In this document: piece after piece, positions 1 to 64,000 of the stretch
How positions within the stretch are numbered: position 1 is the first letter of the stretch
Layout of the letters: each line of letters opens with the position of its first letter
Assembly: GCF_029542785.1 (NCBI RefSeq)
Contig: NC_083371.1
Span: 806,001 to 870,000, forward strand
Direction: 5' to 3'
Length of the DNA stretch: 64,000 nt
DNA from: Malassezia japonica
Lineage: Eukaryota > Basidiomycota > Malasseziomycetes > Malasseziales > Malasseziaceae
Notes under the pieces: model-generated
What the model saw: the letters and a program-made list of their open reading frames with translations, nothing else
The model's database searches: none
Told to the model about the DNA's origin: nothing
Program-made: the position numbers and the translations under genes

Positions 1-1187
1 AATGTGCAGGCGCGAGTCGCCCTCGTCGCCAAAGTGGGTGTGCGTGCTCTGCTGCTGCGCGTCGTGCAGTGCGCGCTGGCGCGTACGAAAAGCGTGCAAG
101 TCGTTGGCGCGCTCGCACAGCGCCGCGTGCAGGATATCGAATGCACCGCCGAGTGCGGACCGCACGCTGATCACGGCAAACGAGCCCTTGGCGATATCGT
201 TCCCGACGTCGTGCGGGTCTTCGATGCAGAGCAAAAACGGCTTGCGTGCGTCGTACCACCCCCGCTTGCGCTTGTTAAAGTAACCCCCCAGACCCCGCAC
301 GGTAATCCCGCTCTCGTCGTACCCAAAGTTTTTGCCGTACAGCTCGAGGAGCTCCATGAGCAGCGTGCCGAGGTTGCGTTCCGCGGCGATCTCTTCCATT
401 TGCAGCTTGGGATGCAGCTGCAGAAACGATAGGATCATGAGCGTGACGCTGTATGAGCCGAGGCCGCCGGTGAACACTTCCGAGAGCGCGCGCTGCTGCA
501 AGAGCTGCTTGACGACCATCACGAGCGGCCGCAAGCCCGGCATCTTGGCGAGCCAGCGGTTGACGAGCCGCGCGGCCTGCAGTCCGTTGGCCTGGTTGAT
601 CGAGATATCGACGTGAAAGTGGCCATAGGTGCACACAAACTTGATGATCGGCACCTTGGCGCGTCCAATGACCTGGATGTCCTTTGCGAGGCCGTGCGCC
701 CGGAGGCACCCCGCAATGCTGCGCAGCGTCGTCTCGCGGGGACGCAGGTCCATGGACTTGGACAGAACTACAAGGTCGATGTCGCTGCGTGAGCTAGAGT
801 ACGTACCCCTGCGGCAGGTACAGCTGTGTGTCCTGTGACCCAAACGAGCGTACTTCGGCGTCCGGCCACTCGGAGCACAGCGCGCGCTGCAGCAGCTCGA
901 TCACCATCACGCGGCACGCGTGCTCCTCTTGTGTAGGGCAGATCCACTGCGAGTAGGTCTTTACCTCTGCGTTCAACCTGCGTCAGCGGCGCGACGTACA
1001 TTTCGGCCACGTTCCGGTACCGGTGCCACTCGACATCGGTCGCCCACGGCGTGCTGCGCGCGGTGGCGTGCTCGCGCACCGCATCGTCGACAGTCGTCGC
1101 CTGCTTCTCCTCGGGCACATCACTCTCGCTCCCCTCCCCCAGGTCGAAGGCGATGTAGTCGTCCGCGCCGAATCCAGGCGCGCTCAT
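1..1187 (-). CDS. TRF4: TRF4/Cid14-type non-canonical poly(A) polymerase, 3' end outside window
   Basis: Nuclear nucleotidyltransferase of the Trf4/Trf5/PAPD5 family. In the TRAMP complex it adds short oligo(A) tails to aberrant RNAs and so targets them to the exosome. ATG is at 1187. Two 22-nt introns (978-999 and 785-806) join three exons; the window holds 381 codons. After splicing, the catalytic core reads FGSQDTQLYLPQG-DIDLVVLS, the family's hG[GS]...DhDh motif, and the third carboxylate lies in HVDISINQANG. The central and PAP-associated domains follow (GSYSVTLMILSFLQLHP; DPHDVGNDIAKGSFAVI). The second intron falls inside the catalytic motif, which fixes its position. The GS-loop has G where homologs usually have S before DID. 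The C-terminus is cut by the window start. It is divergent from PRP5 with 54 bp between start codons. Confidence 0.9.
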
Positions 1188-1241
1188 GGCGAAAAGAAGC
1201 CCGATGGCCCGATGTATTTGTCGCTTTTCGTCCGTGTGGAA

Positions 1242-3878
1242 ATGTCAGGCAACGTGGGGCAAGGCGCCCAGCGTTCGCTAACCGAAGCAGAGGAGAAGCA
1301 GCGTGCAAAGCGGCAGCGTCTAGAGGCGTGGCGCCGCGAGCAGGCTGCGAAAAAGCGCGCCGCCGAAGCGGGCGGGGGGAGCGCCCCGAAAAAAGCGCGG
1401 CCGGAGCCACCGACGCGCACGCTCGGGCTGCGTGCGCCGGCGGCGCAGGCCGCGCCGAAGCTGCCTGCGCGTGCCTTTTCCGCGCTGGACGAGGAGGAGG
1501 AGAACGTCAAGCCGAAGCGGCAGCTGCACCATGTGCTCGATGACGCGCCGGCCGCGGCCGAGGACGAGGGCGAAGAGGACCCCCTGGACGCGTACATGAG
1601 CTCGGTGCAGACCGAGGTGCAGCGCGTGGAGCACGACAAGCCGTCTACCGAGGTGCGTGAACTGGTGTCCGAGGACGAGGAGGAGCAGCCGGCGGCTGCG
1701 GCGGCGTCGCGCCCGACGGGCGACTCGCTCGACGCGATGAGCGCCGAGGACCTCTTGTCGTTCACGGCGAAGCGGTCGAAGCAGCACGTTATTCCCCAGG
1801 TCGACCATTCCAAGATGGACTACGAGCCGTTCCGCAAATCGTTCTACCACGAGCCCGAAGAGGTGGCGCGCCTGAGCGAGCCCGAGGCGGACCGGATGCG
1901 GATGGAGCTCGACGCGATCTCGGTGCGTGGCAAAGACTGCCCCAAGCCCATTACCAAGTGGTCGCACTGCGGACTGCCTGTGAGTTGTTTGGATGTGATT
2001 AAAGAGCTCAACTACGAGTCGCCGACGCCGATCCAGAGCCAGGCGATGCCGATTATCATGTCCGGACGCGACATGGTCGGCATTGCCAAGACGGGCTCGG
2101 GCAAGACGATTGCGTTCCTCTTGCCGCTCTTTCGGCACGTCAAGGACCAGCGCGGCGTCGAGTCGGGCGAGGGGCCGATTGCGCTCGTGCTCACGCCCAC
2201 GCGCGAGCTCGCGATCCAAATCTACCGCGACGCGAAGCCGTTTTTTGCGGCGCTTGGCCTGCGCGGCGCGTGCGTGTATGGCGGCCCGCCGATTTCCGAG
2301 CACATTGCCGAGATGAAGCGCAGCCCCGAGGTGGTGATTGGCACGCCGGGGCGCATGATCGACCTGCTCAGCGCCAACAGCGGGCGCGTGACGAATGTGA
2401 GCCGCGTCACTTACCTTGTGCTCGACGAAGCGGACCGCATGCTGGACCTCGGCTTTGAGCCGCAGGTGATGAAGATTATTGACAATGTACGTCCCGACCG
2501 CCAGGCGGTGCTCTTTTCCGCAACGTTCCCAAAGCAGATCGAGAGCCTTGCGCGCAAGATGCTGCGCCACCTCCCCATCGAGGTCACGGTCGGGGGCAAG
2601 AGCATCGTTGCGCCCGAGATCACGCAGATCGTCGAGGTGCGCAACGAAGATACCAAGTTCCGCCGCCTCCTCGAGATCCTCGGGCAGATGTACAATAACG
2701 ATGAAGACGCCCGCACGCTCATCTTTGTCGAGCGCCAGGACGCGGCGGACGAGCTGCTGCGCGACCTGCTCCGCAGAGGATACCCGACCATGTCGCTGCA
2801 CGGCGGAAAAGACCAGGCGGATCGCGACACGACCATCTCCGACTTCAAGGCGGGCATTGTGCCGATCCTCACCGCGACGTCGGTCGCTGCGCGCGGCTTG
2901 GATGTAAAGCAGCTCAAGCTCGTGGTCAACTATGACGTGCCGAGCCATATGGAGGACTATGTACACCGCGCGGGGCGCACCGGCCGCGCCGGCAATACCG
3001 GAACGTGCATCACGTTTATCACCCCGGAGCAGGACCGCTTCGCGAAGGATATCCTCGCGGCACTCAAGGCGAGCAAGGCGCCGGTCCCGGACGAGCTCGA
3101 GGAGCTCGCCGTGCAGTTCAAGCAGAAGCGCGCACGCGGCGTCGCCAAGAGCCAGCCGTCGGGCTTTGGCGGCCGCGGCCTTGCGCGCCTCGACACGGAG
3201 CGCAAAGAGGTGCTGATGCTCGAACAGACCGCCTACAACGACGCGAGCGCCTCGCGCGAGATTGCCATGGCACGCGCGAGCGAGGCGGGCGGCCGCTCCG
3301 ATATGAACATCGAGGTGCGCACCGGCGCCGTGCCGGAAGCCGTGCGCGAGAACCGCGTCCCGCACTCGTACGACTTCTCGGACGAGAGCCAGGCAAACCT
3401 CGCACGCCTCGCCGCCGCACGCGCGGGCGGCGCGAACACCGGCCGCTTGCGCGAGATGATCGCGCGCATCAACGCAGAGTCAAACGCGCGCCGCGAGGGC
3501 ACACAGGCCGCGCTGAACGAGGCGCTCGAGCACGCGCGCCGCGCTCGCGACCCCGACGCGACGCACTTCCACGCGGTCGTCCCGATCAACGACTTCCCGC
3601 AGCGCGCGCGCTGGAGCGTGACCAACAAGGAGACGATGGCGATGCTCATCGAGTCGTCCGGCGCGTCCATCACCAGCAAGGGCGCCTTTTACGACCGCGG
3701 CCGCGAGCCCAAGCCCGGCGAGCCGCCGAAACTCTCGCTGCTCATCGAGAGCAACGACCAGTCGCGCATCGAGCAGGCCGTACGCGACATCAAGCGCCTC
3801 TTGCTCGAGGGCGCACAGGCTGCGCTCGAGAACAACGAGGCACGCCAGTTTACAAGCGGGCGCTACTCGGTAGTATAA
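1242..3878 (+). CDS. PRP5: DEAD-box RNA helicase Prp5/DDX46
   Basis: ATP-dependent helicase that remodels U2 snRNP and proofreads branch-site pairing during pre-spliceosome formation. About 878 aa from ATG 1242, chosen because the reading frame further 5' overlaps the start of the divergent TRF4 gene; ATG 1212 is an in-frame alternative. The N-terminal basic helix (KQRAKRQRLEAWRREQ) and the acidic DPLDAYMSSV segment match the Prp5 motif that contacts SF3b. The helicase core has the Q-motif region (PTPIQSQAMP), AKTGSGKT (about residue 282), PTRELA, GTPGR, DEAD (about 394), SATF, ARGLD and HRAGRTGRAG (about 575). A KH-like C-terminal region follows (HFHAVVPINDFPQRARW...). No introns. The stop lies 3 nt from the stop of the convergent MTF2-like gene. 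Confidence 0.95.
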   Translation: MSGNVGQGAQRSLTEAEEKQRAKRQRLEAWRREQAAKKRAAEAGGGSAPKKARPEPPTRTLGLRAPAAQAAPKLPARAFSALDEEEENVKPKRQLHHVLDDAPAAAEDEGEEDPLDAYMSSVQTEVQRVEHDKPSTEVRELVSEDEEEQPAAAAASRPTGDSLDAMSAEDLLSFTAKRSKQHVIPQVDHSKMDYEPFRKSFYHEPEEVARLSEPEADRMRMELDAISVRGKDCPKPITKWSHCGLPVSCLDVIKELNYESPTPIQSQAMPIIMSGRDMVGIAKTGSGKTIAFLLPLFRHVKDQRGVESGEGPIALVLTPTRELAIQIYRDAKPFFAALGLRGACVYGGPPISEHIAEMKRSPEVVIGTPGRMIDLLSANSGRVTNVSRVTYLVLDEADRMLDLGFEPQVMKIIDNVRPDRQAVLFSATFPKQIESLARKMLRHLPIEVTVGGKSIVAPEITQIVEVRNEDTKFRRLLEILGQMYNNDEDARTLIFVERQDAADELLRDLLRRGYPTMSLHGGKDQADRDTTISDFKAGIVPILTATSVAARGLDVKQLKLVVNYDVPSHMEDYVHRAGRTGRAGNTGTCITFITPEQDRFAKDILAALKASKAPVPDELEELAVQFKQKRARGVAKSQPSGFGGRGLARLDTERKEVLMLEQTAYNDASASREIAMARASEAGGRSDMNIEVRTGAVPEAVRENRVPHSYDFSDESQANLARLAAARAGGANTGRLREMIARINAESNARREGTQAALNEALEHARRARDPDATHFHAVVPINDFPQRARWSVTNKETMAMLIESSGASITSKGAFYDRGREPKPGEPPKLSLLIESNDQSRIEQAVRDIKRLLLEGAQAALENNEARQFTSGRYSVV

Positions 3879-3881
3879 TAG

Positions 3882-5072
3882 CTATTCTGGCTTGGAGCGC
3901 GAGCGCAGCAGCGCTTTGGTATCGATCGGGATGATTTTCGGCGCGTACTTTTGCGTGGGCGCGGCCTTTTTGCGGGGCGCCTTGGGGCGCTCGGCGGGGG
4001 GGGGCTTGGGGCGGTAGCGCGACGTGTGCCCGGCGACGCGCCGCAGCTCGTCGACGACACGCAGCACGTCGCGGTCCGCCTCGCTCAGCGACAGCGCGGG
4101 GTCCGACTCGGCGTGCTGCAAAACACGCAGCCGCGCCTCGTTGCGCACGCGGTCGATGTGATCGCGCAGCAGCGCGTCCTCGCGCTTCGAGGGGTCGGGC
4201 GCCCCGCTCGGATCCGCCAGCACGCCGGCCTGCCGCGCCTCGCGCACCGTCTCGAGCACCGCATAAATGTCGCCGAGGCACAGCCACTGCGTGCGGATCA
4301 CTTCGGCGTACAGCGACGAGGTGCACCCAAGCACGTACGCTGCCGTGCCGAGCGTGCGTGTCTTGGGCACCACCGCGAGCGCCGCATGTGGCGCATGCAG
4401 CCGGTCACGGAGCGTGAGCACGAGCATGTGCAGCGCGGGCGCAAAGAACGGCGTCGCGACGCCGTACGTCGCCGGCGTGCCCCGCGTGCCCCATACCTCG
4501 GCCTCGGCCCACTGCCACGCCGCGCCTGCGTCGCGCTGCGCCTGGAGCGCCTCCCAGATCGCGTCGACGCCACGCTCCATGACGTCCGGCGCAACGGCCG
4601 CAGCGGCGCCTTCTTGCGCCGCCTCGAAGCGCGTGCCGACGCCGCCGCCGCGTGCCGTTACCTTTCGGGGCGCGAGTGCGTTGCGCGTCGCAAACACCTC
4701 GAGACCGTCGTCGGGAGGCGGGCGCTCGTCCGGCGCCTGCCCCATTTCCTCTTCGAGTAGCTGAAAAATGCGCCGAAACTGCTGCGACTCGGCATGGGTG
4801 AGCGACGAAGTGTCGTATTCGTGGCGCGCGCTGCGGCGCATCGGGCGCTCGCGCGCATGCAGCACCGAGCGGGGCAGACGCGGCGCTTCCGCCGGCGTAA
4901 TGTCGGGCGTCTCGCCGACGTCGGGGCTCGCAAAGAGCTCCTCCCATGGGCTCTGCGTAGGGGTATCTTGCTTCTTTGAGTAGGCACGCGCGAGTGTGCC
5001 TGGTGCGGCGCCGCGGCCCGGCACGCGCCGCACGCCTGCCGCACGAACCGCTTCCGAGCAGCGTCGCAGCAT
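3882..5072 (-). CDS. MTF2: Mtf2-like mitochondrial RNA-processing protein
   Basis: A 396-aa protein with an arginine-rich, acid-free N-terminus (MLRRCSEAVRAAGVRRVPGR) typical of a mitochondrial presequence. It also has a C-terminal stretch (LGTAAYVLGCTSSLYAEVIR) characteristic of the fungal Mtf2 family, which acts in processing and translation of mitochondrial mRNAs. The frame is open 19 codons further upstream, but ATG 5072 is preferred: it puts the presequence at the N-terminus and leaves 26 bp to the divergent KTI12 start. The C-terminal 60 residues are Lys/Pro-rich. The middle is low-complexity and poorly conserved. Family assignment rests on the C-terminal block only. Confidence 0.7.
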   Translation of the reverse strand: MLRRCSEAVRAAGVRRVPGRGAAPGTLARAYSKKQDTPTQSPWEELFASPDVGETPDITPAEAPRLPRSVLHARERPMRRSARHEYDTSSLTHAESQQFRRIFQLLEEEMGQAPDERPPPDDGLEVFATRNALAPRKVTARGGGVGTRFEAAQEGAAAAVAPDVMERGVDAIWEALQAQRDAGAAWQWAEAEVWGTRGTPATYGVATPFFAPALHMLVLTLRDRLHAPHAALAVVPKTRTLGTAAYVLGCTSSLYAEVIRTQWLCLGDIYAVLETVREARQAGVLADPSGAPDPSKREDALLRDHIDRVRNEARLRVLQHAESDPALSLSEADRDVLRVVDELRRVAGHTSRYRPKPPPAERPKAPRKKAAPTQKYAPKIIPIDTKALLRSRSKPE

Positions 5073-5098
5073 GAAAAAAGTGTGGAGGGAACCTCGAC

Positions 5099-6076
5099 AT
5101 GGCGCTGCTGATCGTCGCGGGCCTGCCATGCTCTGGGCGCTCGACGCGCGTCGCAGAGACGCAGGCGTACTTTGAGACGCACCTTGCCGAGGTGCCGAGC
5201 CTTGCGCGCGTCACTGTGGTGACGGACGAGGACGTGCACGTCGACAAGAGCGTGTACGAAGGTGCGTCCTTTGTCTTACCCAGCGCAAAAAACCGAGGGA
5301 CGTGCGCGTGCGGCGTACCTGAGTGCGGTGCGGCGCGCGCTTTCGCCCAGCACGATCGTCATTGCGGACGGGGGCGCGGGTATGAATATTAAAGGGTACC
5401 GCTACGAGCTGTGGTGCGCGGCGCGCGAGCTCGGCATCCGGTGTGCAACGGTAGGTCGCCAGGCTGATGTAGATGCACGTCGCGTGCCCCCCCGACCTCG
5501 CCAGAGCGTGGAATGCGGCGCGGATTGAGCGTGGCGCGCCGGACGCATACACCGAGACATGGTACGCCGCGCCACTTACCCAGTTTCGACGAGCTCGTTG
5601 CGCGATTTGAGGAGCCGACACCTGCCTCGCGCTGGCACCGGCCGCTGTTTGTCGTGACGGCGACCGGTGCGCCCGACGCCGTAGATGCTGCGCCGATCCC
5701 CCTCGCGGACCTGTGGCACGCCGTGACCCAGAGCGAGGTCCAAGCGCCGAAAGCCGTCACGCTGCAGCGGCACACGACGGCGAACAACAGCATGGAGCTG
5801 CTCGATACCGTGACGCACAAAGTGCTTGGCGCGCTCCAGGAGCAGCGTGCGCAGGCTGCGCAAGGGCCCGTGACCCTCGCGGTCCCCGGCGTGGCGCCCG
5901 TCGCATTCTCCCTTCCCCCCGGGCGCGGCGTCCCTACGCCCGCGCGCCTGCAGACACTGCGCCGCCAGTTTGTGCGTGTCTACGCATCGAAAGCAGAGCT
6001 GCAAGGCCTTGCCATGACGGAGCACCACGTCGCGACGCTCTTTGCCGGCTGGCTGCAAGAGTCGCTTGCTTTATAG
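5099..6076 (+). CDS. KTI12: Kti12, Elongator-associated P-loop kinase-like protein
   Basis: Kti12 is a tRNA-binding ATPase needed with Elongator for wobble-uridine modification. Four exons joined over three 22-nt introns (5262-5283, 5451-5472, 5562-5583) give 303 aa. The N-terminus MALLIVAGLPCSGRSTRV is the family P-loop. Exon 2 carries NIKGYRYELWCAARE. Exon 3 gives HVACPPDLARAWN, which aligns with the family's CD...P...WN segment only after intron 2 is removed. Exon 4 starts FDELVARFEEPTPASRWHRP, a hallmark Kti12 block. Intron 2 is atypical: donor GTAGGT, branch CTGAT and acceptor TAG. The gene is divergent from the MTF2-like gene and convergent with the bZIP gene (36 bp between stops). Confidence 0.93.
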
Positions 6077-6112
6077 AAAACTTATACCACTACAAGTGCT
6101 TGGCACATACAA

Positions 6113-7453
6113 TTACGAAGACGGCTGTTTCTGCGACGAGGCGGCCGCGGCAGCGGCGGCGACCGCGCTGAGCGACGCAAGATTATCGGGATTGCCGGAC
6201 GAGTCCACCGACTCGCCCTTGCCCTCGTCGCGCACGCCGTGGCGCTGCTCGTCGTTGTTCTCGAGGCCGCCGAGGCGGTTCTGCTCGAGCGACGGGTCGA
6301 TCATGCCCTCCGGGCGCTGGCCGCCCTGACCCGGCGCGCCGCGCTGGATCTGGTGCCCCGGCGCGCCCGGCGCGCCGGCGCCCATGTTGTCGCCCAGGGA
6401 CGGCTGGAAGTGGCTCGGCACCGGGAAGCCGTGCTGGCCGCCGGTGCCCGACACGGCCTCGAGGAGCCAGTATGGCGTCTGGCCGGACGCTGCCGCGGCG
6501 ACCGCAGCCGCCGTCGCGGGGTCCTGGCTATCCGACACCTCGTGCAGGCCGCCCGGGCCGCCCGGGCCGCCCGCGTGCGGGTGCTGCGTGTCGTGCTCGC
6601 CTTGGTGGCCGCGGCCCGGCGTGCCGTATGGCAGCAGGCCCTGTGCGTGGGCCGTGGGCCGGTCGAGCGGCAGGGCGGGCGCGTTCGGCACCGCCTGGTG
6701 TCCGCCGAGCGCACGCAGCGCCACACGGAGTGTATCGTTGTCGCGCTTCAGGATCTCGATCGTCTCGATCGCGTCGTTAAAGCGCCGGCGGTGGTCCTCG
6801 GCGGCGAGCAGTGCGTTTTCGAGCGATGCCGCCTTGTTTTCCAGGTCTGCGATGTACTTGTTCTTGCGCTCGCGGAAGACGCGTTGCGCGTTGCGGTTCT
6901 GCTCGGCGCGGCGGCTCGTGCTCAGCGCACGCGTCATGCCGGTTTTGCCACGCGCCCCGACGAGGCCGGTCGACTCCGAGGTCATCTGCTTCCCGTCCGA
7001 CGGGGGGCCCATGCGCGTGTTGTCGTCGACATCGCCGTACGGCCCGCCGACGCCGTGGGCCGACGGGTCGAACGGCGCGTCGCTGTGGCCGAGGTGCATG
7101 CCGTTCTGGTCGAGGCCATGGCCGCCGTAAGGCGACGGCTGGCTCGCGCCCGCGCCGTGGGGGTCGTGCGGCGCGCCGTACGCGGGCGGGGGCGCGGTCG
7201 GCCACTGCAGTGCCTGGTCGACGCCCTGGCCGTGCTCGTTGTCCATGCGCACCTGCTTGTTCGGGCGCGAAGAGTCGCCCATCTCGCGGCTGCGGCCCTT
7301 GCCGTGACGCGACGCATCGCCGCCGCGGCCCTGGTCGCCGCCGAGCTCGCCTTCGTGGCGCGACGCGGCCTGGGCGAGCTGCATCACGGCGCCCAGCGCC
7401 TCATCAGCAAGTGGGGGAGGAGGGGTCGGCGATGCTTGGTCCATGCTGCTCAT
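6113..7453 (-). CDS. bZIP transcription factor (Yap/Pap1-like basic region)
   Basis: A 446-aa protein with one bZIP domain at about residues 181-250. The basic region has the Yap/Pap1-type core RRAEQNRNAQRVFRERK, followed by leucine-zipper heptads (LENKAASLENALL, IEILKRDNDTLRVAL). The N-terminus is rich in Pro, Gly and His, the C-terminus in Gly, Pro and Ala. I see no cysteine-rich redox domain of the kind that regulates Yap1/Pap1, so stress sensing of that type is not supported. ATG 7453; ATG 7444 is an alternative start. No introns. The divergent SSH4-like gene begins within about 100-220 bp. Confidence 0.88.
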   Translation of the reverse strand: MSSMDQASPTPPPPLADEALGAVMQLAQAASRHEGELGGDQGRGGDASRHGKGRSREMGDSSRPNKQVRMDNEHGQGVDQALQWPTAPPPAYGAPHDPHGAGASQPSPYGGHGLDQNGMHLGHSDAPFDPSAHGVGGPYGDVDDNTRMGPPSDGKQMTSESTGLVGARGKTGMTRALSTSRRAEQNRNAQRVFRERKNKYIADLENKAASLENALLAAEDHRRRFNDAIETIEILKRDNDTLRVALRALGGHQAVPNAPALPLDRPTAHAQGLLPYGTPGRGHQGEHDTQHPHAGGPGGPGGLHEVSDSQDPATAAAVAAAASGQTPYWLLEAVSGTGGQHGFPVPSHFQPSLGDNMGAGAPGAPGHQIQRGAPGQGGQRPEGMIDPSLEQNRLGGLENNDEQRHGVRDEGKGESVDSSGNPDNLASLSAVAAAAAAASSQKQPSS

Positions 7454-7549
7454 TAGTACGCTGCTCAGTCTACCACGCGCGTGCTGCTACGCGTCGCGCG
7501 TGTGTTGCTACTCCACGTACCTCACGCGTTGTGGTGCAATTTGCTAAGG

Positions 7550-9088
7550 ATGACAAAAGGCAGCGGTGGTCGGAATGAGCGGGCCCGTCCGGCGGCGAGG
7601 CCTTTTTCGGCCGAAGCACGTGAGCCACGTGAGCCGGGGAGAGTGGAGGTGGCAAGCCGCTACGACGTGGGGATGGCGACGCTCTCTGCGATGGGCGTGC
7701 CACCGCCCGATGGGATGGAAGATCCCGACTTGTTGCTGTTGTTGCTACCGCTGGTCATTTTGATATGTGCGATTGTGTTGGTGGCGATTACGCCGTGCGT
7801 ATTCTACGTCGTGCTGCGCCTCCGCGGCCGTATCACCCTCGGCGATCACGAGGGGCCGGTGAACATTGCGTTCGAGGAGCAGATGGAGAGCCGCGGCTCG
7901 TCGCTGCAGGCGCAGCAGCGCTGGGCCGAGCAGGCTGATGACGGGGCACGGCTGGGGCACGAACGCGCGGTGCAGTGGTGCACACAGCACCCCCCGGCGT
8001 CGCCCAGAGATACGGACATCACCATGCCACAGTTCCTCGGCATCCAGGAAAAGGGCGTCAGCGCATGGAACTTTGATACAGACTACGAGGCGAATCCGGG
8101 CGTGATGGTCTCGGCACGTACCGAGCTGCAGTTCTTTGCGGATAGCGCGGGGATGGCGCCGAGCGAGGGCGGCGCGTGCGCGATGCAGACCAACCTCCCG
8201 CTGCCCAAGGTCAACGAAGTGTATTACTGGGAGGCCAAGATATTTTCGAAGCCGGCGTCGACATCGATCGCCGTGGGCCTCGCGACCAAGCCCTATCCGC
8301 CGTTTCGCTTCCCGGGGCTCTGCCGGCACTCGGTGGGGTACTTTTCCGAGGACGGGTTCAAGTGCTACAACCACCCGCTCCACGCCCAGTCCTACGGGCC
8401 GGCGTTTATGCAGGGCGACGTCGTGGGCGTGGGGTACAGGCCCCGCTCCGGCGCCGTGTTCTTTACACGCAACGGGCGGCGCATGGAAGAGGCATACGTC
8501 GGCCTGCACGGCTGCAACCTCTTTCCCACGATTGCCGCCAACGGCGCGGCCGAGGTGCACGTGAACCTCGGCCAGGCCGGCTTTGTCCTGATCGAGGGCA
8601 ACGTGAAAAAGTGGGGGCTCGCGCCGATGGTCGGCACGCTCGCCCCGCCGCCGGCGTACGGCCACGACAAGGGAAGCATCCTCATCCAGGCGGGCTACGA
8701 GCCGCGCCAGGACGCACACCCGACCGGCTCCTCGAGCCGCGACCCGACGCTCACGACGGACCGCGCGACAGGCGAGCTGGTGCGCGTCCCGTCGTACTCG
8801 GACGTCGCCCCGCCGGGGCCCAGCCCCAGCCGCACGTCTAGCAGCTCGGCACACACCGGGATCCACATGGACACGCTCACCGCGCCGCGGCGCCCGGCCG
8901 AGAGCCCGCCGCCGTACGAGCCGCAGAGCGCCGCCGCGCTGGGCCCGGCGCGCCACCAGCACCCGACGCCCCACGCCCCTTCCTTCTTCACTACCCTCCG
9001 CGGCTGGCTCGCACGCTGGAGCGCGCACCGCAACGCTCCGGCCGACTCCACGAACCCCACCGAGCTGGTGGGAGTCGTGGTCGAATAG
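7550..9088 (+). CDS. SSH4: Ssh4/Ear1-like SPRY-domain Rsp5 adaptor
   Basis: Membrane-anchored ubiquitin-ligase adaptor of the vacuole/endosome. It has one N-terminal transmembrane segment (LLLLLLPLVILICAIVLVAI), then a B30.2/SPRY domain (core YYWEAKIFSKPASTSIAVGL, HSVGYFSEDGFKCYN, GDVVGVGYRPRSGAVFFTRNG). The disordered tail carries two PPxY motifs (PPAY and PPPY), the binding sites for Rsp5 WW domains. This domain order matches Ssh4/Ear1. The start is uncertain: ATG 7550 gives 512 aa, while ATG 7673 (MATLSAMG) gives 471 aa and places the membrane segment closer to the N-terminus, as in the family. The kinase gene begins about 29 bp after the stop on the same strand. Confidence 0.88.
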   Translation: MTKGSGGRNERARPAARPFSAEAREPREPGRVEVASRYDVGMATLSAMGVPPPDGMEDPDLLLLLLPLVILICAIVLVAITPCVFYVVLRLRGRITLGDHEGPVNIAFEEQMESRGSSLQAQQRWAEQADDGARLGHERAVQWCTQHPPASPRDTDITMPQFLGIQEKGVSAWNFDTDYEANPGVMVSARTELQFFADSAGMAPSEGGACAMQTNLPLPKVNEVYYWEAKIFSKPASTSIAVGLATKPYPPFRFPGLCRHSVGYFSEDGFKCYNHPLHAQSYGPAFMQGDVVGVGYRPRSGAVFFTRNGRRMEEAYVGLHGCNLFPTIAANGAAEVHVNLGQAGFVLIEGNVKKWGLAPMVGTLAPPPAYGHDKGSILIQAGYEPRQDAHPTGSSSRDPTLTTDRATGELVRVPSYSDVAPPGPSPSRTSSSSAHTGIHMDTLTAPRRPAESPPPYEPQSAAALGPARHQHPTPHAPSFFTTLRGWLARWSAHRNAPADSTNPTELVGVVVE

Positions 9089-9117
9089 CCTTGTATAGTA
9101 ACGACTCACGCCTCCAC

Positions 9118-10804
9118 ATGGACCAGGCGAGGCGCCCGCGGCGGAGCAGTGCGGAGCGGTCCGAGGCGCGGTGGGCCGCCCAGCGGCCGCCGCCGAAGCC
9201 GTTCCCGGCGCATGGAGCACCGCACCCATGGGAGGAGTATACACTGGTACGCCGGCTCGGGCGCGGAAGCTTCGGGCAGGTGTACGAGGCGGTGCATGTG
9301 CCGAGTGCGCAGCTCGTCGCGATCAAGCAGGTGCACTTGGAAGCCACCTCCAAGGACGGCGGGACGCAGGCCACACAGACGCAGGACCTGTCCGAGATCC
9401 AGCGCGAGGTTACGAGCCTCGCGCAGTGCGCGACGTGCGAGCGCGTGACCAAGTACTACGGCAGCTTTTTGAAGCGCTACACGCTCTGGGTCGTGATGGA
9501 GCTCATGGACGCGGGCTCGTGCCTCGGTCTCTTGCGGCGTGTCGGGCCGCTGGACGAGCCCGTGATAGCGGTGATCTGCCGCGAGCTCGTTCTCGGCCTC
9601 GAGTATCTGCACGGCCAAGGCATCATCCACCGCGACATTAAAGCCGCCAACGTCCTCCTCGCGCGCAGCGGGCAGGTGAAGCTAGGTACGTGACGCGACT
9701 GACGCAGCCGACTTTGGCGTCGCCGCCCAGCTTGTGCACCGCGGATCGCGGCGCAATACACTCGTCGGCACGCCGTACTGGATGGCGCCGGAAGTGATCA
9801 AGCAGTCGCACTACGACGCGCGCGCGGATATCTGGTCGCTCGGCATCACCGCGCTCGAGCTCGCGACGGGGCACCCACCCCTGTCGTCGTACCACCCGAT
9901 GCGCGCGCTCTTTCTGATTCCCAAGGCGAACCCGCCGAGCGTCGACACGAGCGACGGCAAGCACACGGCGCCGTTTGCGCGCTTTGTCGAGCTGTGCCTC
10001 GCCAAGCGCCCCGAGGAGCGCGCCTCGGCGCACTCGCTGCGCACAACCTCGTTCCTAGAAGACGCCGGGTCGCTCGATCTCGTCGCGCGCTTGCTGGACG
10101 GCGGCACGCCGCCCGAGCCCGCGCCCGAGCCCGGCCTCGACGGCCAGGACACCTCGGTGCTCGACACGAGCAGCTTCTCCGAGTGGGCATTTGACGCGTC
10201 CACCGAGCCTGGCGCACAGGCGTCCGCGCTCGGGGTCGATGTGAGCCGCGTCGAGGCCGTGCCCGGCGCGGCGTCCGCGCTGGTCGACGCGCTGCGCACC
10301 GACGAGCGTCTCGCCCCCCCGCCGAGATCAGCGAGCGTGCGGCGCCGAGCGCGCCCACGACCCCCGCGATCGCGGCGACCCCCGCGTCGCCCCACCCCGT
10401 CACGCCCAAGACGCCCAAAACGCCTCCCGAGGTGCCCGAGTCGCCGCGGCGCACGCCTCGCCCCTCGAGCCAGCTCTCGTCGCCCACGCCGCGCCCGCGC
10501 CCCGACGCGGCGCACGTCATGGTGCAAAATGCGCTCGAGCAGCTCGCGTACCAGGCCGGCCAGGATGCCGCGCAGGCCGACACACCCACCACGCAGCTCT
10601 ACCAGCTCCACGGCCTGCTGAGCCAGATGGGGCGGCAGAACCCCGAGTACCTCGAGCAGTTTGTCGACCTGCTGCGCACGCCGCAGCGCGGCGCGGCGCG
10701 CGCCCGCGGCGCACTCGCGCCTCGCCGGGCTGCTGTACGAGCGGTGGCTCGAAGGCCTGCGCGCCCGGTGGCACGTCCTGGATACCGGTCACGGCCCTAC
10801 GTAG
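9118..10804 (+). CDS. Ste20/GCK-family Ser/Thr kinase, two frame breaks in the C-terminal region
   Basis: Germinal-centre-type kinase, closest by eye to the Nak1/Mst3 group that controls polarity and cell separation. The kinase domain has GRGSFGQVY, VAIKQV, HRDIKAANVLL, DFG, GTPYWMAPEV and DIWSLGITALELA. A 22-nt intron (9686-9707) interrupts KLA|DFG, so its position is fixed by the motif. Downstream the frame breaks twice. After the run of seven C at 10314-10320 the credible reading (LEQLAYQAGQDAAQ...YLEQFVDLLR) is in a different frame. From about 10700 it returns to the first frame (SRLAGLLYERWLEGLRARW) and stops at 10802-10804. The two shifts compensate, so the total length stays a multiple of three. 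ATG 9118 was chosen; ATG 9091 is in frame but only 2 nt after the SSH4-like stop. Confidence 0.85.
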
Positions 10805-10812
10805 TGTACATA

Positions 10813-12319
10813 TTATTCACACAGGCGCCCCAGCAGCGCAACGGGGTCCACCACGTCAAAGTACTCGTCCTTGTGCCGGTGGTTCGGGTTGGGGTTCGTG
10901 TGGTGGTGGTGGTGATGCGGCGGCGCAAGGTAATGCTGTGCGATCGCCTGGCCGAGGGCCGTGGTGGCGTTCGCGCGCCGTGCCTCGGTCGCAATGTCTT
11001 CGTGCAGCGCGCCCGCCTCGGCCAGCGCCGGGCGGTCAAGCATGCGGAGCGGCGCGAGCTGGTCGAGGAGCACCTGGTTGCGCACCGCGTCGCGCTGCTG
11101 CTGCTGCCGGCGGCGCAGCTGCGCCGCAGCGTCCTGCGGCTCGCTCGGCGTGTCGTGCAGCGCCGCGGTATCCGCGAGCTTGGCGGTGGCGCACTCGCGT
11201 GCGTACCGCGCGAGCGCGTCGTCTGGCGCCCACGATACGTGACCGTCGTCCATCTCGTCCGCGTCCGCCGCAAGGAGGCGCTCGAGCGAGCCCTGGCCGA
11301 GCGGCTCGACGACGACGTGGGGAGACAGGTCGAGGAGCGCGGCCATGTCGGGCATCGTCAGGCGCCCGTACGTCGGCGCGGCGTCGCCCTGGGCGTGCTC
11401 TGCGCGCACGCGCCCCAGTGCGCTGCTGATAATGTTGCGCAGGTGGTCCTCGAGCGCCGCAAGGACCACAGCGGCGGCCTGGACGTGCACGCCGTCCGAC
11501 AGGCCCGCCTCGACGGCTGTGAGCGTCATGCGGTCCTGCAGCGTGTGCACGTCGGGAAGCTCGTGCGTCTCGACGCAGTACGGCACAACGACCCCGCGCA
11601 GGAACGCCTCCTGCATCGCATTCGACAGGCGCGCACGCGCCGCATCGGTCTGCACCGCGCTCTGCACCGCGTGCGTCCGCCAGGAGGGGGCGCCGACCGC
11701 GGTCTTGACCTCGCGTGTGCGCCGCCGCTCCTCGACGGCCTTGCGCTTTTCGTCTTCTTTGCGTTTCTTTTCCAGGAGCTCGGCGCCGGCGCCGGCCCAC
11801 ACGGTCGCGGCGGTGTGCACACCGCCCTGGCCGCTTTTCGGCAGGTGCTCGAGACGCGCACGCTCGCGCTGCGACAGACCCGCGTACATGTGCCGCAGGC
11901 GCTTGTGGCTGCTGCGGTCGATCCCGTGCACCGGCGGCTCGCGCTCCAAGTCCGAGTCCGAGTCGAGCTCGTACAGCGTTGCGTCGCTCGCGCGGATCGG
12001 ACTCGTGGGGGCGTGCATGCCCTGCACGCCGCGCGCCGCATGCCGGGGGCGCGCAGTCGCCGCAGAAAGCATGCTCAGAATCAGCGCATTGTGCAGGGGT
12101 ACTGCGTCAGAAGCGGCACGTACAATATTCTTCCGGCAGCCACGCCTCGACGCGCTCCTGAAACTCTTCGCGGTTTATCGCGGCGGTGCAGAGCGCGCTG
12201 AGCGCCGCCCAGTACTCTTCTGCCTTGTCCCCAAGCACGGACAGGAGCCGCGCCTTGATCGCGCGCGTATCATCGCCGCCCGACCGCACCGGCGTCACCC
12301 GCGCGCTGCTGTCCGCCAT
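10813..12319 (-). CDS. HFI1: Ada1/Hfi1-like SAGA core subunit
   Basis: Ada1 forms a histone-fold pair with Taf12 in the SAGA coactivator core. Two exons joined over a 22-nt intron (12102-12123) give 494 aa. Exon 1 carries IKARLLSVLGDKAEEYWAAL and FQERVEAWLPEE. The join gives EY-LPLHNALILSML, the conserved end of the Ada1 N-terminal domain, which confirms the splice. The region LQDRMTLTAVEAGLSDGVHV through LEDHLRNIISSALGRVR matches the family's histone-fold block. Near the C-terminus is a His6 run (PPHHHHHHTNPN). The frame is open upstream to a non-ATG codon at 12334; ATG 12319 is the first true start. Convergent with the kinase gene, 8 nt between stops. Confidence 0.85.
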
Positions 12320-12353
12320 CGCGGGGATGAACAAGATGTCATGTGACTATGGA

Positions 12354-15300
12354 CTAAGCACGGCCGCTGTTCGACAAGAGGTGCTCGAGCGCACGCTCCG
12401 TACGGTAGCCGCAGCGCTCGAGCGCGCGGATCACTTGCGAGCGCGAGAAACCCATCTGGCACAGCTGGCGGACGGGACCGACATCATCGGCAAGCGCAGG
12501 CGACGGACCGCGCGGGGGGGCATTGGCGTACGCAGGGCCAGAGCCAGCGCCTGTGGAGGCCGAGGGAGCGCCGCTCGGGGGGCCACTCGGGGGGCCGCTC
12601 GGGGGGCCGCTCGGGGGGCCGCTCGGGGGGCCGCTCAGAGGGCCGCTCGGGGGGCCGCTCAGAGGGCCGCTCGGGGGGCCGCTCGGGGGAGCAGCGCCCT
12701 GGCGCGCACCAGACCCGGAGCCGACGCCAGCGACGCCAGCGCCGGCAGGCACCGAGGCGCCCGGAGCGCCAGGCACGCCCGGAGCACCAGGCACGCCCGG
12801 AGCACCAGGCACGCCAGGCGCACTCGGCGCACCCAAAGGTGCGCTCGCGCCCGATGCACCCACACCGGCCGGCGTAGGCGAGACGCTGCCGCTCGCGCCG
12901 CGCGTCTCGGGCCCCTCCTGTGCGCGGGGCGCCACCTTGGTCGTCGCGAGGTACGACAGAGGGGGCGCGGCGCCCGATGTGCTCGGCGCCGGCGCACTCG
13001 GCGCGCCCGAGCTCGGCACACTCACTGGCGTCGCGACCGGGACGGGCCCACTGCGCGACGCGCCCTCGGGCGCAAACGACGAGCCAAAGCTGGGGTCGAA
13101 CGCGTCAAAGGTGCTCGACGCCTGGCCCCCCGACGGCGTGCCGTGCACAACGTGCGACACGCCGAGGTTTGCAAACGCCGAGTCGAACTCGTCGAGGCCC
13201 GCGGCCTGCGGCGCGTCCCTGGCTGTCTTTGGCGCGGGCCACGAGTCGGCGGCGAGCGTCGCCGAGGGCGTCGCGGTCGGTGTCGAGGCGGCCGTCGCGG
13301 CGGTCGACCAGGACGTCGGCGCACGCTGGATCGCCGGCATCGGCGGCGGCACCTCGGCGGGCGGCGGCACAAGCGGCTCGGACGGCGGCGGGGCCGTCGC
13401 CGGCGCGCTGGGCGGCGGCGCACTGAGCTCCTGGGCGCCCGTGCCCTTGGGTGTCTGGGCGCCCGTGCCCGCGCCCTCGCCCGGGAAGCCGCCTGGGACA
13501 GAGATGTTCTCGCGCGAGGTCTCGGACTCCTCTGGCGCAATGCCGCCGTACGCGTCGGCAGTCGACAGTGTGCCGGCCGGCAGGCTGCGGTCGCGCGTCA
13601 TGGCCGTCGCCTCTTCCGGCCCGTCGTGGTCCTCGGACGAGTCGGGTGCGGCGGCCTGGCCAGGCTCGCCGTACGCGCCGTACTGCGACTCGAACGTGCC
13701 GGCCACGTCGCGCGGCACCTCGGTGTCGGCCGGCGCAGCCACTGCGGCGGGCGCCGCGGCAAACATCTCGAAAGGGTTGCGGCGCGTCGCGCCCGGCGTC
13801 GAGCCCGGCGAGAGGACCGGCGGCGAGGTGGGCAGCGCACGCACCTTTTCGTGCTCGTCCTGCGCCGTGGCGAGCTGCTTGGTGGCGATGGCACTGAGGC
13901 CCGTGTGCTGGCGCGCCTCCTTGGCGAGCTTCTCCTTCTCCTCCCTCAGCGACGCGGTCTGCGCCTGGAGCTCAGAGAGCTGGCGCTTGGTCTCGCGCAG
14001 CGCCTCGCGGTCCTGCAGCAGCTTCTGCTCGAGCTCGTCCTTTTGCGAGCGCACGGCGCTCAGCTCGCTCTCGGTGCGGATCACCTCTTGGCGGAGTGCA
14101 TCGAGCTCGGTGGTCTGCGCCTGCACGCGCTCCTCGAGCTCTTTGACTGCGGTGCTCTCCGACTCGTGCTCGGTGCGCGCGCGCGTCAGCTGCGCCTCGA
14201 GCTCGGACAGGGACGTGGCGTTCTTCGCAACGGTCGACTCGGCGGTCGAGCGGCGCGTCTTGAGGTCGTCCAGCGCCTTGCTCGTGCTGTTCAGCGCGTT
14301 CTGCGCATTGCCGACGTCCGCGCCAGCAGCCACGGGCGCAGGCGCGTCAAAGTCGTCGTCAAACGCGTTAAACGCCGGCGCAGAGCGGGGCGCGCTCGTC
14401 GGCGCGCCTGGCGTTGCTGGCGCAGCAGGCGCAGGCGCTTCGCGGCCGCCACTAAACGCCGTCGCCGCGACCGATGGCGCCATGGCGGGCGTGTCCGTGT
14501 CCAGCAGCGAGAAGAGCTCCTTCTGCGTCTCGCTCTGCTTCACGTCGACGGCCTCAGGCAGGTCGCGCGTGCGCATGCTCGGGGGAAGGAACGACGGGGG
14601 CAGCTGGTCCGGCAGCGGCGTGCCCTCGAGCTTGTCGTTGATGAGGCGCATCGCGACGGCAAACTCGTCGCGCGTCAGTACGCCGTCCTGCGTCAGGTCC
14701 GACAGGTCCCAGACGTGCGCGAGCGTCGGCTCGTCGAGGCCGCTCTGCATAAAGAAGGGGACGACCAGCGCGCCGTCGATGCTGCCTTTCTTTTCCGTGT
14801 CGAGCGAGTCAAAGAACGAGTCAAACTTGGCCTTTTCCGCCGGGGGGATTGCCCAGTCGCCCGCCGGTGCAGGCGCCGGTGCAGGCGCGGGCGGCGCGGC
14901 CGCGGCCGCAAAGCTCGGCGGCGCGGGGACCGACGCGACGCTGCTCGAGCGCGACGGCATGCCGCGGCCCGCGGCGCTCGGCACATTCGGCGTCGCGGCG
15001 CCGAACGCGGCCGCGATCGGGTCCGTGCCAGTACGCTGGCTCTGCAGCGGCGCGGGCGTGCCCGGCGTGGACTGCGCCGCCTGCTCGTAGAGGCCAGGCG
15101 GCAGGGTCGTGGGAATCGACGTGACCGTGCCGTTCATCGTGCCCTGGATGTAGTACATGCCAATGACAAAGTCGGTCAGGTCGAGCGCGCCGCGGGACTT
15201 GGTGTCGGCCAGGTTCCAGATCGCGCCGAGCTTGGGAAATGGCAGCTTGGACTTCATAAACACGTCCTTGGCCTGGTCGCCGCTGAGCAGGCCGTTGGTC

Positions 15301-15726
15301 GGCCCGACGGTCGCAAAGATGCGCGCAAAGCGCGCCTTGTCCTCGGGCTTGATCGCGACGTCCGCAGCAGCCGGCGCCGGCGCAGCGAGGCCCTCGTACG
15401 TCGGCGGCGCGCCCTGGATCTGCGTCTCGGCTTCGCCGATGCTCTCGCCGCGCTGCGCACGTGCAATCAGGCGGAGCGCGACGCCAAACGAGTTGGGGTT
15501 CAAGAACCCATTGTTGCCGCTATCCGCGATCGACCAGATCTGGCCGAGGGTGAGCGTCGGGAGCTTGAAGCCCTCAAAGAACTTGACCGCCGCATCGCCC
15601 GAGATCATCCCGGTGTTGTTCGGATCAGCGATGAGATACAGTTGGCCAAAGGCCTGGCGCTCGGCGCCACTCAGTGACAGCGTCATGGCTGGGTCAGTCG
15701 CGCTACCTACGCGTCGCCGTGCTCAT
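12354..15726 (-). CDS. EDE1: Ede1/Eps15-like endocytic scaffold with EH and UBA domains
   Basis: Early-arriving clathrin endocytosis scaffold. Three N-terminal EH domains (e.g. QLYLIADPNNTGMISGDAAV; KPEDKARFARIFATVGPTNG; FFDSLDTEKKGSIDGALVV) would bind NPF motifs. They are followed by a coiled coil (LEAQLTRARTEHESESTAVK ... LEQKLLQDREALRETKRQ), a long Pro/Ala/Gly-rich tail, and a C-terminal UBA domain (RQLCQMGFSRSQVIRALERC). ATG 15686 starts an uninterrupted frame, but a 22-nt intron just upstream (15689-15710; donor GTAGGT, branch CTGAC) joins a 16-nt first exon from ATG 15726, giving an in-frame MSTATP leader and 1116 aa. I prefer the longer model. The tail contains 12-nt and 18-nt tandem repeats. 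Confidence 0.9.
12573..12692. repeat. 12-nt tandem repeat, about 10 copies, in the EDE1 tail
   Basis: Ten consecutive 12-nt units of GCTCGGGGGGCC, with variants such as GCTCAGAGGGCC, run through this stretch. On the coding (-) strand each unit encodes four residues of GPPS/GPLS type. The unit length is a multiple of three, so copy-number change keeps the frame. The units are not separated by unique spacers. Confidence 0.9.
12763..12816. repeat. 18-nt tandem repeat, 3 copies, in the EDE1 tail
   Basis: Three head-to-tail 18-nt units (GGAGCACCAGGCACGCCC and near-identical copies) encode a six-residue Gly/Ala/Pro/Val unit on the - strand. They lie 70 bp from the 12-nt array in the same low-complexity tail. 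Confidence 0.85.
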
Positions 15727-15809
15727 CGTGGGCACCGTAGAGACTCTGAGCCAAGCGGCCCGTGTGGCAAGGCACGTGGATATTACATAATACGGCGCAC
15801 GGATCTACG

Positions 15810-17495
15810 CTAAAGCTGCACTTCGGCCGCGGCCGAGATGGAGAAGAGGTCGAAGCCTTTCGCAATCTGGTGGAAGGACGGCATCTTGCCGGCACGCATC
15901 AGCGCAAGGGCTTGGACCATCGTCGGATCGCGGCGCATGCTGGGTGAGTAGGGGAGTACGTACGTTGCGACGCCGATCACGCGGTCGTCCTTGGCATAGT
16001 AGGCGACAAACTCCTCCTCGTCGGGCTCGCCGTCGACGTGCACATTGTTGTAGCCGGCGCCTTGGCCAGCATACCGCAGCGACGTGCCGAGGCCCGACCA
16101 AAACACGGGGATATGCGAGTATACGCGCTTGCTGCCAGTCGCGAGCGTGCGGCCAATCTCGCGGCCGTGGTTGCTCGCGACGTTCCAGTGCTCGATGCGC
16201 GTAATGCCGTTGGGGCCGGGGTACGCGGCAATGTCGCCACCGGCGTACACGTGAGAAAGGCCGACGACACGCAGCGCCGAGTCCACTTCGACCGAGCCGT
16301 CGGGGCGCAGCTCGGGGAACGACGGCGACTGCCGCAGGAACTGCGTCGCGGGAATCGCTCCGGCCGACATCAGCACGAGGTCGGCACGCAGCGAGAGCTC
16401 AGGCGAGCCCTTCGCACGGGGCTGCACAATCACCGCCGTGACCTCGTCGTCGGGGCCGGACTCGATGCGCACCACGTCGACGGCGTTGAGGAAGCGCAGG
16501 GGGCGCTCGTTCACGAGCGCGGTCTGCAGACCACCGCCGACATACCGCCCGAGGGGTCCCTCGAGGGGAACGTGCGTCTGGCCGATGAGCGTCACCTTGG
16601 CACGGCGCGCAAATGCAATGCCCATCTCAAGACCGATGAAGCCGGTGCCGATAACCACGAGGTGCTGGTGCATGCGGCGCTCGAGCGCGTCGCTAATGGC
16701 CTGTGCGTCGCGCATGGTGCGCAGCGTGTACACACCGCCGAGCTTTGCGCCTTCAATCGGGAGGCGGCGGGGAATCGAGCCGGTGGCAATCACGAGGTTG
16801 TCGTACTGCAGCGTGTCGTTGCCGCAGATCTGCACGCGCTTCGTATTCGTGTCGACCGCGTACACCTGGCACGAGGTGCGCAGGTCGACGTCGAGGCGCT
16901 CGCGCCAGTACTCTTCGTCGCGCACGACGACCTGCTCGAGCTTCGGCGCGACGCCCTTGCTCAGCTTCGGGCGGTCGATCGGGGGGTGGGGCTCGGCGGT
17001 GATGACGGTAATGCGGCCCTTGTAGCCCCGGCGGCGCATCTCTTGCACGCCATGCAGTGTGACGGCACCGCCACCGACGAATACCGTGTGCGGCCCTCCC
17101 TTGGCGGGCGCCGTGCACTTGCCGTCGGTCGGGCGCTTGAGCGCCTCGTAGTCGACCAAGAGGTACACCCGGCCGTTGGTCACTTCCACGTCAATCTTCT
17201 TTAGCGGGTCGAGGCCCGGTGCATCCTCAATGTCACCGGTCGTCACACGGAAGCACGCGCCGTGGAACGGGCAGTAGACGCGCCCGTCGGACGTCAGCAC
17301 GCCCTTGGCGAGCGGCACACCGTAGTGCGTGCACCGCGACGAGGTCGCCACAATCTCGCCGTGCACATTGGACACGAGCGCGTTCACTTGCACCTGTTCG
17401 TCGTCGAGCGGCACCTCCCGCATTGTTCCCTCAGGGATTTCATCCAAGCGCGCGGCGTAGACGCGGACCTTGCCGCTACCATTCTCTCCGCTCAT
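15810..17495 (-). CDS. AIFM3-like Rieske [2Fe-2S] / FAD-NAD(P) oxidoreductase
   Basis: A 561-aa flavoprotein with an N-terminal Rieske domain fused to a pyridine-nucleotide-disulfide-type reductase, the architecture of AIFM3 (AIFL) and related NADH:ferredoxin-type reductases. The Rieske ligands are visible as CTHYG (C55, H57) and CPFHG (C75, H78). Nucleotide-binding segments follow: VFVGGGAVTLHG, VVIGTGFIGLE and VYAGGDIAAYPG. No transmembrane segment or clear mitochondrial presequence is seen. Substrate and partner are unknown. No introns. Both neighbours, PUP1 and EDE1, lie on the same strand 80-90 bp away. Confidence 0.88.
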   Translation of the reverse strand: MSGENGSGKVRVYAARLDEIPEGTMREVPLDDEQVQVNALVSNVHGEIVATSSRCTHYGVPLAKGVLTSDGRVYCPFHGACFRVTTGDIEDAPGLDPLKKIDVEVTNGRVYLLVDYEALKRPTDGKCTAPAKGGPHTVFVGGGAVTLHGVQEMRRRGYKGRITVITAEPHPPIDRPKLSKGVAPKLEQVVVRDEEYWRERLDVDLRTSCQVYAVDTNTKRVQICGNDTLQYDNLVIATGSIPRRLPIEGAKLGGVYTLRTMRDAQAISDALERRMHQHLVVIGTGFIGLEMGIAFARRAKVTLIGQTHVPLEGPLGRYVGGGLQTALVNERPLRFLNAVDVVRIESGPDDEVTAVIVQPRAKGSPELSLRADLVLMSAGAIPATQFLRQSPSFPELRPDGSVEVDSALRVVGLSHVYAGGDIAAYPGPNGITRIEHWNVASNHGREIGRTLATGSKRVYSHIPVFWSGLGTSLRYAGQGAGYNNVHVDGEPDEEEFVAYYAKDDRVIGVATYVLPYSPSMRRDPTMVQALALMRAGKMPSFHQIAKGFDLFSISAAAEVQL

Positions 17496-17581
17496 CTTGG
17501 TTCACTACAGGATCCCCGCGTCCGGCGTCCGGCTATTCAGCCAATGCCCACGAGGCGATTGCATTTGCTTAGTAAGCATGT

Positions 17582-18503
17582 CTACGAAGCGTCCGTGTCC
17601 ATCGCGTCGGCAGGGGCCGCGGCGGAGGCCGCGTGCGGTGCCGTGTCGAGGCCCAGCACGTCTGGATTAGCATAGTGACGTACCCTCTTTCACAATCATG
17701 TTGTAAATTTCCTCCTTGGTCCATGCCGTAGTGCCGCGGGGGAACTTGTAGCTCTGCTCCTTGCTCACACGCTCGTTCGGCGTGCGGAAGTTGCGCAGCA
17801 TCTGCGTGTTCTTGTCGCGGATAATGCACACATCGACGTTCGAGCCGGAGCCGAGATCGTTAAAGATACCCGCCTCGATCGCAGCCGCAACGAGATCGAC
17901 CGCCTCGGATTCCTGCGTTGTGAGCCAGAAAAAAAAAAAACGTACCTCCATGTTCGGACGCCAGGCACTCTCAAACACCGACATGGCGGCGAGCGAGCCA
18001 GAGCCCATCGTGACGTACGGCAGCTTGTCCGTCGAGCCGTGGGGGGCGATCGTAAAGAGCTGCGGGCCCGTGCTGTCAAAGCCGCCCAGTACAAGCGCAG
18101 CGCCGATGTGGCCCTGGTACTGGAACAAGCGCTGCTTCAGCAACGTCATGGCAGTTACGACGCGGGGGCGCTTGCGAGTATGAAGTTCGTGCAGTTGCAT
18201 GTTGCTCGAGATGAGGTTCGTGACAAACTCGGTGTCGGCCGCCGTTCCGGCACCACAGCACCGGATGCTGTCCGAGATATAGTGGATCTTTTCACAGTTC
18301 TTGTCGGCGACAATCGAGCCCTCGGTCGCACGCGTATCGGCACCGAGCACGACGCCATCTTTGTAGATCAGTCCGACGATCGTCGTACCCGTGCTCGTCG
18401 CACGAGGGACCGCGTGGCCATTCGCCGCTAGCGCAGCATTGCGCGTGTGACCGGAAAAGTCAAAGCCGCTCTTGCGCTGCTCGTCGAGCTGCACACCGGC
18501 CAT
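17582..18503 (-). CDS. PUP1: 20S proteasome beta-2 subunit Pup1
   Basis: Catalytic trypsin-like beta-2 subunit of the 20S core. Spliced length is 288 aa. The propeptide ends at STG39|T40, leaving Thr40 as the N-terminal nucleophile. Conserved segments include [40 protein letters not shown] and [15 protein letters not shown]. Two introns: a 33-nt one (17913-17945) containing a T12 tract, whose removal joins RPNME to ESEAVDLV as in homologs; and a 22-nt one (17662-17683; branch CTAAT) near the C-terminus, which replaces a short readthrough tail with [11 protein letters not shown].... The 33-nt intron is a multiple of three without a stop, so retention would insert 11 residues rather than abort translation. 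Confidence 0.95.
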
Positions 18504-18550
18504 CTCGTCGTGGAAGCGGAGGGGCGAGCGAACGCGCGGCCCCGATCAGA

Positions 18551-18560
18551 GTCACGTGAT
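18551..18560. promoter_or_regulatory. E-box palindrome GTCACGTGAT between PUP1 and the SH3BGR-like giant gene
   Basis: The 10-mer lies 48 bp from the PUP1 start and 36 bp from the divergent gene's start. The core TCACGTGA is the class of site bound by bHLH factors of the Cbf1/USF type. The identical 10-mer occurs at 44926-44935 and 51001-51010, also in promoter positions. The binding factor is inferred, not shown. Confidence 0.5.
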
Positions 18561-18595
18561 ACTACCGCCCCCAGTGTTGCTCTCGCCAGGCGTCG

Positions 18596-21500
18596 ATGAG
18601 TGCGGAGGTCGAGCTGTTCACCACGTCCATCCTGGGCAACCCGGTGACCAGGAGTCGGCATGACCGCTATATTTCCGTGCTCAGCGCACATAGAATCCCG
18701 TTCGTCTACCACGACCTAGCGTCGGACGACGAGGCGAAACGCCGCTGGCGCCGCAAGGTACGTGCCCAAGCTAACACAGGCACGCGACCCACGCATCCCG
18801 GGCCTGCTCGTGCGCAACGAGTGGGTGGGTACGTTTGAAGAGTTTGAAGAGGCGGTCGAATTTGGCGAGCTGCGCCAGTTTTTGGGATACGATGCGCCGG
18901 CGCAGCCGCAGCGTACGGTGCCTGCACAGCCGCCGCCGAGCACGTCGCGCCTGCCGCCTGCGCCGACACTCATGGCGACTCCCGCCGCTCCGGGACAGGG
19001 CGCGCGGCCGGACGGCGGCGCGGACGAGATGCTCGCACAGCTTCTTCCGCAGGGTGCCGAAATTACCGACGCCGACGTCGACGCACTCCTCAAGGAGCTC
19101 GAGAAACCACTAAAACGCACTCCGCGGCGCACCTATACTCCATCGAGCCGCGCAGCACCGCCGCCGATGCCGATGCCGCCGAGCCACGGCACACCCGCTC
19201 CGGACCGTGCACGGTACGATCCAGGCTCCCGCAACTTGGTCGAAGAGGCGGCGCGTGCGATCGGCGTCGAGCCCAAGCCGCGCCCGCCAGTGCCGCGCAT
19301 GACGCTCAACCGCCGCCCTTTGCAAGAGGTACTCGAGGAGCGGCGCAGTCGCCAGGCAAAGACCGAGCAGCAGCGCCGCAACGACGAACTGTTTGCGAGC
19401 CTGGGGCTGTCGGACGTGCAGATCAATGACGCTGACGCGGACGAGTTCCTCAACAAGGGGACAATCCCGCAGTTGCAGCACTCGGGACGTGCGCCCGAGC
19501 AGGAGGCCATGGCGGCTCCGACGAGCACCGGCGCCGCTCCGGAAACACTGGCAGTGGCAGAGCCGGTCGCCGAAACGGAGCGTGCGAACGAGGCAGGCGC
19601 TGCGAGCGAGGCTGGTGCAGGAAACGAGGGCCCCGTTGAAGGTGCGAGCACAGTATCGCTCGCCACGTCAGAGGACAAGGAATCGCCAAAGGACGCTGCA
19701 GACGTGTCGGGTGCCAAGGTGGGCGACAAGAACGCAACAGACAGCGAGGAACCTCGGGAGCAAGAGCTTGGCGACGAGCCCTCCGCGAGCAAGACGCTCG
19801 AGCAGCCTCTGGACGACAAGCTGGCTGATAGCGAGACTGGCCTGAACGACAAGCTCGCCGTTCAAGACCCAACTGCGACCAAGTCCCTGGATGAGTCGGC
19901 GCAGTTGCTGGCCGAAACGTCGCCCGAGGTGCCCGTTACTGACAAGGCCCTTGACGACCCTCTCGCCGGAAAGGCACCAATGGGCAAGGCCTTGGACGAG
20001 CCTCTTGCCGACAAGGACGCCCTTGACAAGACTGCAAAGGAGCCACTCGCTGACGAGCACTTGAAAGAGCCACTCACTGAAGAAGCTGTCGAAAAGACGC
20101 CCGACGAGCCGCTTGCAAATAAGGCTCTCGACGACTCTACAGAGAAACCGCTAGACGAGTCTCCTGCCGACAAGTCCCTCAAGCAGCCTGCTGCTGCGAC
20201 ATCCCTTGCCAAGTCTCTCGACGAGTCTCTTACGGACAAGCCACGGGAAAAGCCACTGGAAGAGTCACTTGCAGACAAGGTGGCTGCTACGGACGAGACG
20301 CCGTCTAGCGGCGCGCTCGAGAAGACCCTGGGAGAGTCGCTTGCCGAGAATGAGCCCCTTGACAAGTCGCTGGAGGAGCCGCTTGCCGACAAGTCGATCT
20401 CGAGTGAAAAGGCACTTGATGAGCCTCTTGCCAAAGAGCCTCTTTCCAAGTCCCTGGAGGAGCCGCTTGATGACAAGGCACTAGAGTCCGAAAGCATCCT
20501 CGAGGAACCCCTTGCCGACAAGTCTCTGAGCAAGTCTTTGGAGGAGCCCCTTTCCAACAAGCCCCGTGACGAATCGCCCAAAGAGCGTTTGGCTGACAAG
20601 CCTCTTGACGAACCGTTCGACAAGACCTTTGCTAGTAAGCCGCTTGACAAGTCGCTCAAAGATCTGCTTGAGGACAAGCCGCTGGAATCGTCTTCCAAGC
20701 AGCCTCTGGATGACAAGCTGCTTGAAAAGTCTCTGAATGAGCCTTTGGCAGGAAGTGAGTCTGCTGCGGACAAGGGGCCGGTGGACGTCTTGGCCAGCAA
20801 GGAATCTCTCAACAACAAGCCGCTGAAAAAGTCGATGGAGGAGCCTCTAGCGGCCGACAACGATGCCCTTGAGCAGCCGCCAGCCAGCAAGTCGCTTGAG
20901 GAGCCACATGCCGTCGACAAGGACACCCTTGAGCAGTCGTCGATGGACAAGTCACTCCCACAGCCCCTCGACGAGCCTCTTGCGAACAAGTCTCTTGAGC
21001 AGTCGTTCGCTACCGAGCCTCTTGAGCCTCGTAAGGACGAGTCGCTTAGCAAATCCTTGGAAGAACCCCTGGGTGAGTCCTTCGGGAATGATTCTCTCTT
21101 GGAACAGCCTCTGTCCGACAAGGAAGCGCTTGGTACGGGCCTTTCTGCTGAAAAGGATGCACCCTTGGAGTCGAGCAAGGACACGGCGCCGTTCACTGTA
21201 AATGAGCCTGTTCAGGAGCCTCGTGTTGCCCAAGACATTCCAGAGGAGCCAATGGCTGCAAAGGAATCTCCCGAAATGCTACTTGCAGACAAAGAGACGC
21301 TTGCGGCGAATGAGGCAACTGAAGCCCGTGCAAGCAAGGATGAACTTGCGCCCCAGACGTCTGGCCTGGAAGAGCCACTTGCAGGAAATGAGGCGGATGC
21401 GGCAAAGGATTCGCCCCTCACGGAACCTGTTGCCGCCAAGGATGTACCGCGTGACGAAAAGGATCTTGATAAACCTAAGGGATCTACAATGTCAGCCGAT

Positions 21501-24500
21501 GATCAAGAGGCACTTGCGTACCAGCAGGCTGTTGCCAAGGCTTTGGCAGAAATGCAGAGCGCTGGAAACGAGGATCTGGGTGCCAAGGCTGCTGCAGGAC
21601 AGGCTCGTGAGCTCCCGCTTCCTCCCACGGACAAGGGATCTCTTGATGATACCAAGCCCTTGGCGAGCAATGCGCCTCTTTCGGACAAGGGCGCCTTTGA
21701 CAATGCGGCGCCTTTAAGCGACAAGAATGAATTTACGGAACCCATTGCGGCAACGCAGCCTGTGGGCAATATCAATGACGGAAAGGTGCCTAGTGAAATG
21801 GGGATTCCATCAAAGAGGCTGGCCTCTGGATCGATTTCAAAAGAGTTGCCGGTACCTCCATCAAGTAATCCGCCCACACTCGGCGGTGGGGCTGATGCGT
21901 CGCTTCCTCGCTCCTTGGAAGCGCCTCTGGATAAAGGCAGGACCGACCCGATTGTGCCTGCGGCAAGCGGTGCATTTGAAGCACCTCTCGAAGCGACAGA
22001 GTCGGGTAGGCCGCAGACGCTCCTTGCAGCTTCTACTAAGCCGCTTTCCATGCCGTCGGTTACGAGCCAGGTATCGGACCTCTCTTTGGACAGGTCGATC
22101 CCAGAGGTGCCGCTTACTACGGATGAGAATGTATCGGCTGTTTGGAAAGATGAGCCTCTGGATGCCCAAGAGACGACTTCCAAGAGCGCTCTGGAGGAGC
22201 CCTATGGAGCGACCGACGATCCCGCTCTGGCAAACAAGGAGCCTAAGGAACCTAAGGAACCTGTTGGATCGACTGAACCTGCCCCTCTGACAAATAAAGA
22301 GTCTTTGGAGCAGCCCCTTGGATCGACAGATGAGCCTTCTCTGATGGACAGGGTCCCCTTGGAACAACCTCTCGAAGCCACTGATGCCATCCCTTTGGAC
22401 AAGGACTCCTTGGAACAGCCTCTTGCTGCAGCCGATGGCCTCGTATCACCTACGAAAAAGGATTCTTTGGAACAGCCTTTGGCTAGTGAGGATGCGACTG
22501 CTCAAGTACCTAAAGACACGCTCGATGAAAAGCATGGTGTGCAGGACAGCCAGCTGGACCGCACACGCGAGGCGCCGTTGGACATGGACGAGAAGCACAA
22601 TGCTGCCGCTATGCCAAAGCAGACTCTGTTTGATGGCGCCAAGGATCCCCAGGATATTTTCAGTGACGAGGCGCGGGTTCCTCTCGCCGACCGCCCCGCC
22701 CTGGAAAACCCCCTTGATGACCTTCCTGTCACGAAAGAGGCCCTTTCCAATGAGCCGGCCGCAGACGTCCCTGTCCAGACACAGTGGCCCGAGACGCCCA
22801 AGGACGTGCCGAGTATGGGTGCGCCCAGTGAGGCTACGATGCCCTTGGCTGATACGGCCCGGGCTTCCGAGGCATGGAATGAGGCGCCTGCCTCTGGTGC
22901 CGAGCAGTTCCAGGCCACGCCTTTGATGGCTACAGCGTCTGCCACAGACTCCACCGAGCGTGATGCACCAACGAACACCCCTGGGATGCTTGAGTCGTCT
23001 GAGGCGTCGGGCACGGTCGAGCCGGCTGTCGATGCGTCTGTGCCCGCCGTGGAACCCCAGCCTGCCGCGGCGCAGCCTCACGTACCTCCTATGAGTGACG
23101 CGACACACGCGCGTGCTCACTGGGACTCGGCAGCGGACATGGACAAGGCTGTCCTCGGCGCAGCGCCTGGCGCGGATGTATCAGAAGACGAGACGCCTGT
23201 CGCGGCCAAAGTTATTGGCCCGCCGAGCTCGCATGCTGCCGAGGACCTCTTGCACAGCCTCGAGCGACCGCGTGCCCGGGATGTGCGTCACATGTCCTCC
23301 GGTGCGACGGCCGAAGAGGAGCGCGTTGCAGTGCACCAAACTCTCGATCGCTTTAGTGCACTGGAGCCACCGCTTGCTGCCAGCGAGGTGACCGAGACGC
23401 ACGACGAACACTCCGACGCGCCACGCTCCCATGCCCGAGATGCGCGCCCCATGTCGGCCGGTGCGACGGCCGAAGAGGAGCGCGTTGCTGTGCATCAGAT
23501 GCTTGATCGCTTTAGTGCACTTGAACCGCCGCTTTCTTCTAACGAGGTGGCTGAAGGACACGACGAACACCTCGGCACACCAAGCTCACCTGCTGCACAG
23601 GATACACGTCACATGTCGGCTGGTGCGACGGCCGAAGAGGAGCGCGTTGCTGTGCACCAAACTCTCGATCGTTTTAGTGCACTGGAGCCGCCGCTTGCTG
23701 CCAGCGAGGTGGACCTGCCGCGTGACGAGCACTCGGGCGAGCTTCCCTTGCCCGACTTGAACGACGTATCGAGCGAGTCGCAGCGGATCGCAGAGCACCA
23801 AGTAATCGACCGCTTCAGTGCCCTCAATCCTCCGCTGCGTGTGTCGTCAGAGCGCCTCGGTGGTGCAGAGAGGAACGCGGCGAGGATTGCATCGGAACGC
23901 GGCGCACTGCATACTAAGACGTTGCCACACGCGCCGCGCGACCCTACCGAGAGCCACGATACGCCCAAAGCACCTGCCACAAGCACCCTGCCCTCCGCCT
24001 CGGTGCTGCCTCACGACGAATCGAGTGGCGACGATGAGCCGGACGACGGCGTGCCCGACCTGTGGGTCTCGGGTGTGCCTGGTACGTCGCAGGCCTTTGC
24101 GCAATCGCATGTGGCTGGCCACCGCTCGGGCACTGACTGGGACTGGGATGCGCCAACCAGCGAGACGTCGGGCTCGCTGCACGACGTCCCACACCCTGAA
24201 AGCACGTCCCATGCGCCGACGTATGGCATCTCGCACAGTGACCCTGCGTCGTTGCCTGGCGACGACACGGTGTCTGAGTACTCGGAGGATGCTGCACATA
24301 TGACGGCCATTTCCGAGCGCGATAGTGTTGCGCCGTCCGATTCAGATGCAACGCTGCGCAAGGTCGATGCGCCGTCGAGCGTAGAGGCCACGCCGCGCGT
24401 TGAGACCGAGCCGGCGCCTACTCCAAGCCTGGCCGAAGAGCGTGCACAGACGCCTGTCGCTGTGCCGGTGCCCAAAGGCCCATCCGATGCACAGCCCGAA

Positions 24501-26267
24501 GCATCAGAGGACGGCCTCGCACGTACGCCGCCGAGCGCGTCGCACAAGACGTTTGCAGATGATGCTGCCCCTAAAGGCCTGCTGTCAACGCCGCGCGGCA
24601 CTCGCAGCCCAGGCCGCGCTGGTACGAGCCCGAGCCTCCGTGCATCGCGTCCGCCACCGACGCCCGAGCAGGCCGTGCCACGGTTCTTGCTGGACACAAA
24701 GGCCAAGGAGCCGCCCTCAGAGCCTGTGCAGGCTCCGGCCGGCACGCTGGGCGAGTCGCCTATGCAAGACGACTGGAACATGCTGCAAGCGAGCAAGGAG
24801 CAAGGCGAGCGTACTCTTCCGCATGAGCCGAGCGAGTTGCCGGCGCAGACCGAGCGTGCGCTGCCGCGTGTGCCGGTCGAGAGCGAGCAAAGCGCTTTTG
24901 CTCCTGCGGCTATCCCTGCGGATACCCGCCTGCCGAAATCGCGCGAGTCTCTGCTCGAAAAGGCCGCGAAAGGCAGCCCGGTGCAGGAGCCGCCAGCGGC
25001 CGAGCCGCAAGTGCCGAATGCACCTGCCGAGCCCAGCGTGTCGAGCGCGGCCGAGCTTGGAATGGGCCTGGCTTCATCGCCGAGTGCGGATGCTGCGCCC
25101 CAAGCGAGTGCGGATGCTGCGCCCCAAGCGTCAAGCACGGTGGGTCTGGGCTCGCATGTGCCGGGTACGGAGGATGCTGCCTCGGCTACGGCAGCACCTC
25201 TTCCAAGCACCGGTCCTCATTCCCAGGACCCGAGCGCTGGTCCAGAGGCCCAGGCGCGCAATGTACCTGAGCCCAAGCCCAGGTCCCGCAGCTCGCTGCT
25301 TGAAATGGCCGTGCTGCGTGCACGCGAATCGATGGCCGGTATGTCGACCTCGCGGTCGGGCGAGACGCGCGACGCCGCTCGGCATGACAGCGCTGCGATG
25401 GCACCCTCCAAGTCAAACGAGCCGGTGCGTGATGCAGCCGAGCCGAGTAGTCCGGCGGCAGTGAGCGAGCCGCGTATGCCAGAGAGCCCGTCGGCCGCTC
25501 CGGCTGCGGCAGCGACAAGCACACGCCCTACGGGCCGCCCGTCGCTTCGTGAGCGCTTGGCGCGCCTGTCGTCCAGCGACCGTACCAAGGAGCACGCGGA
25601 GGCTGGCGAGTCGGCGGCCGACAGTGCCACGTCGCCGCGTGCGTCTGCCGGTGCGCCGCGAGGCGAGCTGCCGCCTGCGCCGGGCGGCCCCCGAGCCTTC
25701 CCATCGGCCGCGGAGGGTGACGAGTCGGAACAGTCGTTTGCGGACCAGTCCGTTGTGGATCGGTGGGCGGATCGTTCCTTTGATGCTGCGGCGCCGACCG
25801 AGGCTTCAAAGGACGAGGCTCGCTTCGACAATGGCGCTGCAAACGTACTCGATGCGAGTGTCTTGCCGAGCGACAAGAGCTCGGAAAAGGGTCTTGACAT
25901 TGGCCTCGACAAGGGCGGTGCCCAGTCTCTGTTTGATTCGGCTCCCAGCAACACCTCTCTGGACAAGTCTTTCGACAAGCCGCTTGACAAGTCTTTTGGC
26001 CGTCCCCTCGACACGCCCCTTGACCAGCCCACGCTCGGCTCCACTGGCCCCACTGGCCCCACTACTCAAGATCCCAGTCCCTCGGCCCCGGTCCCTGCTC
26101 CTTCCGCCGCCTCGGCCCCGCCGCGGCGCGCCGTGTCGGGCGCGCCGCCGCGTCGTGCGATCCCCGACGTACGCAGCTTGTCTGCCGCACAGCCCCGGCG
26201 TACGCACCGCAAGACGCTGAGCGAGGTGATGCGGGAAGCAGACGAGTTTTTGCAAGAGTGGAAGTAG
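18596..26267 (+). CDS. Giant SH3BGR/glutaredoxin-fold protein with long repetitive tail
   Basis: About 2549 aa after removing a 22-nt intron (18758-18779), which joins WRRK to ARDPRIPG. The spliced N-terminal ~95 residues form a thioredoxin-fold domain of the SH3BGRL type (HRIPFVYHDLASDDEAKRRW ... PGLLVRNEWVGTFEEFEEAV). A short helical segment follows (MLAQLLPQGAEITDADVDAL). The rest looks disordered: roughly 19.8-22.5 kb is built of degenerate units such as PLADKSLSKSLEEPL, then four copies of an ERVAVHQxLDRFSALEPPL unit, then a Pro/Ser/Ala-rich tail with SLLEMAVLRARESMAG-like short helices. The combination of a glutaredoxin-like domain and a long disordered region recalls yeast Aip5 (a polarisome actin-assembly factor), but there the domain is C-terminal, so this is only a hypothesis. 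Confidence 0.85.
19900..22520 (+). repeat. Degenerate K/S/L/E/P/D-rich repeat region inside the giant gene
   Basis: Dozens of imperfect units of about 10-16 codons centre on EPLADK, SLEEPL and DKSL. Codon choice here uses more T-ending codons and looks less GC-rich than the flanking genes. Units vary in length and sequence, consistent with old slippage or unequal crossing-over followed by divergence. The encoded polypeptide is highly charged with periodic leucines and likely disordered or weakly helical. Confidence 0.8.
23284..23840 (+). repeat. Four-copy ~50-residue repeat in the giant protein
   Basis: Three close copies (cores near 23310-23375, 23460-23535 and 23610-23690) and one diverged copy (about 23775-23840) share the core ERVAVHQxLDRFSALEPPL. 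The spacer between cores is about 30 residues of acidic/His/Ser sequence (e.g. ETHDEHSDAPRS). Conservation of the core against variable spacers suggests a short binding motif in series; the partner is unknown. Confidence 0.85.
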
Positions 26268-26268
26268 T

Positions 26269-27744
26269 CTATGTAGAATCGCGCTGCTGCGACGAGAAAT
26301 CGTACAAGCGTTCGCTTCCCATGAACCCCTGCGCCTGTCCGCCGCCCTCGCGCTCGGGAATGACTTGGTATAGTTGCGGAGGCGGCCCCGTCGGGCGGGG
26401 TGCGGTCGGCTTGGTATTCTTGCGGAGCTCGATGTGTGCCGGCGTTTCGAGCCCTTCGGCAACGGACTGGATGCCCGACGGCGTGTCGAGGCCCGACGGC
26501 GTCTGCATGCCGTCGAACTCGATTCCGCCACCCGACGTCGTGTCCTTTTCCTCTTCTTCCTCTTCTTCCTCTTCCTCTTCCTCCTCCTCTTCTCCCCCTT
26601 CTTCTTCTTCTTCCTCCTCCTCTTCGCTCTCCTCGTCGTACTCGACCGGTGCCATCTCGCCCCAGTGCTCGTACTGAGCCGGCTCGCCCTCAAACTCGGC
26701 ATTCGGGTCGGGCTGCTCGCCAAACACGTCGCCGTACTTGGGGTTGCCCGCATCGTCCAGCGGCGGGCGTCCCCATCCACCCGGGTGGAAGCCCCACTGT
26801 GCGCCCTTGGGAATCGGCGCATTCAATCCCGGGATCTTGAGGTGGGGATACGACGGCGGCGGCCCGTGGCGCTGCATCGCAATCAGCCACGGCAGTGGCG
26901 CGAGCGGCGGGATGGACAGTGCCTCTTTCAGCGCTGGCGACAGATCGCCCGGGCGCCGCTTGCGGCAGCGTGCCTCAAACTCCTTGCCCTCGAAGTAGGT
27001 CTCGCCGTACCCCGAGAGCGGCGGCTTGGTCTGGAACTTGAAGAAGGCGTCGTGCAGTTTTTGGTAGTCAATGTCCATGCGCCCCAGCTTGGGCTGGACG
27101 CGTTCGCGTGTCTTGGCCTTGAGCGTCTTGTCCGCGTCTGCGCTATTGATTGCGTCGCGCAGCGTCGCGATACCCGTCTCGGCGATATTCTTCGGGAGCT
27201 CGTAGCGCTTGTGCGACGTGCCGCGGCGGGACTGGAGGTATTCGCGCTTCGAGCCCCAGTGAGGCGGCACGGGGACCGAGTTGCGTACCGTGCGCAGGTA
27301 GAGAAGCAGCACCGGGTCTGCCGCGGCGACGTCCCCCCACTCGACGAGCTCCGGCTTGTCGACGAGCTGCTTGAGCTCGGCGACGCTCATGCGCTCCATC
27401 TGGCGCTGCCGCCGGCGCGACAGCGGAAAGGCGACCTTGGGCGCCTCTTCGTCCATGTCGTCGTCCGAGTACATCACGTCGCCCTTCTCCCTACTCTCCT
27501 CCTCGCCCTCGGGCGCCTGGAAGCGCTCGAGGACGCCCGCAAACTCGGCGGCCATGGCGCTGTCCATCGGCGCCTCGATCACCTCGGCCTCGATCGGCTC
27601 CGGCTCCTGGCGCGCAGGCTCGCGCACCGGAGGAGCCGGGCGCACGGGCTCCTCGTCCTTCTGCATCTTGCGCTTCGCGCGGCGCTTGGCATTCTTCGAG
27701 AGCGGCGCCTGCGGTGCCATCGCCGGGGCCTTCGCGTCGGGCAT
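26269..27744 (-). CDS. CUS1: Cus1/SF3B2, U2 snRNP SF3b subunit
   Basis: Component of the SF3b module that clamps the U2-branch-site duplex. 491 aa from ATG 27744. Hallmark segments are ELVEWGDVAAADPVLLLYLR, SVPVPPHWGSKREYLQSRRG and YGETYFEGKEFEARCRKRRP, which binds SF3b49. A PSP-domain segment follows (ALSIPPLAPLPWLIAMQRHG, PGLNAPIPKGAQWGFHPGGW). An acidic run of about 25 Glu is encoded around 26553-26632. The frame is open upstream to 28665, but that extension lies antisense to eIF3a and is not used. Its stop is 1 nt from the stop of the giant gene; its start is 112 bp from the divergent eIF3a start. Confidence 0.95.
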   Translation of the reverse strand: MPDAKAPAMAPQAPLSKNAKRRAKRKMQKDEEPVRPAPPVREPARQEPEPIEAEVIEAPMDSAMAAEFAGVLERFQAPEGEEESREKGDVMYSDDDMDEEAPKVAFPLSRRRQRQMERMSVAELKQLVDKPELVEWGDVAAADPVLLLYLRTVRNSVPVPPHWGSKREYLQSRRGTSHKRYELPKNIAETGIATLRDAINSADADKTLKAKTRERVQPKLGRMDIDYQKLHDAFFKFQTKPPLSGYGETYFEGKEFEARCRKRRPGDLSPALKEALSIPPLAPLPWLIAMQRHGPPPSYPHLKIPGLNAPIPKGAQWGFHPGGWGRPPLDDAGNPKYGDVFGEQPDPNAEFEGEPAQYEHWGEMAPVEYDEESEEEEEEEEEGGEEEEEEEEEEEEEEEKDTTSGGGIEFDGMQTPSGLDTPSGIQSVAEGLETPAHIELRKNTKPTAPRPTGPPPQLYQVIPEREGGGQAQGFMGSERLYDFSSQQRDST

Positions 27745-27856
27745 CGCGACGTGAAGATTCGGCCGAGGGCGAGTTGCAATTTTCGCTTCTTCTGCGCGGC
27801 GGGTTCCCTTCTCGTAGCGTTGGCGGAGGCAACTCGTTTCCGGACACTCCAACACC

Positions 27857-30800
27857 ATGCCGCCTGTCGTTAAGCCCGAGGCGGTGCTGAAACGCTCGGA
27901 GGAGCTGATCAATGTGGGGCAGGCGTCCGCCGCCCTGCAGGCTCTGCATGAGTTTACGTTTTCGCGCCGCTTCAAGCAAGGCCCCTCGAGCTCGCTCGAG
28001 CCGCTGATGGAGCGCTTCATGGAGCTGTGTGTCGACCAGCGCCGCGGCCGCGCGGCGAAGGAGGCGCTGATGCAGTTCAAGAACGCTTTCCAGAACACCG
28101 ATCCCCAGTCGATCCGGAACGTGATCAACCACTTTTTGCAGCATGCCGATGCCAAGGTGTCCGAGGCGCGCAGCCGTGCGGACGCCGCTGCGGAGGAGCT
28201 CGACATTGACGATCTTGAGGAGAGCGAGACGCCCGAGAGTATCCTGCTCGGCAGCGTGAGCCAGGACCAGGAGCGGGACCGCACCGACCGCACGATGGTT
28301 ACGCCTTGGCTCAAGTTCCTTTGGGAGGCGTACCGCACGGCGCTCGACATCCTGAAGAACAACACGCGCCTGGAGATGGCGTACCAGCAGATTGCTGACC
28401 AGGCGCTGCACTTTTGCCTGCAGCACCAGCGCAAGACCGAGTTCCGCCGCCTCTGTGAGGTGCTGCGCCAGCACCTGCAGAGCGTCGCGCGCTCGACGCA
28501 CCACACCAACGCGATCGACTTTTCCGATGCCGATACGCTGCAGCGCCACCTGGACACGCGCTTTACGCAGCTGAACAGCGCCGTGGAGCTCGAGCTGTGG
28601 CAGGAGGCCTTCCGCTCGGTCGAGGACGTGCACAACCTGCTGACGATCGCCAAGAAGGCCCCCAAGCCCGCGATGATGGCGAACTACTACGAAAAGCTCA
28701 CGCGCATCTTTATCGTGTCGGACAACCACCTCTTCCACGCCGCGGCGTGGAACCGCTACTATGCGCTCGCCCGCCTCTCGGCGCACACCGAGGCCGACCA
28801 GGCGCGCATGGCGTCGTTTGTGCTGCTCAGTGCGCTTGCCGTGCCGGTCATTGCCTCGAGCGCGCCGGGCACCGGCAACCTGAACAAGGGCCGCACCGAC
28901 TTCCTCCAGGCCGACTCGGAGACGCGCCAGCGCACCGGCCGCCTGAACGCGCTCCTGGGCCTGAACCGCACCCCGACGCGCGCGGGTCTCTTGCGCGAGG
29001 CGCTCAACCGCAACGTGCTGCGCCGCGTGCGCCCCGAGCTGCGCGAGCTCTACCACATCCTCGAGGTCGAGTTCCACCCCCTGTCGATCTGCACCAAGAT
29101 CGAGCCGATTCTGAAGCAGGTCGCACAGGACCCCAGCATGGCCAAGTACGTCAAGCCGCTGCACTCGGTCGTGCTCACGCGCCTCTTCCAGCAGCTGAGC
29201 CAGGTGTACGACTCGGTCAAGCTGCAGCAGGTCATGCAGCTCGTGTCGGCCTTCAAGGCGCCGTACCACTACACGGCCGCCGACATTGAAAAGTTCTGCC
29301 TGAACGCGTGCAAGCGCGGCCACCTCAACCTGCGCATCGACCATGTGTCGCAGGCCATCACCTTCCAGGACGACGTCTTTGCCACCGATCTGCACCCCGC
29401 CGTGGCCAGCTCGAGCGAGACGGACCTGGTGCGTCTGCAGACGACGCCTTCCGAGCTCGTGCGCACGCAGCTCGCACGCCTTGCCGAGAGCCTCGACACG
29501 TCGCTGCGCGTCGTGGACCCCAGCGCGAGCCAGACCGCGGCCGAAGCGCGCCGCGCGGCGTTTGCGCGTGCCATTGCCGAGGCCGACAAGGAGCACAAGC
29601 TGGCCGTGGAGCGCAAGATCAAGATGGAGCGCCGCAAGGAGCTCCTGCGCGAGATGGCCAAGAAGAGGGAGGAGGAGGAGGCGATCGCCAAGGCCGAGCG
29701 CCTGCGCCAGCAGGCCGAGGCCGAGCAGCGCCGCTTTACCGAAGAGGCGCGCCGCCGCGAGCTCGAGCACGTCCGCAAGGAGATGGAGGCTGCGAAGCTC
29801 GAAGAGGCGCGCAAGATGGCGCAGTCGCTCAAGGAAAAGGGCGGTCTCAAGCTCTCGGAGGAAGAGTTTGCGAGCCTCGACACCGAAAAGCTCGTCCAGC
29901 TCCAGGTGGAGCAGATCGAGCGCGAAAAGAAGGATCTCAGCGAACGCCTGCGCACCGTGCACCGCCGCATGGACCACATCGAGCGTGCGTACCGCCGCGA
30001 GGAGCAGCCTCTCCTCGCCGCCGACTACGAGCGCCAGCAGGCGATCGACCTCGCGAACCACAAGCGTGCGTACGAGGTGCAGCGCGTCACCGCGCGTGAG
30101 CGCCACGAGTCCGATATGGCGATGAAAAAGGTGCTGGTGGGCATCATGCCCGACTACGACGGCATGCGCGACATGCTGCTCGGCAGGCGCAAGGCGCTGC
30201 ACGAGGAGCGCGTCGCCCAGGCGGAAACCCAGATCGAGAAGGAGAAGGAGCAGCGCCGCATGGACATCCTGCACGAGCACGAGGAGGAGCAGCGCCGCCG
30301 CGAGGAGGCCGAAAAGGAGCGCGCCGCCTACGAGGCGCAGCGCAAGCAGCGCGAGGAGGAAGAGGCGCGCCTCGCCGAGAGCCGCCGCGCCGACGCCGAG
30401 CGCGAGGCCGAGCTCGAGAAGCAGAAGCGCGCCGAGATCGAGGAGCGCCAGGCCGCGCTGCGCATGCAGGCCGAGAAGCAGGCCGCGCAGCAGGCCAAGG
30501 CCCAGGAGCGCCTCGACCGCGACCGGGCCGAGCCGCGCACCGAGACGGGCGGCGCGTGGCGGAGAAGCGGCGCGCCGTCGGCCGCGCCGCCGGCCGCCTC
30601 GTCGGGCGCCACCGACCCGATGTTTGCCAACCGCCGCTACCGCCCCGGAGACCTCAGCCGCAACTCGGAGGGCCGTGCGCCGGAGCCGCGCCCGATGCCC
30701 ACGGAGCGCCGTGCGCCGGAGCCGCGCACGATGCCTTCGGAGCGCCCCCCCGGCGCCGGTGGCCGCTACGTCCCGGGCGCCTTTTCGCGTATGCGCCAGG

Positions 30801-30934
30801 GTGGCGGCGGTGCGCCGCCGAGCGAGGGCGCTGCGCGGCCCCCGCCGCCGAGTGCCCCTCCGCGCGACGCAGACGGCTTCCAGCAGGTCAAGCCGCGGAG
30901 CAGCACCGCGTACCGCCCGCCGAGTGCCCGCTAG
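27857..30934 (+). CDS. TIF32: Translation initiation factor eIF3 subunit a
   Basis: Scaffold subunit of eIF3. 1025 aa. The N-terminal helical repeats (MPPVVKPEAVLKRSEELINV...) lead into a PCI domain near residues 320-500 (YHYTAADIEKFCLNACKRGH; INLRIDH-like strand at LNLRIDHVSQAITFQDDVFA). A long charged helix follows (KMERRKELLREMAKKREEEE ... ) as in the eIF3a spectrin-like region, ending in an Arg/Pro-rich tail (RRAPEPRTMPSERPPGAGGR). No introns, and strongly C-ending codons. A long antisense open frame opposite this gene is a by-product of that codon bias. Confidence 0.96.
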   Translation: MPPVVKPEAVLKRSEELINVGQASAALQALHEFTFSRRFKQGPSSSLEPLMERFMELCVDQRRGRAAKEALMQFKNAFQNTDPQSIRNVINHFLQHADAKVSEARSRADAAAEELDIDDLEESETPESILLGSVSQDQERDRTDRTMVTPWLKFLWEAYRTALDILKNNTRLEMAYQQIADQALHFCLQHQRKTEFRRLCEVLRQHLQSVARSTHHTNAIDFSDADTLQRHLDTRFTQLNSAVELELWQEAFRSVEDVHNLLTIAKKAPKPAMMANYYEKLTRIFIVSDNHLFHAAAWNRYYALARLSAHTEADQARMASFVLLSALAVPVIASSAPGTGNLNKGRTDFLQADSETRQRTGRLNALLGLNRTPTRAGLLREALNRNVLRRVRPELRELYHILEVEFHPLSICTKIEPILKQVAQDPSMAKYVKPLHSVVLTRLFQQLSQVYDSVKLQQVMQLVSAFKAPYHYTAADIEKFCLNACKRGHLNLRIDHVSQAITFQDDVFATDLHPAVASSSETDLVRLQTTPSELVRTQLARLAESLDTSLRVVDPSASQTAAEARRAAFARAIAEADKEHKLAVERKIKMERRKELLREMAKKREEEEAIAKAERLRQQAEAEQRRFTEEARRRELEHVRKEMEAAKLEEARKMAQSLKEKGGLKLSEEEFASLDTEKLVQLQVEQIEREKKDLSERLRTVHRRMDHIERAYRREEQPLLAADYERQQAIDLANHKRAYEVQRVTARERHESDMAMKKVLVGIMPDYDGMRDMLLGRRKALHEERVAQAETQIEKEKEQRRMDILHEHEEEQRRREEAEKERAAYEAQRKQREEEEARLAESRRADAEREAELEKQKRAEIEERQAALRMQAEKQAAQQAKAQERLDRDRAEPRTETGGAWRRSGAPSAAPPAASSGATDPMFANRRYRPGDLSRNSEGRAPEPRPMPTERRAPEPRTMPSERPPGAGGRYVPGAFSRMRQGGGGAPPSEGAARPPPPSAPPRDADGFQQVKPRSSTAYRPPSAR

Positions 30935-31123
30935 GCGATCCGTGCGCCGCCAAGGTTCTAGTGGAGGTGCCGCCGGCACGTTCGTGCTGTTTCTAGACCC
31001 AATAGGTGCTTTTGCATGTTATAACCGAACGCCGCACACGAAAAAAGCCGCGCGGCACGCCACTTTCGCCACCCGGCACAGGCGACGAATACTTTGCCCA
31101 GCGCCGTCTCTGGTGGATCGACG

Positions 31124-33172
31124 ATGACTACCTCGATAGATTTACCGCCTCTTGCATGTACAGCGGGTATGACGGAAGAGACACGCCCGCCGACACCGTC
31201 GCCCATGGAGCTCGTCGTGCAGATTGCGAGTCTGCACCGTGCCGCCGAAGTGGCGCAGTACTACTGGCTGCATGATCCGCCCCCAGACGGCGAGAAGGAA
31301 CGCAGCGCCAAGACGCTCGAGTCGGCGAGCTGGACGCGCCTGCTCGACGACTTGCACACGCGCCTCCGCGTGCTGATGGACGTTTCGGGCACGAGCGACG
31401 CTCTGCCGAGCCTCGCCCACGTCGACGGTGTGCCGCGCCGCGCAGCGACGCCAACGCACGATGCATTGAACGATACCCTGTCTTCTGACCTCGAAGCGCA
31501 CCTGCCCCATCCCCAGTGGGCAGAACGATACCCCGGCGCGGCCGGCGACTGGCTCAGTGGCGAAATCGCCCAGCGCCGGCGCCTCGCCGCCGCCCCGAGC
31601 GACGAGACGGTTTTTTCGACGCAGACGATGATGGAGGCGCTTGTCGCGCCGTGCTCGGGTGCACAGAGCGACGCCTCGTCGTCGTCCTCGTCAGGCCCGT
31701 CGTCGCCGGGCATCCTCACCGATACCCCTGCGCCGTTTGCCGGCTCGAGCGCCGGCGTGCTTCCGGCGCAGAACGACGTGCCTATGTCCTCACGCTCGTC
31801 GCTGATGCTCGGCGATTATTTTCACTGGCGTGCGATGCACAAGGAGCCCATGAGCCGCTCGTCGTCGCAGGACAGGTCGCCGCTCCAGGCGCCGGACCAC
31901 GACGTGATCCAGCACGTCCTCGAGGCCGCCACCTGGCAGGCCGAGAACGATATACGCGCCGAGCCCGAGCCGCTGCTGCGCATCGAGCCGGACGACCCGC
32001 GGCACGCCGAGCTCGCGCCGCTGCGCGACTGGATCGACTTTCAGGCGACGGCGCACGCCGTCGCGTGCCTCGCGACGGGCACTGCTGAGCAGACGCGGAT
32101 GCTCGCGCGCCTCTTGCCGAGCGCGTCGGTAACGCACTCCCCGGATACGAGCCTCTTTTCTCTGCACATGACGATGCACGACAGTCGCTGCTGCCTGTTT
32201 AATGTGCAGAACCGCCGCGTGAACGAGTCGACGTCGCCGGCAAATCTCTTGCAGAACGACGCATCGTCGTGGGCCGCCGCCGCGGACGGCACGGCGCTCA
32301 TGCAGATCCAGTCGACCGTCCACCAAGATACCCTCGGCCGCCTTCCCCTGCGCCACACGGCCCTTGCGCCGTCGCATCCGATGCGCAGCGCTATCGAGCA
32401 CTGGGAAGAACACATGCCGCGCGCCGCCCACTGGTTGCCGGTGCGCGCCTACGAGCCGACGTTGGGAGGGAGCGACACACAGGACACGCGCCTTCTGCGC
32501 CACTTTGTGCGCCACGACTATGCCGTCGCGCAGCGTCTCGCGCGCTCGCCGTACACCTCGGAACAGCTCGAGCTGGCCGAGGCGTGCGTGCGCGAGCCAG
32601 GCGCACTGCAGCACGTTGATGCGCTCGTCGCGAGCCGTGCAGAGACGTACCTGGCCAAGGTGCACGACGCGCTCGCCCCGCCGGCGTCGTACGACGCGCA
32701 GATGTTTACCGTCTCGCGCCTCGTGCTGCGCGCCGCACAGGGCTACAACATGCAGCTGCACGGCCTCGTGTTTGTGTCGCCCAACGAGATCACGCAAGAG
32801 TCGCTGAGTGTCTATGACGGCATGACGCCGGCCGATGTGCCCGAGTTTGCGCGCCGCTGGCGGCTGCGTGGCCCGGGACTCGACGGGCACGGCGTCGAGG
32901 AGCGCGTCGACGCAAAGTCCCCGCCCTTGCTCCCGGTCGCCTACTTTTCGCCCGAGCACCAAGACGGACCAAACGCGCTGAAGCTGTCGTTTGGGCGTGC
33001 GCCGAGCGGCGACGGGTGCGTGCACTATGGCGGCGTCTCGGGGCGCTTCCTTGCGATCAAGATCCTCAACACGGCCACGGCCAACACACCGATCAAGCAC
33101 ATTGCCGCGGAGGGGTATACGGGTCTACGTACGAGTGCGCAGGGCGGATTCTGCGACCGCCAGCTTTTGTAG
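31124..33172 (+). CDS. Protein of unknown function, 682 aa
   Basis: I do not recognise the family. ATG 31124 (MTTSIDLPPL) is the first true start; ATG 31169 is an alternative. The protein has a helical N-terminus (LVVQIASLHRAAEVAQYYWL, WTRLLDDLHTRLRVLM), a Ser-rich linker, and a central block (IDFQATAHAVACLATGTAEQ; HMTMHDSRCCLFNVQNRRVN). An all-alpha-looking middle (RLLRHFVRHDYAVAQRLARS) leads to a C-terminal beta-rich segment (HYGGVSGRFLAIKILNTATA ... HIAAEGYTGLR). That last segment superficially resembles a galactose-binding-like jelly-roll strand pattern. No membrane span or signal peptide is seen. A single long frame with uniform codon bias supports it as a real gene. Confidence 0.75.
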   Translation: MTTSIDLPPLACTAGMTEETRPPTPSPMELVVQIASLHRAAEVAQYYWLHDPPPDGEKERSAKTLESASWTRLLDDLHTRLRVLMDVSGTSDALPSLAHVDGVPRRAATPTHDALNDTLSSDLEAHLPHPQWAERYPGAAGDWLSGEIAQRRRLAAAPSDETVFSTQTMMEALVAPCSGAQSDASSSSSSGPSSPGILTDTPAPFAGSSAGVLPAQNDVPMSSRSSLMLGDYFHWRAMHKEPMSRSSSQDRSPLQAPDHDVIQHVLEAATWQAENDIRAEPEPLLRIEPDDPRHAELAPLRDWIDFQATAHAVACLATGTAEQTRMLARLLPSASVTHSPDTSLFSLHMTMHDSRCCLFNVQNRRVNESTSPANLLQNDASSWAAAADGTALMQIQSTVHQDTLGRLPLRHTALAPSHPMRSAIEHWEEHMPRAAHWLPVRAYEPTLGGSDTQDTRLLRHFVRHDYAVAQRLARSPYTSEQLELAEACVREPGALQHVDALVASRAETYLAKVHDALAPPASYDAQMFTVSRLVLRAAQGYNMQLHGLVFVSPNEITQESLSVYDGMTPADVPEFARRWRLRGPGLDGHGVEERVDAKSPPLLPVAYFSPEHQDGPNALKLSFGRAPSGDGCVHYGGVSGRFLAIKILNTATANTPIKHIAAEGYTGLRTSAQGGFCDRQLL

Positions 33173-33224
33173 TTTACGACACACGGTAAATAATAAAATC
33201 ACCGATTTCGCTCAATTTATCAGC

Positions 33225-34796
33225 ATGCGATCGTCGGAGGAGGCAGACGACGGCGCGGCGCGCGGCGCTGGGAGCGGCATGCCGCCAGTGCTGCCGGCGG
33301 CACAGGCGCAGATCGCGCTCCTTGCGCAGATCGTCCCGATGCTCGTGCTCGCCGCAGGCGGGCTCCTCCTCTCGGGCTGGGAGCTCGATAATATGACGGT
33401 AGGCATCCTCGCTCACGCAGCACTGGAACGTCTTTCGCGCGGTCGACAAGTTTCTGATCCTCGTGCCGATCATGATGAACCTCAAAGGGAACCTCGAGCT
33501 GAATCTGTCGCTGCGCATGTCGACTGCCGTACGTCCATCGACTCACCCAGGCGAATATGGGCGAGCTCGACAACCGGCGCACGCGCCAAGTGCTCGTCAC
33601 GGGCAACCTCGCGCTGCTGCAGGCGCAGGCGCTCATTGTAGCATGCGCCGCTGGCATCCTATCGTTTATCATGGGGCAGTTTGAGCAGCACCGCATGCCG
33701 CCGGCCGCGGGCGCACCGGCGAGCGCGACATGGGCGCTGCCGAGCGCCACGTCCACGGCGCTCGCCAGCCCGGCGGCCGTGCGCACGCCGCTTGCGCGCG
33801 GCATTCATACCCCCGGGCGTCCCAACGTCGACCGTGCACTGCGCCTGCGCAACGGCTACCTCGAGTTTTTCATGGTCGTCGCCGTGGCGATGCTCTCCGC
33901 CTCGCTCTCGTCCGCGGTGCAGGGAACGTGCCTGTGTGCGCTCGTGATCTGGGCACGTCGCTTCCGCCTGGACCCGGACCGGACCGTGGTGCCGATCGCG
34001 GGCTCGCTCGGCGACCTGATCACACTGACGCTCCTCGGCGTGCTGGCAGCGGGCCTGCTGCCGTCCGAGGGCTCGCTCCTGTCGCTTGTGCTCTTTGTCG
34101 TGCTAATCGTCGTGTGCTGCTTGATGATCTTGATGACGCTGCGCAACGTGTACGTAGGCGAGCTCGTCGCGGACGGCTGGACGCCACTGTTTGCCGCGGC
34201 ACTCATCAGCTCAGTCGCGGGCCTGCTCCTCGACAAAAACGCGGCGCGGTACGACGGCCTGGCGCTCCTCGCGCCGGTCGTCTCGGGCCTGCCCGGCGTC
34301 GCGGCCGCCGTGTTCACTTCCACGCTCTCATCCGCGCTGCACGCGGGCCGCATCGTTGCGCCGACACGCGCCGCGAGCGCCGAGTACGCGCCGCTGACGG
34401 AGCCGGGCGCCGAGGCGCCCCGATACCCCAACGACACGCCGCGCTTCACGCCACGGGGGGGGTGGCAGCTCCCTTTGACACTGCTGGGCAGCACGACGCT
34501 CGTTCAGATCGGATACCTGAGCCTCTTGTGGCTCACACGCAGCCTCGTCTTTGGCTGGCAGTTTGCGCTCTGCTTTGTGCTGCTCTCTACCTTGCTCGTA
34601 CGTCGCGCCACTTACCCAGACCTGCCTCGCTTTGAGCGGGGGATACACCCTGTGCTTCCTTTTGTGGTACTGGGACTATGATCCGGATACCTCGTGCATG
34701 CCGTACATCACCTCGCTGGTCGATGCACTGAGCCAGCTGGTCTTGTTTGCCGCGTTTGCGAGCGCGCATGCGCTCGGCGACCGCGTGTCTACATAG
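33225..34796 (+). CDS. SLC41/MgtE-type divalent-cation (Mg2+) transporter
   Basis: Four exons with three 22-nt introns (33399-33420, 33529-33550, 34598-34619) give 501 aa. All splices are phase 0. After splicing, FRAVDKFLILVPIMMNLKGN and LSLRMSTA-ANMGELDNRRT form the first SLC41 signature, where conserved polar residues line the Mg2+ path. The second half has APVVSGLPGVAAAVFTSTLS and, after intron 3, WDYDPDTSCMPYITSLVDAL, the second signature. About ten hydrophobic spans are visible (e.g. IVPMLVLAAGGLLLSGW; LLSLVLFVVLIVVCCLMILM). Family members move Mg2+ across plasma or organelle membranes; location here is not readable. The stop overlaps the tail of the convergent BCS1-like gene by 8 bp. 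Confidence 0.92.
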
Positions 34797-36564
34797 CGCC
34801 TAGATCGCCGTTCTCCTCGGCAAACGCACGCACCGCCGCATGGGGGTCGTCGGGGAAGCGGATAAAGAGGCCTTGCAGCTCGGCCATGCTCACGCCGCCG
34901 CGCGCCGCAGGGCGCGGCCAGAAGCCCGGGCGCGCCGCCCGCACCTCTTTCGGCTCCTCGCGCGTGTGGCCGTCCTCGTCGAGGTGCAGGGCGGCGCGCC
35001 GGCGGCGCGTGGCATGCGCGACCTCGGCCACGAGCCGGTCGGCGGCGCCGTTCAGCTCGTCGGCCGTCGCCTTGAGCGCCTCGCGGTAGTACTCGGTCTG
35101 TGCGTCCGGCGCGGTCTGGTGCGGCGCATGCGCAAACTCTGCGGGGTCGTAGCCCCGCGCACGGCGCGCAGCATCGAGACGCGCCTCGAGCAGATCAGCC
35201 TGGTAGAAGCGCACGAGCAGCTCGCGCACCTGGCGCGGCGCCGCGTCGCCCAGCTCGCAGATCATATCGACACGCCCCGGGCGGATAAGCGCGGGGTCGA
35301 GACGCTCCAGGTGATTTGTCGTCATAAAGATGATGCGCGACTCGCCGGACGCGACACCGTCCAGCGCGTTGAGCAGGCCCGAGAACGTAACGCTCGGCTG
35401 GTAGCCGTCGGCGTGGCGCTCCGGCGAGTGGTTCGCACGCCCTGCAAACGCCGCATCCACATCTTCGAGCAGAAGAATGCTGCGCTCGGGCGCGTTCGAC
35501 AGCAGGTGGTTCAGCTTGTCGTCCGTCATGCCGCGCTCGGCGAGGTTCAGCAGGCAGATGTTAAAGTCGAGGCTGCCCGCCAGCGCAGTGATGAACGACG
35601 TCTTGCCGGAGCCCGGCGCGCCGTGCAGCAGGTAGCCGCGGCGGTAGGGGATGCCACGCTTCGTGTACCAGCTCCCGCGCGACAGGAAACGGTTCACGTC
35701 GCCCACCAGCTCGTCCTTCTTGTCCGAGGCGAGCACCACACTATCGAGCTCACGCACACGGCGGGGGTGCCCAAACGGCCGCCACTCGGCACCCCAGCTG
35801 GTAAAGATGATCGTCTTTCCTTGCGTCGATGCGAGCGCAAGCTGCCGCGCCTCGGCAAGGAGCTGCGTAAAGAGGTGCGAGTAGGAGGAGAGCGTCGTGA
35901 GCGTCACCGTCTCCCACGGTGCGCCCGTCGAGAGGTCGACGAGCTTGCCGTTGCGCTCGCGCTGCAGGCGAATCCACACACCGTGGTAGCGGAACCAGTG
36001 CGTTCCAGGGCCCGGCACCAGCGAAAAAGTCGCCACGCCACGCTCCTGGCCGGTGCCGGGCGTGGGGTGCATCGTCGGCTCTTCGTAGTGCGTGTCGACC
36101 GCAAGCTCGCGCGAGATGATGCGGATCGGCGACACGGCGCCTGCGCCGGCACGCAAAGGATCGTGCGGCAGCACCTCGCCACTCGCCTGCGCCGGGCGCC
36201 GCAGGCCCAGAAACTCGAGCATCGACTCGCGGGGCATTTTTCCATCGTGCGCCTTGCGGCGGAGCGCCTGTGCCTGGGCCTGCGCGCCCATCCAGTGCAG
36301 GAACCAGGGGTGTGCGCGGTCCTTGGATGGGATCTCGAGCGAGACGAGCATGCGGCGCTGTGCGGCGTGCGCGCCCCACGACACGACACTCTTTGAGTAG
36401 GCGAGCGCGCCGCCGAAAATCATCAGGCCAAAGCCCGCGGAAAAGTAGGGATTGCCATCGACCATCGACGCAAGCAGCCCTTGCGGCTTGCTCTGCTCAG
36501 CCGGCGGCATCGCAGCCGCGTTCGGCGCGCCGGGTGCGCCGTGCGCCGGCGTCTCGGACATCAT
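34789..36564 (-). CDS. BCS1: BCS1-like mitochondrial AAA ATPase
   Basis: Inner-membrane AAA protein that, in yeast, translocates folded Rip1 into complex III. 591 aa from ATG 36564 (ATG 36561 follows at once). One N-terminal span (NPYFSAGFGLMIFGGALAYS) precedes the BCS1-specific domain (FTSWGAEWRPFGHPRRVREL). The AAA module has Walker A HGAPGSGKTSF, Walker B SILLLEDVDAAF and sensor MTTNHLERLDPALIRPGRVD. The C-terminus has the typical VSMAELQGLFIRF. It contains more inserted, low-complexity sequence than classical ~450-residue BCS1, so a paralogous role is possible. It starts 22 bp after the CCH1 stop on the same strand and overlaps the SLC41 gene's stop. Confidence 0.88.
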   Translation of the reverse strand: MMSETPAHGAPGAPNAAAMPPAEQSKPQGLLASMVDGNPYFSAGFGLMIFGGALAYSKSVVSWGAHAAQRRMLVSLEIPSKDRAHPWFLHWMGAQAQAQALRRKAHDGKMPRESMLEFLGLRRPAQASGEVLPHDPLRAGAGAVSPIRIISRELAVDTHYEEPTMHPTPGTGQERGVATFSLVPGPGTHWFRYHGVWIRLQRERNGKLVDLSTGAPWETVTLTTLSSYSHLFTQLLAEARQLALASTQGKTIIFTSWGAEWRPFGHPRRVRELDSVVLASDKKDELVGDVNRFLSRGSWYTKRGIPYRRGYLLHGAPGSGKTSFITALAGSLDFNICLLNLAERGMTDDKLNHLLSNAPERSILLLEDVDAAFAGRANHSPERHADGYQPSVTFSGLLNALDGVASGESRIIFMTTNHLERLDPALIRPGRVDMICELGDAAPRQVRELLVRFYQADLLEARLDAARRARGYDPAEFAHAPHQTAPDAQTEYYREALKATADELNGAADRLVAEVAHATRRRRAALHLDEDGHTREEPKEVRAARPGFWPRPAARGGVSMAELQGLFIRFPDDPHAAVRAFAEENGDLGAM

Positions 36565-36586
36565 CGATCGATGACTAAATGGTACA

Positions 36587-39500
36587 TTACGCGCTATGGT
36601 CGTTAGGCCATACGCTGTCTGGTCGCTCGGGCGAAAGACGGCGCATGACGGAGTTCCACGCCCCCATGTCGCGCGATGGGGAGGGGGTGCGGTGGGGTTG
36701 CACAGACGACGAGCTTCCGGGAGGGCGGTCGTCGGCGTTGCGGCCATGGTTCTGGTCCGCAAAGGGGTTTAGGCTGGGGTCCTGGAAGGACAGGCGGCGG
36801 CGCGCCACGGGCGAGACGGACATTGGCGAGAGGTGCACGTCGCTGGCGCCATCGGCAATGTCGCCACCAAAGTAGTCCGAATAGCCCGACGTGGGCGTGC
36901 GCAGCGCGTCGGTCGCGCGTGGTGCATCCACGTCCAGGCGGCCAAACGTGGGATCGATCGAGATGCGGGGGCGCTCGGGCGTGCGGCCGACGTCGCCTTC
37001 GACGGTGATCGAGGGGAAGCCGCGCTCGTCGCCACGCATCGCGACACGCGTGATGTGCTCCTGGTTCGCACGCGCCGCAAGGAAGCGGCGACGTAAGTAG
37101 ACCGTACGCAGCAGCCCACGCACACGCTCCAGACTGATCGTGCTGTCGAGCTTGTCGAGGAGCGCCCGGCGCTCGATAAACTCGGACACCTCCATGTTGG
37201 TCGGGCGCGAGCACATCTTGTGGTAGGCAAGCACAAAGAGCATCGCCGTGAACGAGATGCCTTTGCCTTTGTCCGACAGGATCGCTTCGTGGTACATGCG
37301 ATTGAGGCGCACACGGCGGTGGCGCAACTCCTCGGGATCCAGCGCGGCGAGCGCGGAATCGAGCTTGTCGAGGTTCAGGCCGCTCTCGATGTGCCCGGTA
37401 CCCGAGACGCTGTCGGCTGTGTAGGCGTTCAGGCTCGGCGACTGGTGCACCGAGCTTCCCCGCCGCTGGCTGCTCGCCGGCGAACGGGGGGAACGGGGCG
37501 AGCGGGGCGAGCGGGGCGAACGAGGAAGGCTCAGGCGGAAGCGACGGCGGGGACTGCTTCCTGGCGACGACGGCGCGCTGCTGGGATTCGACACGACGCG
37601 CGCCTTGTCCATCAGCGCGTCGATACGCGCCTCGGGGGGGTAGAGGCCGACCTCGAACATGCCGATGAGCTGCGAGAGGAAGGGGACCACCTGCTCTTTG
37701 GAGATGTACCCGAATCCCTCGGGATCAAACTTGGACCAGGCGTCCTTGTACAGCCGCATCTGCTCGCGCGATAGTGCCGTGCTGCCTTGCAGATGGAACA
37801 CGTACGAAAAGTTCTCCACCACGGTACCCGTAAACATGTTCAGGAAGATGAACATCGAGATAATGTTCCACGTAATGAACAAGAAGTAGGCCCACTCCAT
37901 GCTGCCGCAGTCCGACTCGAGATAGTTGCTCGAAGGCGTACAAAGCGGCGACTGCACGGTGTAGTCGTGCATGTACGAGTTCCATCCCTCGCCAGTGGAT
38001 GTCATGAGCAAAAAGACAAGCGTGCCCCACAGCGAGCTCAGGTTCTTGGAGTGCGTTTCGTTGTCGCCCCACTTCGTCAGGCCAAAGACCTCGACGAGCA
38101 TGATGCCCCACACAAAGAACATGGTGAGCCACAGGAGGAACAAGCTAAAGATGGCCGGCACACTGCCGATGGCCGTCTTGAACAGCTGGTTCAGCGAGTC
38201 GTTGCGCTGCACCAGCTTCAGCGCGACACCGGTCAAGAAGATCTTTTGCAGCTGCGCATGCACTTGCGAGCCATTGGGGTGGATCGCAAGCGGAATACTC
38301 GTGCCGAGCACGCCGGCCATCACCAGCACATCGTACCAGTTCCACAAATTGCGACGGAAACCAGAGAACCCAAGACCGATCAGGCGCACAACAATATCCA
38401 CGAAGTAGATCAGCGCCAGCACCGTGTAGATCGTGTTCCGCACAGTGTCCGCCCACGGAGGATCGGTATACTGCTGCGTCATGAGCACGACCAAAATCGA
38501 GAGGTGCATCATCGACATGGACCGCAGCCACCAACCTTGCTTCTGCGTCGCGGCCTGGAAACACCACTTGACAAACTTGTTTTTGGGCATGACCTTGGGT
38601 CGCTTGGACGCCGTCTGCCGCTGCAGCTGCCGCTTGAGGTCGAGCCACTGGCGCTGTTCGGTCGTAAGGAACGCTGCACCCGAGTAGCGCTGGAAGTTTT
38701 CGATAATCACCGACACAAACAGCGTCAAAACACTCACAGCACCGACCAAGTTATAGATCAGGAAAAAGATCGCATTGTGCTGCGCCGCGTCGGTCTGCGG
38801 CTGATTATCACGGCCAACAATCGCCATTGCTTGCGTCATGACATCGATCCAGCCTTCGAGCGACACAATCTCAAAGAGAATCAACAGCGAGCTCTTAAAG
38901 TCGTCAAAGGAGTACTGCGATCCCTCGCTCGGATTTGCCCATACACGGGGCGCAAGGAACGACCAGTTGAGCGGCTGCGACGAAAACTCGCCGTGGCAGT
39001 CGAGCTTGTTCAGGATCGAATCAGACTCGTCGTTGCACCCATACAGCCGCCCGGCAAACAGATTCTGTCCCCAGACGGCGTAGGGAATAATGTACAAGAG
39101 TGCCAGCAGTGCTGCGTCCAGAATACGGCCGGCACCGGCAATCATCACTGCATGGAAAGTGTCGCGCATGAGCGACGACAGATTGATCAAACGCAGCGCA
39201 CGGAACGCTTTGAGCGCACGCGTAAAGTGCGACACACCACCGGGCACGGCCAGCTCACTGATGACATTGATCAGCAGCGAGATCAGCACAAACATATCCA
39301 GCAGGTTCCACACGCTCAGCACGTATGCGTTCGGCGTAAAGGCAAGGCCATCGGCGATCGTTTTGACAAAGAATTCCGCCACGAAAATCACCGAGAGACT
39401 CAGCTCGATCACCGAGAACCACGAGCCGACCTGCGCGCCGTCCTTGATCGCATTCTCGCCATAGTACTTTTTGCGGTAGGCCGGCGTCGCAATGCCTGCA

Positions 39501-42500
39501 ACGACAACCGAACCGACAATCGCTGCAAAGATGATTGTCTGGAAGATGTAGTTGCGCACGCGCGACATTTGCCGCCCAAACACACGCTCGCCGTGCGAGC
39601 AGGGCGTAAGGCTCTGGCAGAAACGGCGGATTGGGCTGCGATTCGAAAAGACAAAGTAGGATCGGTCGTACCACGGGTGCTCGGCCATTGTGCGCGCCAT
39701 CTGGATGCGGGGGTCATTCTCGGCGCGCTGGACATAATCCTCGAGGAAGCGCTGTTGCCCGGCCGACTCATCGACCAAGCCGAGGTCCGTACGCATGTCC
39801 TGCAGCGTCTGGCGACCAGCCGCGAGACGCGTCTGTTCGTCCTCGTCGTAGTAGACGTGCTCAAAGTCGTAGAGAGTACGCCGCCGCTCGTTGCGTCCCG
39901 GCTCGACCTCGCCGCGCATACGTGCCTGCAGTGCTTTGAGGTGAGCGTGTTCGCGCGGCTTATCGAGACGCAAGACACGCTGCAGTGTGCCGACAGCCAT
40001 CCCCGCACGATCGGGCGTGACGAGCTGCAAGAACAGACTGCGCTGCTTCTTGTCGTCGTCGGCGTCTGCCGGTGGACCCGCGATGGTGTTGAGCGGAACG
40101 ATGGTCTGCGCCTCGGCCTGTGGCAGTGTCTTGGACGAGCGCACTTCGCGGAATGGACTAAACTTTTGCATGATACGCGCAAGCCGCGACATCTTGCGTG
40201 GCTCCGAGCGCTTTAGGTACTGCTCCATCTGCCGCTTGTACTTGTCACCTTCCGCGACACGGAAGTTTTCGTTGATGACGGCAATGAACATTTGCAGCAC
40301 GATAAAGTTGGCAAAAAGGAACCATCCCACGATAAAGATCCCTGCAATGACTGCCTGGTGGTAGTCGCGCTCGCTTCCGAGTACATTCATCAGCGGATCA
40401 GTCCAGTTCTCGGACGAAAACACTTGGTAGACGGCCAGGAAACCGTTGAAGAGATGCTTCCACGTCATTTCCTCCTCTTCTCCGTCCTCGTTCTCATCAG
40501 GGATGTCGCCACGGAAGAGCTGCACAGAAAAGAGCGCAGCCATAAAAATGACCATGAGCAGGAACGCCATCATGTTAAAGAGCGAGTCCATTGAACCGAG
40601 CACACGAACAAGCAGCACGCGCATACGGGGAATTGCTGCAATCACTCGGTAAAACCGCGCGAGCTGGAAAAAGGTCAGCCAGGGATACCAGTTGGAGCTG
40701 TGCACCTGGGGCACTTGAATGATGGTCGTGATCACTGCGAGGAACAAGTCGAGGACGTTGTGCTTCTTGCGCAGGAACGTGCGCGGATTTCCGTCGAGCG
40801 TGTACGCGATAAATCGCAGCAGGATCTCCACGTCGAACGCGACGGTGAGGTAGCGTTCTGCCCGGTCGCGCCAGGTCTGTGCTGCTTTGTCCTGGAACGA
40901 GCTCTGCGAGCCTTGGATCGCGAGACTTGTAACGATCAGCGCAAGCCACAAGTACTTGGTCCAACCCCAAACGCGCTTGTAGATCTCAATGGCGCGGCGG
41001 CGCGAACGGCGCGAGCGAGGAATCTCGCCCTCCTTGTGGGCTCCTGACGGGTCTCCGCGCATCGCGACAGCCGCAAAGGCACTGTGCTCTGTCTGTGCGC
41101 TGAGTGACGCAAACGAGTGCGAGATGACCGCGACAAACAAGTTGGCAAGCCAAAAGTTGAGCAGGATGATGCCAAAGATAAAGAAGATACAGGCAGTGTA
41201 GTAGTCTGCATCGATCATATCGTACATGGTATTGCTCCAGCCGTTGAGCGAGATGACAATCGCGACCTGCAGGAACGAGGTAAAAATGTTGTCAAAGCTC
41301 TGCACGTCATTGCTCGGGTTGGTGGGCTGCTCCATGCATAGCTGGCCGTACGGGCAAATATAGCCTTTGGCCTTTTCCAAGGGCTGCATCGAGTCGGCCC
41401 GCACATGCCCGATGGTTTGGTCTGGATTGCTTGGATCATACGAGCCGCCGCAAAGCTGGTTGAGAGTAAAGTTGGTATTCGGTTCGTTGTTCAGACTGCC
41501 GATCCACACGCACTGGCGGCGGTAGGATCCCTTGAAGCTCTGGATACCGATAATCGCAAAGAGCACCATAAAGAACAGGATAAAGTAGGCGACGCGCATC
41601 AAGAGCGGCGCGACGCGCTTCAGCGACAAGAGAATTGTCGCGATACCGTCCGGCAGCGAGAGGAGGCGCGCGCATCGCAGCACACTCACCGCACGGAACA
41701 GGTAAATGTGACGGTGGGGATATTCGTCGGCACGCGCCAGCTCAAGGATCGCCGCGACCCAGTAGCATACGATCGCCGTTGCGTCGACGCGGTTCCAGCT
41801 GTGGCGCAGGTATGCGCGATCCGCCATCACGCGCTTTTCGCCTGTAATGCCGTTAGAGAAGCGCAGAGCCACCGAGACCAAGAAGCGCATCAGGGCCGAG
41901 CGCCACCCACTCTGCTCGTGCATCCGCGGCGCGTTCCACGGCATGTCGGGTAGGTGCCCCGGCGGTGCAGCAGGCTTGGCGTACACTTCGTCGCGCGTTA
42001 CACCTGCTGTCGGCTTGATTTCCGCGAGGCGCGCCGCGGTGTGCGCACGCTGTGCAGTACCGTACGGACGCACAAAGCGCACAAAGTAGATATAAAATTT
42101 GTCGCACCAGTGGCGAATGACCGGCATGGTATTGCTCTCCATGTACGCGGGTGTCACATCCTCCTCAGCCTCTTTGCTCGGGAGCGATTCGGTTGAGGCG
42201 TTCCGCGGGCGCCGCTCGTCAAACGGGGGCGGGTCGATGATCAGCCCCGAGACAATAATCCGCGCAGCCATCTCGAGGGTATACACACAGAATACGCCAA
42301 GGAGAATAAGGGACTCTGTGTTGGTCAAGAGATCGTGCCGCAAAGGGTGCGTAACAACATCGCGGCTCGACGAGACAATCAGCACGACGAGGTTCATGGT
42401 GATCAACGCGAGGATCAGCGGCTCGACCCACCACGTCTCGAGCACCCTGGCGCAGAGCAAGCGGATGGAATGCGTCGGCCCAAACAGCATGAGTGATTTG

Positions 42501-43300
42501 CCACGCAGCTGCGCGTGGATGGGCCGCACGTCCTGAACGTGTGCCTCGGCCGTCTCGCCGTCGGCGTCCTCCATTGGAAGCCACTGCGCCTCTGGTGTGC
42601 CCTGCTGGCGCCACGGGAGCGACTCGCCGGTGCGCCGAATGCGCTCGTTCGCTCGCGCAATGGCCTCTTTGCCGCTGCGCGCGAATCCGTTCCAGACGTC
42701 GGAGAATTGCGCGCGGGACGTGCGCCGTTCCTCTGCTTCCTCGCTGTGATTGCGCGACTCTTCGTCGTCCGGCTGCTCGTCGTCGCGGTCGTATTCGTCG
42801 ATGCCGCTGGTCGGCAGGTACTGCGTCCAGCCGGTCGGACCCTGGTAGTCATCGAGGTTCACGTCCGCATCCATGCCCTCTCTCGGCAGCAGGTAGGTAT
42901 CAAATGCGTCGCCCAGCACAGATCCTGAGCGCTTGCTATCGCTGTCCATTTCGGGGAGCGAGCTGAAACTGCGCCACGGCATGCCCACAGCATGGCCCTG
43001 CACCGTGATGTCGTTCGGGTCGAAGTTCACCTCTTCGTATCGCCCCAGCGGCGCATGCGTACGTAGCGGCGGAAACGCGTCGTCTGCCTCGCCCGCCGCG
43101 TACGCACTCGCCAGCGAGTCGCCGCTCGACCACCGCGTGGGTGGCCGCGTGCTGAGGTCCACACTGGGCCGGCGGGGCGGCGAAGCAAGCGACGCCCACC
43201 CGCCGCCATCGTCGGCGGGCAGCGCAGACACGCCCAGGCCAGAGATGGGCTCCTTGGACGACGGCGGCGACGCCGTCTCCGAAGGGGGTCTCTCGCGCAT
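36587..43300 (-). CDS. CCH1: Cch1, voltage-gated-type Ca2+ channel alpha subunit
   Basis: High-affinity calcium-influx channel of the plasma membrane, which acts with Mid1. 2237 aa with four homologous six-helix domains. Filter loops read ISLNGW (domain I), SSENW (II), SLEGW (III) and STGEGW (IV), giving N/E/E/E. Charged S4-type helices are visible (e.g. LFRAVSVLRCARLLSLP; LARFYRVIAAIPRMRVLLVR; FTRALKAFRALRLINLSS). An EF-hand-like C-terminal segment follows domain IV (DAWSKFDPEGFGYISKEQVV). A short SPR-repeat lies near 37480-37530. The frame is open 19 codons further upstream to GTG 43357; ATG 43300 is the first true start. No introns in 6.7 kb, unlike the adjacent gamma-tubulin gene. Confidence 0.96.
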   Translation of the reverse strand: MRERPPSETASPPSSKEPISGLGVSALPADDGGGWASLASPPRRPSVDLSTRPPTRWSSGDSLASAYAAGEADDAFPPLRTHAPLGRYEEVNFDPNDITVQGHAVGMPWRSFSSLPEMDSDSKRSGSVLGDAFDTYLLPREGMDADVNLDDYQGPTGWTQYLPTSGIDEYDRDDEQPDDEESRNHSEEAEERRTSRAQFSDVWNGFARSGKEAIARANERIRRTGESLPWRQQGTPEAQWLPMEDADGETAEAHVQDVRPIHAQLRGKSLMLFGPTHSIRLLCARVLETWWVEPLILALITMNLVVLIVSSSRDVVTHPLRHDLLTNTESLILLGVFCVYTLEMAARIIVSGLIIDPPPFDERRPRNASTESLPSKEAEEDVTPAYMESNTMPVIRHWCDKFYIYFVRFVRPYGTAQRAHTAARLAEIKPTAGVTRDEVYAKPAAPPGHLPDMPWNAPRMHEQSGWRSALMRFLVSVALRFSNGITGEKRVMADRAYLRHSWNRVDATAIVCYWVAAILELARADEYPHRHIYLFRAVSVLRCARLLSLPDGIATILLSLKRVAPLLMRVAYFILFFMVLFAIIGIQSFKGSYRRQCVWIGSLNNEPNTNFTLNQLCGGSYDPSNPDQTIGHVRADSMQPLEKAKGYICPYGQLCMEQPTNPSNDVQSFDNIFTSFLQVAIVISLNGWSNTMYDMIDADYYTACIFFIFGIILLNFWLANLFVAVISHSFASLSAQTEHSAFAAVAMRGDPSGAHKEGEIPRSRRSRRRAIEIYKRVWGWTKYLWLALIVTSLAIQGSQSSFQDKAAQTWRDRAERYLTVAFDVEILLRFIAYTLDGNPRTFLRKKHNVLDLFLAVITTIIQVPQVHSSNWYPWLTFFQLARFYRVIAAIPRMRVLLVRVLGSMDSLFNMMAFLLMVIFMAALFSVQLFRGDIPDENEDGEEEEMTWKHLFNGFLAVYQVFSSENWTDPLMNVLGSERDYHQAVIAGIFIVGWFLFANFIVLQMFIAVINENFRVAEGDKYKRQMEQYLKRSEPRKMSRLARIMQKFSPFREVRSSKTLPQAEAQTIVPLNTIAGPPADADDDKKQRSLFLQLVTPDRAGMAVGTLQRVLRLDKPREHAHLKALQARMRGEVEPGRNERRRTLYDFEHVYYDEDEQTRLAAGRQTLQDMRTDLGLVDESAGQQRFLEDYVQRAENDPRIQMARTMAEHPWYDRSYFVFSNRSPIRRFCQSLTPCSHGERVFGRQMSRVRNYIFQTIIFAAIVGSVVVAGIATPAYRKKYYGENAIKDGAQVGSWFSVIELSLSVIFVAEFFVKTIADGLAFTPNAYVLSVWNLLDMFVLISLLINVISELAVPGGVSHFTRALKAFRALRLINLSSLMRDTFHAVMIAGAGRILDAALLALLYIIPYAVWGQNLFAGRLYGCNDESDSILNKLDCHGEFSSQPLNWSFLAPRVWANPSEGSQYSFDDFKSSLLILFEIVSLEGWIDVMTQAMAIVGRDNQPQTDAAQHNAIFFLIYNLVGAVSVLTLFVSVIIENFQRYSGAAFLTTEQRQWLDLKRQLQRQTASKRPKVMPKNKFVKWCFQAATQKQGWWLRSMSMMHLSILVVLMTQQYTDPPWADTVRNTIYTVLALIYFVDIVVRLIGLGFSGFRRNLWNWYDVLVMAGVLGTSIPLAIHPNGSQVHAQLQKIFLTGVALKLVQRNDSLNQLFKTAIGSVPAIFSLFLLWLTMFFVWGIMLVEVFGLTKWGDNETHSKNLSSLWGTLVFLLMTSTGEGWNSYMHDYTVQSPLCTPSSNYLESDCGSMEWAYFLFITWNIISMFIFLNMFTGTVVENFSYVFHLQGSTALSREQMRLYKDAWSKFDPEGFGYISKEQVVPFLSQLIGMFEVGLYPPEARIDALMDKARVVSNPSSAPSSPGSSPRRRFRLSLPRSPRSPRSPRSPRSPASSQRRGSSVHQSPSLNAYTADSVSGTGHIESGLNLDKLDSALAALDPEELRHRRVRLNRMYHEAILSDKGKGISFTAMLFVLAYHKMCSRPTNMEVSEFIERRALLDKLDSTISLERVRGLLRTVYLRRRFLAARANQEHITRVAMRGDERGFPSITVEGDVGRTPERPRISIDPTFGRLDVDAPRATDALRTPTSGYSDYFGGDIADGASDVHLSPMSVSPVARRRLSFQDPSLNPFADQNHGRNADDRPPGSSSSVQPHRTPSPSRDMGAWNSVMRRLSPERPDSVWPNDHSA

Positions 43301-43406
43301 TCCGCCCAATGTGCTTTGTGTCGCGGCGGTGTCGTCGAGACGCAGCGTCCGTCGCACGTGGGAGTCACCTGCGGGTGGAGGCCAAAGAGGCTATGCTACA
43401 AATCGG

Positions 43407-44875
43407 CTACGCATCGGGCCCTGCGAGGTCTGGGTGAGTCGCGCGGCGTACAGTTTTCCTTCTCGGCGGCTTCGTATTCTGTGTGAGTCGCGCGACGTAC
43501 CGTCCATGAGCTGTGCGACCGTTTCGCGTGCTTCGTCGCTGGGTGAGTAGTGCTACGTACAATTCCGGGAGGCCCTTCTGGAAATTGCCTTCGCGCTCGT
43601 AGACGTGAATCATCGCGCGGCGGTTCATCATCTTGTCGTACTGCCGCGTGGTCCGCCGGAGCATCGCGGCGATGCCGGTGTGGTTTGCGAGCATCAGGCC
43701 GCTCACGCGGTGCGAGCTCTCGACGTACGGGCTGCGCCGCGCGAGCGCGACCTGGATGCTCGCCGGCCCCCACGGCGCGAACCGCACGAGATTCCGCTCG
43801 CGGATGCGCAGCAGGCTCTTGTGCACGTCGCGGGGATCGACGTCGCCCTGGATAATGTTCAGCGCGGACAGGTAGCACGCGTCCTTGCTCGCGCCGGCCA
43901 TGTTCACCATGCGGTTCTTGGGCTGGAGCAGGCGGCGCATCACGTCGAGCACGGACGTCTTCATCGTCGACTTTCCGCGCTCGACATTATCCGAGGTAAA
44001 TGGCGTATACGAGGTCGTGAGGAAGTGCGCGCGGGGGGAGGGGATCAACGACGCGAGGATGCCGGTCTGGGTCAGGCAGCGCACGTACCAGGTCGTTGTT
44101 CATGTAGCTAGGGAAGCGCAGCGTGGTCGTCGATGCGCCCATCACGGTGCTCACCAGCTGGTTCGTCTGGTCGTACGTCGGCGCCTGCGAGTGCAGGCGG
44201 TCGGTCGCGATGCGGTTCAGCGCCGCATTGTCCAGCACCACGACGCTGTCGGCGTGGTCGACGAGCCGCTTCATGGTCAGCACCGAGTTGTACGGCTGCA
44301 CAACCACGTCAGAAAACTCCTCCGAGTTCGGGAAGACGCTGTAGGTCTGCACGACCTGCTTCGCAAAGTGGTCGCTCAGCAGCTCGAGCAGCGCGCTGCC
44401 CATACCCGAGCCGGTACCACCGGCAATCGAATGGAGCATGAAAAAGCCCTGGGTGAGTCGCGCGACGTACGCCAAGAATATCGCTGCCGTCCGCCTCGCG
44501 GTTCAGCATATCGAGCATCTCTTCCTTGGCCGCCTCGCCGGCCGTGTGTCCTTTCGCCCAGTTGTTTCCGGCGCCTTGGCCACTCTCGCTCTGGAACACA
44601 TTTTCGGGGTTGTATAGATGCCGGTACTTGCTCGCCATGATATTATTAATGACCCGCGGCTCGAGGTCGACCAGAACAGAGCGGGGGACATAGTGGTCGT
44701 CGTCCGCCTGGTAAAAGAACACGTCTTTGCGGTCGTCTGCACGCTCCTGCTTCTCCGCGCTGCGCAGCGTGCCATTCTCCGAGATGCCGTGCTCCTCACA
44801 CAAACGCTCCCAGAACTGTGAGCCAATCTGGTTACCACATTGGCCCACTTGCAGCGTAATAATCTCGCGCGGCAT
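43407..44875 (-). CDS. TUB4: Gamma-tubulin
   Basis: Microtubule nucleator of spindle pole bodies. Six exons over five introns, all exactly 22 nt: 44449-44470, 44067-44088, 43539-43560, 43479-43500 and 43430-43451. The spliced product is 452 aa, the usual length. It starts [20 protein letters not shown], has the nucleotide loop GGTGSGMGS, and joins [34 protein letters not shown] and ENYLAGPDA across introns, all matching the family. The last three coding exons are 38, 27 and 23 nt. Without splicing the frame stops soon after each intron. It is divergent from fibrillarin with 138 bp between ATGs. Confidence 0.97.
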
Positions 44876-44925
44876 GCTACGCGTCCGCTCGAAACACGCG
44901 CAACACCCAACGCGCGGGGGGCATT

Positions 44926-44935
44926 GTCACGTGAT
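44926..44935. promoter_or_regulatory. E-box palindrome GTCACGTGAT between gamma-tubulin and fibrillarin
   Basis: Identical to the sites at 18551-18560 and 51001-51010. It is 51 bp from the gamma-tubulin ATG and 79 bp from the fibrillarin ATG. Candidate bHLH (Cbf1-type) site; function inferred from position and recurrence. Confidence 0.5.
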
Positions 44936-45013
44936 TTCCATGTGCCGCGAAAAAAAGAGGCGGGCCGGCCTCTCTTTTTCGTACGGCGCACGAAGCGAGC
45001 GCTCAGAGAAAAA

Positions 45014-46016
45014 ATGGCATTTGGTGATCGTGGACGTGGTGGCCCTCCGGGCCGTGGACGTGGTGGCCCGCCTGGCCGTGGCGGTCGCGGCGGTGGCCGT
45101 GGCGGCTTCGGCGGCGGTGGACGCGGTGGCTTTGGCGGCGGCGGCCGCGGCGGTGCTCGTGGCGGCCGTGGTGGCCCCCCTCGCGGCGGCGGCCGTGGCC
45201 GCGGTGCTCCCCGCGGTGGCCGTGGTGGCGGCCGTGGTGGCGGCTCGAACGTTGTCGTCAAGCCTCACCGTCACGACGGTGTGTTTGTGGCCGAGGGCAA
45301 GGAGCACCTGCTGGTGACCAAGAACCTTGTGCCTGGCGAGTCGGTCTACGGCGAGAAGCGCGTCTCGGTCGAGAACCCTAACGCTGCGCCGAGCACCGAC
45401 GATGCGCCGACTGTCGCCAAGACCGAGTACCGTGTGTGGAACCCTTTCCGCTCGAAGCTTGCTGCCGGTGTCCTGGGTGGTCTCGACAGCATCCACATTC
45501 GGCCGGGCGCCAAGGTGCTCTACCTCGGTGCCGCGAGCGGTACCAGTGTGAGCCACGTCGCTGACATTGTCGGCCCCGAGGGTGTCGTATACGCCGTGGA
45601 GTTCTCCCACCGGTCAGGCCGTGATCTGATTAACATGGCCAAGAAGCGGACAAACGTGATTCCGATCATTGAGGATGCGCGTCACCCGACCAAGTACCGC
45701 ATGCTCGTCGGCTCGGTCGACGTGGTGTTTGCCGACGTTGCCCAGCCCGACCAGGCTCGTATCGTGGCATACAACTCGGAGTATTTCCTGAAGAACGGCG
45801 GCCACGCCGTTATCTCGATCAAGGCTAGCTGCATTGACTCTACTGCGCAGCCTGAGGCGGTGTTCGCCGAGGAGGTCAACAAGCTGAAGAAGAGCTCGTT
45901 CCGTCCCAGGGAGCAGCTTACTCTTGAGCCGTACGAGCGTGACCACGCCATGCTGGTCGCTCAATACCAAAGGGTACGTTTCGCTGAAAAAGAATGGCTA
46001 ACCACAGCACAAGTAA
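45014..46016 (+). CDS. NOP1: Fibrillarin, box C/D snoRNP 2'-O-methyltransferase
   Basis: Nucleolar rRNA methyltransferase. An N-terminal Gly/Arg-rich domain (about 75 residues of RGG-type repeats) precedes the methyltransferase fold with the SAM motif [57 protein letters not shown] and [20 protein letters not shown] candidate 34-nt intron (45974-46007; donor GTACGT, branch CTAAC) would end the protein at VAQYQRHK, stop 46014-46016 (322 aa). Unspliced, the frame runs to 46021 and adds 15 residues not expected in the family. The spliced form is preferred but less certain than the 22-nt introns. Codon use has more T-ending codons, consistent with high expression. Confidence 0.93.
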
Positions 46017-46231
46017 TGTAGATCTATTCTTAGCGGCTCGCGTAGCTGCGCATCCCACCCCGAATTGTCTCTCCATAGATTACTTGAGGGCGTGGTGTGT
46101 GCCTCTGTTAGTATTATGATACGGTTCCATGTCCTGCGTTTTTTTTTGGGCCCACCTTGGCGAGCGATTGCGCTGGCTGTCCAGCGAGGAAAAAAAAATT
46201 GCGTCTGTGCACCCGATAAGGGTGCTAGAGC

Positions 46232-46237
46232 AAAAAA
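46232..46237 (-). terminator. Pol III T6 terminator of tRNA-Asn
   Basis: Six consecutive A on the + strand (six T on the transcribed-sense - strand) begin directly after the discriminator base of the tRNA, the expected RNA polymerase III stop signal. Confidence 0.85.
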
Positions 46238-46336
46238 CGACCCATGCTGGAATCGAACCAGCGACCTTAGAGTTTTGTAGTCGATTAATCGACCAGTATT
46301 AACAGCTCCACGTGCTAACCACTGTACCAATGGGTC
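46238..46336 (-). tRNA. tRNA-Asn (GUU) with 26-nt intron
   Basis: A 7-bp acceptor stem (GACCCAT/ATGGGTC), T-arm GCTGG-TTCGATT-CCAGC, D-loop with GG, and anticodon stem TGGAG/CTCTA are all visible. The anticodon loop CTGTTA gives GUU at positions 34-36. The intron (46274-46299) starts right after A37, the canonical nuclear tRNA intron site. It contains the perfect palindrome GTCGATTAATCGAC, which can form a hairpin. The discriminator base is G73, as expected for Asn. Mature length is 73 nt before CCA addition. One A-C mismatch is seen in the D stem. The gene sits between fibrillarin and ERF4. Confidence 0.92.
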
Positions 46337-46384
46337 TAAAGGTTGTGAGGCAGTGTGCCAGATGGGTATTTAGTGTCTAGATGA

Positions 46385-47010
46385 CTACGCGCCCTGGATC
46401 TCGAGGCACAGGTAGGCCTGCTCTTGGGGGGGCGTAATGTACAGTCCGACGGGATGGAATAGTCGGTGCTCCATATCCTGGAGCTCGTGGTGAAAACGTT
46501 TCATGCACTGCGTCAGTTGTGCGTACGCACCCTCCGATAGTGCGTGCCAGCGACCAGCGGCCAGAGTTGAAAGGTCATGTTGGTCAAAATATTATCCAAA
46601 AGTCCATAGGTGGGGTTCGCGGCATCTTCCAACGTACGGTTCATTGCTTGAATTGATTGTGAAAATTGGCCGGCGTCGATCTGGGTGAGCTGGGGCACGT
46701 ACCACCTCTGCAAGCGAGGCCGGAAGCGCATCATGGAACTGAACCGTCTCTTCTCCATTGTAGTTGCGCGGAATGCTGCATAAGTTTGGGAAACGTACCG
46801 AATGGGAAGCTCTTTTAAAAGCGAGCTGGGCGCAAGCTGTACGCCGAGCGTGACAGACTCTCCACTAGGGTGCACGCCCGAATAGGCACTGCGCGAATTG
46901 CGCCCGTTGGCAAGAAAACTCCGGTCAGAAAAAACAACAGAATCGTCAGGGCCATGGCTTTTGATGTCATCCGCGACGGGCGTGGACGTCCTACCAGAGT
47001 CGTTGTCCAT
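46385..47010 (-). CDS. ERF4: Erf4-like subunit of Ras protein palmitoyltransferase
   Basis: Partner of the DHHC enzyme Erf2 (golgin A7/Erf4 family). Four exons over three introns: 46776-46798 (23 nt), 46681-46702 (22 nt) and 46508-46530 (23 nt). The product is 185 aa. After splicing the conserved block reads IPRNYNGEETVQFHD, LPASLAEV|IDAGQFSQSIQAMN, THYRR|CMKRFHHELQD and FHPVGLYITPPQEQAYLCLE, which follows the family pattern from end to end. If introns 1 and 2 are ignored, a deceptive uninterrupted frame runs through with the wrong residues, so this gene is easy to misannotate. The start ATG 47010 is 113 bp from the divergent AVL9 start. Confidence 0.88.
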
Positions 47011-47123
47011 GCCGCACTCACACCCTGACGCGCGGAGAACCGCCGGGGCGCGAAATTGGCTTAGTAAGCACATCGGTGCATTCGGGGTGCGGAGTGTCGG
47101 TTGTTCGATCAGTGCTGTGCACC

Positions 47124-49149
47124 ATGAGCCGTGAGATGGAAGGTGCACAAAAGGTGCCAGAGTCCGACGTGGTCCCGGAATCTGTGGATTCCGAGGTCGA
47201 GAACGAGGCTCTTCCCGGTGCGGGCGGAGCTGAGGAAGCTGCTCCTGCAGAACCCGCCCCGGAAGCGTACAAGTCATCGAATGCTTCCACAAGAGTGCAC
47301 ACGCCTACCGTGCTAGGAATTGCGGTGGTGGACTTTGTATGTCGTACGCATTAACGCAGAATCATCTTGTGGGCCCCCAAGTGGAATTCGCCTACCCTTC
47401 GAGTCTACTAGACAACGAAGAGCTGAGTGCGCAGCTGCCCTTTTTGGCCCTTCCCGATGGGAGCCACTTGGTACGTGCATGGGCTAACTCAGTCTGAGGA
47501 AGACTTTTGCTATTTCCATATGCTGTGCAAGTCACTGTACCCCAGCACCATCTTTGGTATTTCGTGCAACCGCCAAATCAATGCAGATGCCCTGATTAAC
47601 AAGGGATCGCAGGTGACTCGGAGCATGGTCCAAAAAGCGATTGTTGTCCTCGCGACAAAGCCCATATTTGGCCCGCTGCGCGAAAAGCTCGGCATGGTGA
47701 CGCGCGCCTTTTTTGCCCAGCGCGACCTTAACAACCTGTCCCTGTTGGAAGATTTCCATGGGACACTGGAGATGAGCTTGCGTATGGGCACGGTGGGCGA
47801 ATCCAGTCATGCCTTGGACGGCGGTAGTGCACTGTATATGGGCACTTCGCTACGCGAGTTTATTTACCATTGGCGCTTCAAAGCGCTGTCCTTGGTCAAG
47901 CTTCTGCTCCTCCAGCGCAAGATCCTGTTTTTTGGATACCCTGTCGAGCGGCTGTGCATGCTCCAATACAACCTGGTCGCACTGATTCCCGCTCTACTCT
48001 CGTCGCTGGAAGACTCTGCGTCGCCTGAGCTGCACAGTCAGTCGGACGGGCGCGTGAAGGCAGAGTCGCTCAAGATGTCGGACCGACACAGCCTCTTGTC
48101 GTTTATGGGCCTACCGCTTGCCCTGTTTAGCGAGGATGCCTTTTTCCAGCCGTGTTGTCCTCTGCAGCAAATCGATACACTCAAATGCGGCTCGTGGCTG
48201 GTGGGGACGACCAACAGCATCTTTAAGCAGCAGCGCTCGTACAAGCCCGATGTGGTGGTTGACGTACGTACTGTCACTTACCCAGCTTGAGCACACCCAG
48301 TTGCAATTCAATGATCCTGCGCTGAGCAATGCCGTAACGCTCACGCCCTCCGACCGCAGCTGGATGGACCAGGTTATCAACGTCGTGCTCGAGACGTGGA
48401 ACGAGGGCGATCCGACGCAGCCGACCTTGATGCAGTACGAAGGCAGCGACGACTACCTCCGTGCTCGCTTTGAGGAGTACATCTTTGGCTTCTTGTCTAC
48501 GGCCAAGTATGCCAACCAGCTGCCGCCGACTCCGCCGGATACGCCGGTCGATCCCCAGTCGCCCACGGCGCAGTTTGGTGCCGAGGCCATCGACCTTTTC
48601 CGAGCGACGCGTGTCTTTAAGGAGTGGGACGCGCTCACCGACGATACACTGTGCGACCTGATTGGGTGCAAGCACCCATGCTCTGGAAAGGTCACGGCTC
48701 TGTCGGATGCTGCCCTCCGTCTGTCTGCTGGCCTGCACGATCTGCGCATTGATGAAAGTCTCGCACCGACGCGCGAGGCGATCGGTGCCGCATTCCAAGC
48801 TGGCAGCGCTGGCCTGTCCAAGGTTGCCAGCTCGTGGCGCACAGACCTCGCAAAGCTCAACACGGGCTGGAACTCGCCCCGGGCCGGGCGCTCGGCGAAC
48901 ACGAGCGTGGATCTGACACACAACCCCCCCGACCTTGAAGGCGTGTCGACGCCTACGTCAGAAGCTCCGCCCGGGTCCGCATCGACGTCGCCTGCGCCGA
49001 CGTGGGACTCACGCAAGCAAGAGGCCCTGTCTACATTGCAAGCAACAGGCGCACAAGGCTATGCTGCACTCGGCAACCTAGGCTCTTTCCTGTCTGCCAA
49101 ACAAAAGGCCTGGTCGTCGCGTCGTCCGCGGAACGAGGATACCCAATAA
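47124..49149 (+). CDS. AVL9: Avl9-like DENN-related exocytic transport protein
   Basis: Avl9 family proteins act in Golgi-to-surface secretion. Four exons with introns at 47337-47359 (23 nt, donor GTATGT), 47471-47492 (22) and 48264-48285 (22) give 652 aa; every splice is phase 0. Spliced signatures are VVDF|NHLVGPQVEFAYPSS, LPFLALPDGSHL|SEEDFCYF, FGISCNRQINADALI, REKLGMVTRAFFAQRDLNN and LLLLQRKILFFGYPVERLC. An acidic Ala/Glu-rich leader precedes the domain; ATG 47124 is the first true start. The C-terminus is Ser/Pro-rich and poorly conserved. Confidence 0.9.
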
Positions 49150-49207
49150 TGCGCACTGCGTACTAGCTAGTTCTATACCCTGCATAGCACTCTTGCACGA
49201 TTTTGTA

Positions 49208-49595
49208 TTAACGACGGCTCTGCGTCTCGGCCTCTGTGGTCAGTGACACAACGCACCTCGCCGGGTCGCATCCTCGAGCAGCTGCGTGTCGACAGCGGCC
49301 GCCGGGATGTGAACGTAGCGCACGACCGAGCCACGAATGAACGTCGAGCGCACAGCGCTCTGTGGTCAGACACAAAACATACCATGTGCGGGTAGCGGCC
49401 CGGGTCAAGCACCTTGATGTCGTCCAGCTTGAAGTTGAGGAACCTGCGGTCAGACATGCGACGTACTGGTCGACGCTCTTGAGCGTTCCCTGGATAGCCA
49501 GATCATTTTTCAGCTCGACGGTAACCGTCTGGCCGGTAAGCGTCTTGAACGCCGAGAACATCAACTAGGGTTAGCGCATCCTTCCCACTTACCAT
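49208..49595 (-). CDS. LSM2: LSm2, U6 snRNP / decapping Sm-like protein
   Basis: Subunit of the LSm2-8 ring on U6 and the LSm1-7 decapping ring. Three 23-nt introns (49444-49466, 49360-49382, 49234-49256) join FSAFKTLTGQTVTVELKNDL, SVDQ|FLNFKLDDIKVLDPGRY, PHM|SAVRSTFIRGSVVRYVH and ATRR|EAETQSRR, matching Lsm2 throughout. A fourth, 28-nt intron (49565-49592; GTAAGT donor, TAG acceptor) would place the start at ATG 49595, an exon holding only the start codon, giving MLMFSAFK and 96 aa. Without it, translation starts at ATG 49561 (94 aa). Both fit the family length. It is divergent from WRS1. Confidence 0.92.
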
Positions 49596-49678
49596 CTTGC
49601 AAGCAATCGACGCGACGGTGGAGAAGCGCCCGGCACAAATCCCCGATTGCTGTGTCAGCAAAGGTGTGCAGAACTACG

Positions 49679-50987
49679 ATGGAGACGCTTACGAAGGATC
49701 TCGAGAAGACCTCGGTTACGCCTGTCGCGGGCGATGCCGCGGCTGCTCCGGACTCGGCGCAGAAGGTTACGCCGTGGGACGTCGAGGGTGGCTTCGTCGA
49801 TGGAAAGCAGGTGTCGATCGACTACAACAAGCTCATTAAAGAGTTTGGCACGAAGCCCATTGACGCTGCGCTTCTCGAGCGCTTTGAGCGCGTTACCGGC
49901 CGCAAGCCGCATCCTCTGCTGCGCCGCGGCAGCTTCTTTAGCCACCGGTACGTCCCCTTGCTAATTCAGCGAGCTTGACCTGATCCTGACGCGCTACGAG
50001 CAGCAAAAGCCCTTTTACCTCTATACCGGCCGTGGCCCCAGCTCCTCGTCGATGCACCTGGGCCACCTGATCCCCTTTCTTTTTACGCAGTGGCTGCAGG
50101 ACGTGTTTGATGTGCCGCTGGTCGTGCAGCTGACTGACGACGAAAAGTTCCTGTTCAAGAACGAGCTCAAGATTGAACAGGCGCAAAAGTTTGCGTATGA
50201 GAACGCGCGCGACATTATTGCCTGCGGGTTTAAGCTGGAAAAGACGTTTATTTTCTCCGACCTTGACTATGTCGGCGGCGCCTTTTACCAGAATGTCGTG
50301 CGCATTGCGCGGTACATTACCGTAAACCAGTCGAAGGGCACCTTTGGCTTCAACGACAGCGACAGCATCGGCAAGCTGCACTTTGTCGCCGTCCAGGCCG
50401 CGCCCTCCTTCTCGAGCTCATTCCCCCAGATCTATGGCTCGAAGACGGACGTGCCGTGCCTGATCCCCTGTGCGATTGACCAGGACCCCTACTTCCGCCA
50501 GACGCGCGACGTCGCGGTGCGTCTCAAGTACCCCAAGCCGAGTCTGATCCACTCCAAGTTTTTCCCCGCGCTCCAGGGCTCGCAGACGAAGATGAGCGCG
50601 TCGAACGAGACGTCGAGCATCTTTATGCACGACACGCCGAACCAGATCAAGAACAAGATCAACAAGCACGCCTTCTCTGGCGGTCAGGAGACGCTCGAGG
50701 AGCAGCGCCGCCTGGGCGGCAACCCCGATGTGGACGTCAGTTTCCAGTACCTCACCTTCTTTGTCGACTCCGACGAGGAGATTTCGCAGATTGCGGAGGA
50801 CTACCGCGCCGGCCGCCTGCTCACTGGCGAGCTCAAGAAGCGCTGCATCGCCGAGCTGCAGCGTGTCGTGAGCGACTTCCAGAAGCGCAAGGCCGAGGTC
50901 TCGGACGAGACGCTGAAGCAATTCATGGATCCCACGCGCAAGATCGACCCTACGCCCCCGATCCCCCACAGCCAGGCCGCGCCGTAG
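49679..50987 (+). CDS. WRS1: Cytosolic tryptophanyl-tRNA synthetase
   Basis: Class I synthetase charging tRNA-Trp, 428 aa. A 22-nt intron (49948-49969; branch CTAAT) joins SFFSHR to [18 protein letters not shown]. Class I signatures are MHLGHL (HIGH) and KMSAS (KMSKS). The eukaryotic/archaeal-type active site is seen in [15 protein letters not shown]. The conserved [16 protein letters not shown] and [16 protein letters not shown] segments are intact. Confidence 0.96.
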
Positions 50988-51000
50988 TTGGTCCGAACTC

Positions 51001-51010
51001 GTCACGTGAT
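51001..51010. promoter_or_regulatory. E-box palindrome GTCACGTGAT upstream of CKA1
   Basis: Third identical copy of the 10-mer, 68 bp upstream of the CKA1 ATG and 14 bp after the WRS1 stop. Same candidate bHLH site as at 18551 and 44926. Confidence 0.5.
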
Positions 51011-51077
51011 CATAGCGCCCCGACGCTGCGCTCGTCCTTGGCCTCGACATAGACGCAAGCACGGCGCGCCGCTTTCT

Positions 51078-52147
51078 ATGCCCATGTCTGGAGTGAGCGT
51101 CGCGCGGGTGTATCCCGACGCGAATGAGAAGCACGGTAGAGCGTGGTGGGATTATGGTACGTGCGCTTACTGACCCAGACAACCTGCAGTTGCAATGGTA
51201 CGCACTCACACTCACACAGGGGAACCCAGGACCATTTTGAGATCCTGCAAAAGGTCGGGCGTGGCAAGTATTCGGAAGTGTTCGAAGGTATTAATGTCGC
51301 CTCGTCCGGCTACGATAAGTGCATTATCAAGGTGCTGAAGCCTGTCAAGAAAAAGAAGATCAAGCGCGAGATCAAGATCCTGCAGAACCTGATGGGCGGC
51401 CCCAATGTCGTGCAGCTGATTGACGTGGTGCGCGACCCTCAATCCAAAACGCCCTCGATCATCACGGAGTATGTGAACAACACCGACTTCAAGACGCTTT
51501 ACCCTCGGTTCTCCGACTTTGACGTCCGCTACTACATCGCCGAGCTGCTCAAGGCGCTCGATTTTTGCCATTCGCGCGGCATTATGCACCGCGACGTGAA
51601 GCCGCACAATGTAATGATTGACCACGAGAAGCGCCAGCTGCGCCTCATTGACTGGGGTCTCGCGGAGTTCTATCATCCCTATACCGAGTACAACGTGCGC
51701 GTCGCGTCGCGCTACTTCAAGGGGCCCGAACTCCTGGTCGACTTCCAGGAGTACGACTACTCGCTTGACATGTGGAGTCTCGGCTGCATGTTTGCGAGCA
51801 TGGTCTTCCGCAAGGAGCCCTTCTTCCACGGCCACGACAACTACGACCAGCTCGTCAAGATCGCCAAGGTGCTCGGCACCGACGGCCTGTTTGCTTACCT
51901 CGAGAAGTACAATATCGAGCTCGACTCCCACTACGACGGCATCCTCGGGCGGTACCAACGCAAGCCGTGGCCCCGCTTCGTCACGCCCGAGAACCAGCGG
52001 TATATCTCGGACGAGGCACTCGACTTCCTCGACAAGCTGCTGCGCTACGACCACCAGGAGCGCCTCACGGCGGGCGAGGCTCAGCAGCACCCCTACTTTG
52101 ACCCAGTGAAGAACGCGGCAGGGAACGTGAGTAGCGAGAGTGCATAG
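51078..52147 (+). CDS. CKA1: Casein kinase II catalytic alpha subunit
   Basis: Constitutive acidophilic Ser/Thr kinase, 341 aa. Two 22-nt introns (51157-51178 and 51198-51219) flank a 19-nt exon. Spliced, [24 protein letters not shown] matches the CK2-alpha N-terminus precisely. Catalytic motifs are [23 protein letters not shown] and [10 protein letters not shown] (DWG rather than DFG, typical of CK2); the basic cluster [15 protein letters not shown] binds acidic substrates and CK2-beta. ATG 51078 is followed by an alternative ATG at 51084. The stop is 3 nt from the stop of the convergent RSC gene. Confidence 0.97.
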
Positions 52148-52150
52148 TGC

Positions 52151-53981
52151 CTATTCTACAGGATTACTATGCTTCCGGACCATCTCGTACATGTAGGACA
52201 GACTAGGCAGGGGGAGCTGCGTCGTCCCGTCCTGGACCGCCGTCGAGCCGTTCCAGCCGCTGAGCGGGGGGGCCGCGTACCACAGCGTCTTGCCCTCGGC
52301 ATCTTGGCGGAAGAGGTCGCGGGTCGCAGCGGGCAGCGCGCTAAACGTGCCTTCGGCGCGGTGCGCGACAAAGACCGGCGCGAGGCCAGGCACGCTCGGC
52401 GCACGGCTCACCTCGACGTCGTGCAGCACGCCAGCGTTGCGCGCCGCATCGCGCAGGCGCACAATGAGCCCATCGGGCACACTGTAGCGCATGCCCAGCG
52501 CAATCAGCTCGCCGTGCGTCGCATCGGGGTGGGAGAGCAGCGCCTGCTGCACGGCCGCGTACGACGCAGGGCTCGTGCGCCGCGCAACGTCGCTCGCGAC
52601 CATATGAAATGCGGCGTACGCACGCAGGCGGTCAGGGTGCGCCGCATTCAGGCCTGCGACGGCGGGGCGCGGAGGCGCCGCGGCCGGCGTGGGCGCCGCG
52701 GCCTCGGCTGCACTTACGCCCGTGTCAAACAGGTCGCGGTACTCGTGTGGCTCGTCGTCGCGCCGCGCATGCTCGAGAAGCACGCCAAAGCCGGGCGCGT
52801 ACACGTTGCTCGTGAGCAGCGACGCGCTGCGCTTCGGCACCTCGCTCGGCACGGCAAAGATGGTCATGGGCGTGTGCTTTGCACGCACGTCTACCGGCAC
52901 GCAGCTCGCCCAGCTCTGGATTTTGTGGAACTCATGCGTGCGCACGTCGTACTTGGACTCGACAATGTACAGCGGGACATTCGGTGTGCTGTACTCGGCC
53001 ACCGGACGGGCCCGCGTGTACTTGGTGTGGAACAGGACGAGGACCTCTTCCATGATATCTTCGAGCGCGTGCTCGCCAAACACGCCCGTCTTTACCACCT
53101 CGTTCTCGGCAAAGAGGCGTGAGTCTGCGTGGGACGTCTGCTCGGGCCGGTAGTACCAGCAGGCGGTGACAAAGATGCCCGGCGTGCTCTTTTTTTGGTA
53201 CACGCGAAAGAGCTGGCCGACGATCGGCCGCGAGGGATCCACCGGGTTCATGAGGTGCACCCAGTCGCCTGCGCGGTACGCGCGCCCCTTGAAGTAGGCG
53301 TGATCCAGGGCCTTGTGCACGTCGGTCGCCGCGTCGCTCGGCTCGTTTCCCGGCCCGTATGCGCTCGAGGCAAAGTAGTGCGACGCGTGTGCCCCAGAGC
53401 GGCGCGCATCGACGACGTCAATGTCGGTCGCGCGCGCCTTGACGTGGCTCTTGCCCGACGCGTCGTGCAGCGCGCCTTTCGACGGCGTCAGCTGCTGGTA
53501 GAGCCGCTGCAGCGTGATCATTTCCTTGTAGCCCGGCGTCCCCAGGCCATACCACGTACGCGCATTCGAAAAGAGCTGGAGCATGTCCTGCTCAAACAGC
53601 GCCGGCTGCGCGTACTCGCAGTGCACGATACGGTGCGTAATCGCATGCAGCGAGGTCGGGCGTGCAATCTGGGTCAGCGTCGCGACGTACACGCTCGTAG
53701 TACTCTGGATTATGCTCCTGCACAGGACACTCTTCCAAGGGATCGCTCAGCACGCGCGTCTTGTCGTCCGCACCCGCGTCCTGCTCGACATTGCCGAGCT
53801 CCACGTCGCGTACGTGATGCAATATTTGCGCGCACATGGCATGCATGTTTTCCGCGTCGCGCGCGCGGCACCATACCCAGCCCGTGTCCTGATTCGTCTG
53901 AAACACGGAGCGCTCGCGGGTAGGCTCGCCGCTCCCGACGCACAGGCCCAGCGAGTAGAGCGGGTCCGCTTCGTCGCTCAT
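52151..53981 (-). CDS. RSC1: RSC1/RSC2-like bromodomain and BAH-domain protein
   Basis: Subunit of the RSC chromatin remodeller, 602 aa. A 22-nt intron (53669-53690) joins HNPEYYER to IARPTSLHAITHRIVHCEY inside the bromodomain (LFEQDMLQLFSNARTWYG is its C-terminal helix). A BAH domain follows (RAYRAGDWVHLMNPVDPSRP, QLFRVYQKKSTPGIFVTACW, HADSRLFAENEVVKTG). Only one bromodomain is visible, whereas yeast Rsc1/2 have two. The acidic N-terminal 90 residues might be a degenerate first copy. ATG 53981 was chosen because the upstream in-frame ATG lies at the start of the divergent transporter gene, 53 bp away. Confidence 0.85.
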
Positions 53982-54034
53982 GGCGATCGCGAACGCGTGC
54001 CCGATCATCGGGCGATTTTCGCCTCGCGTTCGCC

Positions 54035-55433
54035 ATGTCGGCGGCAAATGGGTATGCGGTCGGCGCCGGGCTCGTGCTGCTGGTCGACGTGCTCTGGACC
54101 GCGTCCAACTTTCTGGCGAATACAGTGCTGTATGTGGTTTGACTTACACAGCACACATGGGTACAATAAGCCGTTTGCCGTGACCTACCTGAGCACTGCG
54201 AGCTTTGTCGCGTACCTCGTGCCGTTTGCGTTCTTGTACTGGTACCGCGGGAAGCCTTCCGCGGAGGATGCGCCGCCGCAGTGGTACGAAAAGCTGGGCT
54301 TCCGCCTGCCCCCGATGTACCCCCCTCCCGCGTACGTCGCAATGCTCACGCAGGGATCAAGTGCGCGAGTCGCAGCGCAGCCTTTTGCGCGCGCCGAGCG
54401 ACGGGCGCCCGCTGCGCCCGTCGTCGATCGACGGCCGGCGGCCGTCGAGCAACCTGAATATGCGCGTCGATGCTCCAGACGCCATGGCCACCCGCCCCCG
54501 CCGCGCCTTGTCGCGTGGCCGCAGCTTTACGAAGCGCGGCACCGAAGAGTCGCAGGAGCTCACGCGCGACGCACCACCTAGCTACGGCTCCGAGTCGGAC
54601 GGATCCGAGGCGGGCGACGCGTTGCACCTAGTGCCCGCGTCCGAGCTTCCCCCGCTGTCGCTGAGCGAGACCGCGGTGCTCTCGATGCAGTTTGCCGTCG
54701 TGTGGTTTGCGGCGAACTGGACGTTTGTCGCGGCGCTTGGCTACACGAGCGTGGCGAGCGGCACGACGCTCGGCTCGTCGAGTGGCTTCTTTACGCTGCT
54801 GCTCGGCAGCATGGTCGGCACCGACTCGTTCTCCCCTGGCAAGCTCGCGTCGGTCTTTTTGAGCTTTTTCGGTGTCGCGCTCGTGGCGTGGGCGGACAGC
54901 GGGGCGCCGCACGCAGTCGGCGTCGCGCCCCGCCCGATCCTCGGCGACGTGCTCGCGATCGTCTCGGCAATGTGTACGTGGGAATGCTGACGCAGGCTAT
55001 GCGCTGTACGTGACCCTCTTGAAAATGCGCATCGGGTCCGAGGACCGCATCTCGATGCCCCTCTTTCTCGGCCTCGTCGGCCTGTTTAATCTCGTCGCAT
55101 TCTGGCCCGTGGGCCTCGTGCTGGACCTGATCGGCATCGAGCCGCTCGCCTGGCCCTCCGACGGGCTGATGTGGGCGGGCCTCGGGGTGAATATGGCCAT
55201 CACCGTGGTGAGGTACGTTTTCGTTTTAACGCAGCGACTTTGCGTACCTGCTCGCGATGCTCAAGTCGTCGCCGCTCTTTACCACAGTCGGTCTCTCGCT
55301 GACAATCCCCATGGCGGCGCTCGGCGACGTGGTGCGCGACCCTGCGTCGATAAACATGCAAAACGCCCTTGGCTCTGTGCTGGTGCTCCTGAGCTTTGGC
55401 GCGATTGCTTGGGAAGAAAATTGGACCGCCTAG
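54035..55433 (+). CDS. SLC35F-like (EamA/DMT) membrane transporter
   Basis: Ten-span drug/metabolite-type transporter resembling the SLC35F5/YML018C group of endomembrane carriers; substrate unknown. 436 aa from five exons over four 22-nt introns: 54130-54151, 54332-54353, 54974-54995 and 55213-55234. Splices restore TVL|THGYNKPFAVTYLSTASF, AM|CYALYVTLLKMRIG and ITVVS|DFAYLLAMLKSSPL. Core segments are FAANWTFVAALGYTSVASGT, TLGSSSGFFTLLLGSMVG and FLSFFGVALVAWAD. A cytosolic loop of ~80 residues after exon 2 is Arg/Ser-rich. The stop is 8 nt from that of the convergent phosphatase gene. Confidence 0.88.
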
Positions 55434-55441
55434 CGTGCTAT

Positions 55442-57095
55442 TCACATGCTGCACCGCTCGAAGCACCGACGCGCGTGCTCCTGGCGGTGGATAAATCGTA
55501 CATACTCCATCAAAAAGTGCGCCTGCTCTGCCGTTTCAATGGCGCGCAGGCTGCGCCGGCGGCGGACCACCTCGATCAGTTTCAACACGGTCTGGAGGAC
55601 GCTCGCCGAGTCGTTTTGGGCCTCGCGCGCAGCGCTTGCGAGCGACACGTCGAGCGGCACAGGCGCCGCCGACGGCATCACAAAGCCCATCTTGAGTGTC
55701 CAAATCGCTGCGACCAGGCCCGCGCGTCCGACACCGCCGCGGCAGTGGACAAGGATCGAGGAGCCGCGCAGCGTATAGGTCAAAATCAGCGCCGTAATCA
55801 TAATGTCGAATTTGACCAGGTCCGTCGGCGCAAAGCCCTCGGCAATCGGCAGCCGCACGAGGTCGAGGCCTTGCGACGCGACTTCGTCCATGTACTCGGC
55901 GCACGGCGAGCCGAGGAGCGTCAGCTCGTCGTCGTCGAGGCAGCACACAATCGCACGCACGCCCATCGCGCGGTAGCGCACGAGGTCCATTTTCAGGTCG
56001 CGGCACACACTGCTGCGGCCACGCACCGGGGCATTCATTCGCACCTTTTTGCCCGGGCACGACGAGAGGATCATGTTGCCGATCTGGTGGGGGCGCTGCG
56101 CGCTCTCCGCCATCGTCTCGGGCGACTCTTTGCACGGCTCCACGGTGCGTGCAAGCTCGTCGAGCGACACGGTCGGGGGCAGGCGGATCAGCTGCTCGCC
56201 GCGCACCTGGCCGGTGAGGTGCTCCTCCGGCTCGCCGAGCGCGTGCACAAGGTGCGACGCAAACTCGCCCGGGGGAATCGGCTCGCCCCGCTGCAAGTAG
56301 CCCCACGAGGAGCGTGGCAAAGGCGTGTCCGAGCGCCCCGGCGCAACCTGCGCGAGCTCGGCATACTCGCGGGGAAGGTGTTTTAGGACGTGCTCCGAGA
56401 GCATCGGCACCATGCTTGGCGGCAGGATAGGGCTTACATGAATTGGGTGCGTGTCGCTCGTCTTGATTGTGCACGGCGGATTCGGCACCTGCGACATGCC
56501 GCCCGTGCCGTCCATGCACGCCATCTGCATCGCATCCCGGAACGCCTTTGTCATCATAGGCGGGGTATCATTGGGAATGGACAGTGGGCATGGCGCAGGC
56601 GTTTCTTCGGGTCCCAGGACGCCATCGAGGTCTGCCGCATCGTCCATGCACGGCGACGCACGCGGGGTAGTGTCGGTGGCGTCGTCCTCCGGCGACGACA
56701 CTTCGGTCGACTGATGCAGTTTCCAGCTCCAGGCATTCCCCTCGATCTCGCGCTGACGCGCGAGGATCGTGTTCGTGGCGAGGGGCTGCTGCAGCGACAT
56801 GGGCAAGTAGGCATAGGGTGCGCCTGGGTCAGTGGCGCAACGAACCTCCATAGCCAAATTTTAGTGTGCTATAGGTGCTCAGATGGTACTGGCTTGCGAG
56901 CGGCGCACAGTTCATCAGCTCAATCCAGTCGCCACGCCCCGTCTGCAGCACCGACTGGTAGACGTCGTGCGCGAGACGGTCGCGTTCGATGAATCCGGGC
57001 GCAGCCGCGCCGTCATCATGCTGGTGCGATGAAACGCTTTGCTCCGACACGCCGCACGCTCCACGTACGGGCGCCGGAAGCGCAATAGAGTCCAT
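55442..57095 (-). CDS. Cysteine-based protein phosphatase with novel N-terminal region
   Basis: 543 aa after removing a 22-nt intron (56824-56845) with an unusual GTTCGT donor; the splice gives LKFGYG|GAPYAYLPMSL. The C-terminal third holds a dual-specificity/KAP-like phosphatase domain with the CX5R loop ILVHCRGGVGRAG and a WPD-region candidate around LVRLPIAEGFAPTD. The residue after the catalytic Arg is Ala, where most active family members have Ser or Thr. The N-terminal 300 residues match no domain I know. The C-terminus (RRCFERCSM) has a CxxCSM-like end not clearly a CaaX box. ATG 57095 lies 222 bp from the divergent chitin synthase. Confidence 0.82.
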
Positions 57096-57317
57096 GGCAG
57101 CAGCACGTCCAGGCCTCTTCCAACGTCCGTGCAGCGTGGTGGCAAGGCGTTGGCGCCACCTACACGTGCTGCAACGTAATCTCGGCCGAATTTAAGGTGC
57201 AGACGCGTTCCAACGCTTTTACGCGCCTGCAGCGACGGAAATACCGCGCGCGAAACGGGTCGTGACTTGCTTCTGCCGTGAGATCTGCAGTGACTTGCGC
57301 GTGGTTGCTCTGCTACG

Positions 57318-60300
57318 ATGCTGCCTCAGCTAAGTCGTAACCGCACGACGGCCAAGTCGTTCATTCGGCGGCCGGGTGCAGAAAACGACGATACAACCAT
57401 CCCGGTGCCGGATGGCAGCCAACCTCCCCCTCTGCGCCGGCCGACCCGCATCGCGCGGTCTCATACTCTGTCGCGACCAGAGCGTGGGCATCCGCTCACA
57501 CCGCTGCTCAATCCGGACGGCGAGCCGAATGACCCATTTGCGGACCCTACGCCAAAGGGGCCACTGCGTAACTGGTGGCGCTACCTCGCCATGGGAGCAA
57601 CGTTCTGGGCGCCGCCTACGGTGCTCAATGCGTGCGGCAAGCATAACTCGGCCGTGCGTCAGGCATGGCGCGAGAAGGTCACGCTCGTACTCATTGCGGC
57701 TACTCTTTGTGCTATCGTCGCCTATATTACCGTGGGGTTGCAGCGGTCCTTGTGCCAGTCGGACCAGGTCTTTATTCCCCTCAAGGACGCAAAAGGCATG
57801 TATGCCATTGGGGGCGAGGCGTATAATGGTACCCATCCCAAGTTCCCTGTGGGTATTTGGAATCTCGCTAAAGAGGAGTCGGCGGTCGACCTCTCCCCCT
57901 ACATTGGCCATCCCGCGGGCTCCATTCCTGCGTGCGAGGGCCTGTCGGGCGCTTTTGCCAAGGCAGACGTCTGCATGCCTCTGCCGGATCATGATGGCTG
58001 TATTGCCGAAGCGACAGATGACTTGCAAGACAAGCTCGGTCTGAGCACAAACCATTCCATGATTGGGTACGAATGGCAACAGGTCATGGACACCATGAAT
58101 GGCCAGAACGGCAAGCAGCTCATGGCCATGGACGGTTGGGTGCTCAACATGTACCCTTACCTACAGATCAACAAGAGGCCCATCCCGGGTGACTTTGTGG
58201 ACGAAGCCATCCGCTCGCACTTCCAAGAGGCCAACGCACAGGGCCCGGACGCGACGCGCCGCTTTGTCCGCCGCGCGGACACGCGCAAGGCAATGAACTG
58301 CCTTAAACAAAAGTACACGGCCGGCCGCATCAACTACCTGTCGTCCGGCTGCTTTGTTGCCGAGATTATCCTGTACATCTCGCTCATTGTCATTCTGGGC
58401 ATCGTCATTGTGCGTACGGCTATGGCGATCTGGTTCCACTTTATTGGATCGCGCAGGCTTATGAAGCCTCCCCCCCCGGTGCCGGGCTCGAAGCAGAGCC
58501 GCCGCGTCTCGCACCAGGTCCTGCCGGCCGATGCCGGCTCGCACGACCCCAGCGGTGTCGCGCCGTGGGCCTCGAAGCAGATGCCGCCGCCGTCCCGCCT
58601 CGGGGCCTCGTCGACCAGCGCAAGTGCTGGCGCACCGCTCAGCCTCCCCACGGCCATGACCCAGCGCGAGATCGGCAATGACCCCTACGTCATTTGCCTT
58701 GTCACGTGTTACTCGGAAGGTGCCGATGGCATTTCGGCGACGCTCGCGTCGCTGAGCAAGACGGAATACCCCGCGAACCGCCAGCTGCTGTTTGTCGTCG
58801 CAGATGGTATGGTGACCGGTGCCGGCGAGTCGATCAGCACGCCTGATATTTGTGTGAGCCTCATGAGCCCCGACCCCCGCTTTGGTACGCCGATGCCGAT
58901 GAGCTACACGTCGGTCGGCACCGGAAAGAAGGCGCACAACATGGCGCTCGTGTATGCGGGCCACTACATCCACCCGTCCGGCGGCGAGCCTGTGCCGATG
59001 GTCGTCGTCGCCAAGTGCGGTACGCCGGCGGAAGCGAACGACAAGAAGCCGGGTAACCGTGGTAAGCGCGACTCGCAAATGGTCCTCTTGCACTTTTTGC
59101 AGCGCGTCACGTACGATGATCCCATGTCGCCGCTCGACTACGACCTTTTCCGCAAGGTGCATGCGCTGATGGGCGTCACGCCCGACTTCTTCGAGTTGAT
59201 CCTCATGGTGGATGCGGATACCCTCGTCTATCCCCCGGCCCTTCGCAGCCTGTGCAACGCCATGATGACCGACAGCCGCATCATGGGTGCCTGCGGCGAG
59301 ACGCGTATTGAAAACAAGTCGCAGAGCTGGGTCACCATGATCCAAGTCTTTGAGTACTTCATTTCCCACCACCAGATCAAGGCGTTCGAGTCGGTGTTTG
59401 GTGGTGTGACGTGCCTGCCGGGATGCTTTAGCATCTACCGTATCAAGGCCCGCAAGGCCAGCGACGACGACTGGGTTCCCGTCGTGATCAAACCGGAAGT
59501 GATTCGCGAGTACAGCCAGTCCATCGTCACGACGCTGCACCAAAAGAACCTCTTGCTGCTGGGTGAGGACCGTTTCCTGAGTACCATGATGCTCCGTACC
59601 TTCCCCCACCGCAAGATGGTCTTTGTGCCGCAGGCGGTGTGCCGTACCGAAGTTCCCCACACCTTCCGCATGCTTCTCTCGCAGCGCCGCCGCTGGATTA
59701 ACAGTACGGTGCATAACCTCATGGAGCTCGTGCTGGTGCGCGACTTGTGTGGTACTTTCTGTTTCTCTATGCAGTTTGTCGTACTGATGGACCTCATCGG
59801 TACGCTGGTGCTGCCCGTGGCCATTTGCCTTACCTATGTGCTAATCGTCCTGTCGGCTGCCTCGGGTCTGCACAACTTTGCGTCGGCCATTCCGCTGATT
59901 ATGCTTCTCGCGGTGCTCATTCTGCCGGGTGTGGTCGTGGCAATGGCCACGTTTAAGTTCCCCTACCTCGGCTGGCTCGTGATCTACCTCATCTTCCTGC
60001 CAGTGTGGAACTTGATTCTCCCCGCCTACTCCTTCTGGCACTTTGACGACTTCTCCTGGGGTGAGACACGCAAGGTCGAAGGTGAGGCCAAGGGCGAGAG
60101 CCACGATGTGGCGGATGAAGAGGGCTACGATGCGATGAAGAGCGTTCCGCTCCGGCAGTGGGAGGACTGGGAGCGCTCGCGCATTCGCAAGCAGAAGCGC
60201 GACGAGCGCCGCCGCATGGATATGCAAAACCAGTTCGGCGAGGGCTTCTACAACGACACTAGCGTCGAGCCGATGCAGGACACGCGCCTCGCGCCGGCCA

Positions 60301-60791
60301 TGCCGCCGCCGCGCATCGACCGCGACGACGCTACGTCCGTCTCCTCCGACTGGAACGACGACCGCTGGGGCGACCAGGTCGGCGGCTACAACGAGAACGA
60401 GACACCGCCCGACCTGCTCCCCAACGCCCGCCCTGTATCGGTGATGCAGGCACATCGCATGTCGAGCGTTTTCAACGAAAACGATCTGGAGGACCTCTTG
60501 CAGCGCGGCTGGGACGAGAACCCCAACCCGCTCCGCCCCAAGACCAAGGGGCCTTTCCAGAGCATCCCGAACCACTCAATCGTCTCGCTGAACAACGAGG
60601 ATCCCCTGTCGGACAGCGGCAATCCCCGCGAGTCGATCGACGTGGGCAGCCTGCCTGCACCGATCCTCGAGCCGAGCTCGGACAAGGTCGCGGCCTCGTC
60701 TGCCGTGGGCGCAGGACACAGCACGCACGCGCGTAACCGCTCCTACGGTGGCCTCCGGTTCGACACCCCGTACGACGCGCCGAAGCGCTAA
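57318..60791 (+). CDS. CHS3: Class IV (Chs3-type) chitin synthase
   Basis: Plasma-membrane glycosyltransferase making cell-wall chitin from UDP-GlcNAc. 1157 aa without introns. N-terminal spans (VTLVLIAATLCAIVAYITVG; CFVAEIILYISLIVILGIVI) flank an extracytoplasmic domain. The catalytic region has VDADTLVYPP, LGEDRFLSTM and the QRRRW motif (LLSQRRRWINSTVHNL), followed by a cluster of C-terminal membrane segments. The tail is acidic and disordered. The first N-terminal span before a Cys-containing lumenal domain matches Chs3 rather than class I-III enzymes. I see no myosin motor (class V/VII). Confidence 0.93.
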   Translation: MLPQLSRNRTTAKSFIRRPGAENDDTTIPVPDGSQPPPLRRPTRIARSHTLSRPERGHPLTPLLNPDGEPNDPFADPTPKGPLRNWWRYLAMGATFWAPPTVLNACGKHNSAVRQAWREKVTLVLIAATLCAIVAYITVGLQRSLCQSDQVFIPLKDAKGMYAIGGEAYNGTHPKFPVGIWNLAKEESAVDLSPYIGHPAGSIPACEGLSGAFAKADVCMPLPDHDGCIAEATDDLQDKLGLSTNHSMIGYEWQQVMDTMNGQNGKQLMAMDGWVLNMYPYLQINKRPIPGDFVDEAIRSHFQEANAQGPDATRRFVRRADTRKAMNCLKQKYTAGRINYLSSGCFVAEIILYISLIVILGIVIVRTAMAIWFHFIGSRRLMKPPPPVPGSKQSRRVSHQVLPADAGSHDPSGVAPWASKQMPPPSRLGASSTSASAGAPLSLPTAMTQREIGNDPYVICLVTCYSEGADGISATLASLSKTEYPANRQLLFVVADGMVTGAGESISTPDICVSLMSPDPRFGTPMPMSYTSVGTGKKAHNMALVYAGHYIHPSGGEPVPMVVVAKCGTPAEANDKKPGNRGKRDSQMVLLHFLQRVTYDDPMSPLDYDLFRKVHALMGVTPDFFELILMVDADTLVYPPALRSLCNAMMTDSRIMGACGETRIENKSQSWVTMIQVFEYFISHHQIKAFESVFGGVTCLPGCFSIYRIKARKASDDDWVPVVIKPEVIREYSQSIVTTLHQKNLLLLGEDRFLSTMMLRTFPHRKMVFVPQAVCRTEVPHTFRMLLSQRRRWINSTVHNLMELVLVRDLCGTFCFSMQFVVLMDLIGTLVLPVAICLTYVLIVLSAASGLHNFASAIPLIMLLAVLILPGVVVAMATFKFPYLGWLVIYLIFLPVWNLILPAYSFWHFDDFSWGETRKVEGEAKGESHDVADEEGYDAMKSVPLRQWEDWERSRIRKQKRDERRRMDMQNQFGEGFYNDTSVEPMQDTRLAPAMPPPRIDRDDATSVSSDWNDDRWGDQVGGYNENETPPDLLPNARPVSVMQAHRMSSVFNENDLEDLLQRGWDENPNPLRPKTKGPFQSIPNHSIVSLNNEDPLSDSGNPRESIDVGSLPAPILEPSSDKVAASSAVGAGHSTHARNRSYGGLRFDTPYDAPKR

Positions 60792-60841
60792 TGCACCAAG
60801 CCACATTCGTTGTCGACTATTGACGTATATATTCATTTGCG

Positions 60842-62829
60842 CTACTGGCGCTTGATCTGGGCGCACCGTAGACGGTTCACTTGCATAAGTCACAATACGT
60901 ACCAGCTGCACCAAGATCCACACGCCGGGGACGCGCAAGGAATCCATCATGGCGCCCAGCGCTTTGCAGCGCATCCACACCGTGCTCTTCGACAAGCCGC
61001 TCCAGCGTATCCACCAGCTCGCGCAGATGGGCAACGGGGGCACCGCTCATGCCCTGACGGCCAAGCAGGCCGTCAGGCTGCGCCCACTGCCGCAGGACCG
61101 TTTCGATGGCTCGCGTCTGGCTCGCGTGCACGAGCTGGGGGACGGCATGCAGATCCAGCGTCTCGTCGCCGTACTGCACAAGAAAGCGGTGGCGCGTCGA
61201 GACTTTTCCACGCGGCTCGAGTGAGGGGAGGCGCACGGTGCGCAGCCACGCCGCTTGGGCGGCCACCGAAAAGAGGGCAGGGTCGGGGAGGCCCGGCGCA
61301 GGCTGCTGTGCCACGAGCTCCTTGGCGGCGCGCGTCACGTCGCGCATCTTGTAGCGCTCCATCTGGACCACGACATCGGCCTCGCGCAGAAAAGCGCTCG
61401 AAGAGCCGCACACTAGCGCGATCGTCGCGCCGGTCTGCTCGACCAAGTCGCGCGCGCGCGCCACCAGCGGCGTAATGGGCTCGTCGGGCACGAGCGTCTT
61501 CATGGTCGCATCGCGCACCAAAAAGTTGGACGCGGTCGAGTCCTCGTCAAAAATGAGCAGGTCTGAGCCGAGCTCAAGCGCTTCCATCAGCGCAGCGGCA
61601 CACGACGTGCTGCCTGACGCATTGCTAGTCGAAAAGTGGCTGCGTCAGCAGGAAGGCGTACCTCGTATCACTTCCATCCGGCAGGTTGGAAATGAACGGC
61701 GAAATGTCCACTTGGCTGACCGGACGGCCGTCCTCGGACCGGATGCTTGCTGCAGAGGGCGAGACCGAGACAAACTCACGTCCGTCGCCGGGAATGTGGT
61801 TGTAGGTGCCGTACGCCAGCGCCGAGAGGAAGGTCGACTTGCCGTGGAATCCGCCGCCAAGACACACGTACAGCGACTTTTTTGCGATGCCGAGGCCCTT
61901 GATCTTTCCACGATTCGGCAGCGTAAGCGTGACCTGGAGCTCTTTGGGGCTCTCGAATGCGACGCACGGCGGCGACGGCATAGGAAGGTCCGACGCGCCC
62001 GACGCACGCGCAAGCACGGCGCCATTCGGAAGAAAGCCGACCAAACCGTGGGCACTTAGCATGCCACGAAGCGCGTCTTGGTCCTCAATCGAAAAGATGT
62101 GCTGCTTCAAGTGTGCAGCATCGCAGCTGCTGTAAAACAGGGCGTGCTGCGCCAAGCTCGGCACGTTTTCGCACACTGTGTCAGAGGAGATACGTACAGA
62201 CTGTAGCGGCCAAAGCACCCATGATGCTGCGGCCACGCGCAGGAAGGCCGACAAGGAAGCGTACCTCGATCCCTTCATCGTCGATCTGCACCGCAGTGCG
62301 CTCGAGGACCTGCTGCCCGGGCTCGTCGACTTCAATCTGTCCCCCTTTGCCGCCGGACCAGCCGCCACTCGAGAGGCGCTGGTCGTAGCGCTTGGACGTA
62401 CATGCATCGTAGACAGTACGCAACAAGTAGTCCGCCAGTGCCACACGACGCGTGCGCGTGCTGTACAGCTCCAGCGGGAACTGCGCATGTGCATGCGGAA
62501 TTTTGAGGCGGGCCTTGCTTGGCGCTGCGTACGGATCCGCCTGGGCATGATCGAGTGTAAATGCAAACTTTTCAAACGACCATGTCCCCTCAATGTCATG
62601 GTACGCAGGATACGGCCGGTTGTCGTGCGCGTGCAGCCAGGCATCCAAGTCGGAAGAAGTGCCTGGGTGAGTTAGGCGACGTACCCAAGACGTCAGACGT
62701 GCGCGTACGCTTAGCGCCGCCCGACCAACTACCCCCTCTACCGCCATGTCCTCCGGCGCTTCCACCGTCGCGCGCGCCACCGCGGCCGTACTTTTGCTTG
62801 TAATAGGCCCCACGTCCTCTACCGCTCAT
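60842..62829 (-). CDS. ABC-class predicted ATPase (COG3044/DUF2791 type) with RG-rich N-terminus
   Basis: 632 aa from five exons: introns 62663-62684, 62176-62197 and 61640-61661 (22 nt each) and 60880-60902 (23 nt, AAG acceptor). The N-terminus is Gly/Arg/Tyr-rich (MSGRGRGAYYKQKYGRGGAR). The ATPase core has Walker A GGGFHGKSTFL, the signature region HFSTSNASGSTSCAAALMEA (restored across intron 3), Walker B LLIFDEDSTASNFLVRD and a helical C-terminus. The last splice gives DLGAA|VNRLRCAQIKRQ, which fits the family's NRLR-type ending; unspliced it would end in TYCDLCK. Function of the family is not established; the RG-rich leader suggests RNA binding. Confidence 0.85.
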
Positions 62830-62937
62830 CTTTGTCGATCCGGGCCGTGCACTGCAAGCTGCAGGGCAAAAGCCAAGACTTTGTCAGCATTAGGTAAGAT
62901 GACGCAAGGAAGGGCACGGAAGGGCCCAAGCGGCGGG

Positions 62938-62943
62938 TATAAG
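62938..62943 (+). promoter_or_regulatory. Candidate TATA element of MCR1
   Basis: TATAAG in the context GGGTATAAGTCGG, 59 bp upstream of the MCR1 ATG, inside the 172-bp region shared with the divergent ATPase gene. Confidence 0.35.
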
Positions 62944-63001
62944 TCGGTGGTGCCAGCGTTAGGGCCACCCCGGGATAAGCCTTTGCCTCTTAACCATCAC
63001 T

Positions 63002-64000
63002 ATGCTGTTCCGCCCTACGACGACTTTCGCTACGGCTACCCGCGGTGCTGCCCGCTCCTCCCTGAAGCAGGCCGTCCGCCCTTTCTCCCAGGCCCGTGCT
63101 TACTCGACTCCTACCTCGAGCAACAAGCAGTCGAACCTTCCTCTGTACCTGTCCCTTGGCGGTATTGCCGGCATTGGTGCCTGGTACGCCATGGGTGGTC
63201 TCGACGGTAACCTGAAGGCCAAGATCTCGGAGCTCAACGCCGACGATGGTGGTGCCGCCCTCTCTTCGGAGGAGTTCCGTGAGCTGAAGCTCAAGGAGGT
63301 CCGCCCTTACAACCACGACAGTGCGCTCTACGTCTTTGAGCTGCCTGACAACAAGAAGTCGGGTGTGTTCACTGCCTCGTGCATTGTTATCCGCGGCGCC
63401 GGTGATGAGCCCAAGGACGACAACGACAAGCCCATCATCCGCCCCTACACCCCCGTCAGCTCGCCCGAGACCCAGGGTGAGATGGACCTGCTCATCAAGC
63501 ACTACCCCAACGGTAAGATGACCCAGCACCTGAAGACCCTCAAGCCGGGTGACTCGATCCGTGTCAAGGGCCCCAACCCTAAGTACAAGTACCAGGCAAA
63601 CGAATTCCAGGAGGTTGGTTTGATTGCCGGTGGTTCGGGTGTCACCCCCATGTGGCAGCTGATCGATGCTATTATTAGCAACCCCTCGGACAAGACTAAG
63701 GTCACCCTGCTTTTCGGTAACAAGCAGGAGGAGGACATCCTGCTCCGCGAGAAGTTCGACCAGATCAGCAAGGACCCTCGCTTCAAGATCGTCAACTTCC
63801 TCGACTCGCCCCCTAAGGGCTGGAAGGAAGAGGAGGGCTATATCTCGGCTGACTCCGTGAAGAAGTACCTGCCCTCGCCTGACCTCGGTGACAAGACCAA
63901 GATCTTTGTCTGTGGTCCCCCCGGCCAGATCAAGGCGATCAGCGGTCCTAAGAAGAGCTTCACTGACCAGGGCCCCCTTGTCGGTGCCCTTGCTGATGCT
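63002..64000 (+). CDS. MCR1: Mitochondrial NADH-cytochrome b5 reductase, 3' end outside window
   Basis: Flavoprotein passing electrons from NADH to cytochrome b5 at the outer membrane/intermembrane space. The window holds 333 codons with no stop, so only the last few residues are missing relative to the usual length. N-terminus MLFRPTTTFATATRGAARSS is an Arg-containing, Ser/Thr-rich presequence; LYLSLGGIAGIGAWYAMGG is the membrane anchor. The FAD motif RPYTPVS, GKMTQHLKTLKPGDSIRVKG, the NAD-site GLIAGGSGVTPMWQLI and CGPPGQIKAI are present. ATG 63002 fits the presequence. Codon use favours T-ending codons (cct, act, gct), as in fibrillarin, suggesting strong expression. Confidence 0.95.
   Translation, partial: MLFRPTTTFATATRGAARSSLKQAVRPFSQARAYSTPTSSNKQSNLPLYLSLGGIAGIGAWYAMGGLDGNLKAKISELNADDGGAALSSEEFRELKLKEVRPYNHDSALYVFELPDNKKSGVFTASCIVIRGAGDEPKDDNDKPIIRPYTPVSSPETQGEMDLLIKHYPNGKMTQHLKTLKPGDSIRVKGPNPKYKYQANEFQEVGLIAGGSGVTPMWQLIDAIISNPSDKTKVTLLFGNKQEEDILLREKFDQISKDPRFKIVNFLDSPPKGWKEEEGYISADSVKKYLPSPDLGDKTKIFVCGPPGQIKAISGPKKSFTDQGPLVGALADA

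What the first reader, a model, noticed from the sequence alone, without database searches (positions are those of the whole stretch)
785..62684. A near-uniform 22-nt spliceosomal intron class
Splicing frames together gives 43 introns in 19 genes: 33 are exactly 22 nt, 7 are 23 nt, and only three are longer (28, 33, 34). The fit is GTACGT-N7-CTNAC-N-CAG. Positions are fixed independently by conserved protein motifs: kinase DFG (9686-9707), gamma-tubulin (five introns), CK2-alpha (51157-51219), Trf4 DIDL (785-806). All spliced coding sums come to whole codons except the window-truncated TRF4 and the frame-broken kinase. Introns this short and this uniform are near the known spliceosomal minimum, and the size peak suggests measurement of intron length rather than loose tolerance. 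Short introns are known in Malassezia-like yeasts; whether this tight 22-nt mode has been formally described I cannot check.
Basis: partly seen in the sequence, partly recalled or inferred. Interest (0 to 1): 0.88.

Follow-up and report, generated by a model that had tools for sequence, protein, structure and literature searches.

The report
Yeast introns pinned at 22 nucleotides
This skin yeast (Malassezia japonica) has a large class of tiny introns, very many of them exactly 22 letters long, which sit at a sharp lower limit set by the distance from the start of the intron to its presumed branch point; such short introns are known in other organisms, but this tight fungal version gives an unusually clean view of the limit.

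Summary
Confirmed. In all 33 the branch-like A is at position 17. For 29 of 44 a profile, structure or database protein aligns across the junction. The species is taken to be Malassezia japonica: the spliced gamma-tubulin (five 22-nt introns) is 100% identical to NCBI's protein, so public annotation already removes these five. Genome-wide (8.43 Mb), GTACGT-N7-CTNAC-N-CAG occurs 1784 times (reversed control 0). One base less between donor and branch gives 0 hits, one base more gives 204. A gene finder with a flat length prior calls no intron under 22 nt (0 of 164). The peak is a floor with a one-sided tail, more like a geometric minimum than a two-sided ruler. U2 and U6 snRNAs are canonical where they pair with introns. 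Extra: the base before the branch A is nearly free in 22-nt introns but A in 21 of 26 listed hits of 37 nt or more. New variant of a known kind. Splicing itself was not observed.

The parts
785..806 (-). 22-nt intron, Trf4-type poly(A) polymerase (window-truncated gene)
   Evidence: junction inside the MTPAP-like palm match of the spliced protein
978..999 (-). 22-nt intron, Trf4-type gene
   Evidence: junction 3 residues before the profile match, frame only
5262..5283 (+). 22-nt intron, KTI12
   Evidence: KTI12 70.7 bits (exon alone) to 193.7 bits spliced
5451..5472 (+). 22-nt intron, KTI12
   Evidence: as above
5562..5583 (+). 22-nt intron, KTI12
   Evidence: as above
9686..9707 (+). 22-nt intron, Ser/Thr kinase, beside the DFG motif
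   Evidence: Pkinase 112.1 and 65.9 bits apart, 209.3 bits joined
12102..12123 (-). 22-nt intron, SAGA-Tad1 gene
   Evidence: 80.8 bits to 149.8 bits spliced
15689..15710 (-). 22-nt intron, EH-domain (Ede1-like) gene; weakest of the set
   Evidence: informed-prior model only; the ORF behind it has its own ATG; motif
15940..15963 (-).
   Evidence: Reductase_C 22.7 to 34.1 bits
17662..17683 (-). 22-nt intron, proteasome beta subunit
   Evidence: gene models
17913..17945 (-). 33-nt intron, proteasome beta subunit
   Evidence: Proteasome 165.6 to 181.8 bits
18758..18779 (+). 22-nt intron, large ORF without Pfam match
   Evidence: gene models
33399..33420 (+). 22-nt intron, MgtE-type transporter
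   Evidence: gene models
33529..33550 (+). 22-nt intron, MgtE-type transporter
   Evidence: MgtE 37.7 to 96 bits
34598..34619 (+). 22-nt intron, MgtE-type transporter
   Evidence: gene models
43430..43451 (-). 22-nt intron, gamma-tubulin
   Evidence: spliced protein 100% identical to NCBI M. japonica gamma-tubulin
43479..43500 (-). 22-nt intron, gamma-tubulin
   Evidence: as above
43539..43560 (-). 22-nt intron, gamma-tubulin
   Evidence: as above
44067..44088 (-). 22-nt intron, gamma-tubulin
   Evidence: as above
44449..44470 (-). 22-nt intron, gamma-tubulin
   Evidence: as above
45974..46007 (+). 34-nt intron near the 3' end of the fibrillarin gene
   Evidence: gene models; not
46508..46530 (-). 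23-nt intron, Erf4
   Evidence: Erf4 35 to 86.6 bits
46681..46702 (-). 22-nt intron, Erf4
   Evidence: as above
46776..46798 (-). 23-nt intron, Erf4 (edge of the profile match)
47337..47359 (+). 23-nt intron, Avl9
   Evidence: Avl9 69.2 to 449.4 bits
47471..47492 (+). 22-nt intron, Avl9
   Evidence: as above
48264..48285 (+). 22-nt intron, Avl9
   Evidence: as above
49234..49256 (-). 23-nt intron, LSm2
   Evidence: gapless alignment of residues 1-93 to LSm2 of 3jcr
49360..49382 (-). 23-nt intron, LSm2
   Evidence: as above
49444..49466 (-). 23-nt intron, LSm2
   Evidence: as above
49565..49592 (-). 28-nt intron directly after the ATG of LSm2
   Evidence: placed by hand
49948..49969 (+). 22-nt intron, class I (Trp/Tyr) aminoacyl-tRNA synthetase gene
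51157..51178 (+). 22-nt intron, CK2 alpha
   Evidence: gapless alignment to CK2 alpha of 6ise; placed by hand
51179..51197 (+). 19-nt micro-exon of CK2 alpha between two 22-nt introns
51198..51219 (+). 22-nt intron, CK2 alpha
53669..53690 (-). 22-nt intron, BAH/bromodomain gene
   Evidence: Bromodomain 31.5 to 48.8 bits
54130..54151 (+). 22-nt intron, SLC35F-like transporter
   Evidence: gene models
54332..54353 (+). 22-nt intron, SLC35F-like transporter
   Evidence: gene model; flat-prior runs end it 27 nt later
54974..54995 (+). 22-nt intron, SLC35F-like transporter
   Evidence: gene models; junction inside a weak SLC35F match, 27.6 bits
55213..55234 (+). 22-nt intron with TTAAC branch, SLC35F-like transporter
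   Evidence: as above
56824..56845 (-). 22-nt intron, dual-specificity-phosphatase-like gene
   Evidence: gene models
60880..60902 (-). 23-nt intron, ABC-class ATPase gene
   Evidence: junction inside MRB1590_C, 79.5 bits
61640..61661 (-). 22-nt intron, ABC-class ATPase gene
   Evidence: ABC_ATPase 185.5 to 330.9 bits
62176..62197 (-). 22-nt intron, ABC-class ATPase gene
   Evidence: ABC_N 143.2 to 153.9 bits
62663..62684 (-). 22-nt intron, ABC-class ATPase gene
   Evidence: gene model

Best explanation
These are ordinary U2-type spliceosomal introns of Malassezia japonica that have been shortened to a hard geometric minimum. Donor GTACGT pairs with U6 and the branch CTNAC with U2. The branch A cannot lie closer than position 17 to the 5' splice site, and the intron normally ends 5 nt after it, so 22 nt is in effect the smallest intron the machine accepts. 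Deletion pressure in a compact genome pushes most introns onto that floor; longer introns are tolerated, so the distribution is one-sided. Shown: position, length, frame restoration, homology across junctions, genome-wide counts, canonical U2 and U6 pairing regions. Inferred: that they are spliced, that A17 is the branch nucleotide, and that geometry plus deletion causes the floor.
For: 33 of 33 22-nt introns in the window have the branch-like A at 17. Homology or the NCBI protein spans 29 of 44 junctions. Genome-wide with fixed donor, branch and acceptor: 1784 at N7/N1 (control 0), 0 at N6/N1 (control 2), 204 at N8/N1 (control 0), 39 at N7/N0 (control 0), 97 at N7/N2 (control 0), 667 for longer ones against 96 control, 8 against 5 control for N0-5 spacers. 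No intron under 22 nt among 164 flat-prior calls. U2 GUAGUA and U6 ACAGAGA are intact.
Against: No RNA was seen. The 39 hits of 21 nt show that the branch-AG part of the floor is soft, if they are introns (not tested). In the flat-prior set of 144 introns up to 60 nt, 25 have no CTNAC near the AG; 14 of these are 22-23 nt and 17 of the 25 have a near variant (YTNAY), so the branch motif is looser than CTNAC. One of the other 119 has its last CTNAC with A at 15, but a CTAAT with A at 19 follows in the same intron. The drop from 1784 to 204 at one base longer looks steeper than the later decline, so pure deletion onto a floor may not be the whole story.
Confidence: 0.75

Rival explanations
1. 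A true ruler: the spliceosome of this yeast actively measures 17 nt from donor to branch and 5 nt to AG, favouring that exact spacing over both shorter and longer ones, so that position replaces part of the sequence signal.
For: The step from 22 to 23 nt is about nine-fold for the same A-AG distance (1784 to 204). The base before the branch A is nearly free at A-AG 5 (A in 26 of the first 100 listed 22-mers) but A in 21 of 26 listed hits of 37 nt or more (19 of 21 after I dropped rows that looked like overlaps or chance), as if fixed position compensated for a weak branch helix.
Against: Longer introns are common: 23 nt is 7 of 44 here, 22 of 164 in the flat-prior run, and a tail runs to about 50 nt. 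One-sidedness alone is explained by a floor.
Confidence: 0.2
2. The segments are not introns but coding or regulatory repeats, or assembly errors.
Against: Profile and structure matches become continuous when they are removed; 1784 copies with the spacing fixed and 0 with one base less; the NCBI gamma-tubulin lacks all five.
Confidence: 0.02
3. The 22-nt introns are a recently multiplied family (introner-like copies of one unit).
For: Three of five gamma-tubulin introns are near-identical (43430, 43479, 44449). Among 98 introns, N7 pairs identical at 6 of 7 positions exceed a column shuffle (46 against mean 23.0, maximum 39 in 300).
Against: Against a first-order Markov null the count is not exceptional (46 against mean 35.8, maximum 69 in 300).
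Confidence: 0.05

Closest known systems
Stentor coeruleus 15-16 nt introns (PMC9505925, passages read)
   Same: Very narrow length class, branch A at one fixed position (10th in 90.9% of introns), 5-nt tail after the branch A, conserved U2 branch-recognition and U6 ACAGAGA regions.
   Different: 15-16 nt, AU-rich (75.63%), branch A at 10 and no strong branch consensus. Here 22 nt, 57% GC, A at 17, strong CTNAC, and a coexisting tail of longer introns.
Mikrocytid 16-17 nt introns (PMC10245619, abstract and passages read)
   Same: Numerous, conserved in sequence, narrow size range.
   Different: All 16 or 17 nt, in parasites with highly reduced spliceosomes; here 22 nt with a length tail.
Paramecium bursaria short introns (PMC12862383, passages read)
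   Same: Median 24 nt; splicing is less efficient outside 23-26 nt.
   Different: Minimum 15 and maximum 100 nt, so lengths lie on both sides of the median; here there is a sharp left edge at the mode.
Malassezia restricta and M. globosa introns (PMC9241646 Table 1, PMC6473144, PMC4634964; passages read)
   Same: Same genus; M. restricta was annotated with minimum intron settings of 20 then 15.
   Different: M. restricta annotation gives mean/median 37.2/30 nt and M. globosa mean 76-79 nt; no 22-nt mode is reported in the passages read.
Intron-poor eukaryotes with strong 3' structures (PMC2483917, abstract and passages read)
   Same: Constrained branch sequence and branch-AG distance (for example Debaryomyces, 65% at 6-8 nt).
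   Different: There the constraint goes with few introns and a strong branch consensus; here introns are many and the base before the branch A is loose in the shortest class.

Membership tests
U2-type spliceosomal introns | GT...AG ends | tested here: met
   44 of 44
U2-type spliceosomal introns | Branch motif that can pair with U2 GUAGUA, with U2 and U6 present and canonical in the pairing regions | tested here: met
   CTNAY near the AG in 158 of 162 introns of 60 nt or less, in a run whose score favoured such a motif; U2 123.1 bits, U6 80.8 bits
U2-type spliceosomal introns | U1 snRNA present | tested here: inconclusive
   Rfam U1 gave nothing, but the control rang nowhere either
U2-type spliceosomal introns | Removal restores an ORF homologous to relatives | tested here: met
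   29 of 44 junctions spanned; of the other 15, two lie inside a weak SLC35F match and the rest stand on frame and signals only
U2-type spliceosomal introns | Excised from mRNA as a lariat | not testable with these tools
   no RNA data here
U12-type introns (motifs recalled, not from a call) | Donor RTATCCTT and branch TTCCTTAAC | tested here: not met
   Donors GTACGT-like, branch CTNAC; U12 snRNA was not searched for
Uniform ultra-short intron class (Stentor/mikrocytid kind) | Most introns within one or two nucleotides of one length | tested here: met
   40 of 44 in the window are 22-23 nt; 98 of 164 flat-prior calls are 22-23 nt
Uniform ultra-short intron class (Stentor/mikrocytid kind) | Fixed branch position | tested here: met
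   A at 17 in 33 of 33 22-nt introns
Uniform ultra-short intron class (Stentor/mikrocytid kind) | Length 15-17 nt | tested here: not met
   Floor at 22 nt, with 39 candidate 21-mers

The most novel reading that the evidence does not exclude
M. japonica runs two intron grammars with one major spliceosome: a 22-nt class in which fixed spacing (branch A at 17, AG 5 nt on) carries the information and the base before the branch A is free, and a longer class that keeps the classical CTAAC branch with the AG about 8-12 nt away. Spacing would thus stand in for branch-site sequence, and the zero at one base shorter would mark the physical minimum of the fungal branching step.
Probability: 0.35. Interest if true: 0.7.

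Novelty: new variant of a known kind. Interest (0 to 1): 0.54.

Why it matters
The counts of 0, 1784 and 204 for spacers of 6, 7 and 8 nt give a sharp natural measurement of the minimum donor-to-branch distance in a fungus with canonical U2 and U6 pairing regions, and make that limit directly testable with yeast reporters. The link between spacing and branch strictness suggests that distance can replace branch sequence. In practice, gene finders and RNA aligners whose minimum intron is set above 22 nt, or that dislike very short exons, will mis-join genes here, such as around the 19-nt CK2 alpha exon (inference).

Tried and rejected
Chance motif: rejected by decoys and reversed controls. Copy-paste intron family: excess similarity not beyond a Markov null in 98 introns. 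A compensating base in U6 for the unusual +4 C of GTACGT: the U6 pairing box is the ordinary ACAGAGA; my first exact U6 pattern missed it, since the gene has a U where the pattern asked for C. U1 could not be found with Rfam, so a compensating U1 remains open. Looking for Malassezia contigs of a second species in the viral and prokaryote collections gave none, so I could not test whether sister species share the 22-nt mode.

Finder calls that I did not count: of the 66 flat-prior calls longer than 23 nt, 14 (37 to 229 nt) start with a complete 22-nt unit, 9 of these with an excess that is a multiple of 3. I read them as finder slips, so the flat-prior count at 22 nt is probably low. In the window I also left out 8914-9149, 33129-33246, 46478-46702, 55449-55505, 57021-57068 and 60770-60905 (57021-57068 also) and, 10241-10326 and 10659-10686, as unsupported; one search's long calls at 5441, 43314 and 50984 span several of the listed introns at once. 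In the first comparison of branch letters I dropped 8 of the 100 rows listed that looked like two introns in one, overlaps or chance; with them restored the numbers are 35 of 50 (31 nt or more) and 21 of 26 (37 nt or more) instead of 32 of 43 and 19 of 21.
Full report
What is there. The window is 64 kb of a compact, GC-rich fungal genome (64.4% GC), part of an 8,433,779-base assembly in 9 contigs. The spliced gamma-tubulin (43407-44875, minus strand) is identical over 452 of 452 residues to NCBI 'gamma-tubulin [Malassezia japonica]', which lies on a contig of 1,414,235 bases; hits on our contig C2 run to at least 1,387,330. I therefore take the window to be M. japonica, which belongs to the furfur-japonica-obtusa-yamatoensis cluster (PMC4634964, passages read).

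The observation. The total is 44 introns in 20 genes: 33 of 22 nt, 7 of 23, and one each of 24, 28, 33 and 34. Junctions spanned by a protein alignment: gamma-tubulin 5 (residues 1-448 also align with PDB gamma-tubulin-1), CK2 alpha 2 around a 19-nt micro-exon, LSm2 4 (gapless over residues 1-93), KTI12 3, Avl9 3, ABC-class ATPase 3 of 4, Trf4 1 of 2, Erf4 2 of 3, MgtE 1 of 3, Rieske 1 and proteasome 1 of 2, kinase 1, bromodomain 1, SAGA-Tad1 1. That is 29 of 44 (20 of 33 at 22 nt, 6 of 7 at 23 nt, 3 others). Two more lie inside a weak SLC35F match (27.6 bits); the remaining 13 stand on frame and signals alone, the weakest being 15689-15710.

Is the peak an artefact of looking for it? I wrote a Viterbi gene finder trained on long ORFs of the window plus 200 kb of contig C1. 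With nothing but GT, AG, coding frames and a flat length prior from 10 to 150 nt it called 50 introns, 18 of them 22 nt; five decoy dinucleotide pairs gave 0 of 43, 2 of 41, 3 of 46, 1 of 42 and 2 of 40. With donor and branch signals placed at any distance, 56 of 114 were 22 nt; three decoy signal sets gave 0 of 60, 1 of 47 and 3 of 42. The similar totals with decoys (40-60) show that many non-22 calls are noise. With a lighter intron penalty and flat prior, 76 of 164 were 22 nt, 22 were 23 nt and none was shorter than 22. A later run with a prior favouring 22-23 nt was used to draw gene models: 98 of 164 at 22 nt and 26 at 23 nt in 264 kb, which extrapolates to roughly 5,000 introns in the genome (inference).

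Genome-wide. Holding donor GTACGT, branch CTNAC and acceptor CAG fixed and varying the two spacers: N7/N1 (22 nt) 1784 hits, reversed control 0; N6/N1 (21 nt) 0, control 2; N8/N1 (23 nt) 204, control 0; N7/N0 (21 nt) 39, control 0; N7/N2 (23 nt) 97, control 0; N9-39/N0-12 667, control 96; N0-5/N0-4 8, control 5. So the donor-to-branch distance has an edge: nothing at 16, 1920 hits at 17, 204 at 18 (AG distance 5 only), and a declining tail above; hits at 17 are about two thirds of all these hits. In 162 modelled introns of 60 nt or less, 158 have a CTNAY branch; none has its A before position 17 and none has fewer than 5 nt after it (that run's score favoured 22-23 nt and a nearby branch motif). 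In the flat-prior set of 144, 119 have a CTNAC within 15 nt of the AG; in one of them the last CTNAC has its A at 15, but a CTAAT with A at 19 follows. Of the 25 without, 14 are 22-23 nt and 17 have a YTNAY variant.

Mechanism. U2 snRNA (C2:763486-763677, plus strand) carries the ordinary GUAGUA, and U6 (C9:407313-407417, minus strand) the ordinary AUACAGAGAAGAUUAGCA. A U2AF65-like ORF exists (C9:362333-363526, 224.4 bits, below the curated cut-off of 310.3), and an SF3b145/Cus1-type gene (DUF382 + PSP) lies in the window at 26269-27744 (family identity recalled). I conclude that the ordinary major spliceosome removes these introns and that 22 nt is in effect the smallest unit it accepts, the sum of a minimum of 17 nt to the branch A and 5 nt after it. 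Introns have been driven down to this floor (inference). A two-sided ruler is not needed to explain the data and is not excluded.

A second pattern. In the first 100 listed 22-nt hits the base before the branch A is A 26, C 32, G 31, T 11; in the first 100 listed 23-nt hits with the same AG distance it is A 20, C 34, G 35, T 11. With the AG one base further away (97 hits) A is 47; with the AG one base nearer (39 hits) it is C in 36. Among the 100 longer hits listed, A is 35 of 50 at 31 nt or more and 21 of 26 at 37 nt or more (32 of 43 and 19 of 21 after dropping 8 doubtful rows; Fisher p = 4e-7 and 9e-8 for 31 nt or more against 22 nt). The small flat-prior sample agrees for distances 5 or less and 6 (A 19 of 84 and 12 of 23) and is too small and mixed beyond (5 of 12). 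Branch strictness thus varies with spacing, which suggests that fixed position can stand in for a branch-helix pair. The long and 22-nt lists come from contig C1 only, and about 14% of the long-pattern hits are expected by chance (96 against 667).

Compared with what is known. Stentor introns of 15-16 nt also have a fixed branch A and a 5-nt tail (PMC9505925, passages read); mikrocytid introns are all 16 or 17 nt (PMC10245619, abstract and passages); Paramecium bursaria has a median of 24 nt with lower splicing efficiency outside 23-26 nt (PMC12862383, passages). Within the genus, 'very short introns' are stated in a review (PMC7426719, passage), M. restricta has annotated mean/median 37.2/30 nt and 2,150 introns (PMC9241646 Table 1) and was annotated with minimum intron settings of 20 and 15 (PMC6473144), M. 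globosa has a mean of 76-79 nt and 2,092 to 3,943 introns by annotation (PMC4634964), and M. sympodialis is classed as intron-poor in a survey of fungi (PMC8476143, passages). I found no paper that reports a 22-nt mode in M. japonica in searches of the open-access library. Two M. sympodialis papers that I looked up by recalled DOI are not held, so a description there is possible. The identity of the NCBI gamma-tubulin with my spliced product shows that annotators already remove such introns.

Limits. No transcript data; one species; 200 kb plus the window for gene models; pattern counts depend on a strict consensus that only 20 of the 33 window introns of 22 nt meet in full.

Noticed in passing
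genome-wide hits: The base before the branch A depends on the branch-to-AG distance: C at 4 nt, free at 5 nt, increasingly A at 6 nt and beyond.
   Followed up: partly
22-nt introns, position 9: Position +9 is C or T in 85 of 100 listed 22-nt introns and G in only 4; it could extend pairing with U6 upstream of ACAGAGA, but +7 and +8 do not fit such pairing.
   Followed up: no
window:49208-49595: LSm2, itself part of the U6 snRNP (recalled), has four introns in 96 codons, one directly after the ATG.
   Followed up: yes
window:9118-10621: Protein kinase gene: domain intact across the 22-nt intron, but the Arg/Pro-rich C-terminal tail looks out of frame; cause unknown, described only.
   Followed up: partly
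window:46238-46336: 99-nt tRNA match on the minus strand by Rfam (71-position model), not reported by ARAGORN as run here; probably an intron-bearing tRNA.
   Followed up: no
G000:C1:334761-334781 and 38 other places: 39 candidate 21-nt introns, 36 ending in CTCACCAG; not tested for frame.
   Followed up: no
P0007: A 1815-aa annotated protein of Malassezia sp. CBS 17886 carries both the EH-domain and the Rieske/reductase families, which are neighbouring separate genes here (12354-15726 and 15810-17495); possibly an annotation merge.
   Followed up: no
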